Assembly (NCBI GenBank): GCA_022786545.1 | Contig: JALFXV010000036.1 | Span: 1 to 56,126 of the forward strand | From: Selenomonadaceae bacterium | GTDB taxonomy: Bacteria; Bacillota; Negativicutes; Selenomonadales; Selenomonadaceae | DNA: 56,126 nt | Direction: 5' to 3' | Shown: positions 1 to 56,126 of the stretch, piece by piece | Numbering within the stretch: position 1 is the first letter of the stretch | Layout of the letters: every line of letters starts with the position of its first letter | The notes under the pieces: generated by a model | Databases searched by the model: none | Seen by the model: only the letters and a program-made list of their open reading frames with translations | What the model was told of the DNA's origin: nothing | Made by a program: the position numbers and the translations under genes

Positions 1-594
1 CCCCAGTTTATTAAGAAGATTATTCGGACTGATATGCACCATGAAGGACAATGCTTTCTGGCAATAATCATATCTTAGCTGCTCATTTGAAAAATATGCA
101 AAAGCCGTATTCAGGGCAGGTACCTGCCAATCCAGTTCCTGCACCCATTTCTGCCAAGAAGAACCTTCTTTAAAAGCAAAAAAGTCCTTTTGAGGATAAA
201 CGTCATTATTAACCTTTTCATCATGTATGGTCACAACATCATAAGCATTATCAAAATCAGAAAAATTCAGTTGTTTCCACACAATGAAATCAAGGTCAAT
301 CACAGCACAGGGGGACTGATACATCCCTAATGCCACCAATTTACCAGCAGCCCAGAACGTATTTTCATCAATACCAACAGCTTGTAGTATATCAAGTCCC
401 AGCTTGATTTCATCCCAGACAAATCCTATCCCCAGCTTCTCAATGTACCCTTTACCGGCAACATCAGTGACCAAATCAATTTTTCCATTATATTTCCGCC
501 AGCTAAGAGCAGATAAAATCATGGTCATCAGCTCAAAATCCTGCAAGTTTTGAACTTGCCCGTCACGCATACGCAATGTATGAAATCCTTGCAT
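1..594 (-). CDS. DUF6734-like protein (3' end outside window)
   Basis: An open frame of 198 codons runs from an ATG at 594 to the left edge, so the C-terminus is missing. A G-rich ribosome site (GGGTGAG) lies about 10 bases upstream. The visible part contains a tryptophan-containing SALSW segment, then LVTDVAGKGYIEKLGI, FWAAGKLVALGMYQSPCAVI and DLDFIVWKQL. This order (Trp-rich start, TD..G, Wa..K...., acidic D.D.) fits the DUF6734 family as I remember it. These proteins have a glycosyltransferase-like look, with an acidic motif where a nucleotide-sugar enzyme would bind metal, but no reaction is established. It follows the Hsp70 operon in the same direction, separated by 85 bases that may hold a weak terminator, so it may or may not belong to that system. 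Confidence 0.6.
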   Translation of the reverse strand, partial: MQGFHTLRMRDGQVQNLQDFELMTMILSALSWRKYNGKIDLVTDVAGKGYIEKLGIGFVWDEIKLGLDILQAVGIDENTFWAAGKLVALGMYQSPCAVIDLDFIVWKQLNFSDFDNAYDVVTIHDEKVNNDVYPQKDFFAFKEGSSWQKWVQELDWQVPALNTAFAYFSNEQLRYDYCQKALSFMVHISPNNLLNKLG

Positions 595-620
595 ATCAAT
601 TTCTCACCCTAACATATTAC

Positions 621-640
621 AAAAAATCACTATTGGTGAT
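621..640 (-). terminator. Possible short terminator after the Hsp70 operon
   Basis: On the minus strand ATCAC and GTGAT (5-bp stem, 5-base loop) are followed directly by six T. The stem is short, so this is weak. It lies between the last operon gene (ends 680) and the DUF6734-like gene (starts 594). A TATAAT-like box around 650-660 could then start a separate transcript for the latter. Confidence 0.3.
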
Positions 641-679
641 AAAGCCACACATTATATAGCCCTCAAGAACATGCAATAA

Positions 680-1306
680 CTATATAAGAGATATGCCATA
701 ACCCAATAAACTATTACTTTGTGGAATATTTCTCGCATTTAACCTGCTTGGTAGAACAACATTTTCAAAATGAATCCCTGCTTCTAACATATCTTCACGA
801 TTGATAAAATCAATAACAATCTCAGGTATAAATCCGCAAATACCCGCATACCCGATATTTTGATACTCAGTGGGAATATGAAATTTCCTGCCACACAAAT
901 ATATCGCACGATAGCCCATGCCCAAAATTTCTTTTACATCATCATCTGTAAAAGCCACTCGTGCAGCAGAATTTATCCACCATTTACTTGACGTCATTTG
1001 CTTTAGAATAGCTTTCTTTGCATAGGTACGCCTTGTAAATGCAGGATTTTTGATACATATATCCCCATTATACATTATGCCCAAAATATTGCACACCTGT
1101 GACATGGCATCAGGAGCATTTATATCTACAGCTTTGACAGCCTTTGCCATCTCATCATACTCATGTGCTGATAGCCAGCGTTCCAAACGTCCATCTAAAT
1201 AGTATTCTATGAATTTTTCTGGGTCAAAATATTCTCTCAGATAGCTTAGACTGCGTACCTTCACGCCATAAGCCATTGTCAAGCTGAATTTAATTTTCTT
1301 TTGCAT
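680..1306 (-). CDS. Unknown protein with a 'dG.L.rWL' helical N-terminal domain
   Basis: This is the last gene of the 16-gene run, about 208 residues. I do not recognise a catalytic family. Residues about 15-75 carry VRSLSYLREYFDPEKF, DGRLERWL and a spaced acidic helix ending in LGI. This pattern (VRSL.EL...FD...F...dG.L.rWL...) recurs as an accessory domain in proteins of rumen and oral anaerobes, from memory. The C-terminal half has no motif I can name and no membrane segment. I chose the ATG at 1306, with GGGG 8 bases upstream. A GTG at 1312 overlapping the upstream stop as GTGA is the alternative. Either way the start is coupled to the previous gene, which ends at 1309. Confidence 0.6.
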   Translation of the reverse strand: MQKKIKFSLTMAYGVKVRSLSYLREYFDPEKFIEYYLDGRLERWLSAHEYDEMAKAVKAVDINAPDAMSQVCNILGIMYNGDICIKNPAFTRRTYAKKAILKQMTSSKWWINSAARVAFTDDDVKEILGMGYRAIYLCGRKFHIPTEYQNIGYAGICGFIPEIVIDFINREDMLEAGIHFENVVLPSRLNARNIPQSNSLLGYGISLI

Positions 1307-1308
1307 AT

Positions 1309-1953
1309 TCACTGCCCCGCAAAACTTGCTTTTTGTTGACGTATTAGCTCAATATCCTGCAAGGTTAATTCCCCATCGTCTGTAAACGCCAATGCCAGCA
1401 ATAGCCTAATTTCAAATTCAGATAAGCCATACAATTCCTCAGCTAATTTTTTTCTGAAGCCAGGTTCCGGTGAAAAACTTCCCTGCTCAAGACAAAATGC
1501 ACTAATTATGCTTTCAATATGGCATATATCTGGATTATTTAACTGTAAAACAGTTGTAAACGATAATAATTCTTCTGGTATAGTTACAACAGGTGCCAAA
1601 ACAATCACATTAAAATCACTATACCCATTGATACTGCCAGCAATTTTATCCGCCAGTGCTTTCAAAAGCATAACAATCTTCTTGTCTTGCAGCATCGCAT
1701 GGGCATTAATCATTAAAAAAATTTTCCCCTTCACCGCATTTCCGTCTGTCACTAAATTTAGAATACATTGCCACAAAGACTTTTCCATCCCATCATACTC
1801 ATCAGCAGTAGCGGCATCCCAAAGGATAAACTCTTTCTCCTTTAAAATGCCGCGTATAATTTTTTCTGCTTCCACACTTTGCGTAGATTTGACATATATG
1901 ATGGGAAGACCGGCATCAACATAGCGACGTAATGTTTCTTTGAATGTTTTCAA
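1309..1953 (-). CDS. Orphan Ycf46-type N-terminal domain (no AAA+ core)
   Basis: About 214 residues. The layout matches the N-terminal domain of Ycf46-family AAA+ proteins: an opening YVDAGLPIIYVKSTQSVEAE, a degenerate strand with GKIFLMINAHAML where a Walker B would be, then APVVTIPEELLSFTTVLQL, and a final helical part LYGLSEFEIRLLLALAFT running into IRQQKAS. In Ycf46 this is followed by an AAA+ ATPase core; here the protein simply ends. There is no Walker A, so it should not hydrolyse ATP by itself. It may be an adaptor for the tandem AAA+ protein of the same operon, whose N-terminal third has a similar character. There is no good ATG. I use TTG at 1953, with GGAAGG 9 bases upstream; TTG at 1962 is too close to that site. 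Confidence 0.6.
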   Translation of the reverse strand: MKTFKETLRRYVDAGLPIIYVKSTQSVEAEKIIRGILKEKEFILWDAATADEYDGMEKSLWQCILNLVTDGNAVKGKIFLMINAHAMLQDKKIVMLLKALADKIAGSINGYSDFNVIVLAPVVTIPEELLSFTTVLQLNNPDICHIESIISAFCLEQGSFSPEPGFRKKLAEELYGLSEFEIRLLLALAFTDDGELTLQDIELIRQQKASFAGQ

Positions 1954-1994
1954 GCGAACCAACCTTCCAACGCAACTACATAAAAATTTTATGT

Positions 1995-4900
1995 CTATGC
2001 CAATTCTATGTGCACTGCCCCAGGAATATTTTCCAAAGCTAAATGCTCCGCATCATTTGTCACAACATACTCAATGGCATGAGATGACACAGGGCGTACA
2101 TAAACCGTACTATCAGCCTCCGGGTTGTCAACATTGATTGTAATGCGCTTGGCAATTGTAGCGGAAGCTTCGTTAGTAGCAGCAATTGCTTCATCAGTAT
2201 ACAATAAATCAAAGGAAGCTGCACCAGCATCAATAAACTTCTGCCATTGACCAATCCTGCTATTGCGATCAAGAATTACGTTGAACTTGCGCTTTTTGCG
2301 CCTGCCAACATAAAAGCCAAACGGCAATACTTCACCACCATTAGTCATATCAACAACTTTCACATCTGCACCATCACGGCAGCGCAGCAACCCATAGGCC
2401 ACACCGGTTTTTCCCGTAGGCTTCCATACAATATCAGAATTTTCCTGTATGTTCTTTCGTGCCATAACTTCCTGTGCCGCTTCCGTACCCAACGGAGGAT
2501 AAAGCTCAAATTCCAGTCGGGCACAGCTTTTGCTATCCTGCTGGATATTCAAAATCTGCCAGGCCTTGCCGTCTTCCTTTACATATTCATCAAACAAATC
2601 CTTGAGCAAATCTGATTTCGAGGCATTACCTGCCAAAAAGACAGCTATCTTGCTTACCTGATTTAAAGGCACAATGTTATTTTTATCCATCATATCACGC
2701 CTGCTGTTCTTTTCAAATGCCTCGCGCATAGCATTAAAGAAGTTATCTACACCATCTGCTATTCTCTTGCGCAGCAGCTCCCGCAAAGGTATCATATCAA
2801 CAACATTTACCTTTGCAGACTCTGAATCATCACCTTTATTTTCCACTACTGATTCCCTATCTATTAAAACAGCCAATTCTACTTTTGTTAACAAACTACC
2901 ATTTTCTTGGAAAAGATCTACCTGTAAAGAATTGCTCTTGCGCATATTATTAACTATTTCTGACTCAGGCTGTTCTAACACAGGACGCAATTTCTCCATA
3001 AGATTATGCATATTTAACATTGCTTCCTGAGAATTGCGAATAATACTCTCACTGCCCAGGAAGTAAGCATTTTCACTGCCCCAATAAAATGGAATACGAC
3101 TACCTTGGGACTCATTATCCTTACCCGGATGCAGCAGTTTCTCCAAATTTGCCTTGAACACTTCAAAGGCCATCATTCGCAAAAGATTTTCACCACCAAG
3201 GGTTTTATCGCCATGCGCTCCAAAATGTGTAAGTACATAGTCGAAACGATCATCTTCCGATTCTCTAAACACACCATAATCAAAATCAGAAGTGCCTCCG
3301 CCGAAATCAAAGACAGCATAATACATTTCCGTTTCATCGCTGCTGTCACCAAGTATATCATAACCTTCCAAGGCTGAGATAGCATAGGCAGCCGGTTCGG
3401 AACTGCCCTCCAGCACCTTGAACTGCTTCATAGTATTCTCATCTGCTAAAAGTGCTGTTGGCAATGATTTTTTTAATCCAGCCGCAAAACTTTCCAGCAT
3501 TTTTTTGCGTATAGAAAATTCATAAGTAACAGGAAACGACAGAATGTACTTCATAAAAATATGCTTTTCCTGAATCATGTTATTAATATAGCTACCCAGA
3601 TAATAAGCATATATCTCCAACGGATCTACATCATCCTCTGTCAATGACTCAAAGGATTTTAGATTTATTTCCAAACCGTCATTATCATGCAATTTTATAG
3701 CATATCCATTATCACCGCACCACTGTTTTATATTGGTAAAAAAGGTGCCATACCGATTGCTTGTCTCACTCTGCTGTAAATCACTCATAGCCGTATGAGA
3801 TACAACCAAATCATTCCAGCTGGTACGCGGCCTACCCGCTCTAGCCTGATATGCTTCCCTAAAAGAATTTAAATGCAAAAATTCCATAATAGTAGGATTT
3901 TCATAATTATCCTTTTTATAGCCATTAGCATAATTACCGTTACCTACCTGCAGCGGAAGAATATTGCCATATTCGTCTTCGTATGCTACCACAGTACTCC
4001 TGGTGCCAAAATCTATAGCAATAATGCCTGACTGATTAACATCTAAAATCGGATTGCGTGCCACCAAGCCTTCAGACAGTTTTACTTTGGTGGTGTCCTG
4101 CTCACCATTTTTGTTAGCCCAATCCCACAATTCCCAGTGGCCGCGATTTCTGTCCAGGAGCATTTGGGCATCATATTTGTCCAGCATTACACGGTTATAA
4201 TCCCACGCCAGCAGCTCATTCTTGAAATATTCCTCGACAGATGCACTAGCCACAATTTCCTGGCTTGCTTCTCCGGATTTGTTTTTGGTTTCCTGAGGCG
4301 TCTCAGCAGTATCTTTCTTAGCTGGAAGCTCTACTACTGGCAATAACCCTGGAAAGAAATCAAAGCTCTTGCCCTGCTCAACCTCTCTTAATACTTTTTT
4401 TACATCAAGAGAAAATTTATTATTGCCTACTAATAAGTAGCTTTTAAAGTTTTTACAAAAGGTTTCTACTCCCAAGAACCTGCTTGTATCAGAAAGCAAT
4501 GCTGGTTTGAGTCCCAAAGACATCCAATGAAATAGAGCCTTTGCTGGCGTAATAAAACGAGGTTTGTGTCCCAAAAAGGAGGAAACTATATTCACGAAGT
4601 TTTGTTCATCTAAACGATATATTGGAATAAGCCACGCTACAGCGTTACTACTACCCCATGAATAAAAATTAATACCCTTATATAATACCCCATATTCGCT
4701 ACCCTCCCTATATACAACAGCACTTTTAGCAGCACCTCTAACATTAATAAGGCCAGTTTTGTTGACAAAAGGATTCGTATTTTGCCAAAAACATTTTTGC
4801 GCCTCATCCTTAGTTGGCAAATCACCATCAAAACCTGCAAAAGAAAGATTATTACGCAACAATGATTTAATACTGCTTCGGCAGGACACATTGTTGCACA

Positions 4901-5276
4901 CAAAAGTCTTTAAATCTGGTACTAAACATGCAATATCATGCACATAATATACATTTTCCTTATTCGGTGTCTGTAAAAGCAGCCATTCTTTTCTTTGAAA
5001 AATATCATTGTAATAGGAACAAAGTTTCCCTGACTCGCTTTCTATAAATTCATTGGCCTCTTGAATTAGTTTCTGCACATCACTAATATCGCTACCAGTA
5101 TTCACGTTGCTTTTATTAACGGAAATAGTTTTTTTATTTGAAGCAGCAGATTTAGCCGTTCTATTCGCAGCAACATTCTGTCCGCTTTTTTTCGCCCTTT
5201 GGTCAATCTCCTGCTGCCACTTTTGCAATACGTTATTTTCGATTTCTATCTCATTAACCAAACGTGTTGTTTCCAT
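1995..5276 (-). CDS. Hsp70-like ATPase (paralogue 4)
   Basis: About 1093 residues, roughly 1.7 times DnaK. A 400-residue extension precedes the nucleotide-binding domain. It includes a low-complexity stretch at 30-70 and a VPDLKTFVCN...FAGFDGDLP segment shared with the next gene upstream. NRGHWELW leads into the NBD. Phosphate-1 is IIAIDFGTRSTVVAY near residue 425, phosphate-2 is AVFDFGGGTSDFDYG near 670, and the adenosine motif is AVFLAGNASKS. The NBD ends at GKTGVAYGLL and is followed by a 130-residue tail (FYVGRRKKRKF, DLLYTDEAIA, VYVRPVSS) in place of a canonical substrate-binding domain. I chose ATG 5276, which has GGTGGAG upstream, over ATG 5294, which has no ribosome site. It starts about 20 bases after its sister Hsp70 gene, which suggests tandem duplication. 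Confidence 0.9.
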   Translation of the reverse strand: METTRLVNEIEIENNVLQKWQQEIDQRAKKSGQNVAANRTAKSAASNKKTISVNKSNVNTGSDISDVQKLIQEANEFIESESGKLCSYYNDIFQRKEWLLLQTPNKENVYYVHDIACLVPDLKTFVCNNVSCRSSIKSLLRNNLSFAGFDGDLPTKDEAQKCFWQNTNPFVNKTGLINVRGAAKSAVVYREGSEYGVLYKGINFYSWGSSNAVAWLIPIYRLDEQNFVNIVSSFLGHKPRFITPAKALFHWMSLGLKPALLSDTSRFLGVETFCKNFKSYLLVGNNKFSLDVKKVLREVEQGKSFDFFPGLLPVVELPAKKDTAETPQETKNKSGEASQEIVASASVEEYFKNELLAWDYNRVMLDKYDAQMLLDRNRGHWELWDWANKNGEQDTTKVKLSEGLVARNPILDVNQSGIIAIDFGTRSTVVAYEDEYGNILPLQVGNGNYANGYKKDNYENPTIMEFLHLNSFREAYQARAGRPRTSWNDLVVSHTAMSDLQQSETSNRYGTFFTNIKQWCGDNGYAIKLHDNDGLEINLKSFESLTEDDVDPLEIYAYYLGSYINNMIQEKHIFMKYILSFPVTYEFSIRKKMLESFAAGLKKSLPTALLADENTMKQFKVLEGSSEPAAYAISALEGYDILGDSSDETEMYYAVFDFGGGTSDFDYGVFRESEDDRFDYVLTHFGAHGDKTLGGENLLRMMAFEVFKANLEKLLHPGKDNESQGSRIPFYWGSENAYFLGSESIIRNSQEAMLNMHNLMEKLRPVLEQPESEIVNNMRKSNSLQVDLFQENGSLLTKVELAVLIDRESVVENKGDDSESAKVNVVDMIPLRELLRKRIADGVDNFFNAMREAFEKNSRRDMMDKNNIVPLNQVSKIAVFLAGNASKSDLLKDLFDEYVKEDGKAWQILNIQQDSKSCARLEFELYPPLGTEAAQEVMARKNIQENSDIVWKPTGKTGVAYGLLRCRDGADVKVVDMTNGGEVLPFGFYVGRRKKRKFNVILDRNSRIGQWQKFIDAGAASFDLLYTDEAIAATNEASATIAKRITINVDNPEADSTVYVRPVSSHAIEYVVTNDAEHLALENIPGAVHIELA

Positions 5277-5297
5277 ATTTTCTCCACCTTTCATATA

Positions 5298-8200
5298 TTA
5301 CTGCAACACTACGCGTATACCAGAAATACTTCCCCTTGGCTGTTCATAGTTGTCCTTATCAAGCACAGCATATTCAATACAATTATTGCCAGCTGGCCTC
5401 ACATATACAGCAGCCTTTGTATCAGGCGCAGTGATTTGCAAAGAAATTCTTTTTGCCATAGCTGCCTGCATATCATGGGAAGCAGCAATAGCACAATCTG
5501 TATAAAGCAAATCAAAAGTAGCTTCATCAGCATCAATAAAGTGCATCCAGCGGCCTTTATCCATACCTGGTTCTAAGACAGGCACAAACTTGCCTCGTTT
5601 TCTGCGCCCTACATAATATTGGAAGGCTGCTTCTCTTTCAGATACCTGCTTATCCAGCTCTACGATTTTTACATTTCCTCCTGCACGGCATTTTAAAAGG
5701 CCGCAAGCAACGCCAGTCTTAGCTGTAATATGCTGTGATATTTCTGGTGTACTATTTTGCATTTCATTTGCTTCTGATGTGCCCAGCGGCGGATAAAGAA
5801 TAAAATTGCAGGCATTGCCAGCACTTATATCCAGCAGTTCTTCTGCCCTGCCTCCAGGTTCCAGATAGGCCTGAAACAAGCTTTGTACAATCTTCGAACG
5901 TGACGAATTGCCACCTAAAAAAATAGCAAACTCTGTCTCTTTAAGTTTACTTAAAGGAACAATGCCATTTTCAGACGTAATACGTCCATGCCGCTTAAAT
6001 GCTTTATACATGGACATAAAAAAGTTATCAATTCCCTGCTTAATACGATTAGTTAAAAATGCTTGCAAATCAAGGCCATTGCTATTCAGGGACAACTTGA
6101 CATTCTGTATGACACTGCCATCTTCTCCGAACAGGCTCAAAGTCACAGAATTTTTTTCCAGCAGTAACTTTGCATCTGCGGAATCTGGCTGTTCCCATAA
6201 CGGGCGCAAGGCTTCCGCTAAAATAGTCATATTCATAGCCGCTTCTTTGGAATTACGTATAAAGGCTTCACTGCCAACAAAATCAGTTTTCTCATCTGCC
6301 CAGAAAAATGGAATTATGCACTCATTTCCTGCTGAAGAAACATACAGCTTATCTGTGTTGGCTCGAAAAACGTTAAATGCCATCGATGCCAGTAATTTTT
6401 CTCCCCCTAGCATAGCATCTCCTGCAGCACCAAAACTAGTGATTACATAGTCATATCTAGCTCCATCCTTTTCTGTTGCCATACTATATCTGCCAAAATC
6501 AAAATCAGTGGTTCCTCCACCAAAATCAAAAACACCATAATATAGTTCTTCATCAAGCAAAAGGCCATAATTCTCCAGTGCAGAAACAGCATAAGCAGTT
6601 GCTTCCGAACATCCTTCCACCACCTTAAAATCACGCATGGCAGACTCATTTTTTAACAAGGCTGTCGGCAGGGATTTCTTCAATCCTCTAGCAAAACTTT
6701 TACATATCTTTTCTTTTATATCAGCTGCGAAGGTTACTGGAAACGACAAAAGATATTTCAAAAAAATATGTTCAGGCTGCAGCATATTATTAATAAAGCT
6801 GCCCACATAATATGCGTATATTTCCAAGGGATCAAAATCATGATCGGTCAGTTCATCAAAAGGAGCAAGGCTTACTTCCATGCCATCCTGATCACACAAA
6901 AGCAGGCTGGATTTTTCACCACTGCACCATTGCTTTATGCCAGAAAGAAATGCTGATTGCCTCACCTTGCTATTCAGCTTGGACATATCTGTTAAAGCTT
7001 TATGGGATATGCAAACATCCTGCCAGCTTGTATCCGGGCGACCAGCCTTTTCATTATAGGCCTGCCAGAATCGCTCAAAATGAGCAATTTCGATAATAGT
7101 GGGATTTTCATATACATTATAGCTTTTATCAGGACGATAACTGCCATCACCAATTCGCAAAAGTATCGCCTCGCCGTGCTCATTTTCAAAAGCAGCTACC
7201 GTACTTTTTGTGCCAAAATCAATGCCGACAATACCGGCCCTGTTTATATCAATCTCAGGGTTTCTTGCGATCAAAGGGATTGGCAAATCCAAGTTAACAG
7301 CATCATTGTTTTTTTCCTGGCTATGCCATAAATCCCAATGCCCCCTATTGGCATCCGTTAACATCTTTTTATCATATTTGGTCAGGCCAATTCGCCGTTG
7401 GTCGCAGGCAGCCAGCTGTTCCTGCAGAGCTTCCATATCATCAGCAGACAAGGAAACTGCCGTAACAGCCTCATTATCATCAGCAGCTTCAACAAAGGAA
7501 ACGTTCCTTCCTGACTTCATCACCTTTTCCAATTTCTCCCTGTTTATTTTTAAACAATCTTGCTCTTTTATTATGTAGGGATACATTTCCTGCCAGATAT
7601 TAGCAATTGTTTCAAATGTTGACTGCATATCAGGCTGGGAAGCATAAACAGACTGAGCAGGTTTAAGTCCATTACCTAACCAGATTATAAGCGCGTCTGC
7701 TGCTGATAAACGCAATTCTTTATCTTGTATATCGAAAGTATACACTGGCAAAAGAGCTGTATCCCATGAGGAAAAACCACCCATATTGGAAATATCGTAC
7801 CTATTATTGGTCATGTAATATGCAGCATATTTTCCAGTGGAGTATCTGACTGCCACCGCATCAAATTTTTCTTTACCAACACAAAGCCTGAAATTTTTCT
7901 TATCCCTAAAGTATGGTGTTTCTGCATTAAAGCATTCTTGCGCCTCAAGGAGAGAAGGAAGACAGCCTTTAAACCCAGCAAAATCATAGTTCAAAGACTT
8001 TAATTCATTAGACATCTGATAACATGAATTATGGACTTTGCATTTATATGTATCTAAATCGGGCACTACGCCCTTAATAGCAGGAACATAATATACACTA
8101 ATATTCTGATTATCATAGCGTGTCATGGGAATCCACTGCTGCTCTGCCAATGGTATTTTAAAATAATCGCATAATTTTTGCAGTTTTGCTTCCCAGTCAG

Positions 8201-8300
8201 CAATACTAGTTTCATGCCTTGAGACAACTGAAACATGCTGCAACAAATCCAGTTGAGATATTGGCATAGATAATGTAGTTATCTTTTTTGTATACTTCAT
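5298..8300 (-). CDS. Hsp70-like ATPase (paralogue 3)
   Basis: 1000 residues, the same architecture as its neighbour downstream. N-terminal extension to about residue 350 with VVPDLDTYKC and FAGFKGCLP, then NRGHWDLW at about 319-326. Phosphate-1 is GIDFGTKSTVAAF near 359, phosphate-2 is GVFDFGGGTTDFDFG near 589, and the adenosine motif is FAIFLGGNSSRSK near 790. The end of the NBD is KTGVACGLL, followed by the shared tail (YYVGRRKRGKF, DLLYTDCAIA, VYVRPAG). All ATP-contacting motifs are intact, so it should bind and hydrolyse ATP. A clear AGGAG lies 9 bases before the ATG. It directly follows a GrpE-like gene (68-base gap), consistent with a chaperone/exchange-factor pair. Confidence 0.9.
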   Translation of the reverse strand: MKYTKKITTLSMPISQLDLLQHVSVVSRHETSIADWEAKLQKLCDYFKIPLAEQQWIPMTRYDNQNISVYYVPAIKGVVPDLDTYKCKVHNSCYQMSNELKSLNYDFAGFKGCLPSLLEAQECFNAETPYFRDKKNFRLCVGKEKFDAVAVRYSTGKYAAYYMTNNRYDISNMGGFSSWDTALLPVYTFDIQDKELRLSAADALIIWLGNGLKPAQSVYASQPDMQSTFETIANIWQEMYPYIIKEQDCLKINREKLEKVMKSGRNVSFVEAADDNEAVTAVSLSADDMEALQEQLAACDQRRIGLTKYDKKMLTDANRGHWDLWHSQEKNNDAVNLDLPIPLIARNPEIDINRAGIVGIDFGTKSTVAAFENEHGEAILLRIGDGSYRPDKSYNVYENPTIIEIAHFERFWQAYNEKAGRPDTSWQDVCISHKALTDMSKLNSKVRQSAFLSGIKQWCSGEKSSLLLCDQDGMEVSLAPFDELTDHDFDPLEIYAYYVGSFINNMLQPEHIFLKYLLSFPVTFAADIKEKICKSFARGLKKSLPTALLKNESAMRDFKVVEGCSEATAYAVSALENYGLLLDEELYYGVFDFGGGTTDFDFGRYSMATEKDGARYDYVITSFGAAGDAMLGGEKLLASMAFNVFRANTDKLYVSSAGNECIIPFFWADEKTDFVGSEAFIRNSKEAAMNMTILAEALRPLWEQPDSADAKLLLEKNSVTLSLFGEDGSVIQNVKLSLNSNGLDLQAFLTNRIKQGIDNFFMSMYKAFKRHGRITSENGIVPLSKLKETEFAIFLGGNSSRSKIVQSLFQAYLEPGGRAEELLDISAGNACNFILYPPLGTSEANEMQNSTPEISQHITAKTGVACGLLKCRAGGNVKIVELDKQVSEREAAFQYYVGRRKRGKFVPVLEPGMDKGRWMHFIDADEATFDLLYTDCAIAASHDMQAAMAKRISLQITAPDTKAAVYVRPAGNNCIEYAVLDKDNYEQPRGSISGIRVVLQ

Positions 8301-8368
8301 ATTAATTTGCTCCTATGCATATATGGCCATATCCAGCCATCAAATTGCACAAATAAACGCTTTGTAAA

Positions 8369-9160
8369 TTACGTTAATTGTACCAAACTACGTTTGATTA
8401 CATTACCGTTTAGCCTATGCTTATAACCAGCCAGGAAAATATTCTCAACATAGCCTATTTTAGCTCCTGAAAGACATGGCAGCATCAAATCTTCATCATA
8501 ATTACTGCCAGGTAAAATTTCCAAACGCAGATAGGCAGGCTCCCTGCCACCTTGGTTAAATAGGTCAAAGCACAAATCAAAAAGTTTTCGTAAAGCATCA
8601 ATCTGCTTGCCATTGAAACGGTCATTATTAATTGCCCTGCATATATACTCCCAAAAATCATGCAGATGATCTTCCTGCAAAGCACCACTCAAAAGCCCCA
8701 GTCTGTCCTGCCCGTTGCCCAGAATACCGCACAAAGACTCATGTACTTCTGCCCCCAAACTGCTATACACTCTGAATGCTTCTTCCAGAATACCGTAATT
8801 ATCAGTGTATTTCTGCAACGCTGCTGATTGCTTAGCGAACTCCGCAGATAATTTTTGCCGTTTTTGATCTGTTTTTTCAGCTTGCTCCTGACACTGTTTT
8901 AGGTCGTTTTCTAACTTTAGAATTGTTTCCTGATACTTATCCAGCAATTTTTGTTGTTCTGCAAGCTTCATCTTCTTGCTTTTTATATCAGCTCTAAGGG
9001 TTGCAAGTTCCTCTTCAAAAGAAGATGAACGCTGCATGTTTTGGGTGATATATTGACCGAGATACTCCAAGAGACAGTCCTTCACTTTGGCTTTTAATAA
9101 ATCAGTATTATTTTCCAAGCCTTTCCTAAAAATAATATTGACAAGTTCGTTATCATCCAT
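8369..9160 (-). CDS. GrpE-like coiled-coil protein 2
   Basis: 263 residues. A long heptad-rich coiled coil spans about 45-125, then a helical region shared with the first GrpE-like protein of the operon, then a C-terminal block with YDEDLMLPCLSGAK and GYKHRLNGNVIKRSLVQL. That last block matches the end of the GrpE beta domain (FDP...D.....G.V..V...GY...R.IR.A.V.V) in spacing and character. GrpE is the nucleotide-exchange factor of DnaK, with a coiled-coil stalk and a beta wing that touches the NBD. I infer that this protein serves the Hsp70-like ATPases encoded immediately downstream. It overlaps the upstream GTPase gene by 8 bases, so the two are translationally linked. It is unlikely to be the housekeeping GrpE, since its stalk and middle region differ. 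Confidence 0.7.
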   Translation of the reverse strand: MDDNELVNIIFRKGLENNTDLLKAKVKDCLLEYLGQYITQNMQRSSSFEEELATLRADIKSKKMKLAEQQKLLDKYQETILKLENDLKQCQEQAEKTDQKRQKLSAEFAKQSAALQKYTDNYGILEEAFRVYSSLGAEVHESLCGILGNGQDRLGLLSGALQEDHLHDFWEYICRAINNDRFNGKQIDALRKLFDLCFDLFNQGGREPAYLRLEILPGSNYDEDLMLPCLSGAKIGYVENIFLAGYKHRLNGNVIKRSLVQLT

Positions 9161-10832
9161 CGATGTTGCCTCTGCTTTCTTTCCGAATTTCCCACTGCAA
9201 ATTGCGACATTCTTTTACCAGTTGCTGCATATCGGTCACACATGCCTTTTTATTCTTTTTCATGGCATCCAATGCAACCTTTGCTTCTTCCTGACTGTTT
9301 AAAATATCACGTACAGGTGCTGAAAATTTCTCTCTTGCAAAAGTAATACCATCCTGCTCAAAGCCATCTGCCAGTTCATTAAAGGTGCTTACAATATTAT
9401 TTTTGGCTTCACGCAATTTCCGTTGATTTTCAGACTGCTGATACTGGCCATGAAGTTCCACAGCTATATTAAGTAAATCACCAGCTATTGGTACCCATTT
9501 TTGCAGGCCATTCAGAAGTTTCACAGCGCCCCAAGGCTTAAATTTATAATTGAAGATATGTGCAATGCTCTTTATCATATTTGTATCAAGCCCTTTTACC
9601 AAATCCTTACAATTAGCAAGTCCTTTCATTACATTATTTGCCAGATTGGAAGATTCCGGATTGTTACTGAGTCCCGAATCCAGGCGCACCTGCAATTCAT
9701 AGCCAAGGCCGCTTTGCTGGATATTGGATAATTCCTGTTCCATCTCGTCGAACAAATCCTGCATTTTTAATTCCAAATCAGAATTGCAACGTCTGCTAAT
9801 ATCCCTCAGATGGTGATTGATAGCTGATTCATCTACAGCGTCTTCTGTCACGCCCAGATTGTCAGAAATGCTATGGCCATAGGCTCTGATTTCCGAGGCA
9901 TATTGAGCAAACAAGTCCTCTATAGCTATTCTCCCTCTAGTCTCCACACGCCTTAATGTGCGAATTGTCTTAGCCAATAAAGCATCCGCAGCGTCAATAT
10001 CCACATCGCCGGTTTTACCGCTCAAAAGCTGAATAGCCTCCTGCAGCATACCTTCAGCCAGCTGCACCGGAGTTATCTGCCTGCCGATAATGCCCTTGGC
10101 GCTTATAAAATTATTTAAGGTAGCAACAAACCCATCATAACCGCTTCTTTCCAATAATTCCTGACGAGTTTCCTCATCATCTTCCTCAAGGCTGTCCAAG
10201 TATGACTCAGCCGATAAAAAGCAGATTGGCAGCTGGCAATCTGCATCCATGTTCAGGCTGTTATACACATCCTCCAATAAAACCTGATGATTTTCCTGTG
10301 TATTGCCAAATCTGTCCATCTTATTAAACACCAGCATCATTTCCGGTAGCTTACCCATACCTTTTGGCTGCCCACCTTTAACATCAGGCAATTCATAAGC
10401 CAGCTTGCGGAAACATTCCACCAGCAAGGAATCAAAGCCTTCATTGGTAATGACAAAAATCAACAGGTCCGCCTGGGAAATCGCCTGCTTGGCAATAGCA
10501 TCATGATCCGGCCTGTAGCCGGTAGCAATACCGGGGGTATCCATGATTTCTACGCCATTCCACTGATATACAGTACTGGTTTGTGTGGTAATCGCCTCGC
10601 CAATAGCAATATCCTTATTGCCTGTCAGCATTTTTATAATGCTTGACTTTCCTGCACTATACTGACCAGCCAGCACAACCTTGACTTTGCGTTCATCTCC
10701 GGCAACCACATTTTCCAGGTTGCTAATATCCAGTTCCATATTATTTTCTAAAATGCTTTCTTGCAATTGACCTACTACCCTGTCCAGCAATTTTTCCGTT
10801 TTTTCTACCATTCTAAAGCTCATTGTAGCCAT
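9153..10832 (-). CDS. Dynamin-like GTPase
   Basis: 559 residues. GTPase motifs: G1 GQYSAGKSS at about 56-64, a Thr-containing switch ITTQTSTV near 81-88, G3 MDTPG near 97-101 and G4 VFNKMDRFG near 168-176. A long helical region follows. Near 430-480 there is a hydrophobic, amphipathic stretch (AVKLLNGLQKWVPIAGDLL) that could dip into a membrane, then a coiled-coil end. This is the build of bacterial dynamin-like or LeoA-type large GTPases, which often work as pairs and act on membranes. It lies 20 bases after a second large GTPase gene, so a two-component GTPase is likely. Strong AGGAGG ribosome site at 7 bases. Membrane action is an inference from family build. Confidence 0.85.
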   Translation of the reverse strand: MATMSFRMVEKTEKLLDRVVGQLQESILENNMELDISNLENVVAGDERKVKVVLAGQYSAGKSSIIKMLTGNKDIAIGEAITTQTSTVYQWNGVEIMDTPGIATGYRPDHDAIAKQAISQADLLIFVITNEGFDSLLVECFRKLAYELPDVKGGQPKGMGKLPEMMLVFNKMDRFGNTQENHQVLLEDVYNSLNMDADCQLPICFLSAESYLDSLEEDDEETRQELLERSGYDGFVATLNNFISAKGIIGRQITPVQLAEGMLQEAIQLLSGKTGDVDIDAADALLAKTIRTLRRVETRGRIAIEDLFAQYASEIRAYGHSISDNLGVTEDAVDESAINHHLRDISRRCNSDLELKMQDLFDEMEQELSNIQQSGLGYELQVRLDSGLSNNPESSNLANNVMKGLANCKDLVKGLDTNMIKSIAHIFNYKFKPWGAVKLLNGLQKWVPIAGDLLNIAVELHGQYQQSENQRKLREAKNNIVSTFNELADGFEQDGITFAREKFSAPVRDILNSQEEAKVALDAMKKNKKACVTDMQQLVKECRNLQWEIRKESRGNIDG

Positions 10833-10852
10833 ACTTATCCTCCTTGCACAGT

Positions 10853-13666
10853 CTAATTATAAAAATTCCTCATGTTTTCTCTTGCTTCTCTTGAACCATT
10901 AGCCACGGCAGCCTCATACAATTGATATGCTTTTTGGAAATTCTGTTTTACACCCTTGCCGGTATAGTAGCAGTTGCCAAGATTATTTTGTGCACCGGCT
11001 ATTGGCCTATGCCCGGAAGCTGCTCTTGTAAAAAATTCACATGCCTTTTTATAATCCTGCGCTTTGCCTTCACCAAAATAAAACGCACAGCCCAAATTAA
11101 ATTCTGCCTCCGCAAAATGTGATGCAGCAGCTTTTTCATAATACTCAGCCGCCTTTTCTGCACTCTGCTGCACGCCTTCACCAAACAGGTAGCAATCCCC
11201 CAGATAGCTATATGCAGGTATATAGCCTGCCTCAGCAGCAATCTCATACCAATTAACAGCCTCAGGAAAATCTTTTTCCGTGCCGATGCCGAAATAATAG
11301 CAATCCCCAACAAAGCATTGAGCTGCCGGTTCTCTTTGGTCAGCAGCCTTTAGTGCCCAGGCAAAAGCTTCATCATCATTTTGTTCTACATTATCACCAT
11401 AAAAATAACACAGGGCAATTTCCCACTGGGCATCCGGTGAGTTAACATCCTGCCCCAGAATTTCAGCCTGCTCGTCTGTCTTTGTCTCTGCTGCGGCAAT
11501 ACCATCTGCTTGCTGTTCCTGCTTCTGGCTCTGAGCTTCACCGGCCTCATCAGCAACAGTATAAGGAGGGGCAACCTCGCCCTGAATGATTACATCACAA
11601 TCATAAAGCTGGCGCATAATGCCAGGCAGACATGCCAGCATACGGAATTTTTGAACATTGACTGCCTTAATTGCCCAGAATTTATTTTCCGTCTCAACTA
11701 GGTCATTGCCCATATCCTGTCCCAATAATTCAGTAATGGCCTGGCGTGGCGTGCAATTGTAAGGAAGTATGAACACCTCATCCTGCAGTAAATCATGTAT
11801 TTGCGTACAGACCTCTTGATGATTGATAGCTGCATGCGATGCCAGTTCCAGCACAATCGCCTGTCCAGGAACTCTGGCCATGCGCCGAATACTGCTGGTT
11901 AGGCCTTGGTTATGCAGGTGCGCTGCTATCGCTTGCAAAAGCTGCCTGTTCATCAGCAGCAAATTGTGATTCAAGTCCTTCAGCAGTGAATCCTCCAACG
12001 TGTAAAATTGACCTATATTATCAATCATGCTATGAAAATCCTCATAGACTCGCAACATATAGTTATCCATGATCTGTTTTTGCAGGGCGTTGTGCATCTG
12101 CCCTTCTATATCTGCCACAACCTTATCTATCCATTCAAAAAGCTTGTCGCGCATTTTATTGACCTGCTTGCGGATTTTTTCCTCCTTGCTTTCAAAGAAA
12201 TATGATAATAAACCTACAACTGTCAGGACAGCCAGGCCAATAGGATTTAAGCAATTTGCTATTGCCAGACCTATGCCTACTAAACTAGCACCTATACGAA
12301 GGCCACTGCCAAAATCAAATACAGTATCACCACAAATGCCAATATTAAAACCACTTAATCTGATGTTTAAAAGTTGTTTAAATTCCTGGGAAAACTCCTC
12401 AATTCTTTTTTCGCAATCAGCAACTAACTCTGACATCTTCCTGTCCACCTGACCAGTAACATCTTCCCGGTCAAAAATATTTTGCCAATCTTCCGAAGCA
12501 TGCTTGTTTTCATAATTATCAGCCGCAAACGAAGAAGCCAGGGATTTTAAATGACGTTCCAAGCGTTGCACAAAGCTGGATATGCTTTCTTTGGCGTCGC
12601 GCTCAAATCGCTGCCCCAGCTGACGCAATCTTTTCTCATCCTCTTGCATCGGTTTCAGCAACAGCTTGGATTGACCACATTGAGCCCGTAGCTGCTGTTC
12701 AATTTTACATGCTTCACAATAGATAATATCAACAAATGTCTTGTACTGATAAAAACTCCCCCGTCGATTTATTATGTTGACAATAGCGTCTTCTACTTTA
12801 GCAAACCGGCTAAGGGAATATAATTCATCGCTATGCTCTGCTAATTCTGGTGGTTCCTTCAGAATAGATAAAAATGCCGTATGTAAATCAGTATAAACAA
12901 ACTGGCTGTCCTTCCATCTGCCATCACCATTGCTGGCAAGCTGCAAAAACTGCTCCTTAATGCGATCAAGACGCTCATCAGTAAGCTTCTTTTTGATGTC
13001 TCTGAGACGCATTTTGGAAAACTTTCTGTCACTGCTACTGGATTTGCAATTTATAATTCCCAGCATGGGTTTATCCAGCTGCTTCAACCTGGCAAAAGCA
13101 TTAGCTTCTTCTTGCTGGGGAGCATCATCGCTAAAAAGAAATACCAGCATGTCACCATAGCGGGCAGCCTCGTAGGCTTTCTTCTCATCCTCCCTGCCTT
13201 CTTTGGCGCTGGCAGCAATACCGGGAGTGTCAAAGACAGTCATACCATTCCAGTTATATTCCCTGACATCAACGGTAGTACGTTGGGCACCCTTGCCTAT
13301 AGAATTTCCTTCACCTTTGGTCAGCACTTCCATTAAAGTAGATTTTCCTGCTTTGGTACGCCCATAAACCACCAGCTTGAACACAGTCAGTTTTTCCATT
13401 TCCTGCTGCAGCCGCCTGGAAACACCTTCCTGTAATTCAAGCAAATTGTTATGTGTTATATTTGCTTCATTGAGATATACCTGGCAATAATCAGGTAATC
13501 TGCCGTTATTCTGCCTGTTAGCGATGCTAATTTGCAGTTTTTCAAACTCAACTCTTGATTTTTGGACAATTTTTTGCAAAGCCCTGCTGTTTTCAGCAGC
13601 AAGCTGCCCTCCTTTCCTGGCAGCTTGCTGACATTCATCTAATGTTTTTCTTAGTGTATCATCCAT
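10853..13666 (-). CDS. Dynamin-like GTPase fused to Sel1 repeats
   Basis: 937 residues. G1 is VVYGRTKAGKST near 99-110, the switch Thr lies in QRTTVDV and G3 is VFDTPG near 144-149. The G4 position reads INCKSS rather than NKxD, so guanine specificity may be altered. A helical stalk runs to about 450, then two closely spaced hydrophobic segments (SLVGIGLAIANCLNPIGLAV, TVVGLLSYFF) look like a membrane hairpin, as in mitofusin-type and bacterial dynamins. After an acidic Q/A-rich linker at 700-740, about five Sel1-type repeats fill 745-937 (GDCYYFGIGTEKDFPEAVNW, GDCYLFGEGVQQS, and so on). Sel1 repeats bind partner proteins, so the tail probably docks to another component. The ribosome site is weak (AGCAGGG), and the 51-base gap from the AAA+ gene is one of the largest in the operon. 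Confidence 0.85.
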   Translation of the reverse strand: MDDTLRKTLDECQQAARKGGQLAAENSRALQKIVQKSRVEFEKLQISIANRQNNGRLPDYCQVYLNEANITHNNLLELQEGVSRRLQQEMEKLTVFKLVVYGRTKAGKSTLMEVLTKGEGNSIGKGAQRTTVDVREYNWNGMTVFDTPGIAASAKEGREDEKKAYEAARYGDMLVFLFSDDAPQQEEANAFARLKQLDKPMLGIINCKSSSSDRKFSKMRLRDIKKKLTDERLDRIKEQFLQLASNGDGRWKDSQFVYTDLHTAFLSILKEPPELAEHSDELYSLSRFAKVEDAIVNIINRRGSFYQYKTFVDIIYCEACKIEQQLRAQCGQSKLLLKPMQEDEKRLRQLGQRFERDAKESISSFVQRLERHLKSLASSFAADNYENKHASEDWQNIFDREDVTGQVDRKMSELVADCEKRIEEFSQEFKQLLNIRLSGFNIGICGDTVFDFGSGLRIGASLVGIGLAIANCLNPIGLAVLTVVGLLSYFFESKEEKIRKQVNKMRDKLFEWIDKVVADIEGQMHNALQKQIMDNYMLRVYEDFHSMIDNIGQFYTLEDSLLKDLNHNLLLMNRQLLQAIAAHLHNQGLTSSIRRMARVPGQAIVLELASHAAINHQEVCTQIHDLLQDEVFILPYNCTPRQAITELLGQDMGNDLVETENKFWAIKAVNVQKFRMLACLPGIMRQLYDCDVIIQGEVAPPYTVADEAGEAQSQKQEQQADGIAAAETKTDEQAEILGQDVNSPDAQWEIALCYFYGDNVEQNDDEAFAWALKAADQREPAAQCFVGDCYYFGIGTEKDFPEAVNWYEIAAEAGYIPAYSYLGDCYLFGEGVQQSAEKAAEYYEKAAASHFAEAEFNLGCAFYFGEGKAQDYKKACEFFTRAASGHRPIAGAQNNLGNCYYTGKGVKQNFQKAYQLYEAAVANGSREARENMRNFYN

Positions 13667-13717
13667 ACAATCCCTGCTTTCACCCTATGCTCAAAAGCCG
13701 TTGCATATGATCTTTCC

Positions 13718-16309
13718 CTAGCCCAAAATGATTTCCAGCTTTTCCTCACCTGTAGGATTTTGAGACAAAAATGCCTCTTCCTTTAGGGCGAGATATTTAT
13801 ACTTTATATCAGCACCGGACGGGCGGCAATCTTTCATTCTTGCTTCTACGATACTGAACTGCTGCTTATCCAGCATATCCTTTGTCCGCCCCACACCAAA
13901 CAATTCTTCAATCACCTGCTTCTCATGCTCAGGCTTCACTTCCTTCTTTAGTTGCTCATAAATAGCATCAATCAGCTTCTGATCCGGCTGCTTGATGATT
14001 TTCTTTTCCTTGTAAAACAGCTGACGCAATAACTCCTTGCCATCTTCCTCGCTAGGATTATCCATGAATAAATGTACATCAAACCGCCCTCTGCGCTTGA
14101 CAGCATCGTCAATATGACTAAAGAAGTTTGTTGCTGCCATCAGCAGTATTTTCGAATCAGCATGGCGAATACCATTTTCGTCAGCCAAAAAAGTCAGCAG
14201 GGTTCCCCGCACTGCTTCAGAAAGAGTAAATTTGCTGGCCAGGGAATCAAATTCATCAAAAAAAAGAACTACCCCCGGAGCATTAGTAATCTGTGAAAAT
14301 TTGCTAATCTCCTGAAAAATAGCTGTAAGTTTTCGCACTTGCTGCTCGGCAGACGCGCTGACAAAATCCTGACTGACAATTTTTACAAAATAAAAACCTG
14401 CTTCGCTGGCCATAGCCTCTGCCAGCATGGTTTTTGCATTACCCGGAGGGCCGTACAGCAAAATGCCTTTGGCAGCCTTTATTTTATATTTACCATACTG
14501 CAACTTGTTATCTGACTTGATATATGCAATTTGCTTTTTGATTTCAGCTTTTAATTTTTCATAACCTATTACATCCTGGCTTTTTAACCTGATATCGTCC
14601 GAAGGTTGAATATAATTTACAATCCCTTGATCCCTTAACTCAGTAAGAAAATTGTGTTCTCTTTCACTGAACAGCCGTTGAAAAATTTTTCTTGTATCTT
14701 CGTTATCACCTAGTTGCTCTGTGGATATAACTTCTTTCAACTTTTTGACAAAATTGTCAATGTCCCTGCCAGACATACCAGCAGATTTTTGCTGCACCAT
14801 ATCCTTAAAGGAAACCTTTTCTAACGAAAACGGCTTGAGCCTTTTGTTGAAAATCTTGATGCGGTTTTCCCCGTCTGGCAGCCCTATTTCAATAGGCACA
14901 TCAGAAAGCCTGCTGAGAATAGCTCTATCAATGGCATGGATTCTATTTGTTGCGGCAATCGTAAAAATTTTCTGGGTTCCGCTCTTGGCACCATCTAACT
15001 CCATTAAAAACTGATTTACCATATCCAAGCCAAAACTATCCCCGGAAGAAGTGTTCATATCCCTCGCTGGAAAGACAGTATCTGCCTCATCTATAAATAG
15101 TATAGTTTTTTCCTGGCTTCTTGCCTCGGCAAAGATTTTTTTGATATTGGCACTGGAATGACCAACATATTTCCCTTTCATATCGGCCAAGGTCGGTGCC
15201 ATAAAATAGCAATTTTCCATATTTGCCAAAGCCTTGGCAATCATAGTTTTACCTGTTCCTGGAGGACCTGTAAAGACAATTCCTTTGCGGCGTCCTTTAC
15301 TGTCAGATGAATCCATAAACTGCTTTACAGCACGCCTGATTTTGTTTTTTGTATCAAGATCAAGAATAACCTCATCCCACTCGACCTGTTCCTCAATGTT
15401 CTGCTCCGCACTTTCCTGGAAATATTCCGCTTTCAAGTCAGAAGGATTTTGCTGCAATACAGTGTCCAAAACCCTTATACATTCCAGCAGGGACTTTTTT
15501 CCACGTGCCATGCTGTTGGCAATCACATCCAGCTCTTTATAGTCTAATTTATACTCTGGTTGCGACTTTACCATAATACGGCGCAAATATGCTAAACCAA
15601 TCTCCCTGCTGTCCGGGCTAGGAATAAAAGTTTCTTCTTCGGCAAAACCATAATCAGCCAGCTTCTCCATGTTGCGCATTGTAACCAGTATTAGCAGTTT
15701 GTTGGATTGCTTCCAGCAAGGATCCTGCAATCTGGCAATCCAATCCGTATCAGGAGGGTTTTTATACAATTGAGCAACCCATTCAAAATCCTCCACCAAA
15801 AGAATAATGCTTTTTTGGTCTTCTTTTATACATTGAGTCAACTTATTTAATTTGACCGAATCTCCTGAAAAATTTTGCGTTAATTCATCTGCCTGTTGCT
15901 GAATTTCTTCCTGGTCAGCAGATTGCTTTTCATTTACATTTTGCCTGTTAGGCGCAGGATTTGTCTTAGGACGTCTGCTATGCCTACTATCTTTACGGCT
16001 TGAAGGAACTAAATCTTCAAAATCCACCTCTTGCAAGCCATACTTTGCCTGAGGCTCTGCTTTGTAGCAAGTGACTTTATCTTGCCCATTATGAACCACA
16101 TGAACCAAATAGTCATACTGGCCTGTTTCCTTCATATAGTACAGGCTAATGGTATCTAGCAAAGAACATACACCATAACGCAAACTGTAAAAATACTTAT
16201 CACTGCTGCTTATACCGTCCCCTGTCAAGAATTGCAAAATCTGCCCTTTAGCTATTTTCTTATTTACTTCATCAATAATGCGATGATGTTTTTCGTGCTC
16301 CATAGACAT
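13718..16309 (-). CDS. Tandem AAA+ ATPase (Cdc48/Ycf46-like)
   Basis: 863 residues. The N-terminal 300 residues are degenerate (KSIILLVEDFEWV, NKLLILVTMRNME), with no Walker A, similar in character to a Ycf46 N-domain. AAA domain 1: Walker A FTGPPGTGKTMIAKAL near 346-361, Walker B TILFIDEAD near 402-410, sensor AATNR near 452, pore-like KGKYVG near 378. AAA domain 2: Walker A YGPPGNAKTMLAEA near 619-632, Walker B VVLFFDEFDS near 680-689, sensor AATN near 725, RRGRFD near 739. Both rings look active. Such proteins usually form hexamers that unfold or remodel protein complexes. It may remodel the GTPase or chaperone assemblies of the operon. The ribosome site is GGAGG, 8 bases upstream of the first ATG. 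Confidence 0.9.
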   Translation of the reverse strand: MSMEHEKHHRIIDEVNKKIAKGQILQFLTGDGISSSDKYFYSLRYGVCSLLDTISLYYMKETGQYDYLVHVVHNGQDKVTCYKAEPQAKYGLQEVDFEDLVPSSRKDSRHSRRPKTNPAPNRQNVNEKQSADQEEIQQQADELTQNFSGDSVKLNKLTQCIKEDQKSIILLVEDFEWVAQLYKNPPDTDWIARLQDPCWKQSNKLLILVTMRNMEKLADYGFAEEETFIPSPDSREIGLAYLRRIMVKSQPEYKLDYKELDVIANSMARGKKSLLECIRVLDTVLQQNPSDLKAEYFQESAEQNIEEQVEWDEVILDLDTKNKIRRAVKQFMDSSDSKGRRKGIVFTGPPGTGKTMIAKALANMENCYFMAPTLADMKGKYVGHSSANIKKIFAEARSQEKTILFIDEADTVFPARDMNTSSGDSFGLDMVNQFLMELDGAKSGTQKIFTIAATNRIHAIDRAILSRLSDVPIEIGLPDGENRIKIFNKRLKPFSLEKVSFKDMVQQKSAGMSGRDIDNFVKKLKEVISTEQLGDNEDTRKIFQRLFSEREHNFLTELRDQGIVNYIQPSDDIRLKSQDVIGYEKLKAEIKKQIAYIKSDNKLQYGKYKIKAAKGILLYGPPGNAKTMLAEAMASEAGFYFVKIVSQDFVSASAEQQVRKLTAIFQEISKFSQITNAPGVVLFFDEFDSLASKFTLSEAVRGTLLTFLADENGIRHADSKILLMAATNFFSHIDDAVKRRGRFDVHLFMDNPSEEDGKELLRQLFYKEKKIIKQPDQKLIDAIYEQLKKEVKPEHEKQVIEELFGVGRTKDMLDKQQFSIVEARMKDCRPSGADIKYKYLALKEEAFLSQNPTGEEKLEIILG

Positions 16310-16321
16310 TCTGCCGGCCTC

Positions 16322-17077
16322 CTATTTTTCATCTTTAGCAAACTGCTTTAGCAAATCCCGCAGCAGCTGCTTCTCTTGTGGATTATCCAGCCTATCCATT
16401 TCCTGCTTTAAATTATCCTCAATTTCCTTGCGCAATTTATTTATTTTTCTATTCTGCTCCTCTAGGTCTGCGTTCTTTTCCTGCTTCTGCCTGTTTAAAT
16501 CTTCAATTTCATTTTTTATATCTTTAATCTGCTTATCAAGACTAGAAACATTTTTTAATTCTTCTTCCTTGCGCTTTTTTTCGCTTTCCAATCGCTTTTT
16601 CTTTTCTGCCGCCTCTTTATCAGCAATTAATTTTTTATCCAGAGCTGCGATTTCTCCTTCCAAAACTTGAATGTTTTCATCATAGTCGTTAAAACGCCTT
16701 GCACATTCATCAGACGGAATATTCAACCGCATTTTCTGCAATATTTCTGCAACAGTCTGACAGACCTGTTTACCTAAATCAAGCCCTTTAACTAATTGAT
16801 TTTCACCATCAGGCATATTTTGCAATATGTATCTTACTAAGTGCTGTGACAGAGGGTACAGACTCATCACATTGGTCAGTGCATTATTCCGCTCAAATTC
16901 AGAAAGTGCTTCTATGCGATTATATACATATTCCACACTATTCTCATGTAAAAATTTTAACATCAGGCATCTATTTTCCTGAATAGCATCGCTTTCACGC
17001 CCACCCATAATACCAATTTTTTCTGTCAAATTATCGCAACATAAAAGCTGCATAAATTTATCCAATGTAAGTTCCAT
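16322..17077 (-). CDS. Coiled-coil protein of unknown function
   Basis: About 251 residues. The first 120 residues form a globular helical part (for example VYNRIEALSEFERNNALT and MSLYPLSQHLVRYIL) that I do not recognise. Residues about 125-235 are a highly charged coiled coil rich in Lys and Glu, with obvious heptads. There are no catalytic motifs, signal peptide or membrane segments. I place the start at ATG 17077, with GAGGTGG ideally spaced; a GTG at 17086 would overlap that site. It sits 12 bases before the tandem AAA+ gene, so it may be a scaffold or adaptor for it. Confidence 0.75.
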   Translation of the reverse strand: MELTLDKFMQLLCCDNLTEKIGIMGGRESDAIQENRCLMLKFLHENSVEYVYNRIEALSEFERNNALTNVMSLYPLSQHLVRYILQNMPDGENQLVKGLDLGKQVCQTVAEILQKMRLNIPSDECARRFNDYDENIQVLEGEIAALDKKLIADKEAAEKKKRLESEKKRKEEELKNVSSLDKQIKDIKNEIEDLNRQKQEKNADLEEQNRKINKLRKEIEDNLKQEMDRLDNPQEKQLLRDLLKQFAKDEK

Positions 17078-17114
17078 TTTATCCACCTCTATTAATTAGG
17101 TAATTATCGCCGCA

Positions 17115-18593
17115 TTACTGATAGCTGGTAATCTGTTCCTGTCTCTTGTTAGCTGTATGATTAACACTGTCTGCCAATACACTTTCACCAGTTGCAGATA
17201 ACCGTACATCAGTAATAGGAATACCATTTTTCCGCAACGCCTTTGTTATATCTTTCCAGCTGGCACGACAATTGCCGCTATAAGACTCTGTGTGGTCAAT
17301 ATCCACGACAGGATTTCCCTGCTCATCATAATCAATTCTGGTAAAATCAATTATTTCGTCACCAGCCTTGCATACCAGGCGCAGACCATCGGCGCAATCA
17401 TGTCCATTTATCTCAGTAATCTCGACATCATAATGCAGGTCTTTTTCCATAACATCACATATAGCCTCAGTCAACTGAGTTGTTTTAATCGTGCTTTCCT
17501 GCAAAGCCAAAGCTATATCCCTGGCTTCACTAGCAATATTTCCAGCTTCCTCATACAGCTTTTTAGCTTCCACAAAATTTTCTGCCTGCATCATCTGAGT
17601 GGCTTTACTGTATTTATCATTATACCGCTGTTCTGCATCACACTCTTTGTAATACGGAATGTATTCAAATAATTTTATTCTTTCAGCAGCATCTCCATCA
17701 TTAGAAAAATCAACTGCATCAACAAAGCCTTCTTCTGTAATTAAAGCTGCCTTACGCTCTGCATCCAGAGCGGCCTGCTTCTCCTGCTCCCATTGTGCAA
17801 TCCTTGCAATCAGCCTGCTACTAAAAGTATTTAACTGCCCCTGAATATCCGCAGCTTCCTCTATCAGCTGTGCATCGGACATTCTCAAAGCCTGCTCAGT
17901 CTTCTGCATCAGGGCACTATATTCCTGCGGCCAGAATTTATTTGCCCATTTTCCATCAATTTCCTGCTTATATTCTGTTATCTGTTTGCGAATTGCCTCA
18001 GCCTGCTTGCGATTAGCTGCCATTACATTCATATCGCGCACAGCTTTGTTCACAGCCTCAAACTGTGAGAAAACTTTTTGAGCTTCTAACAGCACATCAT
18101 GCGCCACAGCTGCTTCCCTTTTTAAAGCATTTTCTAAAGCACGGCGATCAGCTGCCATTTTTTCATATTTTTTCTTTAATGCACTAGCCTGCGTGTATTC
18201 ACGATTGCAATAATCGTATTTATTAGCAATCGCCCTGCGGATATCAGCTGCTTCACTGTCATATTTCCGCAAATCAGCAGCAAACCTCTTTAATTCCTGG
18301 GCACTTTCCTTAGCATTTTTTTCGACAATAACAGCAGATTGTAATTTATGCAAAAGTGTTGCTGCTTCCTGTACTTTTTTCTGCCCTTCAGTACCAAACA
18401 TGCCATTAGCATCAGAATTGAGAGTTTCACTAGCACCTGCCTGTGCCTGCAACCCGCTTAACTCTTTGTTATCTTTCAAAACACTTTCGGCATATTTACG
18501 AATAGCATCATCAAGTCGATTATTCGTTAATTCTCTTGCTGCCCAGCCCTGCTGCAGCAAATCTGCTACTTCAGTACTCTTTTTTCCGCTCAT
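17115..18593 (-). CDS. Long coiled-coil protein with an unrecognised C-terminal domain
   Basis: About 492 residues. Residues 1-380 are almost entirely helical, Ala/Lys/Glu-rich coiled coil. The last 110 residues differ: YDVEITEINGHDC, LVCKAGDEIIDFTRIDYDEQ and DIDHTESYSGNC suggest a small beta-rich domain with alternating hydrophobic strands, which I cannot assign. No membrane segment is seen. ATG 18593 has AGGAG 8 bases upstream and is preferred over the ATG at 18617. Its place between the radical SAM gene and the second coiled-coil gene suggests a structural hub; the C-terminal domain could be the part that the radical SAM protein acts on, but this is speculation. Confidence 0.7.
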   Translation of the reverse strand: MSGKKSTEVADLLQQGWAARELTNNRLDDAIRKYAESVLKDNKELSGLQAQAGASETLNSDANGMFGTEGQKKVQEAATLLHKLQSAVIVEKNAKESAQELKRFAADLRKYDSEAADIRRAIANKYDYCNREYTQASALKKKYEKMAADRRALENALKREAAVAHDVLLEAQKVFSQFEAVNKAVRDMNVMAANRKQAEAIRKQITEYKQEIDGKWANKFWPQEYSALMQKTEQALRMSDAQLIEEAADIQGQLNTFSSRLIARIAQWEQEKQAALDAERKAALITEEGFVDAVDFSNDGDAAERIKLFEYIPYYKECDAEQRYNDKYSKATQMMQAENFVEAKKLYEEAGNIASEARDIALALQESTIKTTQLTEAICDVMEKDLHYDVEITEINGHDCADGLRLVCKAGDEIIDFTRIDYDEQGNPVVDIDHTESYSGNCRASWKDITKALRKNGIPITDVRLSATGESVLADSVNHTANKRQEQITSYQ

Positions 18594-18627
18594 AAAAATT
18601 CTCCTCTGCATAGACATACAAAATAGA

Positions 18628-19251
18628 TTACACTTTCTCTATTTTCTGTTTTTGTTCCATTGCCCGCCAAAAATCACGCTGAAAATTTTTAGCAGGCAAC
18701 CCTATGGTAAATACTTCTCCGTTACGAAAGACAAATTCCAGGCTTCGATTGCATGTATTTTCCATTTTTTCTTTAAAGGGCAAGTATTTATCAGACAAAA
18801 ACCAGATTTGCTGATTATCAGAACCCCGATAAATTTTGTTATTATTCAGTTCCTCTATGTACTCACCATCGATCAGCAAATCAATGTTACTTAGTATGTA
18901 ATTAATATTGACATTGTTTTGTTGTTGCAATTCCTGCAAAGTATAGCCAGTATATACCATAATATCAAGCTTTGTACTTTTGCGAAGCAAGCCAATCAAT
19001 TCTGCCATACCTGCTGGCTGCAAAAAAGGCTCGCCGCCACTGATAGTAATGCCTGTCAGTTGCTGTGCTGCTGTTTGTATTTCCCTTAGCAGCTGCTCGG
19101 AGGTTATCCAGTAGCCATTTTTGCCTAGCAGCTGCCCTTCCGGGAATACACAGCCCTTGCAATGCCTTCTACAGCCTTGTACCCATATTACATAGCGATG
19201 CCCAGGCCCTAACACTGTCACATCACTTTCTCTATGGTTCAAATATAGCAT
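18628..19251 (-). CDS. NrdG-like radical SAM / 4Fe-4S activase family protein
   Basis: About 207 residues. The cluster motif is GCRRHCKGCVFPEG (CX3CX2C), followed by the SAM-binding TISGGEPFLQ and later DIMVYTGYTLQEL and LIDGEYIEEL. These are hallmarks of NrdG/PflA-type activating enzymes, which reduce SAM to a 5'-deoxyadenosyl radical. The usual target, a glycyl radical enzyme with an RVxG motif near its C-terminus, is not found in this window. The protein therefore may modify an operon partner or a small molecule. ATG 19251 overlaps the stop of the upstream GrpE-like gene as TAATG, with AAGGGTG at good spacing, so its translation is coupled. Function requires an anaerobic or low-oxygen cytoplasm, consistent with the host. 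Confidence 0.85.
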   Translation of the reverse strand: MLYLNHRESDVTVLGPGHRYVIWVQGCRRHCKGCVFPEGQLLGKNGYWITSEQLLREIQTAAQQLTGITISGGEPFLQPAGMAELIGLLRKSTKLDIMVYTGYTLQELQQQNNVNINYILSNIDLLIDGEYIEELNNNKIYRGSDNQQIWFLSDKYLPFKEKMENTCNRSLEFVFRNGEVFTIGLPAKNFQRDFWRAMEQKQKIEKV

Positions 19252-20339
19252 TAATAACACCCTTCGACCAAACAGTAACTAAAAACTCTGCCCTTCAGAT
19301 TACGCAAACCTGGTACATAGACACCTTTTACATATAAAAAATTTTTCTTTTTTGGGTTATTCATATCCTCCGATTCATCACGATTAAATTCTGCCTGCAC
19401 AAAAGAATGGCCAAATTTCTGACCGCCAGGCATAAAGAAAAGATCAAAATCAATGTGGCAGGCATTACGATAACATTTATTGATTTGCACCAATATATTT
19501 ACTTCACTATCTGTGAGATACTCATTGTTATTCTTTTTTATATCTCTCAGATAATAGTATAACTCTTTGGCAAAAGCATTTGTCTGCCCTACCATAATTA
19601 CCAGCTGTATCAAAGCATCTTCTTTATTCTGGGCCGTAAGCCTCTCGGAATCCTTAAAAAATGCGCTCATGCTAGGACACTGCTGTATGGCATCATACAA
19701 ATCGCCATACGCACTCAGCTTATCTACCCACTGCTGCGCTCTATTCTCCGCTTTTCCTGCCGCAGACATGGCATTGTGCAAATCAGCCTGCAAACTGTCA
19801 CATTTAGCAGATAACATTTTCTTTTCTTCCTGCATTTCTTGAATCAACTTCTGCTGTTTAGCTATTTCACTTGCTTTATTATCAACATCCTTCTGTGTAT
19901 CTCTTAAATCCTGTTCAAGCGACTCTATACTATTCTGATTACACTGACAGTTCTTATTCAGATCATCATTCTCTCTTTTCAGTCTGTTAACACGCTCCTG
20001 TAATGTTGCTATCTGGCTGTTCAATTCATTAGCCTCGCCAATCTTAGCTTTGATTTCAGCAGTTGATGAATTAATATTTTCAACAAGATTATTTTCTAAT
20101 ACCTCTTTAACACGCCATTGTTCATCGTTTAAAGTAGTACATCTATTATTTAAATTATCAATTCTGTTATGCAAATCATCCAGTTTGCCCATTTGTGCCT
20201 TGATATCTTCCAAAACATTAACTTTCTGCTCGATGTTGTTCACCTTCTCCACAACATAGGAAATATCTTCAATATTGTCTAAATAAACCCTAATATGCTC
20301 CGCAAGCGTCTTATAAAAGGTTTCTGTAATTCTGCCCAT
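19251..20339 (-). CDS. GrpE-like coiled-coil protein 3 (long stalk)
   Basis: 362 residues. Residues about 20-205 form a long coiled coil. A helical region with IQLVIMVGQTNAFAKEL and DSEVNILVQINKCYRNAC follows. The C-terminus has GHSFVQAEFNRDES, then GVYVPGLRNLKGRVFSYCLV. The final GL..LKGRV...L pattern parallels the GY..NGRTIR.A.V end of GrpE, and the other two operon proteins have the same layout. I infer a nucleotide-exchange-like partner of the divergent Hsp70 encoded 16 bases upstream. The stalk is about twice as long as in the other two. Ribosome site AAAGGAG. This is the least GrpE-like of the three, so confidence in the family call is lower. Confidence 0.6.
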   Translation of the reverse strand: MGRITETFYKTLAEHIRVYLDNIEDISYVVEKVNNIEQKVNVLEDIKAQMGKLDDLHNRIDNLNNRCTTLNDEQWRVKEVLENNLVENINSSTAEIKAKIGEANELNSQIATLQERVNRLKRENDDLNKNCQCNQNSIESLEQDLRDTQKDVDNKASEIAKQQKLIQEMQEEKKMLSAKCDSLQADLHNAMSAAGKAENRAQQWVDKLSAYGDLYDAIQQCPSMSAFFKDSERLTAQNKEDALIQLVIMVGQTNAFAKELYYYLRDIKKNNNEYLTDSEVNILVQINKCYRNACHIDFDLFFMPGGQKFGHSFVQAEFNRDESEDMNNPKKKNFLYVKGVYVPGLRNLKGRVFSYCLVEGCY

Positions 20340-20355
20340 AATTTACTCCTTTCCC

Positions 20356-23127
20356 TTACTCTTGAAAGCAGATAATCATGCTCTCGTTTACTTCCTCATC
20401 ATCAGCAGGAGCAGCAGCCTGGCTTCCCAGCCTGTATTCTACCCGTCGCTCATCTACTACTCTCAGATAAACAGTATACTTTCCAGCCTCAACCTGACAT
20501 CTGACGGCCTGTTCCATAGGTTTCAACATGCCTTCATCATTACTTTGGGAGGTTGTGTACCGCAAATTCAAAATAGGATTTTCTTTCTTTACCCGATTTG
20601 CTTTCAGCCAGCTGGTACGATTTTCATTTTTATTAATGACCGTGATAAATTCCCCATTGCTGATATAACCAATATTGAATAAAAATGCCGGATTAGCATT
20701 CTTCGTACTTGGAGATATAACAGCAGCTTGTGCCCCCAGCAGCCTCAGCTGCCCAACAGCTACAGCAGTTTTGCTATTTACAGCATATGCATCACTGTGA
20801 TTTTTATTATTTTGCCCTTCCCCTATAATATGAATATTTTCTCTTGGAAAGATCTCTTCCATCATCTCCCTGACGTAGTGCTGCTTGGAAGCATTCCCCC
20901 CCAGGAAGATATTCACATCATCAAACGCAAAATTTTCCACACCATACGCCAGCAAGACATCTTTATTACTATTAAAAGTTACTGTCATCGAGTGTTTAAA
21001 TGCCTCAATAGTTTTCTTTATTTTTTCAGCTAGGAAATCTTCTAATCCATCAAAATTTAATTCCACCTTAACTGGCTCATCGTGAATATTGCGTAACTGA
21101 ACCATATAGGAATTTGTATCATCACCTTGTTCAATCTCATTCAAATTCACTAATATTTCATCCAAATGGCCATCAAAATTGTATTCACCAGAATATTGAA
21201 ACAGCGGTCTTGCAAAATACTCCTCTATAATGTATAAATTACTATCAGCAATAGAATCCCCCATGCCATTAACCAGCAATCCGGAAAAACCATTTGGCTC
21301 TTTTTCGTCCTGAGGTTTCACAAACTTGATCTGTTTTGCCTGAACTTCCTTTTGACTGTTAATATAAATTTTATACGCCATCTGGTGAATAAGCTTTTCG
21401 CCGCCCACTTTTTCATCACCATCAATGCCGAGAAAATGTAATACATCCTCTGCTTCTTCCTGTTCCTCGCCTACAGCCTTCCGCAAAAGTCCAAAGGCAA
21501 AGTCCATCGTACCGCCTCCCAGGTCATAAACCCCAAACAGCTTCGTTTTACCTTCCTCTGCCTTGATTTGCTTGCCGTATACTGCTCCCATGCAGGCTTC
21601 AGGCTCTGAATACCGCATCTCAACTCGCACTAAAGGATTATTATTAAAATCTTTTCCTTCACGGATAGAACGAGGCAAAGAACGCTTGATACCATATTCT
21701 AGGGAATGTTTTATCCTTGTGCGTATTTCTTCGTTAAATTTTGCTGGATACGTAATGTAGTAATTTCTGTACAGGTTGCCGCCTTCCGGCTTGCTAGCTG
21801 GCTTATTAATCGCTCTTCCCAGTAAATAGCCATAAAAGGCAATTGGATCGAAATGATATTCATCTTCCTTGTCAGGCGAGTCAACTATCGTGATGGAATG
21901 TCCTTTGGCATCATTATAAGGCGTAAAGCGAACCTCTTTTCCTTCAGCTAAGTAATATGGAAGCATCTTTAACTGGCTGACAATAGAACGCAATCTTCTC
22001 CTGCCGCCTTCTTCATTCACAGTCTTAAATTCATCTGCTACCGTATATCCTGAATCATAATCAGCCTGCTGAATCGGTACATCTTCGCTTCTTGTAACCA
22101 GCATCGGCGGATTGACATTATCTGACTGCCACTGCCGCAATACTTCATCCCAATTGCAAATCATCAGATTGGTTGGATTCTCATATACATTATCCAATGT
22201 ATCAATGCATTTTTTTATACCTGAAAGGGTAAGCAGCTGCTCCTTGGCGCCAGTAGTATTAATGGCAGCACAGGTGCCTGAGGTACCAAAGTCGATGGAA
22301 ACATTTCCTTCCTTCAGATAACGGTTGCTATTATTTTCATCCAGCCTGGTATCGCGTACACATATCTCCACAGGAAAACTGTACACATACCTTTCATAGC
22401 CAGGGTACTCAATATGGTAGTCAAATCTTCCCTTAAATTTTGGATAAAAAGATTCAGAACCACATTTCTCAATAATATCTTCTAGCTGATTGGTATCAAC
22501 ATAAGCGTAAAGCTCCTGACTCCCATCCTGTTCAGCATGATCCTTAATCCAAATCTTTTCTTCCTGCACATCAATATCCTGATTGTCAATTTTTTCCCAA
22601 TGCAAGCAACATCTCACCTTATATCTATCATTGTTGCGATGCGGCATATTTTTTAAATGGATGGCCCATTTTCTGGCACCACTGCCGCTCCAGATACCAT
22701 ATCCTTCTGTAAGCATTTCACCAGGCAATATGGCTTCATCCCCGAAAAAATCCTGCTCCGTAATATCCTCATATTCCATGATAGGGAAATCGTAACAAAC
22801 TTTACCAGTAACGGATGCAAAAGATTTGTTTGCAGCATTGGCCAATCCCTCCAGTACCGACCTGCCCTTCAGCTCCTTGATATACTCTCCGCCATTCTTG
22901 AGTATGCGAACACAAAGCTTCCAGTCATCCAAGGTATCTTCTCCTTGATCTGATACAATTCGCATACAAAAGTACTCAGGGTTTTCCCGTTCTGGATTTA
23001 CCGGAATAATAACATCACTCAGAGATTCTGTATCATCCAAGACAGATTGCTCATACTTCCTGATATTACCAGTTTCGTTATCCATAAATTCAACATAAAT
23101 TTTTTTGAATTGAATTTCTCTACCCAT
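20356..23127 (-). CDS. Divergent Hsp70-like ATPase (paralogue 2)
   Basis: 923 residues. It has a different N-terminal extension of about 270 residues from the other three Hsp70s (no GHWDLW motif). Phosphate-1 is VSIDFGTSGTCAA near 276-288, with Ser-Gly in place of Lys-Ser. Phosphate-2 is FGVYDLGGGTMDFAFG near 531-546. The adenosine motif is NIFLGGNASKQH, and the NBD closes with KTAVAVGQLRLLG. A beta-rich tail (NENRTSWLKANR, YTVYLRVVDERRVEYRL) replaces the substrate-binding domain. The NRGHWDLW-type Hsp70s also have a shared tail, so this is a separate branch with a parallel build. Ribosome site AGGAG; it overlaps the TerB-like gene by 8 bases. It probably pairs with the GrpE-like gene that follows. 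Confidence 0.9.
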   Translation of the reverse strand: MGREIQFKKIYVEFMDNETGNIRKYEQSVLDDTESLSDVIIPVNPERENPEYFCMRIVSDQGEDTLDDWKLCVRILKNGGEYIKELKGRSVLEGLANAANKSFASVTGKVCYDFPIMEYEDITEQDFFGDEAILPGEMLTEGYGIWSGSGARKWAIHLKNMPHRNNDRYKVRCCLHWEKIDNQDIDVQEEKIWIKDHAEQDGSQELYAYVDTNQLEDIIEKCGSESFYPKFKGRFDYHIEYPGYERYVYSFPVEICVRDTRLDENNSNRYLKEGNVSIDFGTSGTCAAINTTGAKEQLLTLSGIKKCIDTLDNVYENPTNLMICNWDEVLRQWQSDNVNPPMLVTRSEDVPIQQADYDSGYTVADEFKTVNEEGGRRRLRSIVSQLKMLPYYLAEGKEVRFTPYNDAKGHSITIVDSPDKEDEYHFDPIAFYGYLLGRAINKPASKPEGGNLYRNYYITYPAKFNEEIRTRIKHSLEYGIKRSLPRSIREGKDFNNNPLVRVEMRYSEPEACMGAVYGKQIKAEEGKTKLFGVYDLGGGTMDFAFGLLRKAVGEEQEEAEDVLHFLGIDGDEKVGGEKLIHQMAYKIYINSQKEVQAKQIKFVKPQDEKEPNGFSGLLVNGMGDSIADSNLYIIEEYFARPLFQYSGEYNFDGHLDEILVNLNEIEQGDDTNSYMVQLRNIHDEPVKVELNFDGLEDFLAEKIKKTIEAFKHSMTVTFNSNKDVLLAYGVENFAFDDVNIFLGGNASKQHYVREMMEEIFPRENIHIIGEGQNNKNHSDAYAVNSKTAVAVGQLRLLGAQAAVISPSTKNANPAFLFNIGYISNGEFITVINKNENRTSWLKANRVKKENPILNLRYTTSQSNDEGMLKPMEQAVRCQVEAGKYTVYLRVVDERRVEYRLGSQAAAPADDEEVNESMIICFQE

Positions 23128-24289
23128 TCGACTTCACTCCTATTTCCAAATTACGGCAAACCAGCTCATGCAAATAATCATACCATTTATATGCTATTTC
23201 CATATCAGCCTGCTGCTTGTCCATATAAACAAATGCCCTTAGTAGTGCTTTATGCGCTTCCTGCTGTGCCAGCAGATAATCACAATACGCACTAACAAAT
23301 TCACTGCCTGCAAATGTATCTTTTTTCAATTCCTTGAGCAGCAGGGACTTGCTCATCTCTCCATCCTGCTCTACCGTCAAATACAAAATATCCTGATACA
23401 GTATCCAATGCAATGCCTGCTCCAGCAGATTTTTCTGTAAAACAGCAAATGTCTTTCGCATAACATTATCCTTGCCGTCACTTTTATCTGCCTTTTTTAG
23501 GCTATTAATGAGTGCGCTGTCGTTAAGGTGCATGGTGCGTGCCATATTTTCCAGATATATCAGCTTTTCTGCTGTCAGCCTGCCATCTCCGGCTGCCACA
23601 CTGGTCGTAAAATCAAGATACATCATTCTATGTTCCACAGAAAGCCTGGCCACTGGATGCTGCAACAATGCATCATGCAGCTTTGTGCAGCGCAGCAAGA
23701 TAAATTCTCCGACAAAATCCAGCAATACACCGGGCAAAGGCACTTGCAGCAAGTATGTCCTAACTTTGTTTTTCTCCACCCCTGGCAGTATACCAACACC
23801 ATCTTCTGAAAAAAATATCTTGCTATAGGCATAACTGCTCACAGGCTGATTGGCTGGCTTAAAATAAAATCTCTCCTTAGTAAAAACCCAAAATTCCTGC
23901 TTGCCGTCTTCAAAATCATATACCTGGGGCACATAAATGCCAATAATAGATTTCAAGACTATCTTTTCCTTGGTCAGCCTTGCCCTAATTTTCTGAAAAT
24001 ATACATCATCCTGATTTTTCAGAGCTTGCTTGCAGTTGCTGCTGCCGAGCAAGATATGTTCATCATCCTCCTCAAGTTCAAGATAATTCTGATATGTCAT
24101 TCCATATTTTCTGGCTATGCAGTCGATAACTATATCATCAAATCTATAATCAAGGAAAAAATAATTTGCTTCCTGTATGCTGCGGGGCAATATTCCTGCA
24201 TTTGCCAGAACAGCTTCCTGCAGGTTTGAACCATCTTTTATGCGGGGATAAATAATCCCACTATCTGCATCCACTAAAAGCGTTTTCAT
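23120..24289 (-). CDS. TerB-like domain protein
   Basis: 389 residues. Residues about 225-260 read VAAGDGRLTAEKLIYLENMA, the acidic AxxDGxxxxxE pattern of TerB-fold proteins (metal-binding helical bundles found in tellurite-resistance and conflict systems). A weaker echo, YLTVEQDGEMSKSLLLKEL, lies near 303-321. The N-terminal 200 residues are not recognised; they include an FWVFTKERFYFKP segment and a PLPGVLLDFVGEF segment. There is no signal peptide. The gene sits between two Hsp70 genes, 13 bases after one and overlapping the next, so it is probably part of the same complex. The TerB call rests on a short motif only. Confidence 0.55.
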   Translation of the reverse strand: MKTLLVDADSGIIYPRIKDGSNLQEAVLANAGILPRSIQEANYFFLDYRFDDIVIDCIARKYGMTYQNYLELEEDDEHILLGSSNCKQALKNQDDVYFQKIRARLTKEKIVLKSIIGIYVPQVYDFEDGKQEFWVFTKERFYFKPANQPVSSYAYSKIFFSEDGVGILPGVEKNKVRTYLLQVPLPGVLLDFVGEFILLRCTKLHDALLQHPVARLSVEHRMMYLDFTTSVAAGDGRLTAEKLIYLENMARTMHLNDSALINSLKKADKSDGKDNVMRKTFAVLQKNLLEQALHWILYQDILYLTVEQDGEMSKSLLLKELKKDTFAGSEFVSAYCDYLLAQQEAHKALLRAFVYMDKQQADMEIAYKWYDYLHELVCRNLEIGVKSNG

Positions 24290-24302
24290 AAGCCACCTCT
24301 AT

Positions 24303-27300
24303 TTATTCAAAATCAATGCGGACTAACTCACCCTCATCCTTTATATTTGCACACTCATCCATGCTCTTTGCTATAGTGTATACAATAGCCGTTGATGACA
24401 CAGGCCTGATAAATACCCTGCCGTCAGGCACTTTTTTCTCCAACACTATATGCTTGCGCTTAGCGATATTAAGCGAAGCGTTATTATTCGCTGCCGCAGG
24501 TTGTGTAGTATACAAAATATCAAAATCATCACTGGCATCCATAAAATCAACCCACTGATTGTAGCTAGCCCCATGCCCCAATACCGTATAGAATTTCTTT
24601 TTCCTGCTTCTGCCTATATAGTACTGGAAGGCAACCTCCTTATCACAGTTATTGGTTATATTAACAACTTTGATTGAACCTCCTGCACAGGTTTCTAAAA
24701 GGCCATAAGCCACACCTGTCTTGCCCGTAGGGCGCAACAAATTCTCATCATTACGCTCCTGGGCATTTTCGGCAGCCTGCTTGGAAGAATCAGCTCCAGG
24801 TTTGTCCTGCATTGTAGCTGCATCCTCATCGGACTTTTGCACATTATCCACTTGTTCATCAGATGCCACATTCTCTGTTATTATATTTAGTGAGCGCTTG
24901 ATGATTTTATCTGCTTCTGCTGTGCCCAATGGCGGAAGCAGCATAAACTTCGGCATCTTGCCACCCTGCAATACACCCAGTAATGTCTGTGCCTTTGGTT
25001 TGCTGCCATCAGTATATTCAGCAAAAATCTCTTTGACCAGGGCAGATTTTGAAGCATTACCTGCCATGAAAATATAAAATGTATCAATTTGCGATAAAGG
25101 CTTAACAATATCTGGCGAAAGTCTAAATGCTTCATTAAGGGAAACAAAGAAATTATTTATACCTTTATCTATCCTCTTGCGAATGATAGCTGGCAAGTCA
25201 AGGTCTTTTAATTCCAGTAAAAAGTTTGGCTTCTGCTCACCCTTGTCTGTAAAAAGATTTACTTCAATTTGTCTTTTTTCAAAAATATCTTTGGTATATT
25301 CTGCTGTAGGATTTTCCCATACCGGACGCAGCTTTTCCATCAAATTATGCATATTTTGTTTGGCTTCCCTAGACTCGCGAATAATAGCTTCGCTTCCCAC
25401 AAATGAAGTGCTGTCAGGAGCTTTACAAAAAGGAATTTTGCTTCCCTGATCATCAACTTTCAGCAAGGACTCATAGTTTGCCGCAAAAACTTCAAAGGCC
25501 AGCAGCTTGAGAATATTCTCACCACCCAAAGTACGATCGCCATTTTCGCCAAAATGTGTCAGTTTATAATCATATCTGCCATCATCCAATTCTTCCAGCC
25601 AGCCAAAGTCAAAATCCGTAGTTCCACCGCCAAAATCAAATACGCCATAATAATTCTGCTCCTCATCTACTGGACTAAAGCCAAATTCCATCAGGGCAGT
25701 GCAGGCATAGGCAGCAGGTTCTGTAGCACCCTCCACCACCTTGAACCGCTTCATGGCCTCATCATTGCTCAAAAGAGCCGTTGGCAGTGACTTCTTCAAG
25801 CCCTTGGCAAAAGAGCGCAGTAGCTTTTCCCGGATATTGCGCTCATAGTTTACCGGGAAGGACATGATATAGTGCATGAAGATATGCTTCTCCTGCAGCA
25901 TATTGTTAATGTACAGCCCCAGGTAATAAGCATATATCTCTATCGGGTCAATATCCGTGTCCAGCAAATCCAGATACGCTGGCAAGTCATAGGTATTTCC
26001 CTGCTTGTCTTCAATTTTCACCTTTTCCTTGCTGCCGCCACACCACTGTTTCAGTTCATCAAAGAAGGAATAATATTCCGTGCTGCTGCTGACATCCAAA
26101 TTCTGTTTGGCATTACTGGAAACAGTAATATCCTCATAGCTGGTATCAGGCCTGCCTGCTTTTGCATTATATGCTTTCATAAAGGAATTTATATCAAGGA
26201 ATTGAACTATAGTAGGATTTTCATAATTTTCCTTCTTGATGCCGCCTGCATAATTACCACTGCCCACCTGCAACGGCAAAATCTCACTGTTTTCATTCTT
26301 ATAAACAACAACAGTGCTTTTAGTACCGAAATCAATAGCAACAATACCGCTATTGATGTCAGCCACAGGATTTCTAGCTACCCATGGTTTAGGAAGCTTG
26401 ACTATACCGCCATCATCAGCGCTATTATCATCCATATCCCACAAATCCCAATGACCGCGGTTTGGATCAATAAGCAGATTGTTATCATAAGGATCAAGGC
26501 AAGCCCTGTTGTAATCGCAATTCAAGAGATTATCGACCAAATCCTTTAATTGAACCTCATCAGCTGTCGCAGTTCCATTAATAATAGCCTTATAGTCAGC
26601 TTCATTCATAAAGAATGGCTTCTTACCATTAAGTGCTTCTCTGTATAAAAGGTCTATATCCAAGCCAAGCTTATCGCCATCTGCTGTAATGCCTGGTAAC
26701 TTCCAACTTTCCAGCAGGTTTGTAAATATTTCATATTGAGTTTTATTTGCAAAGGCAGTTTCAGAGACCGGCAAATCGTGCATCAATAAATCAAGCACTA
26801 CCTGATTGGCAGTAATATTTGCATCTATACCATGAAAATGGTGAACAGGAAATAATAAAAAACTACAATCGTAATAACCACCAGTCTCTCCCATAGTATA
26901 GCTACAAAAGGTATAATGTGCCGTATCAAACCTTTTTAGTTTCGCCCTATCCCTAAATATTACTCCAGCATAATCCTTACCACAATAACGTACCCAATAA
27001 GTAGACCCGCTTGTTCTAATAAAATATCTTAATTCCTTCAAACTTGGCAATTCGCCTAAAAAACCGACCAAATCTGGCACTTTTACCTTATAAGGCAATG
27101 TATCCCCTCGATATGAGCCATACTCCGTTTTATCCCAATTACCTGTCAATCCTCCTAATCTGCAATCATAAGTCACATCTTTACTTTCTATATAGTAGTG
27201 TGCCTTTCCATTAGATATTGCCCGTTGAAAATACTCCACCAAAAATGAAAATTTCTTATTATACTCATCCAGAGCCTTTTTGCCAGCAGACTCAACTGCC

Positions 27301-27374
27301 TGCTTTAAGACTATTTTCTTAACGGCTTCATACTTTTTCTTTGATAATTTTATCGCATCTATATTCTTAGTCAT
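24303..27374 (-). CDS. Hsp70-like ATPase (paralogue 1)
   Basis: 1023 residues. N-terminal extension to about 340 with VPDLVGFLGELPSLKELRYF, then NRGHWDLW at 305-312. Phosphate-1 is GIVAIDFGTKSTVVVY near 343-358, phosphate-2 is GVFDFGGGTTDFDFG near 577-591 and the adenosine motif is FYIFMAGNASKSALV near 766-780. A low-complexity acidic insert at 835-880 interrupts the NBD before RPTGKTGVAYGLLE. The tail is FQYYIGRSRKKKF, DFDILYTTQPAA and VFIRPVSSTAIVY. Motifs are intact, so ATPase activity is expected. It follows the first GrpE-like gene by 17 bases, with GAGGTGA as ribosome site. It is clearly paralogous to the two Hsp70 genes at the far end of the operon. Confidence 0.9.
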   Translation of the reverse strand: MTKNIDAIKLSKKKYEAVKKIVLKQAVESAGKKALDEYNKKFSFLVEYFQRAISNGKAHYYIESKDVTYDCRLGGLTGNWDKTEYGSYRGDTLPYKVKVPDLVGFLGELPSLKELRYFIRTSGSTYWVRYCGKDYAGVIFRDRAKLKRFDTAHYTFCSYTMGETGGYYDCSFLLFPVHHFHGIDANITANQVVLDLLMHDLPVSETAFANKTQYEIFTNLLESWKLPGITADGDKLGLDIDLLYREALNGKKPFFMNEADYKAIINGTATADEVQLKDLVDNLLNCDYNRACLDPYDNNLLIDPNRGHWDLWDMDDNSADDGGIVKLPKPWVARNPVADINSGIVAIDFGTKSTVVVYKNENSEILPLQVGSGNYAGGIKKENYENPTIVQFLDINSFMKAYNAKAGRPDTSYEDITVSSNAKQNLDVSSSTEYYSFFDELKQWCGGSKEKVKIEDKQGNTYDLPAYLDLLDTDIDPIEIYAYYLGLYINNMLQEKHIFMHYIMSFPVNYERNIREKLLRSFAKGLKKSLPTALLSNDEAMKRFKVVEGATEPAAYACTALMEFGFSPVDEEQNYYGVFDFGGGTTDFDFGWLEELDDGRYDYKLTHFGENGDRTLGGENILKLLAFEVFAANYESLLKVDDQGSKIPFCKAPDSTSFVGSEAIIRESREAKQNMHNLMEKLRPVWENPTAEYTKDIFEKRQIEVNLFTDKGEQKPNFLLELKDLDLPAIIRKRIDKGINNFFVSLNEAFRLSPDIVKPLSQIDTFYIFMAGNASKSALVKEIFAEYTDGSKPKAQTLLGVLQGGKMPKFMLLPPLGTAEADKIIKRSLNIITENVASDEQVDNVQKSDEDAATMQDKPGADSSKQAAENAQERNDENLLRPTGKTGVAYGLLETCAGGSIKVVNITNNCDKEVAFQYYIGRSRKKKFYTVLGHGASYNQWVDFMDASDDFDILYTTQPAAANNNASLNIAKRKHIVLEKKVPDGRVFIRPVSSTAIVYTIAKSMDECANIKDEGELVRIDFE

Positions 27375-27391
27375 TTTGTCACCTCAAAACT

Positions 27392-28189
27392 TCATGATTT
27401 TCTCAGTAAAACCAGTGCCGGATGTACCACTTTGCCACTGCCCACATATCTATACCCCGGTAGCAGCATTTCCTGCACCTTTCCCAGCTGACTGCTGTCC
27501 TTGGCACGTCCCATACACCCTGCATCAAAGCCCTGCCCCGGCTCTGCCATGATGATTTCATAGGCAGCAACCTTGTCCACACCGGCAACGGCGTGAATGG
27601 CAAAGGTCATAACCTCCTTGAATATCTCCCTGTCCTGTGCGGAAGCCAGACCTTCATTGATAGCATTGCTCATATACAGCCAGGCACTATCAAGATGCTT
27701 TTCCTGTGCAATACCTAATAACAGCTTCAGGCCATCATCGTCAGTATGACAGCCAAATGCCGCCATTACCCCTGCCAACATCCTTTCACTTAGCTTGTGA
27801 ATTAATTTCGTAATCCTTTCTGCTTCATGATACCGCTCATCATAATAATCATTAAGCTGTTCTGCTTTATCTTTTGCAGCCTGAACATCACTCAGTTCGT
27901 TTTGCAAATTCAGACATTTTTGCTGCTCTGCTTCTAGCTTTTGCTCCAATTCATAGCGAAAGCTAGATAGCTTATCATTATAGCTACTCGTCAGCTGTTC
28001 AATTTCATCCTTATGCCGTGTCTGCAGCAAATTAAGAGCGTTCTCATGTTTATCGTGCATGAACGCAATAACCTCATCATGTTCCTTTTGTAACCTATCC
28101 ACTTCTTCCTGATGCCTGCGCTCCATCTCGGCAAAGCCAGCTTTCAGCTGTGCTACAACATCTTCCAACAACATCTCATACTCTTGCAC
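27392..28189 (-). CDS. GrpE-like coiled-coil protein 1 (first gene of operon)
   Basis: 265 residues. Coiled coil at about 10-125, helical middle at 125-215, then GFDAGCMGRAKDSSQLGKVQ at about 220-239 and GYRYVGSGKVVHPALVLL at about 245-262. The C-terminal part matches the GrpE beta wing closely (FD...H.A....D...G.V..V...GY...R.IRPA.V.V). This is the clearest of the three GrpE-like proteins and supports the reading of the other two. Start codon is GTG at 28189 with GGAGTGGG 6-7 bases upstream. The promoter and inverted repeat about 90-120 bases upstream belong to this gene, so it opens the operon and is followed directly by an Hsp70-like gene. Confidence 0.75.
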   Translation of the reverse strand: MQEYEMLLEDVVAQLKAGFAEMERRHQEEVDRLQKEHDEVIAFMHDKHENALNLLQTRHKDEIEQLTSSYNDKLSSFRYELEQKLEAEQQKCLNLQNELSDVQAAKDKAEQLNDYYDERYHEAERITKLIHKLSERMLAGVMAAFGCHTDDDGLKLLLGIAQEKHLDSAWLYMSNAINEGLASAQDREIFKEVMTFAIHAVAGVDKVAAYEIIMAEPGQGFDAGCMGRAKDSSQLGKVQEMLLPGYRYVGSGKVVHPALVLLRKS

Positions 28190-28283
28190 AATCCCACTCC
28201 CATCAAACTATCTCATAAACACTCAGATAGTATACGCTAAAACAATCACATTTCTATCCTACATTGGTCATAATTCTACTAAC

Positions 28284-28292
28284 ATTATAACA
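28284..28292 (-). promoter_or_regulatory. Extended -10 promoter of the Hsp70 operon
   Basis: On the minus strand TGTTATAATG contains a perfect TATAAT preceded by TGn (extended -10). No good -35 box is found 17 bases upstream (ATACAG). The predicted start near 28277 gives a leader of about 88 bases before the GTG of the first operon gene. The same TGTTATAAT word occurs upstream of the rodZ-like gene. Confidence 0.5.
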
Positions 28293-28310
28293 GTTCGACA
28301 TAAAAACTGT
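28290..28310. promoter_or_regulatory. Inverted repeat in the operon promoter (possible operator)
   Basis: ACAGTT and AACTGT form perfect 6-bp arms around a 9-base gap. The repeat lies directly upstream of, and just touching, the extended -10 element, where a repressor would block polymerase. It may be an operator, but six-base arms can occur by chance in A/T-rich DNA. Confidence 0.35.
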
Positions 28311-28357
28311 ATATCCTGCTTTTTTGTATGTTTTTTCTAACAATTTTCCCTAATATC

Positions 28358-28384
28358 AAAAGAAGCCCCGTTTTTGGGGCTTCT
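28358..28384 (-). terminator. Rho-independent terminator after the 174-residue protein gene
   Basis: Minus strand: AGAAGCCCC, a short A-rich loop, GGGGCTTCT, then TTT. A perfect 9-bp G/C-rich stem with a short T run, 39 bases after the stop of the gene ending at 28423. It separates that gene from the Hsp70 operon, so the operon has its own promoter. Confidence 0.75.
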
Positions 28385-28422
28385 CCCTGACCACACTGAG
28401 TAATTGATGTGCCTGTGCAGGA

Positions 28423-28947
28423 CTATTCAAAACACTTCTGGATGATTGCCAGCAGAGCATCTGCTGTGATAAGCTGCTCAAGCTCTGCTTTCTGCTCCTG
28501 CCATGTGCCCAGCTTTTTGCCAGCAAAGTACATCTCCGCCCAGGCCTGAGCGGTTTTCAAGCCATCTTCCTCAAAAAGATTTGTCTCCTTGCTGTCCTCG
28601 TCCAGCGTAATGTACCTGAGCAGCAGGTTCCGCGTCATGCTAGCTCCGTATTTTTCCTCAAGGAACCTATGCTGAAAATGGGTTCGCAGTTCGACAAACA
28701 CATCGCGGATAAAATCCCTGCGCACCGCCTCGGAGGAAAAATCCGCTGCCGTATACTTTGTCAGATTTACCTGGAGATTTTTGTCCAGCAGGCTGTAATA
28801 CAGAGGAAAAACATCATTCTGCCAGGCAATATAAATTACCGGCAAATCCTCCCGGCTGATACCTGCAAACTCATAGCAGCCATCCAACAGGGGATTGATT
28901 GCTTCAATCAGTGCGTCATAGTCTTCAAAAGCCTTTTTCGTTTCCAT
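28423..28947 (-). CDS. Hypothetical protein, 174 residues
   Basis: I do not recognise this protein. It is acidic and probably all-helical, with LPVIYIAWQNDVFPLYYSLL as the only strongly hydrophobic-aromatic stretch, FIRDVFVELRTHFQHRFLEE in the middle and a Glu/Leu-rich end. There is no signal peptide, membrane segment or Cys motif. AGGAGG lies 8 bases before the ATG, so it is well translated. It has its own terminator and lies between the winged-helix gene and the Hsp70 operon. It could be a small partner of either, or unrelated. Confidence 0.7.
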   Translation of the reverse strand: METKKAFEDYDALIEAINPLLDGCYEFAGISREDLPVIYIAWQNDVFPLYYSLLDKNLQVNLTKYTAADFSSEAVRRDFIRDVFVELRTHFQHRFLEEKYGASMTRNLLLRYITLDEDSKETNLFEEDGLKTAQAWAEMYFAGKKLGTWQEQKAELEQLITADALLAIIQKCFE

Positions 28948-29270
28948 AGCGGCATCCTCCTCATCATTTCTTGCACATAATCTTCTTTTACGCTAGCGCA
29001 AAAAATACTCTACCACAGATGATGGGAAAATGCACGGCATGAGGCAGGCAGAAAGTTTCCTCTATTATGCAGGCAATCATCAAATCCAACCTGAATATAC
29101 GCGAAAAAAAACAGCAGTTATGCTGGCTGCTTGAGGTATTTGCCAGGAATACTGCTGAGATATTGCATCATATTACATTTATAATGCATTTATATCACAT
29201 GTAATATAAATATATACCACATACATTTCGCATATATAGTGAAAAAAGTTCTGTCGCAAAATGACCTCCG
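28948..29270. other. 323-base gap: A/T-rich, with inverted repeat and weak terminator
   Basis: No gene seen. It holds a perfect 9-bp inverted repeat, ATATTACAT / ATGTAATAT (29170-29178 and 29199-29207, 20-base gap), and a weak minus-strand hairpin AGCAG/CTGCT (29113-29131) followed by a run of T at 29104-29111. The second could end the winged-helix transcript. Confidence 0.4.
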
Positions 29271-30455
29271 TCACCTGCCATGCAGGGTGGGAAGCCTGTT
29301 GCTGAACCTGTACCCCCGGCTCCCGGCAAAGACTGTACGCTCAATCACTCCTGCCTGTGCTAATTGCTTTATTGCCTTGGACACCGTTGGTATGGAGATA
29401 TGGCAGGCAATGGCTATATCCTTCAGCTGCAGCAAATCCTTGTGCTCAATATCCCCCTGACCTTGCCTTACCTTGCAGGCATATCCTTCCTCATCTGCCG
29501 TAATAAACAGGAAAAGCAAAACCACCAGTGCCGCCTTGCTCAAGGATTGCCGCCCTGCCTCTGCCAGGGATGACAGCACTGGATTGCCATCGTAGCCCAA
29601 AAGGACAACGTATTCCAACAATTCCTGCCGCAGCAGGCATAAATCACTGCCGCTGGCAGAAACAAATGGCGTATCTGCAGCCAGTTCCAGAAGCTTGCGT
29701 GCTACAGCCGGGTGGGCAGGACTGTCCCCCTGCTGCCGTATCACTTCCATGATTTCCGCCTGCCAGCGCGGTATGCCGCAATCAGCCAAAACGCTGCTGA
29801 CGATGGATATACCTTCCTCATCACTGGCAAATTCCGCCTGGGCAGCATCGTCTCCTTCCAGCAGGATGCCGGTCAGTACATCAGACTGCCACATGGCTTT
29901 CAGGACAGCCGAAAATGACTCCAGGTGAAGGACTGCCTCCTCTAAACTAAAATCCATCGCCTTTGCCACAGGCTGGATGGCAAAGCCGTAGCTGCCATCT
30001 GTAAGTTTATTCACCAGCTGCAGCTTCTCCCCAAGGAGCTTCATCCCCAGGGAGAAAGTATTACGCTCCAATGGAAAAATTTGTGTAAAATCATCCCTGC
30101 CTATGCCCTTGTCAGTTTCCTGCAAATCATCCAGCATAATGCCTGTCAATGCATCGCCGGATTGTTTCTGCATCCTGCTGCGTATCACAGGAGCACGCAG
30201 CACAAGCAGGGCAAGAAAAATGTAAATGCCTGCCCTGACAGCTTTGTTTCCCTGGCTGCCTGCCAGCAATTTTTCCAAAAAGCTTCGCCGCAGTATAACC
30301 ATATCGCCTTGATAAAAGACCGGGATTTCCATAATGCGCACCGCCATCAGCATCAGAAGGGCATCATAAATATCATCCATTTTTTCGTACCCATCCTGTG
30401 CTGAACGCTTTGCCAACCTCAACAGGCGTGCCTCATCACTGCTGATATTTTCCAT
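29271..30455 (-). CDS. Protein with C-terminal winged helix-turn-helix (putative regulator)
   Basis: About 394 residues. The last 60 carry a winged HTH: LKDIAIACHISIPTVSKAIK (helix-turn-helix) followed by LAQAGVIERTVFAGSRGYRF (wing). The first 330 residues are helical, with hydrophobic stretches (AGIYIFLALLVLRAP, KAALVVLLFLFIT) that look like buried helices more than membrane spans. The family of this part is unknown to me. ATG 30455 lies 4 bases after the dehydrogenase stop, so translation is probably coupled; an ATG at 30473 overlaps that gene. Neither has a clear ribosome site. A wHTH protein next to a large accessory operon is a natural candidate for its regulator, but this is only position-based. 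Confidence 0.7.
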   Translation of the reverse strand: MENISSDEARLLRLAKRSAQDGYEKMDDIYDALLMLMAVRIMEIPVFYQGDMVILRRSFLEKLLAGSQGNKAVRAGIYIFLALLVLRAPVIRSRMQKQSGDALTGIMLDDLQETDKGIGRDDFTQIFPLERNTFSLGMKLLGEKLQLVNKLTDGSYGFAIQPVAKAMDFSLEEAVLHLESFSAVLKAMWQSDVLTGILLEGDDAAQAEFASDEEGISIVSSVLADCGIPRWQAEIMEVIRQQGDSPAHPAVARKLLELAADTPFVSASGSDLCLLRQELLEYVVLLGYDGNPVLSSLAEAGRQSLSKAALVVLLFLFITADEEGYACKVRQGQGDIEHKDLLQLKDIAIACHISIPTVSKAIKQLAQAGVIERTVFAGSRGYRFSNRLPTLHGR

Positions 30456-30459
30456 ATTA

Positions 30460-32009
<1,550 letters not shown>

Positions 32010-32043
32010 CTAAATTTCCATCTTCCTATGAATTGTCTTGGCT

Positions 32044-32060
32044 ATATTGATTATATCAAT
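32044..32060 (-). promoter_or_regulatory. Probable extended -10 promoter for pyrR
   Basis: Minus-strand ATTGATATAATCAAT holds TGATATAAT (extended -10). The predicted start is about 55 bases before the pyrR ATG. The -35 is poor. The 15-base word is a perfect palindrome around ATA and closely resembles the pnp -10 region. Confidence 0.4.
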
Positions 32061-32084
32061 TCTCTTAAATACCTTAATTGCCTT

Positions 32085-33005
32085 TTATCTCCGCCTGAGC
32101 TTTTCCAGCAAGTCCTGCATATCCTGAGGCAGCGGCGCTGCAAAGCGCATCCTTTCCCCCGTTGACGGGTGAGTCAGTTCCAGGCTGGCTGAGTGCAGTG
32201 CCTGCCCCTGAATGGCAAACTTTCCTCTCACCCTGCCGTGCCTGTCCGTGCCGTATTTCGGGTCCCCTACTAACGGGTGGCCGATATAGGTCATGTGGAC
32301 GCGTATCTGATGGGTACGGCCTGTTTCCAGCCTGCACTCCGTCAGGGTATATTCCCCGAAGCGTTCCAGCACCCGGAAACGAGTAACAGCCGGCTTGCCG
32401 TTTTCCCTGACAATGGCCATCTTCTTCCGATCAGAAGCATCACGTCCAATATCTCCCCGGATGATGCCGGATTCTTCCTTGATATTGCCCCAGACCACCG
32501 CCTGATAGATGCGGAAGGCAGTCTTTTCTTGAATCTGCTTCGCCAGGCTGAGATGGGCCTGGTCATTTTTAGCCGCCACCATGACACCGGAGGTATCCTT
32601 GTCCAGCCTGTGGACGATGCCCGGGCGGATTTCCCCGTTGATGCCGGATAAATCCTCGCAGTGATGCAGCAGGGCATTGACCAGGGTGCCGGAAAACACC
32701 CCTGCCGCCGGGTGCACCACCATGCCCCTGGCCTTGTTGATGACGATAATGTCCTTGTCCTCATAGAGAATGTCCAAGGGAATATCCTCCGGGAGGATTG
32801 CCGTATTTTCCGGCTCCGGCACGGACAGTTCCACCTCATCGCCAGCTTTCAGCTTGTAATTTCCCTTGCGCACCGCCTGATTTACTGTGGCATTGCCGCT
32901 GGCAACCAGCTTCTGCACGTGGGAGCGGGAAAACTCCGGCTGCATCCTGGTCAGGAACACATCCAGCCGCTCGCCTGCCTTGTCAGCTGCAAATCTCATC
33001 CTCAT
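32085..33005 (-). CDS. rluD: RluD-family 23S rRNA pseudouridine synthase
   Basis: 306 residues. An N-terminal S4 RNA-binding domain (about 10-75: AGERLDVFLTR, SRSHVQKLVASGNATVN) is followed by the RluA-type catalytic domain. The catalytic Asp is in IVHRLDKDTSGVMVAAK; TGRTHQIRVHM and GHPLVGDPKYG are further family motifs. It isomerises uridine in large-subunit rRNA. The start overlaps the end of lspA by 23 bases, as often seen in Firmicutes. The exact target site (RluD, RluC or YlyB-type) is not decided; lspA-neighbouring copies are usually called YlyB. Confidence 0.93.
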   Translation of the reverse strand: MRMRFAADKAGERLDVFLTRMQPEFSRSHVQKLVASGNATVNQAVRKGNYKLKAGDEVELSVPEPENTAILPEDIPLDILYEDKDIIVINKARGMVVHPAAGVFSGTLVNALLHHCEDLSGINGEIRPGIVHRLDKDTSGVMVAAKNDQAHLSLAKQIQEKTAFRIYQAVVWGNIKEESGIIRGDIGRDASDRKKMAIVRENGKPAVTRFRVLERFGEYTLTECRLETGRTHQIRVHMTYIGHPLVGDPKYGTDRHGRVRGKFAIQGQALHSASLELTHPSTGERMRFAAPLPQDMQDLLEKLRRR

Positions 33006-33432
33006 TCCGCCTTTGCCAAATATCCAAAATCAACATACCTGCCCCGGCACAGATGGCAATATCAGCGATATTGAACACCGGCCAGATGCGAAAGTCCAGA
33101 AAGTCCACCACCAGGCCGCTCTGAATCCTGTCAGCCAGGTTGCCCACAGCACCACCCAGCAGCAGCCCCGCCCCGCTGCGCATCAGCAGGGATTCCTGCT
33201 GCAGCTTCTTGTAAAATGCCGCCCCCAGAAGGACAGCTGCCAGGGCTACCAGAATGAAAATCCAGCGCTGGTGCTCCAGCATGCCGAAGGCAGCTCCCGG
33301 ATTTAATACATAAGTGATATGAAAAATTCCCTTGATAACCGGCAAAGACTGTCCCAGGTGCATAGTAGACACCACCAGATGCTTTACCAGCTGATCAATA
33401 ATAAAAACTAAAATTCCTATACCTAAAGGCAC
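32983..33432 (-). CDS. lspA: Lipoprotein signal peptidase LspA
   Basis: 149 residues with four hydrophobic segments. The catalytic aspartates are in GNLADRIQ and FNIADIAIC; YVLNPGAAFGML is the conserved N-P-G/A-A-F region. It cleaves prolipoproteins after lipidation in the cytoplasmic membrane. The start is GTG, with GGAGG 9 bases upstream. Confidence 0.95.
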   Translation of the reverse strand: MPLGIGILVFIIDQLVKHLVVSTMHLGQSLPVIKGIFHITYVLNPGAAFGMLEHQRWIFILVALAAVLLGAAFYKKLQQESLLMRSGAGLLLGGAVGNLADRIQSGLVVDFLDFRIWPVFNIADIAICAGAGMLILDIWQRRNEDEICS

Positions 33433-33476
33433 CTGTTATAGCCTCCAAAACTAAATTACTCTATACCTTTATTAAC

Positions 33477-34295
33477 CTATACCCTTTCCACAGGCACGGT
33501 CTTGTCTGTTACGCCTATCTGAGCGGCAATAGCCACGCTGGCGGCACTGGCATGCACACCATCAGTTTCCTGCTTCTTGGCAGCAGCGGCGTGAACACCA
33601 TCAGCTGCCTGCTGCTTAGCATCATCATGGCCGCCCTCAGCCGCTGCCGAAGCCGTTGTGCTCCTTGCCGCACCAGATGCTTCTTTTGCCTGTGCCTGAA
33701 CCGGAGCCTGTGGCTTGGACTGGGGCTGCGCCGGAACTTTGACGGCAGCCGCTTTCCCTGGCTTCCCCGGCACACCATCCGGCAGGATGTCGTATGCTTC
33801 CTCCAGAAGCCCCAGTTCCGTCTGCAGCAGGTTGCGCATCTTGGCCACAAACTGGCGCCTTTCCCTGACGATGCGCTCGTATTCCGCCACTGCAGCCCGT
33901 ACCTGCACCGCAGCTGCTTCAATCTTGCGCTTACATTCACGCTCGGTATCCTGCCTCAGCTTTTCCGCGTACAGTTCCGCCTCCCGCTTCAGGTTTTCCC
34001 CTGCCTGCCTGGCTGCCTGCCGCACTTCCTCGCCGCGGATGTTGGCGGTATTGACTACCTCGTCAGCGGTGCGCTGGGCTACCAGCAGCGTATCCTGCAA
34101 ATTCTTTTCCAGCTGATGATACTGGTCAAGCTGCTTGTTGCACAGCTCGATTTCCTTCTTCATCTGATGGTTGTCGCGATAAAGCATTTCATAATCATTG
34201 ACAACCTGGTCAAGAAAATCGTCTACTTCCTCCTGGTTGAAACCGCGAAAGCTGCGGGAAAATTCCTTGTTGTGAATATCTACCGGTGTCAGCAT
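33477..34295 (-). CDS. divIVA: DivIVA-domain cell division protein
   Basis: 272 residues. The N-terminal membrane-binding motif MLTPVDIHNKEFSRSFRGF with Phe/Arg pair, then YNQEEVDDFL-type segment and a long coiled coil to about 165. It marks negatively curved membrane at septa and poles. The last 100 residues are Ala/Gln/Pro-rich low complexity with a near-duplicate AADGVHAAAA / TDGVHASAA. Such a tail is not needed by the core family and is probably a flexible partner-binding end. Confidence 0.92.
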   Translation of the reverse strand: MLTPVDIHNKEFSRSFRGFNQEEVDDFLDQVVNDYEMLYRDNHQMKKEIELCNKQLDQYHQLEKNLQDTLLVAQRTADEVVNTANIRGEEVRQAARQAGENLKREAELYAEKLRQDTERECKRKIEAAAVQVRAAVAEYERIVRERRQFVAKMRNLLQTELGLLEEAYDILPDGVPGKPGKAAAVKVPAQPQSKPQAPVQAQAKEASGAARSTTASAAAEGGHDDAKQQAADGVHAAAAKKQETDGVHASAASVAIAAQIGVTDKTVPVERV

Positions 34296-34313
34296 AACAC
34301 TGCCTCCCTACAA

Positions 34314-35108
34314 TCAATAATATCTTTTCAAGAGTACGCCGATGCGCCCCTTTTTTGTCTGTCCCCTGACTTCGGCCACTTCCAGCCGTCCACGGCCCCG
34401 CAGGGAAAGCACATCCCCTTCCTTGACAGCCTGGGCTGCACCCTTGACCGGCTGCCAGTTCAGCTTTAGCTTGTCAGCTGCAATATCGCTGGCCGCCTTG
34501 CTCCGGGAAACGCCATAGCCTGCCGCCGCGATGGAATCCACTCGCAGGGAAGCCACAGTAGCACGCAGTTCCTTATACTTTTCCTCTTTTGCCGGGATAA
34601 GGGACAAATCTGAAAGCTGGCAGGTGACGCCGCTGTGGCCTATCTGGGTGAGATTTTCCAGCAGGTAGTCAGCCATTTTGCTATCTGTCACAATGCCTGC
34701 CCGGGCTGTGCCCATGACAATATCCCCCAGCCGGTTTCTTTCAATGCCCAGGCTCATCAATGCCCCCAGCACGTCACGATGGCCGATATGCTCAAACTGC
34801 CCGTTCCAGCTGACAGCCACATAGGCCAGCTCAAAGGAAGGCGAGCCCCCAAAGTCCTTGTCAATCAGCAGGGCACGCTGGCGCTCCGCTCCTGGATAAC
34901 CGCCGTCAAAATCCAGCCTGAGGCCAGGATAGTTGGCAGCGATAGTCTCGGCAATCTCCTGCCCGTAGGGGTCCAAAAAGCCGCTGAGGCGGAATTTCTG
35001 GCTTCTCTGCACCTGCTCTGCCATATCTACCAGCTTGATTGCAGTTTCTTCGCCCTCAGTTCCCCTATAATATCTGATAATTTTCTCTTTCTGTTCTGAA
35101 CCTGCCAT
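34314..35108 (-). CDS. ylmH: YlmH-type S4-domain RNA-binding protein
   Basis: 264 residues. The C-terminal S4 domain (about 180-255: RVDSIAAAGYGVSRSKAASD, EGDVLSLRGRGRLEV) binds structured RNA. The N-terminal and middle regions (AYVAVSWNGQFEHIGHRDVL, IVMGTARAGIVTD) match YlmH. Its place between sepF/proC and divIVA is conserved in Firmicutes. In Bacillus YlmH acts on ribosomes or stalled nascent-chain complexes (established by others), so the role here is presumed similar. Confidence 0.9.
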   Translation of the reverse strand: MAGSEQKEKIIRYYRGTEGEETAIKLVDMAEQVQRSQKFRLSGFLDPYGQEIAETIAANYPGLRLDFDGGYPGAERQRALLIDKDFGGSPSFELAYVAVSWNGQFEHIGHRDVLGALMSLGIERNRLGDIVMGTARAGIVTDSKMADYLLENLTQIGHSGVTCQLSDLSLIPAKEEKYKELRATVASLRVDSIAAAGYGVSRSKAASDIAADKLKLNWQPVKGAAQAVKEGDVLSLRGRGRLEVAEVRGQTKKGRIGVLLKRYY

Positions 35109-35132
35109 AAACCAATTCTTCCCTATAAAATA

Positions 35133-35939
35133 TTATTTCCTGCCCAGCTCCGCGGAACGCTCCGAGGCTGCCAGCACCGCATCAATCAAAGCACCCCGCA
35201 CTCCCTGCTGCTCCAGGACGTGGACACCGGCAATCGTAGTACCGGCAGGGCTGGTTACCTGGTCCCGCAGCACATCAGGATGCTTGCCGGATTCCAGTAC
35301 CATCTTTGCCGCCCCATAAAGGGTCTGGGCCGCCAGCAGGGTAGCCGTAGCCCGTGGCAATCCTGCTGCCACGCCCCCGTCCGACAGGGCATCAATCATC
35401 AAGAAGCCATAAGCAGGGCCGCTGCCGGAAAGCCCGGTAACAGCGTCCAGCATGTACTCCTTGACCTCCACAGCCTGGCCGCAGGAGGCCAAAATCAACC
35501 GCACGTCCTCTGCATCGTCAGCACAGGTATTGCTGCTGAGAGCGTAGGCAGACATGCCCTCGCCCACGGACAAAGGTGTATTTGGCATGACGCGGATAAT
35601 CTTCTGCTCCGGGAAAAACTCCCGTATGCTGTCGATGGTCAGCCCTGCCACGATGGATACCAGCACAGCATCCTGCTTCAGCTTGCCCTGCACCTCTGCC
35701 ATAGCCTTGGCTGCAACCTGCGGCTTGATGGCCAGCACCAGCATGTCCATTTCCGAGATAAAACCATCTGCCCCCACAGAAGCATGGACACCATAGCCGT
35801 CCGCTAAAAAGCGGCAGCGTTCCTCCTTGTGGTCTGAAACAAAAATATTTTCTGCGGCTAAAACCTGCTTGCTGACAGCGCCGTACAAAATTGCCTCTGC
35901 CATAGCGCCGCCGCCAATAAATCCAATTTTCTTTTCCAT
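35133..35939 (-). CDS. proC: Pyrroline-5-carboxylate reductase
   Basis: 268 residues. NAD(P) motif IGFIGGGAMAEAILYG at the N-terminus, VMPNTPLSVGEGM, LSGSGPAYGFLMIDAL and DQVTSPAGTTIAGV are diagnostic of ProC. It catalyses the last step of proline synthesis. The start overlaps the sepF stop by one base (TAATG). Confidence 0.95.
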   Translation of the reverse strand: MEKKIGFIGGGAMAEAILYGAVSKQVLAAENIFVSDHKEERCRFLADGYGVHASVGADGFISEMDMLVLAIKPQVAAKAMAEVQGKLKQDAVLVSIVAGLTIDSIREFFPEQKIIRVMPNTPLSVGEGMSAYALSSNTCADDAEDVRLILASCGQAVEVKEYMLDAVTGLSGSGPAYGFLMIDALSDGGVAAGLPRATATLLAAQTLYGAAKMVLESGKHPDVLRDQVTSPAGTTIAGVHVLEQQGVRGALIDAVLAASERSAELGRK

Positions 35940-36484
35940 TATTTATTCTCCCACGGCATATCGGTAAATCCCTGATTGGTCTGCTTGCTGACAGACACAT
36001 TGACATTTTTCGGCGAAAACAGCCATACCCGGGTGCTGATGGAATTTACGTTGCCATCCAGCGCATAGGTGGTACCGCTGACAAAATCAAGAATCCGGCG
36101 GTACAGCTGGTCATCGACTCCCTCAAAATTAATCACTACCGGGCGCTTTTCCTTCAGGCAGTTGGCAATCTGCTGGGAATCGTCCAGTGAGCGGGGCTGA
36201 ATGACCACCACCTTCATACTGGGTGCAGTATTGCTGTGAGCTATATGAAGGGGGCTGCCGCCATTCTCACGCACCTGTGCGCCAGCGCCGCTGATGTTCA
36301 CCACATTGCTGCCCCGGCTGCTGCCAGATTCCGGCTGAACCGGCCTGGCTGCCCTGCTGATTGGTTCAGCCGGCTCTGCCGGTTTCTTGGCAGGCTCTGC
36401 CGGAGGTGCTTCAATGTCTGCTTCGTCCTCTTCCGGCTCCGGCTTGGACAGGCCGAATTTTTCAAAAAATTTATCAATACCCAT
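35939..36484 (-). CDS. sepF: SepF cell division protein
   Basis: 181 residues. An N-terminal amphipathic segment (MGIDKFFEKFGL), an acidic/Pro linker at 15-85, then the SepF domain (KVVVIQPRSLDDSQQIANCL, RPVVINFEGVD, LDFVSGTTYALDGNV). It polymerises and tethers FtsZ to the membrane. Confidence 0.95.
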   Translation of the reverse strand: MGIDKFFEKFGLSKPEPEEDEADIEAPPAEPAKKPAEPAEPISRAARPVQPESGSSRGSNVVNISGAGAQVRENGGSPLHIAHSNTAPSMKVVVIQPRSLDDSQQIANCLKEKRPVVINFEGVDDQLYRRILDFVSGTTYALDGNVNSISTRVWLFSPKNVNVSVSKQTNQGFTDMPWENK

Positions 36485-36513
36485 CGGGTTTTCCTCCCTG
36501 CTCTAAATTTTAA

Positions 36514-37203
36514 TCAATACTGACGGGGGCCGAAAATGCCGGTGCCCACGCGCACCACATTTGCCCCTTCCTCTACAGCTATTGTGTAATCATGAGTCAT
36601 ACCCATCGACAAATATTTTATATTCGCCGTCTGCCAGCTGATTTCCTTCACCTTGTCGAAAATTTTTCTCATTTTTGCAAACAGGGGACGACATTCCTCC
36701 ACATCCTCATAATTTGGCGCAATACACATCAGCCCCATGAGCTGCAGGTTGTCCATTTCATCTACCCTGTGCAGCAAATCCATCAGTTCATCCTCGTAGA
36801 TGCCTGACTTGGAGTCCTCCTGAGCCAGGTTGACCTGCACCAGCACCTTCTGCACCTTGCCGATACCGGCAGCAGCCTTGTTGATGGCCTCTGCCAGATG
36901 CAGGGTGTCCACGGAATGAATCAGATCAAACATCCTGACAGCCTGCTTGGCCTTGTTGGTCTGCAAATGGCCGATAAGATGCCATGTCACCTGCCGGTCC
37001 AGGGTCTCAAACTTTTCCTTTGCTTCCTGAATCCTGTTCTCGCCAATGTCCGTAACACCGGCGTCAATAGCCTCCCGCATGGCATATATATCATGATTTT
37101 TGGTCACTGCCACCAAAAGGACATCATGGTCAAAGGCGGCATCCCGCCTTGCCTTGGCGGCCTCAATATTGCTCTTTACCTCCTGCAGCCTTTCCTCAAT
37201 CAT
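36514..37203 (-). CDS. YggS-family PLP-homeostasis protein
   Basis: 229 residues from ATG 37203 (AAGGGGTGA upstream); an upstream in-frame start at 37245 has no support. PLP-binding Lys is in LLVAVTKNHD; other family motifs are DIGENRIQEA, WHLIGHLQTNKAKQAV and YLSMGMTHDY. YggS/PLPBP proteins buffer pyridoxal phosphate and have no known enzyme activity. Confidence 0.93.
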   Translation of the reverse strand: MIEERLQEVKSNIEAAKARRDAAFDHDVLLVAVTKNHDIYAMREAIDAGVTDIGENRIQEAKEKFETLDRQVTWHLIGHLQTNKAKQAVRMFDLIHSVDTLHLAEAINKAAAGIGKVQKVLVQVNLAQEDSKSGIYEDELMDLLHRVDEMDNLQLMGLMCIAPNYEDVEECRPLFAKMRKIFDKVKEISWQTANIKYLSMGMTHDYTIAVEEGANVVRVGTGIFGPRQY

Positions 37204-37281
37204 CAAATCACCCCTTAAATGTACCATTGATAAAATTATGCACAAATTTTCTTACAAGCAATCTATCTCAGCAATCTATCT

Positions 37282-38103
37282 CTATTTTACACCAATAATG
37301 GCCGCTATGCGACCTGTTTTGCCATTATCTGCCCGGTAGGAAAAAAATTGCCTGTTGTTGCATGCCGTACAGGTATGGGCATTGGCAATATTTTCCCTTT
37401 TGAGCCCGGCTTTTTCCAGCTGCCTTGTATTGCAGAGCTGCAAATCAAGGTGTGTGCTGCCATCTGGCCGCGTCTCAAGGATTTCTGCGGCAAAATCCGG
37501 AAAGGCTTCCCGGAACTGGTCAGCTACGCCCTCTCCCACCTGATAGCAGCAGCTGCCGATGGAAGGGCCGATGGCTGCCAGCAGGTCAGCAGGGTCGCTG
37601 CCAAATTCCTTCGCCATAGCTGCCACAGTCCTTGCTGCTATGGATTTCACCGTGCCCTTCCAGCCGCCATGAGCCAGCCCTACGGCCCGCTTGACAGGAT
37701 CTGCCAGCAAGATAGGCGTGCAGTCTGCAAAAAACAACATCAGCGGCAGGCCCGGCTCATTGGTAATCAGGGCATCCGTATCAGGGATGGCCCCGGCGTA
37801 ATCAGCAAAGCCTGCTCCTGCCTCACCGGCTGTAATCCTCACTACCCTGTCACCATGCACCTGCTGGCAGGTGGCAGTGCGCTCCGGCTCTGCGCCAACC
37901 ATCCGGCAGAAGCGCCGCCTGTTTTCCAGCACGGCCTCCTTTTCATCCTCCACATGAAGCCCCAGGTTCAGGCTATCATAAGCACCCCGGCTTACACCGC
38001 CGTGCCGGGTGGAAATCCCATGCAGGAATAAATCATCGGGAAATATAGCAAATCTGCCCAGCCACAGATTATTAAGTTCCGTATTGTATAAAGCAAAGCT
38101 CAT
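37282..38103 (-). CDS. pgeF: PgeF / laccase-domain protein (YfiH family)
   Basis: 273 residues. Conserved metal-site motifs: HGISTRHGGVSRGAYDSLNL, TCQQVHGDRVV, FADCTPILL, GLAHGGWKGTVK and the end NRQFFSYRADNGKTGR. The family includes a peptidoglycan-editing factor and purine-nucleoside enzymes; which activity applies here is open. It sits in the yggS-sepF cluster, as is usual in Firmicutes. Confidence 0.92.
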   Translation of the reverse strand: MSFALYNTELNNLWLGRFAIFPDDLFLHGISTRHGGVSRGAYDSLNLGLHVEDEKEAVLENRRRFCRMVGAEPERTATCQQVHGDRVVRITAGEAGAGFADYAGAIPDTDALITNEPGLPLMLFFADCTPILLADPVKRAVGLAHGGWKGTVKSIAARTVAAMAKEFGSDPADLLAAIGPSIGSCCYQVGEGVADQFREAFPDFAAEILETRPDGSTHLDLQLCNTRQLEKAGLKRENIANAHTCTACNNRQFFSYRADNGKTGRIAAIIGVK

Positions 38104-38120
38104 GTCAAAAACTCACACTC

Positions 38121-39812
38121 CTATTTGCAGACACCGCAGCGATGGCAGCCCTCAAAGCACCTGATGGTGCGGACAGGCTCCGCCTGGCAGGCCGCCTGCC
38201 TCTCCTTGATGAGATATGCCTTGGTAAAGCCCATATCCAGCACATCCCAGGGCAGCGCCTCATCCAGGGGCCTAGCCGCCGCCACCTGCTCTTCCAGGCT
38301 GCTGCCCCGTGCTTTCAGCACGGACTTCAGGGCCCTGCTGCCGCCAGCCCGGTAGGCTTCCCACAGGATTTGTCCCGCCTGACGGCCTCCCCTGGCCAGG
38401 AATGCCTGCACATAGGCATCCCGTGGCGATTCGGCAATCACCTCTATATTGTGCCTCCTTCTGAGGGCACTACTTATAGCCTTCAAGGCACCCTGAATGT
38501 ATTTGAGCGGCGCCATAGGTTCCCACTGAAAAGGGGTAAAAGGCTTGGGGATAAATGGATTGATGCTGAGGGTAAGGCGTCCCGTGGCGCCGCGGCTTTC
38601 CATAAAATCCTTCAGACGGCATGCCATATCTGTAATGGCCTGTATGTCCTCCGGCTCCTCCCCCGGCAGCCCTATCATGATATACAGCCGGAAATTCCTG
38701 ATGCCTGCCCTGATGCCCATATCCATAGCATTCAGGAGATGCTTTTCCTCAATGCCCTTGTTCACCACGGCACGCATCCGGCTGCTGCCAGCCTCCGGCG
38801 CCATCGTCAGGGTTCTCAGGCCGCTGGCAGCCAGGGAATCCACCAGTTCCTGGGTAACGGAGTCTGCCCGGAAAGAAGCCACCGACATGCTGAGGCCGTC
38901 CCCCAGGATTTCCCGGCACAGGCTGTCAATCTCCGGGTAATCGGAAATCGCCGCCCCCATCAGCCCCACCCGGCGGCCTGATGCCTTCGCTCCTGCCAGC
39001 ATCTTTTCGATGGCCTCCAGGGAGCGGTTGCGGGGCTTTCGGAAGCAGTAGCCTGCCATGCAGAAGCGGCAGTGACGGCCACAGCCTCTGGCAATTTCCA
39101 CCAGATGGAGGTTAAATTCCGTATCCTCCGTATAGATGACCGTCTCCCCCGGAAAATCGTCCAGATTTTGCTGCCACTGACGCGCTACCTGCCGTTCGCC
39201 CTTTTCCAGCCTGTGGACTGAGGGCACATATACACCCGGCACCTGAGACAAGGCTTCCAGTATTTCCTGACGGCCTGCCCCTGCCAGCTTCTTGGCATGA
39301 TAAACATCCATGAAGCCAGGCAGGACAGCCTCCCCCTCACCGATGATGAAAGCGTCAAAAAACAGGCTCAAAGGCTCAGGATTGAAGGTGGCGCAGGGAC
39401 CTCCGCCGATGACCAGAGCATCCTGCTCCCCCCTGTCAGCCGCCAGAGGCACCACCTTGCCCAGTTCCAGCATACGCAGGATGTTGAAATAATCCATCTC
39501 AAAGGAAATTACAAAGCCGATGATATCAAACCTGTTCAGGCCGGTCTGGCTCTCCAGGGTCATCAGGGGCTGCCGTGCCTTTTCGTATGCCTGCTGCTGC
39601 TTTCGCTCCGGCAGGAAGATGCGCTCGCAGGCCGTATCCTGCCGCTCATTCAGAAGCCGGTACACAATGTGCAGCCCCAGGTTTGACATGCCCACAAAAT
39701 ATGAATTTGGATATGCCAGGGCAAAGCGGTGCCTGCCCCCTGGCGGACGGCTGCAATAGCCTGTTTCTCTTGCCAGCTGTTCCTTCAGCTGCTCCTTTAA
39801 CTTCCACACCAT
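38121..39812 (-). CDS. TIGR03960-type radical SAM protein
   Basis: 563 residues from ATG 39812 (GGGGAG 7 bases upstream). An in-frame extension to 40028 reads through A/T repeats and is not plausible. N-terminal region is B12-binding-like (FALAYPNSYFVGMSNLGLHI); the cluster motif is CGRHCRFCMAGYC (CX3CX2C), followed by RVGLMGAAISDYPE and a Cys-rich end CFEGCHRCGVC. The usual companion (DUF2344 protein) and ribonuclease G/E neighbours are not in the window. The reaction is unknown. Confidence 0.88.
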   Translation of the reverse strand: MVWKLKEQLKEQLARETGYCSRPPGGRHRFALAYPNSYFVGMSNLGLHIVYRLLNERQDTACERIFLPERKQQQAYEKARQPLMTLESQTGLNRFDIIGFVISFEMDYFNILRMLELGKVVPLAADRGEQDALVIGGGPCATFNPEPLSLFFDAFIIGEGEAVLPGFMDVYHAKKLAGAGRQEILEALSQVPGVYVPSVHRLEKGERQVARQWQQNLDDFPGETVIYTEDTEFNLHLVEIARGCGRHCRFCMAGYCFRKPRNRSLEAIEKMLAGAKASGRRVGLMGAAISDYPEIDSLCREILGDGLSMSVASFRADSVTQELVDSLAASGLRTLTMAPEAGSSRMRAVVNKGIEEKHLLNAMDMGIRAGIRNFRLYIMIGLPGEEPEDIQAITDMACRLKDFMESRGATGRLTLSINPFIPKPFTPFQWEPMAPLKYIQGALKAISSALRRRHNIEVIAESPRDAYVQAFLARGGRQAGQILWEAYRAGGSRALKSVLKARGSSLEEQVAAARPLDEALPWDVLDMGFTKAYLIKERQAACQAEPVRTIRCFEGCHRCGVCK

Positions 39813-39829
39813 TGAGAACTCCCCGGTAT

Positions 39830-39920
39830 AAACGCAAACATAAACAGTAGCATAAATACAAATACAAATATAAATAAAAACAAAAACACGAATGTAAATA
39901 TCCCATGTAAATATCACATG
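39830..39920. repeat. Short degenerate repeats upstream of the radical SAM gene
   Basis: Minus strand shows a degenerate 6-base run (TTTGTA/TTTATG/TTTATA units) over about 39830-39888 and two tandem 13-bp units ATGTAAATATC(C/A)C at 39892-39904 and 39905-39917. It lies between nrdR and the radical SAM start. I see no promoter in it. Confidence 0.5.
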
Positions 39921-39930
39921 GATACTATTG

Positions 39931-40383
39931 TCACTGCCCGGACAGGATATCCAGTTCCTTCTTGAAGCTCTGGATGTCCGTAAAACGGCGGTAAACAGAA
40001 GCAAAGCGGATGTAGGCCACCTGGTCAAAATCCTTCAGCATGGCCAGTGCCTCCTCGCCGATGGCCTTGGAGGGAACCTCCTGCTCATAATGGCGGCGCA
40101 GGTTCTGCTCAATAGTGTGAGCCAGTGCCACCACGCTTTCCAGGGACTTGTCCCGCTTGTCGCAGGAACGTATCAGCCCGTTCAGCAGCTTGTTCTTGTC
40201 AAACACCTGGCGGGAGCCATCATGCTTGACCACCATCAGGGGCAGCTGCTCAACTGTTTCAAAGGTCGTAAAACGCCGTCCGCAATTCTGGCAGCCCCTG
40301 CGGCGCTTGATAGTATGCCCCTCATCTATAGCCCTTGAGTCAATAACACGGCAATCCGGAGTAAAACAATATGGACAACGCAT
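39931..40383 (-). CDS. nrdR: NrdR, transcriptional repressor of ribonucleotide reductase genes
   Basis: 150 residues. Zinc ribbon MRCPYC...C at the start with a second pair RRGCQNCGRRFTTFE, then an ATP-cone (VVKHDGSRQVFDKNKLLNGL). NrdR binds ATP/dATP and represses nrd genes. The start lies directly behind the stop of the YgiQ-type gene. Confidence 0.95.
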   Translation of the reverse strand: MRCPYCFTPDCRVIDSRAIDEGHTIKRRRGCQNCGRRFTTFETVEQLPLMVVKHDGSRQVFDKNKLLNGLIRSCDKRDKSLESVVALAHTIEQNLRRHYEQEVPSKAIGEEALAMLKDFDQVAYIRFASVYRRFTDIQSFKKELDILSGQ

Positions 40384-42324
40384 TTACTTCACCAACTTTT
40401 TCCTGTTTTTATGATTTCCAGCTTTATTATTTCTACTACTATTTTTGCTATTATTCCCATGCTTATGCTGGATATCCCTAATTGCCCCGGCAGTTCCGCC
40501 AGCAGGCTGCTTCCCCGTGTTTTCCCGGGAAGCTTTTTTCTCAGGCCGTATCAGGCATTCTGCCCCGTAGCCGATTAAATCCCGCCTGCCTGCCTTTTCC
40601 AGCGCCCTGCGCACCAATTCATAATTCTTAGGCAGCCAGAACTGCATCAGGGCGCGCTGCATGGCCTTTTCCTCCGGTGACTTGGCCGAATAGACCTGCT
40701 GCCCGGTCAGGGGATTCAGCCCCGTATACCACATGCAGGTGGACAAGGTGCCCGGCGTAGGGATAAAATCCTGCACCTGCTCAGGATGGTAGCCCATCTC
40801 CTTGATGAACTCCGCCAGTTCAATGGCGTCCTCCAGCTGGCTGCCGGGATGGCTGGACATGAAGTACGGCACCAGGTACTGCTTCTTGCCCAGCTGCCTG
40901 TTCATCCGGGTAAATTTTTCTACGAAACGCCGGTACACCCTGCTGCCGGACTTGCCCATGAGCCTGGTTACCCTGTCTGAAATATGCTCCGGGGCAATCT
41001 TCAGCTGGCCGCTGATATGATGCTCGCACAGCTCCCGGAGGAAATCATCCTTAGCCAGCATGAGGTAGTCAAAGCGGATGCCGGAGCGGATAAAGACCTT
41101 CTTGACCTTAGGCAGCTGCCTGAGCTGGCGCAATAAGTCCAGATAACCGGCGTGACTGGCCGTCAGGTTCTTGCAGGTATCAGGTGACAGGCACTGCCTG
41201 CCGTGGCAGGTGCCCCGCTCCAGCTGTGCCTGGCAGGCAGGCTGATGAAAGTTGGCCGTAGGGCCACCCACATCATGGATGTACCCCTTAAAATCAGGCT
41301 GTTCCGTCATGATTTTTGCCTCCCGCAAGATGGAGGCATCGCTCCGGGGCTGGATAATCCTACCCTGATGGGAAATAATGGCACAGAAATGGCAGCCCCC
41401 AAAGCAGCCCCGGTGGGCGGTAATGCTGAACTTTACTTCCTCGATGGCCGGCACGCCCCCGGCCTGGTCATACATGGGGTGCCAGGTGCGCATGTAAGGC
41501 AGGTCATAAATCTCGTCCATTTCCTCTGTGGAAAGGGGCATGGCCGGAGGATTCTGCACAATGCACCAGCTGCCGTTCTGCTGGGCCAGCCGCTTGCCCC
41601 GGAAGGCATCCTGCTCCAGATATTCCTGCCGGAAAGCCTCCGCAAAGGCCCTCTTGCTTTCCCGCACTTGCTCAAAGCTGGCCACGGCCTCATAATCCCA
41701 TATATAGTCAAAATTGGGCACCCGAAAACAGGTCCCCTGCACATCCTGAATATTCTGTATTTCTACGCCCTGATGAAGCTGGGCGGCAATCTCTATCAGC
41801 TGGCGCTCCCCCATGCCGTAGACCAGCAAATCCGCTCCGCACTCAGCCAGGATGGAGGGCTTCACCTCATCAGCCCAATAATCATAATGGGCAAACCGCC
41901 GGAGGCTGGCCTCTATGCCGCCAATGATAATCGGCACCTCGCTGCCCCAGCACTCACGGAGCCTGGCAGTGTAGACAAGAACGGCACGTTCCGGCCTGAA
42001 GCCTGCCTTGCCCCCGGGGGAATAGGAGTCATCATGCCGCAGCCTCCTGGCAGCAGTGTAGCGGCTCAGCTGGGAATCCAGATTACCGCTGGACACAAGA
42101 AAACCCAGCCGGGGCTTGCCCAGGCTGGCGAAATCCTTGGTGCTGTGCCAATCAGGCTGGGGGATAATCCCCACCCTGTAGCCATGCTTTTCCAGCAAGC
42201 GGCACAAAATCGCCGGACCGAAGCTGGGATGGTCCACATAGGCATCCCCGGACACAAAAATAAAATCCAGCTGCTGCCAGCCTCGTTCCTCCATATCTTT
42301 CCTTGTTACAGGCAGAAAACTCAT
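40384..42324 (-). CDS. ygiQ: YgiQ-family radical SAM protein
   Basis: 646 residues. N-terminal region FVSGDAYVDHPSFGPAILCR and VPIIIGGIEASLRRFAHYDY match YgiQ; the cluster motif is HRGCFGGCHFCAI (CX3CX2C). C-terminal part contains QVQDFIPTPGTLSTCMWYTG. The last 60 residues are basic and Asn/Lys-rich (low complexity). Substrate unknown. Confidence 0.93.
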   Translation of the reverse strand: MSFLPVTRKDMEERGWQQLDFIFVSGDAYVDHPSFGPAILCRLLEKHGYRVGIIPQPDWHSTKDFASLGKPRLGFLVSSGNLDSQLSRYTAARRLRHDDSYSPGGKAGFRPERAVLVYTARLRECWGSEVPIIIGGIEASLRRFAHYDYWADEVKPSILAECGADLLVYGMGERQLIEIAAQLHQGVEIQNIQDVQGTCFRVPNFDYIWDYEAVASFEQVRESKRAFAEAFRQEYLEQDAFRGKRLAQQNGSWCIVQNPPAMPLSTEEMDEIYDLPYMRTWHPMYDQAGGVPAIEEVKFSITAHRGCFGGCHFCAIISHQGRIIQPRSDASILREAKIMTEQPDFKGYIHDVGGPTANFHQPACQAQLERGTCHGRQCLSPDTCKNLTASHAGYLDLLRQLRQLPKVKKVFIRSGIRFDYLMLAKDDFLRELCEHHISGQLKIAPEHISDRVTRLMGKSGSRVYRRFVEKFTRMNRQLGKKQYLVPYFMSSHPGSQLEDAIELAEFIKEMGYHPEQVQDFIPTPGTLSTCMWYTGLNPLTGQQVYSAKSPEEKAMQRALMQFWLPKNYELVRRALEKAGRRDLIGYGAECLIRPEKKASRENTGKQPAGGTAGAIRDIQHKHGNNSKNSSRNNKAGNHKNRKKLVK

Positions 42325-42354
42325 ATATACTCCTTGCCGCTCTTACTAATCTGA

Positions 42355-43449
42355 TTACTGGGCAGCAGCCGCCTGCTGTCCCTGCCCGGCCTCTGGCTGG
42401 GCAGGTGCTGGTGCCGGTGCTTGTGGCTCCGCTGCCGGAGCTGCAGGCTGTACCGCTTCTGCCGGAGCTGCAGCTGGTTCAGCCGGAGCAGGCTCGCTGT
42501 AGCTTTCCTGATAATAGCTGTGCTCCTCTGCCGCAGCCTGTCCGCCAGCCCCCTGACCTGCATTGTCAGCGGCTGCATTTGCTCCCGCCTGCGGTGCAGC
42601 AGCTGCTTCCTTGACAAAGGTGCGGTCAGCAATCTGGCCTGCTTTGCCCAAGGTGCCCATATCCTTGCCATTGAAGGTTATCTGGATGCCCCCGGCATTA
42701 CCGGCACGGATTTCCACGCTTTCCTTGCCCTGCCAGGACATTTCCTTGCCCTTTTCCACTGTGCCTTCAAAGACATTCTTGCCATCTACCTTGACGGATA
42801 TCCAGCAGTTTTCCAGCATCTTGGCAGAAACCTCCGCCCCATCGTAAACCTTTGCCGGGGCAGCCGGTTCCTCCTTGACCACCTGGTCCTGCTTGACGGC
42901 AGGCTTGGTGGCCGGGTCTGTTCCTTCGTCCATAAAGGCCACATATACGCCACCCAGGAAAACCAGCATCGCCCCCAGCAAAATCATGAACTTCTTGGAG
43001 CCGCTTTTTTCCTCCCGCTCAAGGCTGTGACGGTATTCATCGCCAGCAGCAAACAGGCTGGTTTTCACCTGGGGCCTGCTGTAGCCGGTATTGATTTCAG
43101 CCGCACTGCTTTCCTCCTTGGCAGCTTCCTTCTCAGGGGTTTTATTCCTGCCAAAAAATGATTTCTTCGTTTCCTTGGCTTCATTTCCCTTAGGCATATC
43201 GGCAGGCTGGACTACCTTGACGATATTGCGCTCGGAGTCGTACTGCTCCAGCAGGGCATCACCATCTATCTGCAAAAACTTGGAATAATTCCTGATAAAA
43301 CCCTTTGCATACACATCCCCCGGCAGCGCATCATAATCACCTTGCTCGATAGCCTCCAGGTATACATCTCGAATACTGGTCTCCCCTGCTACGTCAGCAA
43401 TAGTCAGCCCTTGCTTTTCACGTTCGCCACGAAGAATTTCCCCAACCAT
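42355..43449 (-). CDS. RodZ-like protein (HTH + TM + DUF4115)
   Basis: 364 residues. N-terminal HTH (LRGEREKQGLTIADVAGETS at 6-25), a single membrane span near 148-172 (FMILLGAMLVFLGGVYVAFM) and a periplasmic/external DUF4115-like beta domain (CWISVKVDGKNVFEGTVEKG, IQITFNGKDMGTLGKAGQ). The final 90 residues are an Ala/Pro/Gln-rich tail after the usual end of the family. RodZ links MreB to the envelope; whether this is a true rod-shape protein or a related regulator is not certain. Confidence 0.85.
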   Translation of the reverse strand: MVGEILRGEREKQGLTIADVAGETSIRDVYLEAIEQGDYDALPGDVYAKGFIRNYSKFLQIDGDALLEQYDSERNIVKVVQPADMPKGNEAKETKKSFFGRNKTPEKEAAKEESSAAEINTGYSRPQVKTSLFAAGDEYRHSLEREEKSGSKKFMILLGAMLVFLGGVYVAFMDEGTDPATKPAVKQDQVVKEEPAAPAKVYDGAEVSAKMLENCWISVKVDGKNVFEGTVEKGKEMSWQGKESVEIRAGNAGGIQITFNGKDMGTLGKAGQIADRTFVKEAAAAPQAGANAAADNAGQGAGGQAAAEEHSYYQESYSEPAPAEPAAAPAEAVQPAAPAAEPQAPAPAPAQPEAGQGQQAAAAQ

Positions 43450-43527
43450 AATTCGAACCTCCTAAAATTGCAGCATGTCCCCAAGACAAAGCTGCTCTAT
43501 TAATCCTATAAATCTAACTACCATCTT

Positions 43528-43536
43528 ATTATAACA
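43528..43536 (-). promoter_or_regulatory. Extended -10 promoter before the rodZ-like gene
   Basis: Minus-strand TGTTATAATAAG gives a perfect extended -10. A weak TTGTAT sits 16 bases upstream. This probably starts the long rodZ-to-rluD transcript. Confidence 0.4.
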
Positions 43537-43570
43537 TGTAAATTTCTCAATACAATAGCCTGGTGCAGGC

Positions 43571-43993
43571 CTATTTTCCCGGTTTTTGGCAAAGCTCCGC
43601 CAAAGTGATGGAATTAAGCACCTCGTTTATCCTGGTGCCAATCCTGGCCCATACCCCCCGGCGGCTGCACCCAGCAGCCTTCTGGCAGACAAAGGGCTCA
43701 TCACCATCCATCAGCATGCAGTCGGCAAAGGCAATGGGGCCTTCCATAGCCACAATAATCTCGCCGATGGTGATTTCCTCAGGCTTTTTGGCCAGCATAT
43801 ACCCCCCCTGGGCTCCTCGGATGCTCTTGATGAAGCCCGCCTTGCGCAGGGTTCCCATCAGCTGCTCCAGATAATTCTCAGAAATTTCCTGCCTTTCGGC
43901 GATGGATTTCAGTGCCACAGGACCTGTGCCGTACTCATTTGCCAGGTCATGGAGAGCCAATACGCCGTATCTTCCTCGTTGAGACAGCTTCAT
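43571..43993 (-). CDS. Rrf2-family transcriptional regulator
   Basis: 140 residues from ATG 43993 (GAGGTG 8 bases upstream). N-terminal HTH MKLSQRGRYGVLALHDLA; three Cys at FADCM, FVCQ and AGCSRR in the position of the IscR/NsrR cluster ligands, with spacing C-x10-C-x5-C. This suggests a redox or Fe-S sensor. Local targets are not evident. Confidence 0.88.
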   Translation of the reverse strand: MKLSQRGRYGVLALHDLANEYGTGPVALKSIAERQEISENYLEQLMGTLRKAGFIKSIRGAQGGYMLAKKPEEITIGEIIVAMEGPIAFADCMLMDGDEPFVCQKAAGCSRRGVWARIGTRINEVLNSITLAELCQKPGK

Positions 43994-44072
43994 ACTGTTA
44001 CACCTCGTTTTCGAACCATTTAGAACAAGATTGCTTCTTGCAACCAAACTACTTTTAGAAATGAATTGCTGT

Positions 44073-45401
44073 TTAGAACTGAATTAAGCGAAACTCCTTG
44101 ATCAGCTGAATGAGGATAGCCGCCGTCCTATCTACTCCATAGCGGTTGGACTTGACGGTTATATCATAATTCTCGCTGTTGCCCCATTCCATAGCGGAAA
44201 ACTGCTGGCAGTGGTTTTTCCTGTCATTGGCAAACTCGCGGATTTTTTCCTGGGCGTCTTCAAAGGAAAGTCCTTCCTTCCGCATGGACCGCCGGATGCG
44301 CTCCGGCTCATCTGCTGTCACAAAAATGTGCAGGGAGTTTTTGTGGTTCTGCAGGACATAATTGGCCAGCCTGCCCACAATAACGCAGGAGTCCTTGGCC
44401 GCAATTTCCTGAATGACCTGTGCCTCCAAGCGGAAAATCTGCTCCGGCAGCGGCACCTCGCTTTCAGGGAAGGAACCGGCATACCAGTCAAACAGGGTGT
44501 AGAGGGCCGTGCTGGAAATCTTTTCCTCGTGCTTATGCAGGTACTCAGCGGCAAAATCGCTGCGCTCGGCAGCCATCTTGATGATTTCCGTATCATAATA
44601 GGGCAAATCCAGCTCATGGGCAATCCTCTTGGCAATCGTCCTGCCGCCACTGCCGTACTCATGGGAAACGGTCAGCACAAAATGCGCCTCCGACACCTCC
44701 GGCATAGCCTGCCGTTCCCGCTCCTTCTGGATGCGGTTTTCCGGCAGCAGGAGATATGTCAGGGCCTTCAGCTGATTGGTGAACAGGCGGATTTCCGTGC
44801 CGCAGAGAAAGGCCGTAATCAGGGTTCCCTCCCGGACGGCTTTCAGCTCTCCCACAAAAATCAGGCAGAGGACAGCGGCAAAGATAGTCATGCACAGGTC
44901 AGAAATCACCCTGACACTGGTATACCGCCTGCCTATCCTCTCCGCCAGTATCTGCAAAAAGGAATCCATGGGCAGCAGCGTTACCCGGGAAATAATGCCG
45001 AAATAAGCGCCAAAGGCCATGATGCTGCACCCGGCCAGCAGCATGCCTATCTTGGCGTAGTAGCTTTCCAGCACCAGAGGTGCCATGCATTCCAGGGACA
45101 GGTCAATAAAATAACCGAAAACCACCGTCATGCCGCATTGCAGCACCAGCATTCTCTTGTCCAGCCCCTTTTTCAGCACCGGCTGGATAAATATCATCAG
45201 CAAATTCATGATGGCTGTCCAGCAGCCAACCGTCACCGACGGGATAATCAAGGCAAAGGTATAGGGCAGCGAAGAAATAGGCGATACGCCCAGCGATGAT
45301 TTAATCACGCATGCCACACCAAAGCCCATAAACACCAAGCCCAGTGCAAAGACCAGGAAGCGCCTGGCCAATTCTGAAGGCGATTGTTTAATTTCTTTCA
45401 T
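44073..45401 (-). CDS. YczE/YitT-like membrane domain fused to cytidylate-kinase-like domain
   Basis: 442 residues. Residues 10-215 form several hydrophobic helices matching YczE-type integral membrane proteins (GFGVACVIKSSLGVSPISSL). Residues about 238-442 match the cytidylate kinase-like family (VSHEYGSGGRTIAKRIAHEL, PYYDTEIIKMAAE, CVIVGRLANYVL). The two parts are usually separate proteins or appear as this fusion in Firmicutes, from memory. It may phosphorylate a nucleoside-like ligand at the membrane. Ribosome site GAGGTGG. Confidence 0.85.
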   Translation of the reverse strand: MKEIKQSPSELARRFLVFALGLVFMGFGVACVIKSSLGVSPISSLPYTFALIIPSVTVGCWTAIMNLLMIFIQPVLKKGLDKRMLVLQCGMTVVFGYFIDLSLECMAPLVLESYYAKIGMLLAGCSIMAFGAYFGIISRVTLLPMDSFLQILAERIGRRYTSVRVISDLCMTIFAAVLCLIFVGELKAVREGTLITAFLCGTEIRLFTNQLKALTYLLLPENRIQKERERQAMPEVSEAHFVLTVSHEYGSGGRTIAKRIAHELDLPYYDTEIIKMAAERSDFAAEYLHKHEEKISSTALYTLFDWYAGSFPESEVPLPEQIFRLEAQVIQEIAAKDSCVIVGRLANYVLQNHKNSLHIFVTADEPERIRRSMRKEGLSFEDAQEKIREFANDRKNHCQQFSAMEWGNSENYDITVKSNRYGVDRTAAILIQLIKEFRLIQF

Positions 45402-45417
45402 CCAAAAGCCACCTCAA

Positions 45418-45466
45418 AAATCGAAAGCCCGCAAGACCGCACCATCTGTGCAGCTATTTGCGGGCT
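45418..45466 (-). terminator. Terminator after pnp
   Basis: Minus strand AGCCCGCAA / TTGCGGGCT, a perfect 9-bp stem with a 23-base loop, followed by TTTCGATTTTT. It lies about 60 bases past the pnp stop and ends just before the kinase-fusion ribosome site. Confidence 0.65.
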
Positions 45467-45524
45467 CCAAAATCATATTATTATGTTACGCAGTTATCAG
45501 CGGATTTACCAGCCCATTAAACTA

Positions 45525-47594
45525 TCAGAGCAGAACCTTGTGGGATACGTTGACACGCCCCTTCTGGTCAATCTCAGTAACCTTTACCTCCAGCTCATCG
45601 CCTACGTTCACATAGTCCTCAACCTTTTCCACGCGCTTCTTGTCCAGCTGGGAAATATGGCAGAGTCCCTCACGGCCAGGCAGCAGCTCCACGAAAGCGC
45701 CAAAGGCCATCAGGCGTGTAACCTTGCCCTTGTAAATCTGGCCTACCTCTACTTCGCGGACAATCTCCTCGATGGCAGCCACGGCAGCAGCGGATGCCTC
45801 CACGCTGGTAGCGGAAATGCGTACAGTGCCATCATCGTCAATATCAATCTGCACGCCGCAGTCATCAATAATCTTCTTGATGACCTTGCCGCCAGGCCCG
45901 ATAACCTCGCGGATCTTATCAGGCTTAATCTGCATGGTGGTAACTCTCGGTGCATACTTACTGAGCTCTGCATTCGGCTCGCTGATGCACTCCAGCATCT
46001 TGCCCAGGATAAATGCACGGCCGCGCTTTGCCTGCTCCAGGGCGGACGCCAGTATCTCACGGGAAATACCCTTGATCTTGATATCCATCTGAATAGCGGT
46101 AACACCCTCGGTGGTACCTGCTACCTTGAAGTCCATATCACCCAGGGCATCCTCCATGCCCTGAATATCAGTCAGGATGGTGTAGTCATCCCCATCCTTA
46201 ACCAGGCCCATAGCCACGCCGGATACAGGACGCTTGATAGGCACGCCTGCATGCATCAGGGAAAGGGTGCTGCCGCATACAGAACCCATGGAGCTGGAAC
46301 CGTTGGACTCAAGCACCTCGGAAACCATGCGGATGGTATAAGGGAATTCCTCAGTAGACGGAATAACCGGCACCAGCGCACGTTCAGCCAGGGCGCCATG
46401 ACCGATTTCGCGGCGTCCCGGGCCACGTACAGGACGAGCCTCACCTACGGAATAGCCAGGGAAGTTGTACTGATGGATGTAGTGCTTGCTGGTCTCAACG
46501 CCCAGGCCGTCCAGCACCTGTTCATCACCCAAAGAACCCAGGGTGGTAATGGTCAGAATCTGAGTCTGGCCACGGGTAAACAGGCCGGAGCCATGAGTCC
46601 TCGGCAGCAGGCCAACCTCACAGCTGATAGGACGCACTTCCTCCACCTCACGGCCGTCAGGACGGATTTTCTCCTTGGTAATCATGCGGCGGACGATTTC
46701 CTTGACAATCTTGTGCAGCATATAAGGAATTTCCTTGACTGCATCAGGATAAATCTCCAGGAAATGCTCCAATGCCTCTGCCTTGACAGCAGCAATATGC
46801 TCGTCACGGGCCAGCTTGTCAGGATTTCTCACTGCCTCATCCAGCTTGGCAGTAGCGTATTCGCGGATGGCCTGCTCCATTTCCTCAGGCACGGCGAACA
46901 GCGTTACTTCACGCTTTTCCTTGCCTACAGCCTTCTGCATCTCATCCTGGAAAGCAACGATTTTCTTGATTTCCTCATGGCCAAAGAGAATAGCCTCAAG
47001 GATAACCTCCTCCGGCAGCTCATTGGCACCGGCCTCAACCATCATTACCGCATCACGGGAACCGGCAATGGTCAGGTTCAGGTCGGAAGCCTCACGCTGC
47101 TCCACGGTAGGGTTGATGACAAACTCGCCATCAATGCGGCCTACCCGGACACCGGCTATCGGCCCCAGGAAAGGAATATCGGAAATAGTCAGGGCGCAGG
47201 AAGCGCCAATCATGGCCGCAATCTCCGGCGCATTGTCGTGCTCTACGGAAAGGACAGTAGCCACAATCTGCACATCGTTTCTATACCCCTCAGGGAACAG
47301 CGGACGGATAGGACGGTCAATCAAACGGCTGCACAGAATAGCAGACTCGCCAGGACGCCCCTCTCTCTTTATAAAACCGCCCGGAATCTTGCCGACAGCG
47401 TACATCTTCTCCTCATAGTCAACGGTCAGCGGGAAGAAGTCAACGCCCTCGCGCGGCTCCTCAGAAGCGGTAGCAGTAACCAAAACAACGGTCTCACCAT
47501 AACGAACCAAAGCGGCACCATTGGCCTGCTTTGCCATCTTGCCGGTCTCAACGGTAAACGTCCTGCCGCCAAGCTGCATTTCAAAACTTTCCAT
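45525..47594 (-). CDS. pnp: Polynucleotide phosphorylase
   Basis: 689 residues, the normal length. Two RNase PH domains (N-terminal to about 240; second about 315-545, with [17 protein letters not shown] and [13 protein letters not shown]), a KH domain ([20 protein letters not shown]) and an S1 domain at the end ([20 protein letters not shown]). It degrades RNA phosphorolytically. Start ATG 47594 with AGGAGG 9 bases upstream (a TTG sits one codon before). Confidence 0.97.
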
Positions 47595-47636
47595 CAAGTT
47601 TTTCCTCCTGTATTTTCAATCGTTTTTTGCATACTC

Positions 47637-47651
47637 TGTGATTATATCACA
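47637..47651 (-). promoter_or_regulatory. pnp promoter with palindromic extended -10
   Basis: Minus strand TGTGATATAATCACA is a perfect palindrome around ATA and includes TGATATAAT. The -35 region is T-rich and unclear. It resembles the pyrR -10 word (ATTGATATAATCAAT). Confidence 0.45.
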
Positions 47652-47748
47652 AAAATAGGAAAAATCATAATTTTTTTTAGAGGAAATGTAATATCTTCCA
47701 TTTTACTTAGTACAACATGAATTTCGCATCCTGATAATCATCGTCACA

Positions 47749-48423
47749 TTACAAAAACTCTGCAAATTCGGGATATTCTTCCTGGCTATCCTTAATCACC
47801 CAGCGTTTAAATCCTGCAAAAGACGAGTCTTCACGCAACTCTCGGACTATGCAATAATAACTATCTTCTTTGATTTGTCCCATAGAGTTTTTATAATCCC
47901 TCAACAAACTGCGAAAATTGACATACTCATCATTCAAAAGCTTGATAATGTTCTTTGCTTCAAACCTCTTTTGGCATGTATTACCAGTATATACTTCATT
48001 GACTAGGTTCGTTGTCTCCAGCACCCTGCTGTCATTCTCCAGGGCTTCTGCATAATACTGCCTGCCAGTAAGAATATTGCCTTTAGCACGAAAGGCTATT
48101 TTGTCATCTACTTTTACTTTAGTGCAATCAAGGATTTTATCATACCTGGCACCTTTGATATTATTGCAGTGGGTACATGACAAAAACAAATTATCATAAT
48201 CATACTTCAAGTCCCGGTCATTTCTATGGGGCACTAAATGGTCTATACTCATGCTTACGAGGCATTTGTTCTCACAGATATAACATTTTTCGTGGAACAT
48301 TGCCACAATTGCATCAGTGACTACCCCAATATTATAACCGCTATCACTCATTTTTGCTTTCTTTAAGGCATCTATCGCCTTTACAGACTTGGACGAGTTA
48401 TTATTTCTTGTAATTTTTACCAT
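47749..48423 (-). CDS. HNH endonuclease, PtuB-like (Septu-type module)
   Basis: 224 residues from ATG 48423, one base after the ATPase stop; an upstream start at 48459 would overlap the ATPase. The nuclease core is CYICENKCLVSMSIDHLVPH (C-x2-C...DH) followed by NLFLSCTHCNNIKGA (C-x2-CN..KG). This is the HNH layout of PtuB-like proteins. The C-terminal region is helical (FEAKNIIKLLNDEYVNFRSL). With the adjacent ATPase it forms the two-gene architecture of Septu defence, in which ATPase and HNH nuclease act together on invading DNA. The Septu call is from gene pair and motifs only. Confidence 0.8.
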   Translation of the reverse strand: MVKITRNNNSSKSVKAIDALKKAKMSDSGYNIGVVTDAIVAMFHEKCYICENKCLVSMSIDHLVPHRNDRDLKYDYDNLFLSCTHCNNIKGARYDKILDCTKVKVDDKIAFRAKGNILTGRQYYAEALENDSRVLETTNLVNEVYTGNTCQKRFEAKNIIKLLNDEYVNFRSLLRDYKNSMGQIKEDSYYCIVRELREDSSFAGFKRWVIKDSQEEYPEFAEFL

Positions 48424-48424
48424 A

Positions 48425-49612
48425 TCAATCACGCTTTTCCAGCTTGTCAAATTCATCAAACAACTCTTCTCTTATATTGCGTGGCAAAGATTTGAGTTTG
48501 TGCCTTAATTTTGCCCTTTTGGCTTTTTCATCTTCATTGGCATCTTTCTTTTGCAGCAACTGCTTGTATTCTTCTATAGTCTCCCCTACGCACTTTGAAA
48601 ACTGTTCTGCATCAAAGTAAGACTCGCTTATTTCATCCGCAGAATACATAGAGAAATCATTATATTGAACATGGTTCTCCAAGTCATAAATAACTGCGTT
48701 ATCCACGGAATTGAGCACATAAGGGGAATGAGTAGAAACTATAAATTGAACATTAGGGAAAAGTTTTATCAGGCTAGGCAATATGTTTTTTTGCAGGGCA
48801 ATATGTAGATGTGTTTCTATTTCATCAATTATCACTATACCGCTAAGGTCGTATGCATTAATCTGGTTACTGCGTGATAACCAATTTCTTTCCATGCGCA
48901 TCATAATATCGGCAAAAATTCTCAAAATTGAAGAATAACCATCAGACAATTGGGCAAAATTATATTCCTGCTTGCCAGCTTCCTTTATCTTGAAATCATA
49001 TCGCCTGTAATCATACTTTAAATCCAAGGCGTCATTATCCCATAACTGCTTGAGCACATCAGAAAACCTGTCAAACCATTTGGCAATAGCCCTCTCAACT
49101 TCTACATCATTTTCATTTTTCGCAAAAGATTGCTGAGTTTTCAAGTGTATCATGTACTTTAAAAGCTCTTTATACGGCTTGTCCTTAAAGCTGTAATTAT
49201 CCTTTAAAGTAATAGCTTCCACACCATCTGCTTTCTCGATTTCAGCAGTTCTCAGAGAATCAAGATAGCAAACTATGAAATCGCCATTTTTATATGAGTC
49301 TATCATCCCCTTGCTGTTTTCTATATTGATTGTGATATTATTAATTGTCTCAGTATCTGAAACTTCATTAAATATTAAATCTATATCACGCGCAGTTACT
49401 TTTTCAGAGTTTTCCCCATCAGGTACATCCAGCTTTTCTTCCAAATATTCTTTAATATATTTCAGCAAAGTTGTTTTTCCCGAACCATTTTTTCCTGTAA
49501 CAATGAGATGTGTCATCGTGTTAGATGGTAATGCAACAGCCAAGTCACCTAGTATTTCTTTAGCCTGCAATTCTATTTTTGTAATATAGTTTTTGTTCAT
49601 ATACTTCACCAT
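48425..49612 (-). CDS. AAA15/OLD-like ATPase, PtuA-like (Septu-type module)
   Basis: About 395 residues. Walker A LIVTGKNGSGKTTLLKYIKE near 36-55; ABC-type signature-like QLSDGYSSILRIF; Walker B SGIVIIDEIETHLHIAL; H-loop VSTHSPYVLNSVDN. A Lys/Glu-rich coiled segment ends the protein. These are SMC/ABC-like ATPases used in defence modules with HNH, TOPRIM or other effectors. It directly precedes the HNH gene. Start uncertain: ATG 49612 (GGGTGAG), GTG 49618 or ATG 49600. It lies at the stop of the interrupted LRAT gene, so all three were once one operon. Confidence 0.85.
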   Translation of the reverse strand: MVKYMNKNYITKIELQAKEILGDLAVALPSNTMTHLIVTGKNGSGKTTLLKYIKEYLEEKLDVPDGENSEKVTARDIDLIFNEVSDTETINNITINIENSKGMIDSYKNGDFIVCYLDSLRTAEIEKADGVEAITLKDNYSFKDKPYKELLKYMIHLKTQQSFAKNENDVEVERAIAKWFDRFSDVLKQLWDNDALDLKYDYRRYDFKIKEAGKQEYNFAQLSDGYSSILRIFADIMMRMERNWLSRSNQINAYDLSGIVIIDEIETHLHIALQKNILPSLIKLFPNVQFIVSTHSPYVLNSVDNAVIYDLENHVQYNDFSMYSADEISESYFDAEQFSKCVGETIEEYKQLLQKKDANEDEKAKRAKLRHKLKSLPRNIREELFDEFDKLEKRD

Positions 49613-49614
49613 AC

Positions 49615-49680
49615 TCACCCAAATATTTTATCAAGAAATTCTACAATTTGACGCGATTCAGAAACATTCGTTTTGCACTA
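49615..49680 (-). pseudogene. Stranded 3' tail of the LRAT-fold gene beyond an in-frame UAG
   Basis: Reading through the TAG at 49680-49678 gives NCEHFAL-stop-CKTNVSESRQIVEFLDKIFG and a TGA at 49617-49615. LRAT-type proteins usually read NCEHFaxWCktG..S.Q at this place, so the TAG stands where TGG (Trp) is expected. One G-to-A change explains it. The original stop overlaps the ATPase start region. Confidence 0.75.
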
Positions 49681-50367
49681 AAGAGCAAAATGTTCACAAT
49701 TATTCCAAACCAGATTATAACCATCATTTTTTAAACCTCTCATGCCAAGCTGAGATTTTGCACGTTTAACTGTTTCATGCGGTGATTGTAATTTATAGTC
49801 ATTAGAAAAAGCTATAATTTTCCAAATATACAAAGAACTATAATTTTGAGGACAATTTAACACATATACAGGATTTCCACTAGAAAACTTTTCAAGGGAT
49901 GTCTCATGGACTATTGCTGCTACAGCATCAAAGTTATCATTTTTAGTTGCAAAATGAATTATTTTTTCATTGCCAATATATACACCAAAGTGTTTATATA
50001 TCCCCCTATCGGCAAAAATCACATCTCCATATTTAGGTGGTTCATCTAAAATACTATAAACTAAATCATTTACAATTCTAGGTACTTCATAAGTATTTTT
50101 ATAATCATAATTATGATAACTTATTCGTTCTCTAGCTTTTCTCTCGCCTTTATTGTACCAGTCATATTTATCTTCTAAACTTCGTATAGTTTCTTGCTCT
50201 ATAACATCTCTTATATTACCTTTATGAGCATCTTTATACCATGGATATTTCTTACTTAGATTTATTGCATTTTCTTCATTAACAATATTCTCTAATTCTT
50301 TATGAGCTTTGCTATACCATGAATATTTAGATTGCAAATTACGCAATGTCTGATCATTTGATGCCAT
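49678..50367 (-). CDS. LRAT-domain (NlpC/P60-superfamily) protein, cut by amber codon
   Basis: 229 residues up to a TAG. The N-terminal 85 residues hold three similar units (KYSWYSKAHKELENIV, KYPWYKDAHKGNIRDVI, KYDWYNKGERKARERI). The LRAT-like domain follows: PPKYGDVIFADRGIYKHFGV with its catalytic-type His, IGNEKIIHF and the Cys motif NCEHFA at the very end. LRAT-fold enzymes are Cys acyltransferases or lipases acting on lipids. The active-site residues are before the stop, so the truncated product might keep some activity, but the tail after the Cys is lost unless UAG is read. Ribosome site AAGGTG. Confidence 0.75.
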   Translation of the reverse strand: MASNDQTLRNLQSKYSWYSKAHKELENIVNEENAINLSKKYPWYKDAHKGNIRDVIEQETIRSLEDKYDWYNKGERKARERISYHNYDYKNTYEVPRIVNDLVYSILDEPPKYGDVIFADRGIYKHFGVYIGNEKIIHFATKNDNFDAVAAIVHETSLEKFSSGNPVYVLNCPQNYSSLYIWKIIAFSNDYKLQSPHETVKRAKSQLGMRGLKNDGYNLVWNNCEHFAL

Positions 50368-50403
50368 AAAATCACCTTTTCATAAATAGTTAGTTTACAA
50401 GCT

Positions 50404-50538
50404 TTAATAGTAATATTTCCCATAAAGATGGGATTTGGATACACATATATCACACATAACCATGATTGCATCCATATCGCCAGCTTCAGCACATTTAGCA
50501 ATGTTTTGTATGACTGCTTGATTCCCACTCACAGCCAT
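50404..50538 (-). pseudogene. Small Sel1-like fragment upstream of the LRAT gene
   Basis: 44-residue frame: MAVSGNQAVIQNIAKCAEAG then DMDAIMVMCDICVSKS. The spacing resembles one and a half Sel1/TPR-like repeats. It has no good ribosome site close to the ATG, so I take it as a gene remnant or a leader peptide. Confidence 0.3.
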
Positions 50539-50897
50539 TTGTTTTAGTTGACCTTTCCCCAGTGATTAGACACTAAATAACTTATTCTTAAAATAGCTTT
50601 ATTTTCACTATTTTACGGATTACAGAAAGCAAAATAATATCAAACGCAACATTTACATCCCTTCTGCCAAAGCTACCGCCCTAGTGTCATTGCGTTCAAT
50701 ATTCCAAACATCTTCCCACACATACATTATATCAAAAAAGACAAAAAACATCATTCACTTTGTTTCAATTTTGCCATAAAAAGAACCTACTGCCATGAGG
50801 ATGTTCAAAAACTAAATGTACAGATGAATATCCGATATTGCAAATACTCGCATTACACCATCCCCTGAAATTGAACCACAAACCTATGATAGTTTTC
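50539..50897. other. 359-base gap with two tiny gene relics
   Basis: No intact gene. Minus-strand 50853-50812 reads MRVFAISDIHLYI-stop, which looks like the first residues of a calcineurin-like metallophosphoesterase. Minus-strand 50727-50653 reads MYVWEDVWNIERND followed by TRAVALAEGM-stop, reminiscent of the end of Rpn-type nuclease/transposase proteins. Both calls are from short matches. The rest is A/T-rich with no structure I can name. Confidence 0.35.
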
Positions 50898-51650
50898 TTA
50901 CAAATAAATCTCCTTCAGCAACTCCACGCCCCTCTCTCTATCAAAAGGCATTCCCATCTGCAAAAGTCTTACTTCCGATTCATCTACTGCGCTGATTTCC
51001 TCAATGTATCTACGAATGCTGACTTTCACCAGTCCTTCTGATTCTACTTTTGTTCCTGATGTGACAATCTGCAGCAAGCGAAATACATCGTATTTATGCT
51101 TCCTTAAATCTTTTTCATTGACATGCTCGCCAGCTCTTTTTCTATCTAACAGGTTAATCCAAGCATACATTTTAAATGGAATCAAATGCTCTGCTCCCAA
51201 AACACCAATACCATCAGCAACTTTGCGTCCAGACATCATAAATTCATAGAAATCATCATTCAGAAGAATTGCTGATAAACTGGAAGTATCATCATCAATA
51301 TGAATCGGAATGATTCCTTCTTTTATTTCAAGATGATATCCAGGCTTTCTTGAAAACAGCTCAATCATAGTTGGATAGCCAAATTTGCCTTCTGTGAAGC
51401 GATAAAAGTGCATATTTTCTTCGGTCTTCCAACCGCATTTATAACCGCCTTCTTCTATGTATTCCCAAAATATAGCTGCAAATTCCGGGAAATTATCTTC
51501 CATGATCAGGATCATATCAATATCTTTTGTCGCGCGAAATGGCAAATCTGCCTCTGAGAGTAAAATATCGCAGGCAGTTCCGCCAATAATAGTGTAATAA
51601 TCAGTATAATTTTTAAATTTTTCTCTAAAGGAATCTATTCCTGGTATCAT
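50898..51650 (-). CDS. AbiEii-like nucleotidyltransferase (putative toxin)
   Basis: 250 residues. The nucleotidyltransferase core has IIGGTACDILL (GG-T) and FRATKDIDMILIM (DxD), as in AbiEii/MenT-type toxins. C-terminal part is helical with RKHKYDVFRLLQIVTSG. AbiEii-type enzymes transfer nucleotides to tRNA or other targets and stop growth. It follows the AbiEi-like gene with no gap, so the two are one operon. The call is by motif and gene pair. Confidence 0.75.
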   Translation of the reverse strand: MIPGIDSFREKFKNYTDYYTIIGGTACDILLSEADLPFRATKDIDMILIMEDNFPEFAAIFWEYIEEGGYKCGWKTEENMHFYRFTEGKFGYPTMIELFSRKPGYHLEIKEGIIPIHIDDDTSSLSAILLNDDFYEFMMSGRKVADGIGVLGAEHLIPFKMYAWINLLDRKRAGEHVNEKDLRKHKYDVFRLLQIVTSGTKVESEGLVKVSIRRYIEEISAVDESEVRLLQMGMPFDRERGVELLKEIYL

Positions 51651-52601
51651 TTATAATTCCTCCAACATTTCCTCAATGCTTACTTCTATTCTTTCGTCTT
51701 CGTTATCTTGGAAAGTGCATGCAAGTGAAACAGGATCAACACGCCCTTCCCTTGCAAAATAAAAAGGATTGTATTTCCATAATTGCACCTTCAGGCAATC
51801 ATCCGGGTTCTCAGATCTGGCATCCACAATTTCCAACCAGTTTACAACTTCCTCTCCCTTGTAGATTGCACATTCCTTTATGCTTGGTGGATTCAATTCT
51901 GACTGCTGACTAAGAGCAGTTTCACCTGCGGTAAATGATTCAAAGATTACTTCACATCGTCTAATTGTAATCACTTTCTGAACAGGATTAATCAAATATG
52001 TTTTTGCATTCTCATAATACTCTTTGCGTGGATAATTTCTCCTAATAGCAATCTCTGTTCCAGATTTAACCTGCTGGATTAGCCCCATTGCCTCTAATTG
52101 TGCCGATGCTCTTGTAATGGACGTCTTGGCAAGATTCAATTTGTTTGCAACTTCACTTTTTAACATAGAGTCTTCATCGCCCATATATAAAAGTTCCAAA
52201 AAAACCATCTGAGTTGCGGGCATCATCTTATCTGCCTTAGCATACTGATTGTGACGCACATCCTGCAATATAATTCCCATAAATGGCAAGAATATATTTC
52301 CCGGCAGAGCAACAAAGGGCACGCCTCTTTTTACAAGAGCATTTCTCATGGATATGCTGTTTAACGCTACTGCATATGCTACAGGGCACTGCAAAGCTTC
52401 CTCATACTTTGCTTTCTGCTTTTTCATTGCGGCAATGCTTAGCTCCGTTTCCTTCATAACATCTATTATGGCAAAGCTAACGCCATACATTTCAACCAAT
52501 ATAATATCACGCATTGTCATGAAGATCGGCAACGGTAATTTATTCTTGTATTCTGCTATTTTTACTTTGCAGCCAAAATACTGCTCTAGTTGCTTTTTCA
52601 T
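51651..52601 (-). CDS. Winged-helix protein, AbiEi-like antitoxin/repressor
   Basis: 316 residues from ATG 52601 (AAGGAG 7 bases upstream); an upstream in-frame start at 52640 overlaps the -10 region. Residues about 140-200 hold a winged HTH (KSEVANKLNLAKTSITRASA, QLEAMGLIQQVKSG). N-terminal domain includes YGVSFAIIDVMKETELSIAA. AbiEi-type antitoxins repress their own promoter and counter the nucleotidyltransferase. The palindrome in the promoter supports autoregulation. Confidence 0.75.
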   Translation of the reverse strand: MKKQLEQYFGCKVKIAEYKNKLPLPIFMTMRDIILVEMYGVSFAIIDVMKETELSIAAMKKQKAKYEEALQCPVAYAVALNSISMRNALVKRGVPFVALPGNIFLPFMGIILQDVRHNQYAKADKMMPATQMVFLELLYMGDEDSMLKSEVANKLNLAKTSITRASAQLEAMGLIQQVKSGTEIAIRRNYPRKEYYENAKTYLINPVQKVITIRRCEVIFESFTAGETALSQQSELNPPSIKECAIYKGEEVVNWLEIVDARSENPDDCLKVQLWKYNPFYFAREGRVDPVSLACTFQDNEDERIEVSIEEMLEEL

Positions 52602-52630
52602 ATAGCATCTCCTTGTAACATTTTTTCTGT

Positions 52631-52671
52631 ATAATAACATATCTTATGTTACTTTTCAATCATTTATGTTA
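52631..52671 (-). promoter_or_regulatory. Promoter and operator of the AbiE-like pair
   Basis: Minus strand: -35 TTGAAA (52659-52654), 17-base spacer, -10 TATTAT (52636-52631). The spacer is filled by a perfect palindrome TAACATA-aga-TATGTTA (52635-52651, 7-bp arms). A further TAACATA copy lies at 52665-52671, 20 bases (two helical turns) away. This is a classic operator layout for autorepression. Confidence 0.7.
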
Positions 52672-52702
52672 TTTCTAAGTCAATATTTTATTATTTCTCA
52701 TA

Positions 52703-52740
52703 CAAAAAAACAGAGCCGCAGCTTTTCAGCAAAACGGCTC
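52703..52740 (-). terminator. Terminator after coaBC
   Basis: Minus strand GAGCCG / CGGCTC stem with 16-base loop, then TGTTTTTTT. It lies about 58 bases past the coaBC stop and separates the core operon from the accessory island. Confidence 0.7.
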
Positions 52741-52797
52741 CGCCTTTATAACAAAAATAAAATTGATTGAAAATAAATCAAAGTTAAACAAACGCTG

Positions 52798-54057
52798 TCA
52801 CATTCTCAGCTTCATTACCCTGTCAAGAATGATATACGCCAGCTCCTTCTTGCTCATCAGCGGCAGTTCTTCAATAGAGCCATCCCGTTTCAGAAGCTTT
52901 ATGAGGTTGGTGTCCACGTTGAAGCCTGCCTGGGGCTTTGATACATCATTGGCCACAATCATGTCAAGGTTCTTCTTTTCCAGCTTTCCCTTGGCATATT
53001 GCAGAAGATTCTGGGTTTCTGCCGCAAAGCCCACCAATGTCTGATGAGGCTTCTTCATCTCCCCCAGCTCCTTCAGGATATCCGGATTCTTTTCCAACAC
53101 CAGGGTAAGTTCCGCATCATTTTTCTTGATTTTCTGGTCGGATACATTTTTTACGCGGTAGTCAGCCACTGCCGCCGCCTTGATGACTATGTCGCAGGCA
53201 GGAAATCTCTCCTGCACCAGCTGGCGCATTTCCCGGGCGGACTCCACGCCGAAGAACTCCACACCGGCTGGCGGCTGCAAGGCTGATGGCCCGGAAACCA
53301 GCGTAACCTCCGCTCCCAGGCTGGCGGCCGCCTCGGCAATAGCATAGCCCATCTTGCCGCTGGAACGGTTGCCGATATAGCGCACCGGGTCAATAGGCTC
53401 ACGGGTACCGGCAGCTGTCACCAAAATCTTCAGTCCCTGCATGGTGTTGTCAGTGGTGTTATCCATGGTATTATCCATAGTGTTGCCATCAGCACTTTCC
53501 ACGCTGTCATCTGCCCCGGCAAAATAATTTTCCAGCACTTCCACCAATTCCGCAGGTTCCGGCATCCTGCCGATGCCGCTGGTGCCGCATGCCAGATGGC
53601 CGTTGGCAGGCTCAATCAGCTGCCAGCCCCGCTGCTGCAGGGTGGTAATATTCTGCTGGGTAACAGGATTTTCATACATGTTGCTGTTCATGGCAGGAGC
53701 GAAGAAAATCGGCGCCCTTGTAGCCAGAACCGTGGTAGTAAGCATATCATCAGCTATGCCAGCTGCCGCCTTGGCAAGCACATTGGCCGTAGCCGGGGCA
53801 ATCAGCACCACATCCGCCAGATTGGCAAGGGCGATATGCTCCACATCATAATTATGGATCTCCCCCCACATGGAGGTAACGACAGGATTGCCGCTGATTT
53901 CCCGCATGGCAGTTTCCGTCACGAAGTTCTGGGCACCCCTGGTGAGGATAACATGCACCTCGGCTCCCTGCTTGCGGAGGCGGCTGGCCAGATCCACGCA
54001 TTTATAGGCTGCTATGCCGCCAGTGACTCCCAGAACGATTTTTTTCCCATTCAACAT
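52798..54057 (-). CDS. coaBC: CoaBC, phosphopantothenoylcysteine synthetase/decarboxylase
   Basis: 419 residues. CoaC part: LGVTGGIAAYKCVDLASRL, APAMNSNMYENP and the decarboxylase Cys region ACGTSGIGRMPEP. CoaB part begins with LVTAAGTREPIDPVRYIGNR and ends with a K-rich nucleotide-binding segment. It makes 4'-phosphopantetheine from phosphopantothenate. The linker contains four NTMD-type units (12-bp DNA repeat), which is unusual. Confidence 0.95.
   Translation of the reverse strand: MLNGKKIVLGVTGGIAAYKCVDLASRLRKQGAEVHVILTRGAQNFVTETAMREISGNPVVTSMWGEIHNYDVEHIALANLADVVLIAPATANVLAKAAAGIADDMLTTTVLATRAPIFFAPAMNSNMYENPVTQQNITTLQQRGWQLIEPANGHLACGTSGIGRMPEPAELVEVLENYFAGADDSVESADGNTMDNTMDNTTDNTMQGLKILVTAAGTREPIDPVRYIGNRSSGKMGYAIAEAAASLGAEVTLVSGPSALQPPAGVEFFGVESAREMRQLVQERFPACDIVIKAAAVADYRVKNVSDQKIKKNDAELTLVLEKNPDILKELGEMKKPHQTLVGFAAETQNLLQYAKGKLEKKNLDMIVANDVSKPQAGFNVDTNLIKLLKRDGSIEELPLMSKKELAYIILDRVMKLRM
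53440..53487. repeat. 12-bp tandem repeat inside the coaBC linker
   Basis: Four units of 12 bases (plus strand CATGGTGTTGTC-like) encode NTMDNTMDNTTDNTMQ between the CoaC and CoaB domains. Length changes by whole units would keep the frame. Confidence 0.75.
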
Positions 54058-54083
54058 ATCGTTTCTTCCTAAATTCCAGTGCC

Positions 54084-54308
54084 TTACTTGATGCCGCTGG
54101 TCAGACGCTTGTAGGTGATCTTGCCCTCGTAGATTTCTTCCATAGCGTTGGTTACATCACGGGTAGAGGTACGCTTGGCAGTAACAGGATGACTCTTGTC
54201 CATGATGTCACGGGCGCGCTTGGCAGCCAGGGTTACCAGCGTATAGCGGCTGTCCACCAGCGGTGTCAGCTGGTCCAGATTAGGGGTTACGATGTTCATC
54301 TTACTCAT
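54084..54308 (-). CDS. rpoZ: RNA polymerase omega subunit
   Basis: 74 residues from ATG 54308 (AAGGAG 9 bases upstream). VDSRYTLVTLAAKRARDIMD is the omega signature; VTNAMEEIYEGKITYKRL ends the domain. The start overlaps the gmk stop by one base (TAATG). Confidence 0.93.
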   Translation of the reverse strand: MSKMNIVTPNLDQLTPLVDSRYTLVTLAAKRARDIMDKSHPVTAKRTSTRDVTNAMEEIYEGKITYKRLTSGIK

Positions 54309-54925
54309 TATGCATTCTCCTTCCACTGCTGCAGTCCTGCCAGAAGCTCCTCATTCAGGTCAGTGCGGTGATGCTCCGCCTCAATGATGCCGGCGATGGC
54401 CTTTTCAGCAGCCTCTACCTTGTCATTAACCACCACATAACGATAATTATGGGCAATCTTTATCTCGTCCACAGCTGCGCCAAGACGCCGCTGCAGGCTT
54501 TCCTCTGTCTCAGTGCCCCTGCCTTTCAGGCGGTTGGCCAGTTCCTCCAGGGATGGAGGCAACAGGAAAATAAACAGTCCCTCCGGCACAGCCTTCATGA
54601 CATTCAGGGCACCCTGAGTATCAATCTCCAGCAGAATATCCTCACCGGCATTCAGCCTGTCCAGCACCTTCTGCTTCGGCGTACCGTAATAATTGCCGTA
54701 GACCTCCGCCCATTCCAGAAGCTCCCCGGCAGCAATCATCTGACGGAACTTTTCCTTGTCATAGAAATAATAATTTACGCCATCCTGCTCCCCCGGCCTC
54801 GGCTGCCGGGTGGTAGCGGAAATGGAGTAAGAAATCTCCGGATGGTTTTTCCTCAACAGGTCGCATACCGTCCCCTTGCCGGTGCCGGACGGCCCGGAAA
54901 TCAAAATCAACAAACCCTTGCGCAC
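54308..54925 (-). CDS. gmk: Guanylate kinase
   Basis: 205 residues. P-loop LISGPSGTGKGTVCDLL at the N-terminus, ISATTRQPRPGEQDGVNYYF and the GMP-binding ILLEIDTQGALNVMKA. It phosphorylates GMP and dGMP. In the standard remA-gmk-rpoZ-coaBC order. Confidence 0.97.
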   Translation of the reverse strand: MRKGLLILISGPSGTGKGTVCDLLRKNHPEISYSISATTRQPRPGEQDGVNYYFYDKEKFRQMIAAGELLEWAEVYGNYYGTPKQKVLDRLNAGEDILLEIDTQGALNVMKAVPEGLFIFLLPPSLEELANRLKGRGTETEESLQRRLGAAVDEIKIAHNYRYVVVNDKVEAAEKAIAGIIEAEHHRTDLNEELLAGLQQWKENA

Positions 54926-54927
54926 AG

Positions 54928-55173
54928 CTAGTCCTCCTCCACAATGCGATGGGACATGGTATCAGGCTGCACTGCCGAAAGCACCACATGCCCGCTGTCC
55001 ATAATTACCACTGCCCTGGTACGCCTTCCATAAGTCGCATCTATCAGCTGAAAGCGGTCCCGGGCATCCTGAATAATCCTCTTGATAGGCGCAGATTCAG
55101 GACTTACTATGGCAACCACGCGGTTTGCCGATACCACATTGCCAAAGCCTATATTAATCAGCTTGATATCCAA
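54928..55173 (-). CDS. remA: RemA / DUF370 regulator
   Basis: 81 residues. [20 protein letters not shown] and [17 protein letters not shown] are diagnostic. RemA activates biofilm and other genes in Bacillus. The start is a TTG at 55173, chosen because the family begins just before IKLINIG; another TTG at 55185 sits too near the GGGAG. Confidence 0.92.
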
Positions 55174-55226
55174 CGATAGCCACAACTCCCTTCAACTACC
55201 AATGTCAGGCTCTCAAATCTTAACTA

Positions 55227-55268
55227 TCAGCCTGCAGCCATTGATTATCAGCTTTCAGCCTGCATCCA
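55227..55268. repeat. Imperfect direct repeat between remA and yicC
   Basis: TCAGCCTGCAGCCA (55227-55240) and TCAGCCTGCATCCA (55255-55268) differ at one base and lie 28 bases apart. No function evident. Confidence 0.6.
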
Positions 55269-55272
55269 GTAT

Positions 55273-56126
55273 TTACTCAATATTCTGAATCTGCTCCCTG
55301 ATTTTCTCAATCTCGCTCTTGACATCCACCACAAAGCGGGCAGCACCGGCAGAATTTGCCTTGGAAGCAACAGTGTTAATCTCCCGGTTCATCTCCTGAA
55401 TGAGAAAATCCAGCTTGCGCCCTACCGGCTCATCCATGCCCATAATACTGCGGAACTGGTCAAAATGGCTGTGCAGCCGGACAGTTTCCTCCGTGTAGTT
55501 CACCTTGTCAGTGAAAAGGGCAGTTTCCTGGATAATCCTGCTCTCATCGATGTCCTCTTTGGCCAGGTATTCCGCCAGCAGCTTTTCCAGCCTCTGGCGG
55601 TAGCTTGCCACAATCTCCGGGGCCAGCTTTTCCAGCTCTGCCACGAAGCCCTCCAGCACATCAATCCGTGCCAGCAAATCAGCCCTGATATTCTCCCCTT
55701 CGGCAGTGCGCATGGCCACCAGATTGCCAAGAGCCTCCTCAAAGGCCACCAGCAAAACCGGCTCCGCACCAGCCAAATCCACATTTTCCTCGGTGATTTT
55801 CAGCACATCAGGATAGCTGGCAATCTGGGCAGCTGCAGGACGTCCCCCCAGCCCCAGCCGGTCATTAATCTCATCCAGTGCCTTGCCATAGGCATCCACC
55901 AGCCCCATGTCCACGCTGATGGTCACAGCCTTGTCCCTCAGATCCTGAAAGCGCACATTGATATCCAGCTTGCCCCGGGAAAGATATTCTTTAATCTTTT
56001 TCGTCAGCTGGTTTTCAAACATATTCAGGCTGTAGGGCATGTGAAAATTCGTCTCCAGATACCGCTGGTTCACGGTTTTCAGCTCCACATGCACCTTGAA
56101 ATCCTGATTTTCACAATCCCCGGCAC
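55273..56126 (-). CDS. yicC: YicC/YloC-family protein (5' end outside window)
   Basis: At least 284 residues; the frame is open to the right edge, where it reads AGDCENQDFKVHVELKTVNQ, the usual second segment of YicC, so only about 10 residues are missing. The C-terminal DUF1732 part (GRKLDFLIQEMNREINTVAS) is intact. YicC proteins are linked to RNA decay, with endoribonuclease activity reported for some. Confidence 0.93.
   Translation of the reverse strand, partial: AGDCENQDFKVHVELKTVNQRYLETNFHMPYSLNMFENQLTKKIKEYLSRGKLDINVRFQDLRDKAVTISVDMGLVDAYGKALDEINDRLGLGGRPAAAQIASYPDVLKITEENVDLAGAEPVLLVAFEEALGNLVAMRTAEGENIRADLLARIDVLEGFVAELEKLAPEIVASYRQRLEKLLAEYLAKEDIDESRIIQETALFTDKVNYTEETVRLHSHFDQFRSIMGMDEPVGRKLDFLIQEMNREINTVASKANSAGAARFVVDVKSEIEKIREQIQNIE

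Follow-up and report, generated by a model that had tools for sequence, protein, structure and literature searches.

An accessory island in the genome of a Selenomonadaceae bacterium carries a run of 17 genes for Hsp70-like, GrpE-type, AAA+, radical SAM and dynamin-like proteins. From its gene content and order, its edges, the protein families, seven loci sharing a six-gene core, a second composite locus in genome G097 and a Sel1 repeat arm common to both composites, we infer, with a probability of roughly 45%, that the run is an anti-phage system in which chaperones and AAA+ ATPase would keep the dynamins switched off and, upon infection, set them free at the membrane. If true, this would tie Hsp70 chaperoning directly to a pair of bacterial dynamins catalogued in defence libraries and provide a concrete route to ask how bacterial dynamins stay off until infection.

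Organization of the gene run and the accessory island

The window, i.e., the whole stretch of 56,126 nucleotides that was analysed, contains 16 minus-strand ORFs (g01 to g16, with g16 as the first gene of the run) tiled across positions 680-28189; all genes described below lie on this strand. The 15 junctions measure -4, 32, 3, 68, -8, 20, 51, 12, 28, 10, -10, 16, -8, 13, and 17 bases, corresponding to four overlaps and gaps of 3-68 bases, and this spacing suggests that the run is transcribed as one unit. The original prediction of a 16-gene run at 680-28189 held for the common strand, the gaps and the overlaps, but not for the end at position 680. An ORF at 1-594, located 85 bases downstream of 680 on the same strand, is open at the contig end, and the last 141 bases of contig C9 of the same genome show 100% identity to window positions 1-141. 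This gene thus starts in the window and ends on C9, which extends the run to 17 genes. It encodes a DUF6734 protein whose 5' part (198 aa) lies in the window and matches PF20508 (E = 7.1e-8); about 98 more residues are on C9, and the C9 part alone gave no Pfam match. A promoter-like site matching the consensus of an extended -10 region at 10 of 12 positions was found at 28284-28313 on the minus strand, 95 bases ahead of g16, but chance alone yields many sites of this kind (40 observed versus 30.7 expected in the same scan).

The run forms an accessory island of about 28 kb with both edges visible. In comparison with the same-genus genome G007, in which positions 17187-19993 of L139 match window positions 28344-31160 at 94.8%, the right edge of the insertion lies at 28344-28352, as judged by comparing the junction letters. 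The insert of G007 at the island site is short and differs from that of the window; it includes a Fic-like ORF and a UvrD_C_2 remnant resembling one in the window. In two further genomes of the genus (G001 and G012) the site is unbroken, with nothing inserted. Searches with Hsp70a, g10, and LeoA gave no match in the 15 other same-genus genomes, a set in which several assemblies reach no more than 81-88% completeness.

A six-gene core is conserved in seven loci

The gene order Hsp70b-g12-rSAM-g10-g09-AAA+ was kept in 7/7 loci, six from Negativicutes genomes (Bacillota) and one from Sulfurovum (Campylobacterota). In the window the core starts with g13 (Hsp70-like b, 923 aa; 20356-23127), followed by g12 (362 aa; 19251-20339), which has a coiled coil and a C-terminal domain, and g11 (210 aa; 18628-19260), a radical SAM protein of the NrdG/activase type with a CxxxCxxC motif (PF13353, 3.7e-31). 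The three radical SAM cysteines are invariant in the six sequences aligned from the seven loci. With the NrdG model, g11 scored 104.4 bits, below the cut-off of 126.1 bits. The next genes are g10 (500 aa; 17115-18617), the marker of the core, and g09 (254 aa; 16322-17086), encoding a coiled-coil protein. The last core gene, g08 (863 aa; 13718-16309), encodes a tandem AAA+ ATPase matching PF00004 in two stretches (4.9e-57) and has the same place in all seven loci. The tandem AAA+ and radical SAM proteins of the original prediction were thus borne out. The TerB-like protein it had placed at 23120-24289 was not, as g14, an unknown protein of 389 aa encoded there upstream of the core, matched no Pfam family up to E = 1, TerB included. 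The g14 gene precedes the core in five of the six core loci whose upstream side is visible.

The g10 protein is predicted to form a long helical rod with a small alpha/beta C-terminal domain, in which residues C416, H442, E444, G448, and C450 are invariant. As the predicted structure gave no confident match to a known fold, any role of g10 is a guess. The gene is present in 6 of 380 genomes of the class, the genome under study included. The core was accompanied by an Hsp70a gene elsewhere in the genome in four of five core genomes, a count confounded by genus.

Hsp70-like and GrpE-type proteins

Besides g13, the run encodes three Hsp70-like proteins, g15 (Hsp70-like a, 1023 aa; 24303-27374), composed of an N-terminal extension, an Hsp70 ATPase and an SBD-beta-like domain, g03 (c, 1099 aa; 1995-5294), and g04 (d, 1000 aa; 5298-8300), the latter assigned by motifs, tree position and catalytic columns. 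None of the four matched Pfam HSP70 up to E = 1, and the window was not among the matches of a PF00012 search of its own genome. The predicted number of four Hsp70-like ATPases was nonetheless supported by motifs, catalytic columns and profile comparison with shuffled controls. The five catalytic residues checked are intact in all four proteins: alignment A1, which covers three of them, has five invariant columns including those of g03, and alignment A5, covering the Hsp70b family, has them invariant in 7/7 loci. A5 aligned with DnaK at E = 3.1e-7 (hhalign, single pair), compared to 0.22 for the best of 10 shuffled controls. For g15, the sole Hsp70-like protein modelled, the predicted structure has a DnaK-like fold lacking the lid. 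In the phylogenetic tree, g03 and g04 are sisters (support 98/82).

GrpE-like proteins had been predicted at three positions, two of which were supported. The first gene of the run, g16 (265 aa; 27392-28189), and g05 (263 aa; 8369-9160) encode members of one family (A6) with a coiled coil and a GrpE-type C-terminal domain, which aligned with 17 canonical GrpE sequences at E = 9.8e-6 (hhalign, single pair, Prob 82.5; best of 10 shuffles 0.15), whereas a sequence search of the GrpE-type part against the PDB did not return GrpE. For the third, g12 at 19251-20339, a relation to GrpE was not supported (E = 0.14 and 0.32); its E-value of 0.038 with A6 (0.097 for the best of 10 shuffles) is a weak hint only.

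The dynamin-like pair LeoBC-LeoA and its variable slot

The predicted dynamin-like GTPases were confirmed and could be identified as LeoA and LeoBC, which the original prediction had not recognized. LeoA (g06, 559 aa; 9153-10832) matched the PADLOC model at 1.4e-92 and PF18709 above cut-off, and its sole PDB match was LeoA 4aur (E = 2e-10); with the curated NCBIfam LeoA/HP0731 model NF041922 it reached 89.6 bits, below the cut-off of 325. LeoBC (g07, 937 aa; 10853-13666; PADLOC 5.6e-78) carries C-terminal Sel1 repeats (PF08238, 4.4e-42) and a strongly hydrophobic stretch at residues 469-487. Both GTPases have P-loops. The PADLOC defence library contains both as defence proteins, and we take the pair to be the Dynamins/Eleos defence type. 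The available part of PMC11811056 groups Dynamins and Eleos under a single defence type and does not name LeoA. According to the portion of PMC4159319 consulted, LeoABC was first described in E. coli as aiding vesicle-linked secretion rather than defence, which weighs against an anti-phage role.

LeoBC directly precedes LeoA with a 20-base gap, an order also found in all 18 other Negativicutes neighbourhoods fetched. None of these 18 contained a match to Hsp70, GrpE-type, g10 or radical SAM genes. Among 19 LeoBC ORFs scored against that of the window, the one of G097 shares the Sel1 arm; it is missing from the other 18, of which one is a fragment and two are nearly identical. A 17-row tree places the LeoBC proteins of window and G097 as sisters with support 100/100.

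The partner genes located behind AAA+ differ between loci. In the window and in G097, a Phascolarctobacterium of another family, LeoBC-LeoA and Hsp70/GrpE-type genes follow the core; in G097 the set is spread over three contigs with inferred joins. The radical SAM protein, two Hsp70 branches, the AAA+ ring and the large GTPase pair travel together as an accessory unit in each of two families. LeoA/LeoBC are missing in four of the six core loci with a visible downstream side. In G281, the slot is occupied by a 907-aa dynamin (Dynamin_N, 1.5e-13) and in G150 by a NERD-UvrD nuclease-helicase (PF08378; PADLOC RTasNERD-Hel, 7.6e-59), which suggests that the core would act as a switch that can be reused with various effectors. 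The Hsp70 behind LeoA in G097 falls in another branch than g03 and g04, on a long branch of unsure placement, so that this part may not be inherited as one block.

In support of the anti-phage reading, a dynamin-like ORF lies within 6 kb of Hsp70 in 7 of 56 Hsp70 loci. Hsp70 and LeoA relatives were also found apart from this gene set. Homologues scattered without a conserved neighbourhood, named in the original prediction as evidence against it, were therefore seen in part, but the core order in 7/7 loci and the composite in another family show the opposite. This mixed conservation points to a core with modular additions rather than to a fixed 16-gene unit. The g10 marker together with the variable effector slot makes further systems findable.

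Comparison with known systems

The gene run is best read as a chaperone-gated anti-phage system with exchangeable effectors that resembles in style the conflict systems reported by Kaur et al. (2020; PMC7159879), and its gene set was not found described in the literature searched. The original prediction that no named system has this complete set therefore stands within that literature, except that the LeoA/LeoBC part is already named. That pair shares with the known one the position of LeoBC directly 5' of LeoA and the PADLOC matches, but here it is part of a 17-gene run that places it after a chaperone-AAA+ core, LeoBC has the Sel1 arm and LeoA scores below the NCBIfam cut-off. The sections of PMC7159879 consulted deal with conflict systems that are built around GTPases and contain HSP70 and GrpE. 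Their GAP1-N2 theme resembles the window in combining GTPases, HSP70 and GrpE, also in Firmicutes, and a core with variable effectors; the window differs in having LeoA/LeoBC dynamins as GTPases as well as tandem AAA+, radical SAM and g10. The words 'dynamin' and 'TerB' are absent from the main text of that paper. No GAP1-N-named family was among the Pfam matches listed, although the library may hold no such model; FNIII and DnaJ, parts of a protein in that theme that fuses FNIII repeats to DnaJ or TPR, were likewise not among them, with TPR-like Sel1 repeats on LeoBC instead. The FtsH ternary systems of the same paper, in the part seen, share a standalone radical SAM protein, the presumed effector modifier, near chaperone-type ATPases. 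In the window the radical SAM protein is NrdG-like, no MoxR-type partner scored above cut-off, and vWA, as in MoxR-vWA ternary systems, was not among the matches listed for the 16 proteins.

Type III CoCoNuT systems, as far as covered by the consulted part of PMC11090510, also have Hsp70-like NBD/SBD units in coiled-coil-rich defence operons, but their CnuD has degenerate ATP motifs, in contrast to the window, where the five catalytic columns are all preserved. McrC/DUF2357, HEPN and cold-shock domains were absent among the Pfam matches listed for the run, and a CoCoNuT identity, which would call for an McrB-type GTPase with an McrC partner, was not supported. IetAS was not supported either: IetA matched the AAA+ protein at 5.8e-46, as expected of such domains, and IetS was absent among the matches listed for the 16 genes scanned. 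The window resembles the DnaK-DnaJ-GrpE machine in the predicted Hsp70 ATPase fold of g15 and the GrpE-type C-terminal domains of g16 and g05. It differs from this machine in the missing Pfam HSP70 match, the N-terminal extension and the lidless model, and in that no J-domain protein was seen.

Relatives of these genes point in several directions. A wide range of other partners accompanies GrpE-type/Hsp70a pairs, and some relatives adjoin nuclease, HEPN, WYL or restriction genes, such as one on an Acinetobacter plasmid near WYL, HEPN and integrase genes. PADLOC models matched six of 10 hand-chosen neighbour proteins, one of which, in Pseudomonas saxonica, is a subunit of a type I restriction system (2.3e-172) and another, in Ignatzschineria, resembles PD-T4-6; the other four, a HEPN protein among them, matched none at 1e-5. 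These neighbours, the PADLOC matches of the GTPases and the accessory island lend indirect support to the NTP-dependent conflict system originally proposed. In one genus (g9), at least 14 genomes have an Hsp70a-type gene of near-constant length, which stands alone in the one read in context (G023); in this genus it looks like a housekeeping gene.

Proposed mechanism and alternative explanations

Hsp70/GrpE-type pairs would bind client proteins in ATP-driven on/off cycles. Since no J-domain protein was seen in the run among the Pfam matches listed, we propose that clients are delivered by the N-terminal extensions or by coiled-coil partners. The client might be LeoBC, held via its Sel1 repeats, or a g10/g09 coiled-coil scaffold. 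The radical SAM protein could arm the complex by modifying one of the core proteins, the likeliest site being the invariant Cys/His patch of g10. At infection, either the chaperones might become loaded with phage proteins or the complex might be pulled apart by the tandem AAA+ ring. Once free, LeoBC and LeoA would assemble with GTP at the inner membrane, where reshaping or sealing off membrane would halt the infection. Among the domains matched in the run, none was a nuclease or an evident killing domain, which weighs against this reading. It is possible, albeit doubtful, that the core represents a new class of immune switch, in which chaperone occupancy would signal infection, radical SAM arm the g10 rod and the AAA+ ring fire, with interchangeable killers (the LeoBC-LeoA dynamins, the 907-aa dynamin or the NERD nuclease-helicase).

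Cooperation of the parts is not the only way to explain their vicinity. An Eleos-type LeoBC-LeoA pair, the Hsp70b-AAA+ core and GrpE-type/Hsp70 pairs might be separate systems stacked in a defence island behind one promoter. This agrees with the four core loci lacking LeoA/LeoBC, the 18 LeoBC-LeoA neighbourhoods lacking the other components, the many other partners of GrpE-type/Hsp70a pairs, and the different branches of the tail Hsp70s of window and G097, of which one is long and unsure. We consider it rather unlikely in view of the joint recurrence of core, LeoBC, LeoA and GrpE-type/Hsp70 genes in another family, the common Sel1 arm, the second kind of dynamin in the slot of G281 and the 8-base overlap of the LeoA and g05 genes.

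Unlikely, too, is an export or vesicle machine, in which chaperones would keep cargo unfolded and LeoA/LeoBC shed or fuse membrane for its release, Hsp70a relatives acting likewise on VgrG-type toxins. No Pfam toxin or secretion family was matched in the run, and the NERD nuclease-helicase in the slot of G150 is ill-suited to export. The role proposed for LeoABC in E. coli, in the seen part of PMC4159319, and the hydrophobic stretch of LeoBC speak for it. Moreover, Hsp70a relatives adjoin VgrG-like genes (PF04717), with which toxin delivery fits as well; one Selenomonadaceae locus has such a gene and an AHH-nuclease match below cut-off beside GrpE-type/Hsp70 genes, and the same families occur in six loci. 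A proteostasis or stress operon, i.e., a specialised disaggregase that counters damage by heat or oxidation while the dynamins mend the membrane, would account for the disaggregase parts (Hsp70, GrpE-type, AAA+) and the intact catalytic residues. We regard it as improbable given the sporadic occurrence in the class and genus (g10 in 6/380 and 0/15 genomes, respectively), the genome's own DnaK and GrpE on contig C113, and the missing J-domain family among the Pfam matches listed.

Remaining genes of the run

The last two genes within 680-28189 encode unknown proteins. For g02 (217 aa; 1309-1962), which has no significant Pfam match, phrog_8638 was the sole match (E = 5e-5). Relatives of g01 (210 aa; 680-1312) lie beside GrpE-type/Hsp70 genes, among them a 406-aa protein in G029 and a more weakly related family of 371-453 aa (F21; hhalign E = 6.6e-5, single pair, uncorrected).

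Extent of the Gene Run and Proteins Encoded

The original prediction described a series of 16 same-strand genes (positions 680-28189) in which four junctions overlap and the remaining gaps span 3-68 bases, and both the ORF list and the junction lengths agreed exactly with this description. The end of the run at position 680 had to be revised, since a 17th gene on the same (minus) strand continues it. This gene encodes a DUF6734 protein (PF20508) and occupies positions 1-594, where it runs off the contig. In the genome assembly of 2.6 Mb and 117 contigs, the window corresponds to contig C81, and the terminal 141 bases of contig C9 of the same genome are identical to window positions 1-141. The DUF6734 gene terminates on C9, and the run therefore comprises 17 genes and about 28.5 kb. 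The best match bearing a name was a partial Anaerovibrio protein (81% identity). The class was assigned as Negativicutes because G097, a genome of the same class, contains a contig identical to a contig in a Phascolarctobacterium record.

The four Hsp70-like proteins of the run gave no match to the Pfam HSP70 model up to E = 1. Their relationship to Hsp70 was evident from single-pair comparisons of profiles with real DnaK, in which the alignment that includes g15, g03, and g04 reached 5.1e-6 and that of Hsp70b (g13) 3.1e-7, while ten shuffled controls each stayed at or above 0.044. Five catalytic columns were invariant in all rows of the two alignments (22/22 and 7/7, respectively). In the predicted model of Hsp70a (g15; mean pLDDT 79.8), the ATPase domain matches DnaK and BiP at 3.2-4 Å, and the superposition as a whole continues into the beta portion of the substrate domain at 6.5-8.7 Å; the chain stops after this portion and is without a lid. 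Three GrpE-like proteins had been proposed. For the g16/g05 family this was supported when its profile was compared with that of 17 real GrpE sequences, the GrpE C-terminal domain being matched at 9.8e-6 (ten shuffles ≥ 0.15); for g12, profile comparison gave no support. At the sequence level, searching PDB with the entire GrpE-like profile yielded coiled coils, and a search with its C-terminal part gave unrelated weak matches among which GrpE was absent.

The g08 gene encodes a tandem AAA+ protein, which matches many phage records, as expected for any AAA+ protein, and g11 a small radical SAM enzyme whose CxxxCxxC motif is invariant in 6/6 aligned sequences. Neither g10 nor g09, g14, g02, and g01 matched a family with known function, and the proposal that g14 is TerB-like was not borne out by a Pfam search. 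The g10 protein is predicted to fold into a long helical rod that carries a small domain at its C-terminus (mean pLDDT 86.3, pTM 0.56); a fold search with this model gave no match (best E 0.22), which is not proof of a new fold.

LeoA (g06, 559 aa) and LeoBC (g07, 937 aa) matched the corresponding PADLOC models at 1.4e-92 and 5.6e-78, and the sole PDB match of LeoA at 0.001 was the LeoA crystal structure 4aur. A LeoA-LeoBC pair corresponds to the Dynamins/Eleos defense type, and the name Eleos reportedly originates with Millman and colleagues in 2022. The C-terminal end of LeoBC is formed by Sel1 repeats.

A Conserved Core with a Changing Partner

The order Hsp70b-g12-radical SAM-g10-g09-AAA+ was found in all six genomes with g10 and in a Sulfurovum contig (L065); in G214 and G097, the latter a Phascolarctobacterium, the core is split across contigs and the joins are inferred. 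Upstream of the core, g14 was present in five of the six visible cases. The g10 gene occurs in 6 of the 380 genomes of the class Negativicutes, the window's own included. In the phylum search the single convincing match among 299 genomes was the window's own, and matches in G426, G645, and G668 (E 1e-4 to 9e-4) were dismissed as likely coiled-coil noise. No g10 match was found among 72,556 plasmid records.

The slot behind the AAA+ gene is variable. It is occupied by LeoBC-LeoA in the window and in G097, by a 907-aa dynamin in G281, and by a NERD-UvrD helicase in G150; nothing of comparable size lies there on that strand in G183 and G214, and contig L065 ends at this point. In G097, one contig carries the C-terminal half of the AAA+ gene, LeoBC, and the start of LeoA, and the next the end of LeoA, an Hsp70, a GrpE-type gene, and a cut Hsp70, and a stretch of LeoA of about 65 residues falls between them, outside the available sequence. 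This tail has the order Hsp70-GrpE-type-Hsp70, whereas that of the window is GrpE-type-Hsp70-Hsp70.

LeoA was present in 31/380 class genomes at 1e-20, the window's genome included, and its neighborhood was examined in G097 and in 18 of the other 29 genomes. In all of these 18, Hsp70, GrpE-type, g10, and radical SAM genes were absent beside the LeoBC-LeoA pair. Four of them (L183, L184, L195, L197) contained an AAA+-type ORF with 307-337 bits, taken as generic AAA+. The Sel1 arm was absent from 18/18 other LeoBC ORFs scored, only the window and G097 having it; at L193, a separate Sel1 ORF lies near the LeoBC locus. In a tree of the window's LeoBC and 16 of 19 ORFs (a near-copy and two short ORFs being excluded), the window and G097 were sisters with 100/100 support.

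Co-occurrence of Hsp70a and the core in trans (4/5 core genomes) was not counted as evidence, Hsp70a-type genes being widespread in the genera of these genomes (72/380 class genomes at 1e-60, own included).

A Possible Chaperone-Held Effector

Hsp70s bind clients in cycles that GrpE supports as exchange factor; double AAA+ rings disassemble complexes; dynamins remodel membranes; and NrdG-like radical SAM enzymes introduce a modification into a partner protein. Two features, a Sel1 arm that LeoBC has solely where the core is present and the variable occupant of the slot after the AAA+ gene, point to a putative effector held by chaperones and released upon infection. In such an anti-phage system, the chaperones would hold the effector in uninfected cells, and infection would lead to its release. 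Several observations count against this reading. The core often occurs without LeoBC-LeoA, and in a tree of 33 chosen rows, to which long-branch warnings apply, the Hsp70s adjoining the dynamins in the two composites, the window and G097, fell into different branches, one of them long and unsure. In genus g9, at least 14 genomes have an Hsp70a-type gene, and the set was unseen in the one read. The location of Hsp70a relatives near VgrG genes would suit a delivery role. The founding LeoABC system was, in addition, linked to vesicle secretion (PMC4159319).

Related components have been described in known systems. GTPase systems that include HSP70 and GrpE, and others with a radical SAM enzyme, appear in passages of Kaur et al. 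(2020; PMC7159879), passages of PMC11090510 report Hsp70 units in CoCoNuTs, and according to passages of PMC12169576, phage sensing by bNACHT25 involves DnaJ, with DnaK. The gene set of the island is not described in these passages, nor was it found among the papers listed in searches of mostly open-access literature, which does not prove it unpublished. We assign the run to the NTP-dependent conflict systems, as a variant with a LeoA-LeoBC pair.

Insertion Site in Related Genomes

The run is an island. In G007, of the same genus, the sequence right of window position 28344 is 94.8% identical and the sequence left of the insertion, located on C9, 76-85% identical, and the operon is absent between these flanks. 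The dehydrogenase and hydrolase genes adjoin each other directly in G001 and G012, without an insert. The site was readable in these three of 15 same-genus genomes; in G005 the contig stops there, and in the remaining 11 a search for the flanking dehydrogenase gave nothing over 41% identity. None of Hsp70a, g10, and LeoA was found in any of the 15 same-genus genomes (0/15 each), some of which are 81-88% complete.

At the same site, G007 carries a short insert (L139, 16260-17269) composed of an ORF that we take to be Fic-like from its motif and a UvrD_C_2 remnant. The ORF matched PDC-S23 models of PADLOC. The remnant, also present on C9, shares 53-54% identity with the C-terminal end of the NERD helicase that follows the core in G150. 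This position looks like a turnover hotspot for defense genes. Window 29271-30473 encodes a protein of 400 aa that ends in a winged-helix domain; it is found at the site in G007, is absent from the corresponding stretch of G001, and could have arrived with the island as a regulator. Distant from the island, an AAA_21/AbiEii-type ATPase ORF lies amid housekeeping genes at 48425-49618.

Other Relatives of the Hsp70 Proteins

At least 56 Hsp70 loci matched with more than 300 bits. Among the 56 listed, a protein labeled GrpE adjoined the Hsp70 within 400 bases in 28, being GrpE-type in 24 and g12-type in four. A dynamin-like ORF lay within 6 kb in seven, including short pieces (L056, L082), a broken ORF (L043), and one on the opposite strand (L067). 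Hsp70a had no match in 50,697 phage records, two short matches in viral contigs, and was present in 2/72,556 plasmid records. On an Acinetobacter plasmid, the Hsp70 set is accompanied by an integrase, a 196-aa protein of the dynamin family, and WYL and HEPN proteins. Ten neighbor proteins of Hsp70 relatives were chosen for a PADLOC scan. Six gave a match, including a Pseudomonas saxonica type I restriction subunit and, in Ignatzschineria, a protein resembling PD-T4-6; the other four, one of them the HEPN protein, gave none.

In genus g9 (G145-G157, G023), a single Hsp70a-type gene with an open frame of 885-913 aa occurs in at least 14 genomes. No sign of the island set was seen beside it in G023, and the gene may be a domesticated member. 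In L021, L022, L033, L035, L059, and G022 (L014/L015), a GrpE-type/Hsp70a pair is followed by a conserved set of families, F07-F08-F09-F10-F11. One member of this set is a spike protein of the VgrG-like kind, for which PF04717 was matched in L022, and beside it a weak AHH-nuclease match, under its cut-off, was found in that locus. The arrangement resembles a cassette for toxin delivery or a spike that brings its own Hsp70.

HerA-like ATPases also occur as partners. Families F02 and F03 adjoin GrpE-type genes and often tandem Hsp70s in L052, L053, L054, L058, L063, and L082, and also in L039, L043, and L046, with F06 accompanying them in gammaproteobacterial loci; they form a second recurrent Hsp70 system. 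That g01 and g02 are reduced versions of the F02/F03 genes was not supported by comparison. Tandem Hsp70s are mutual closest relatives in L052, L053, L082, and the window (g03/g04), not in L039 or L043, so Hsp70 doubling seems to have arisen repeatedly.
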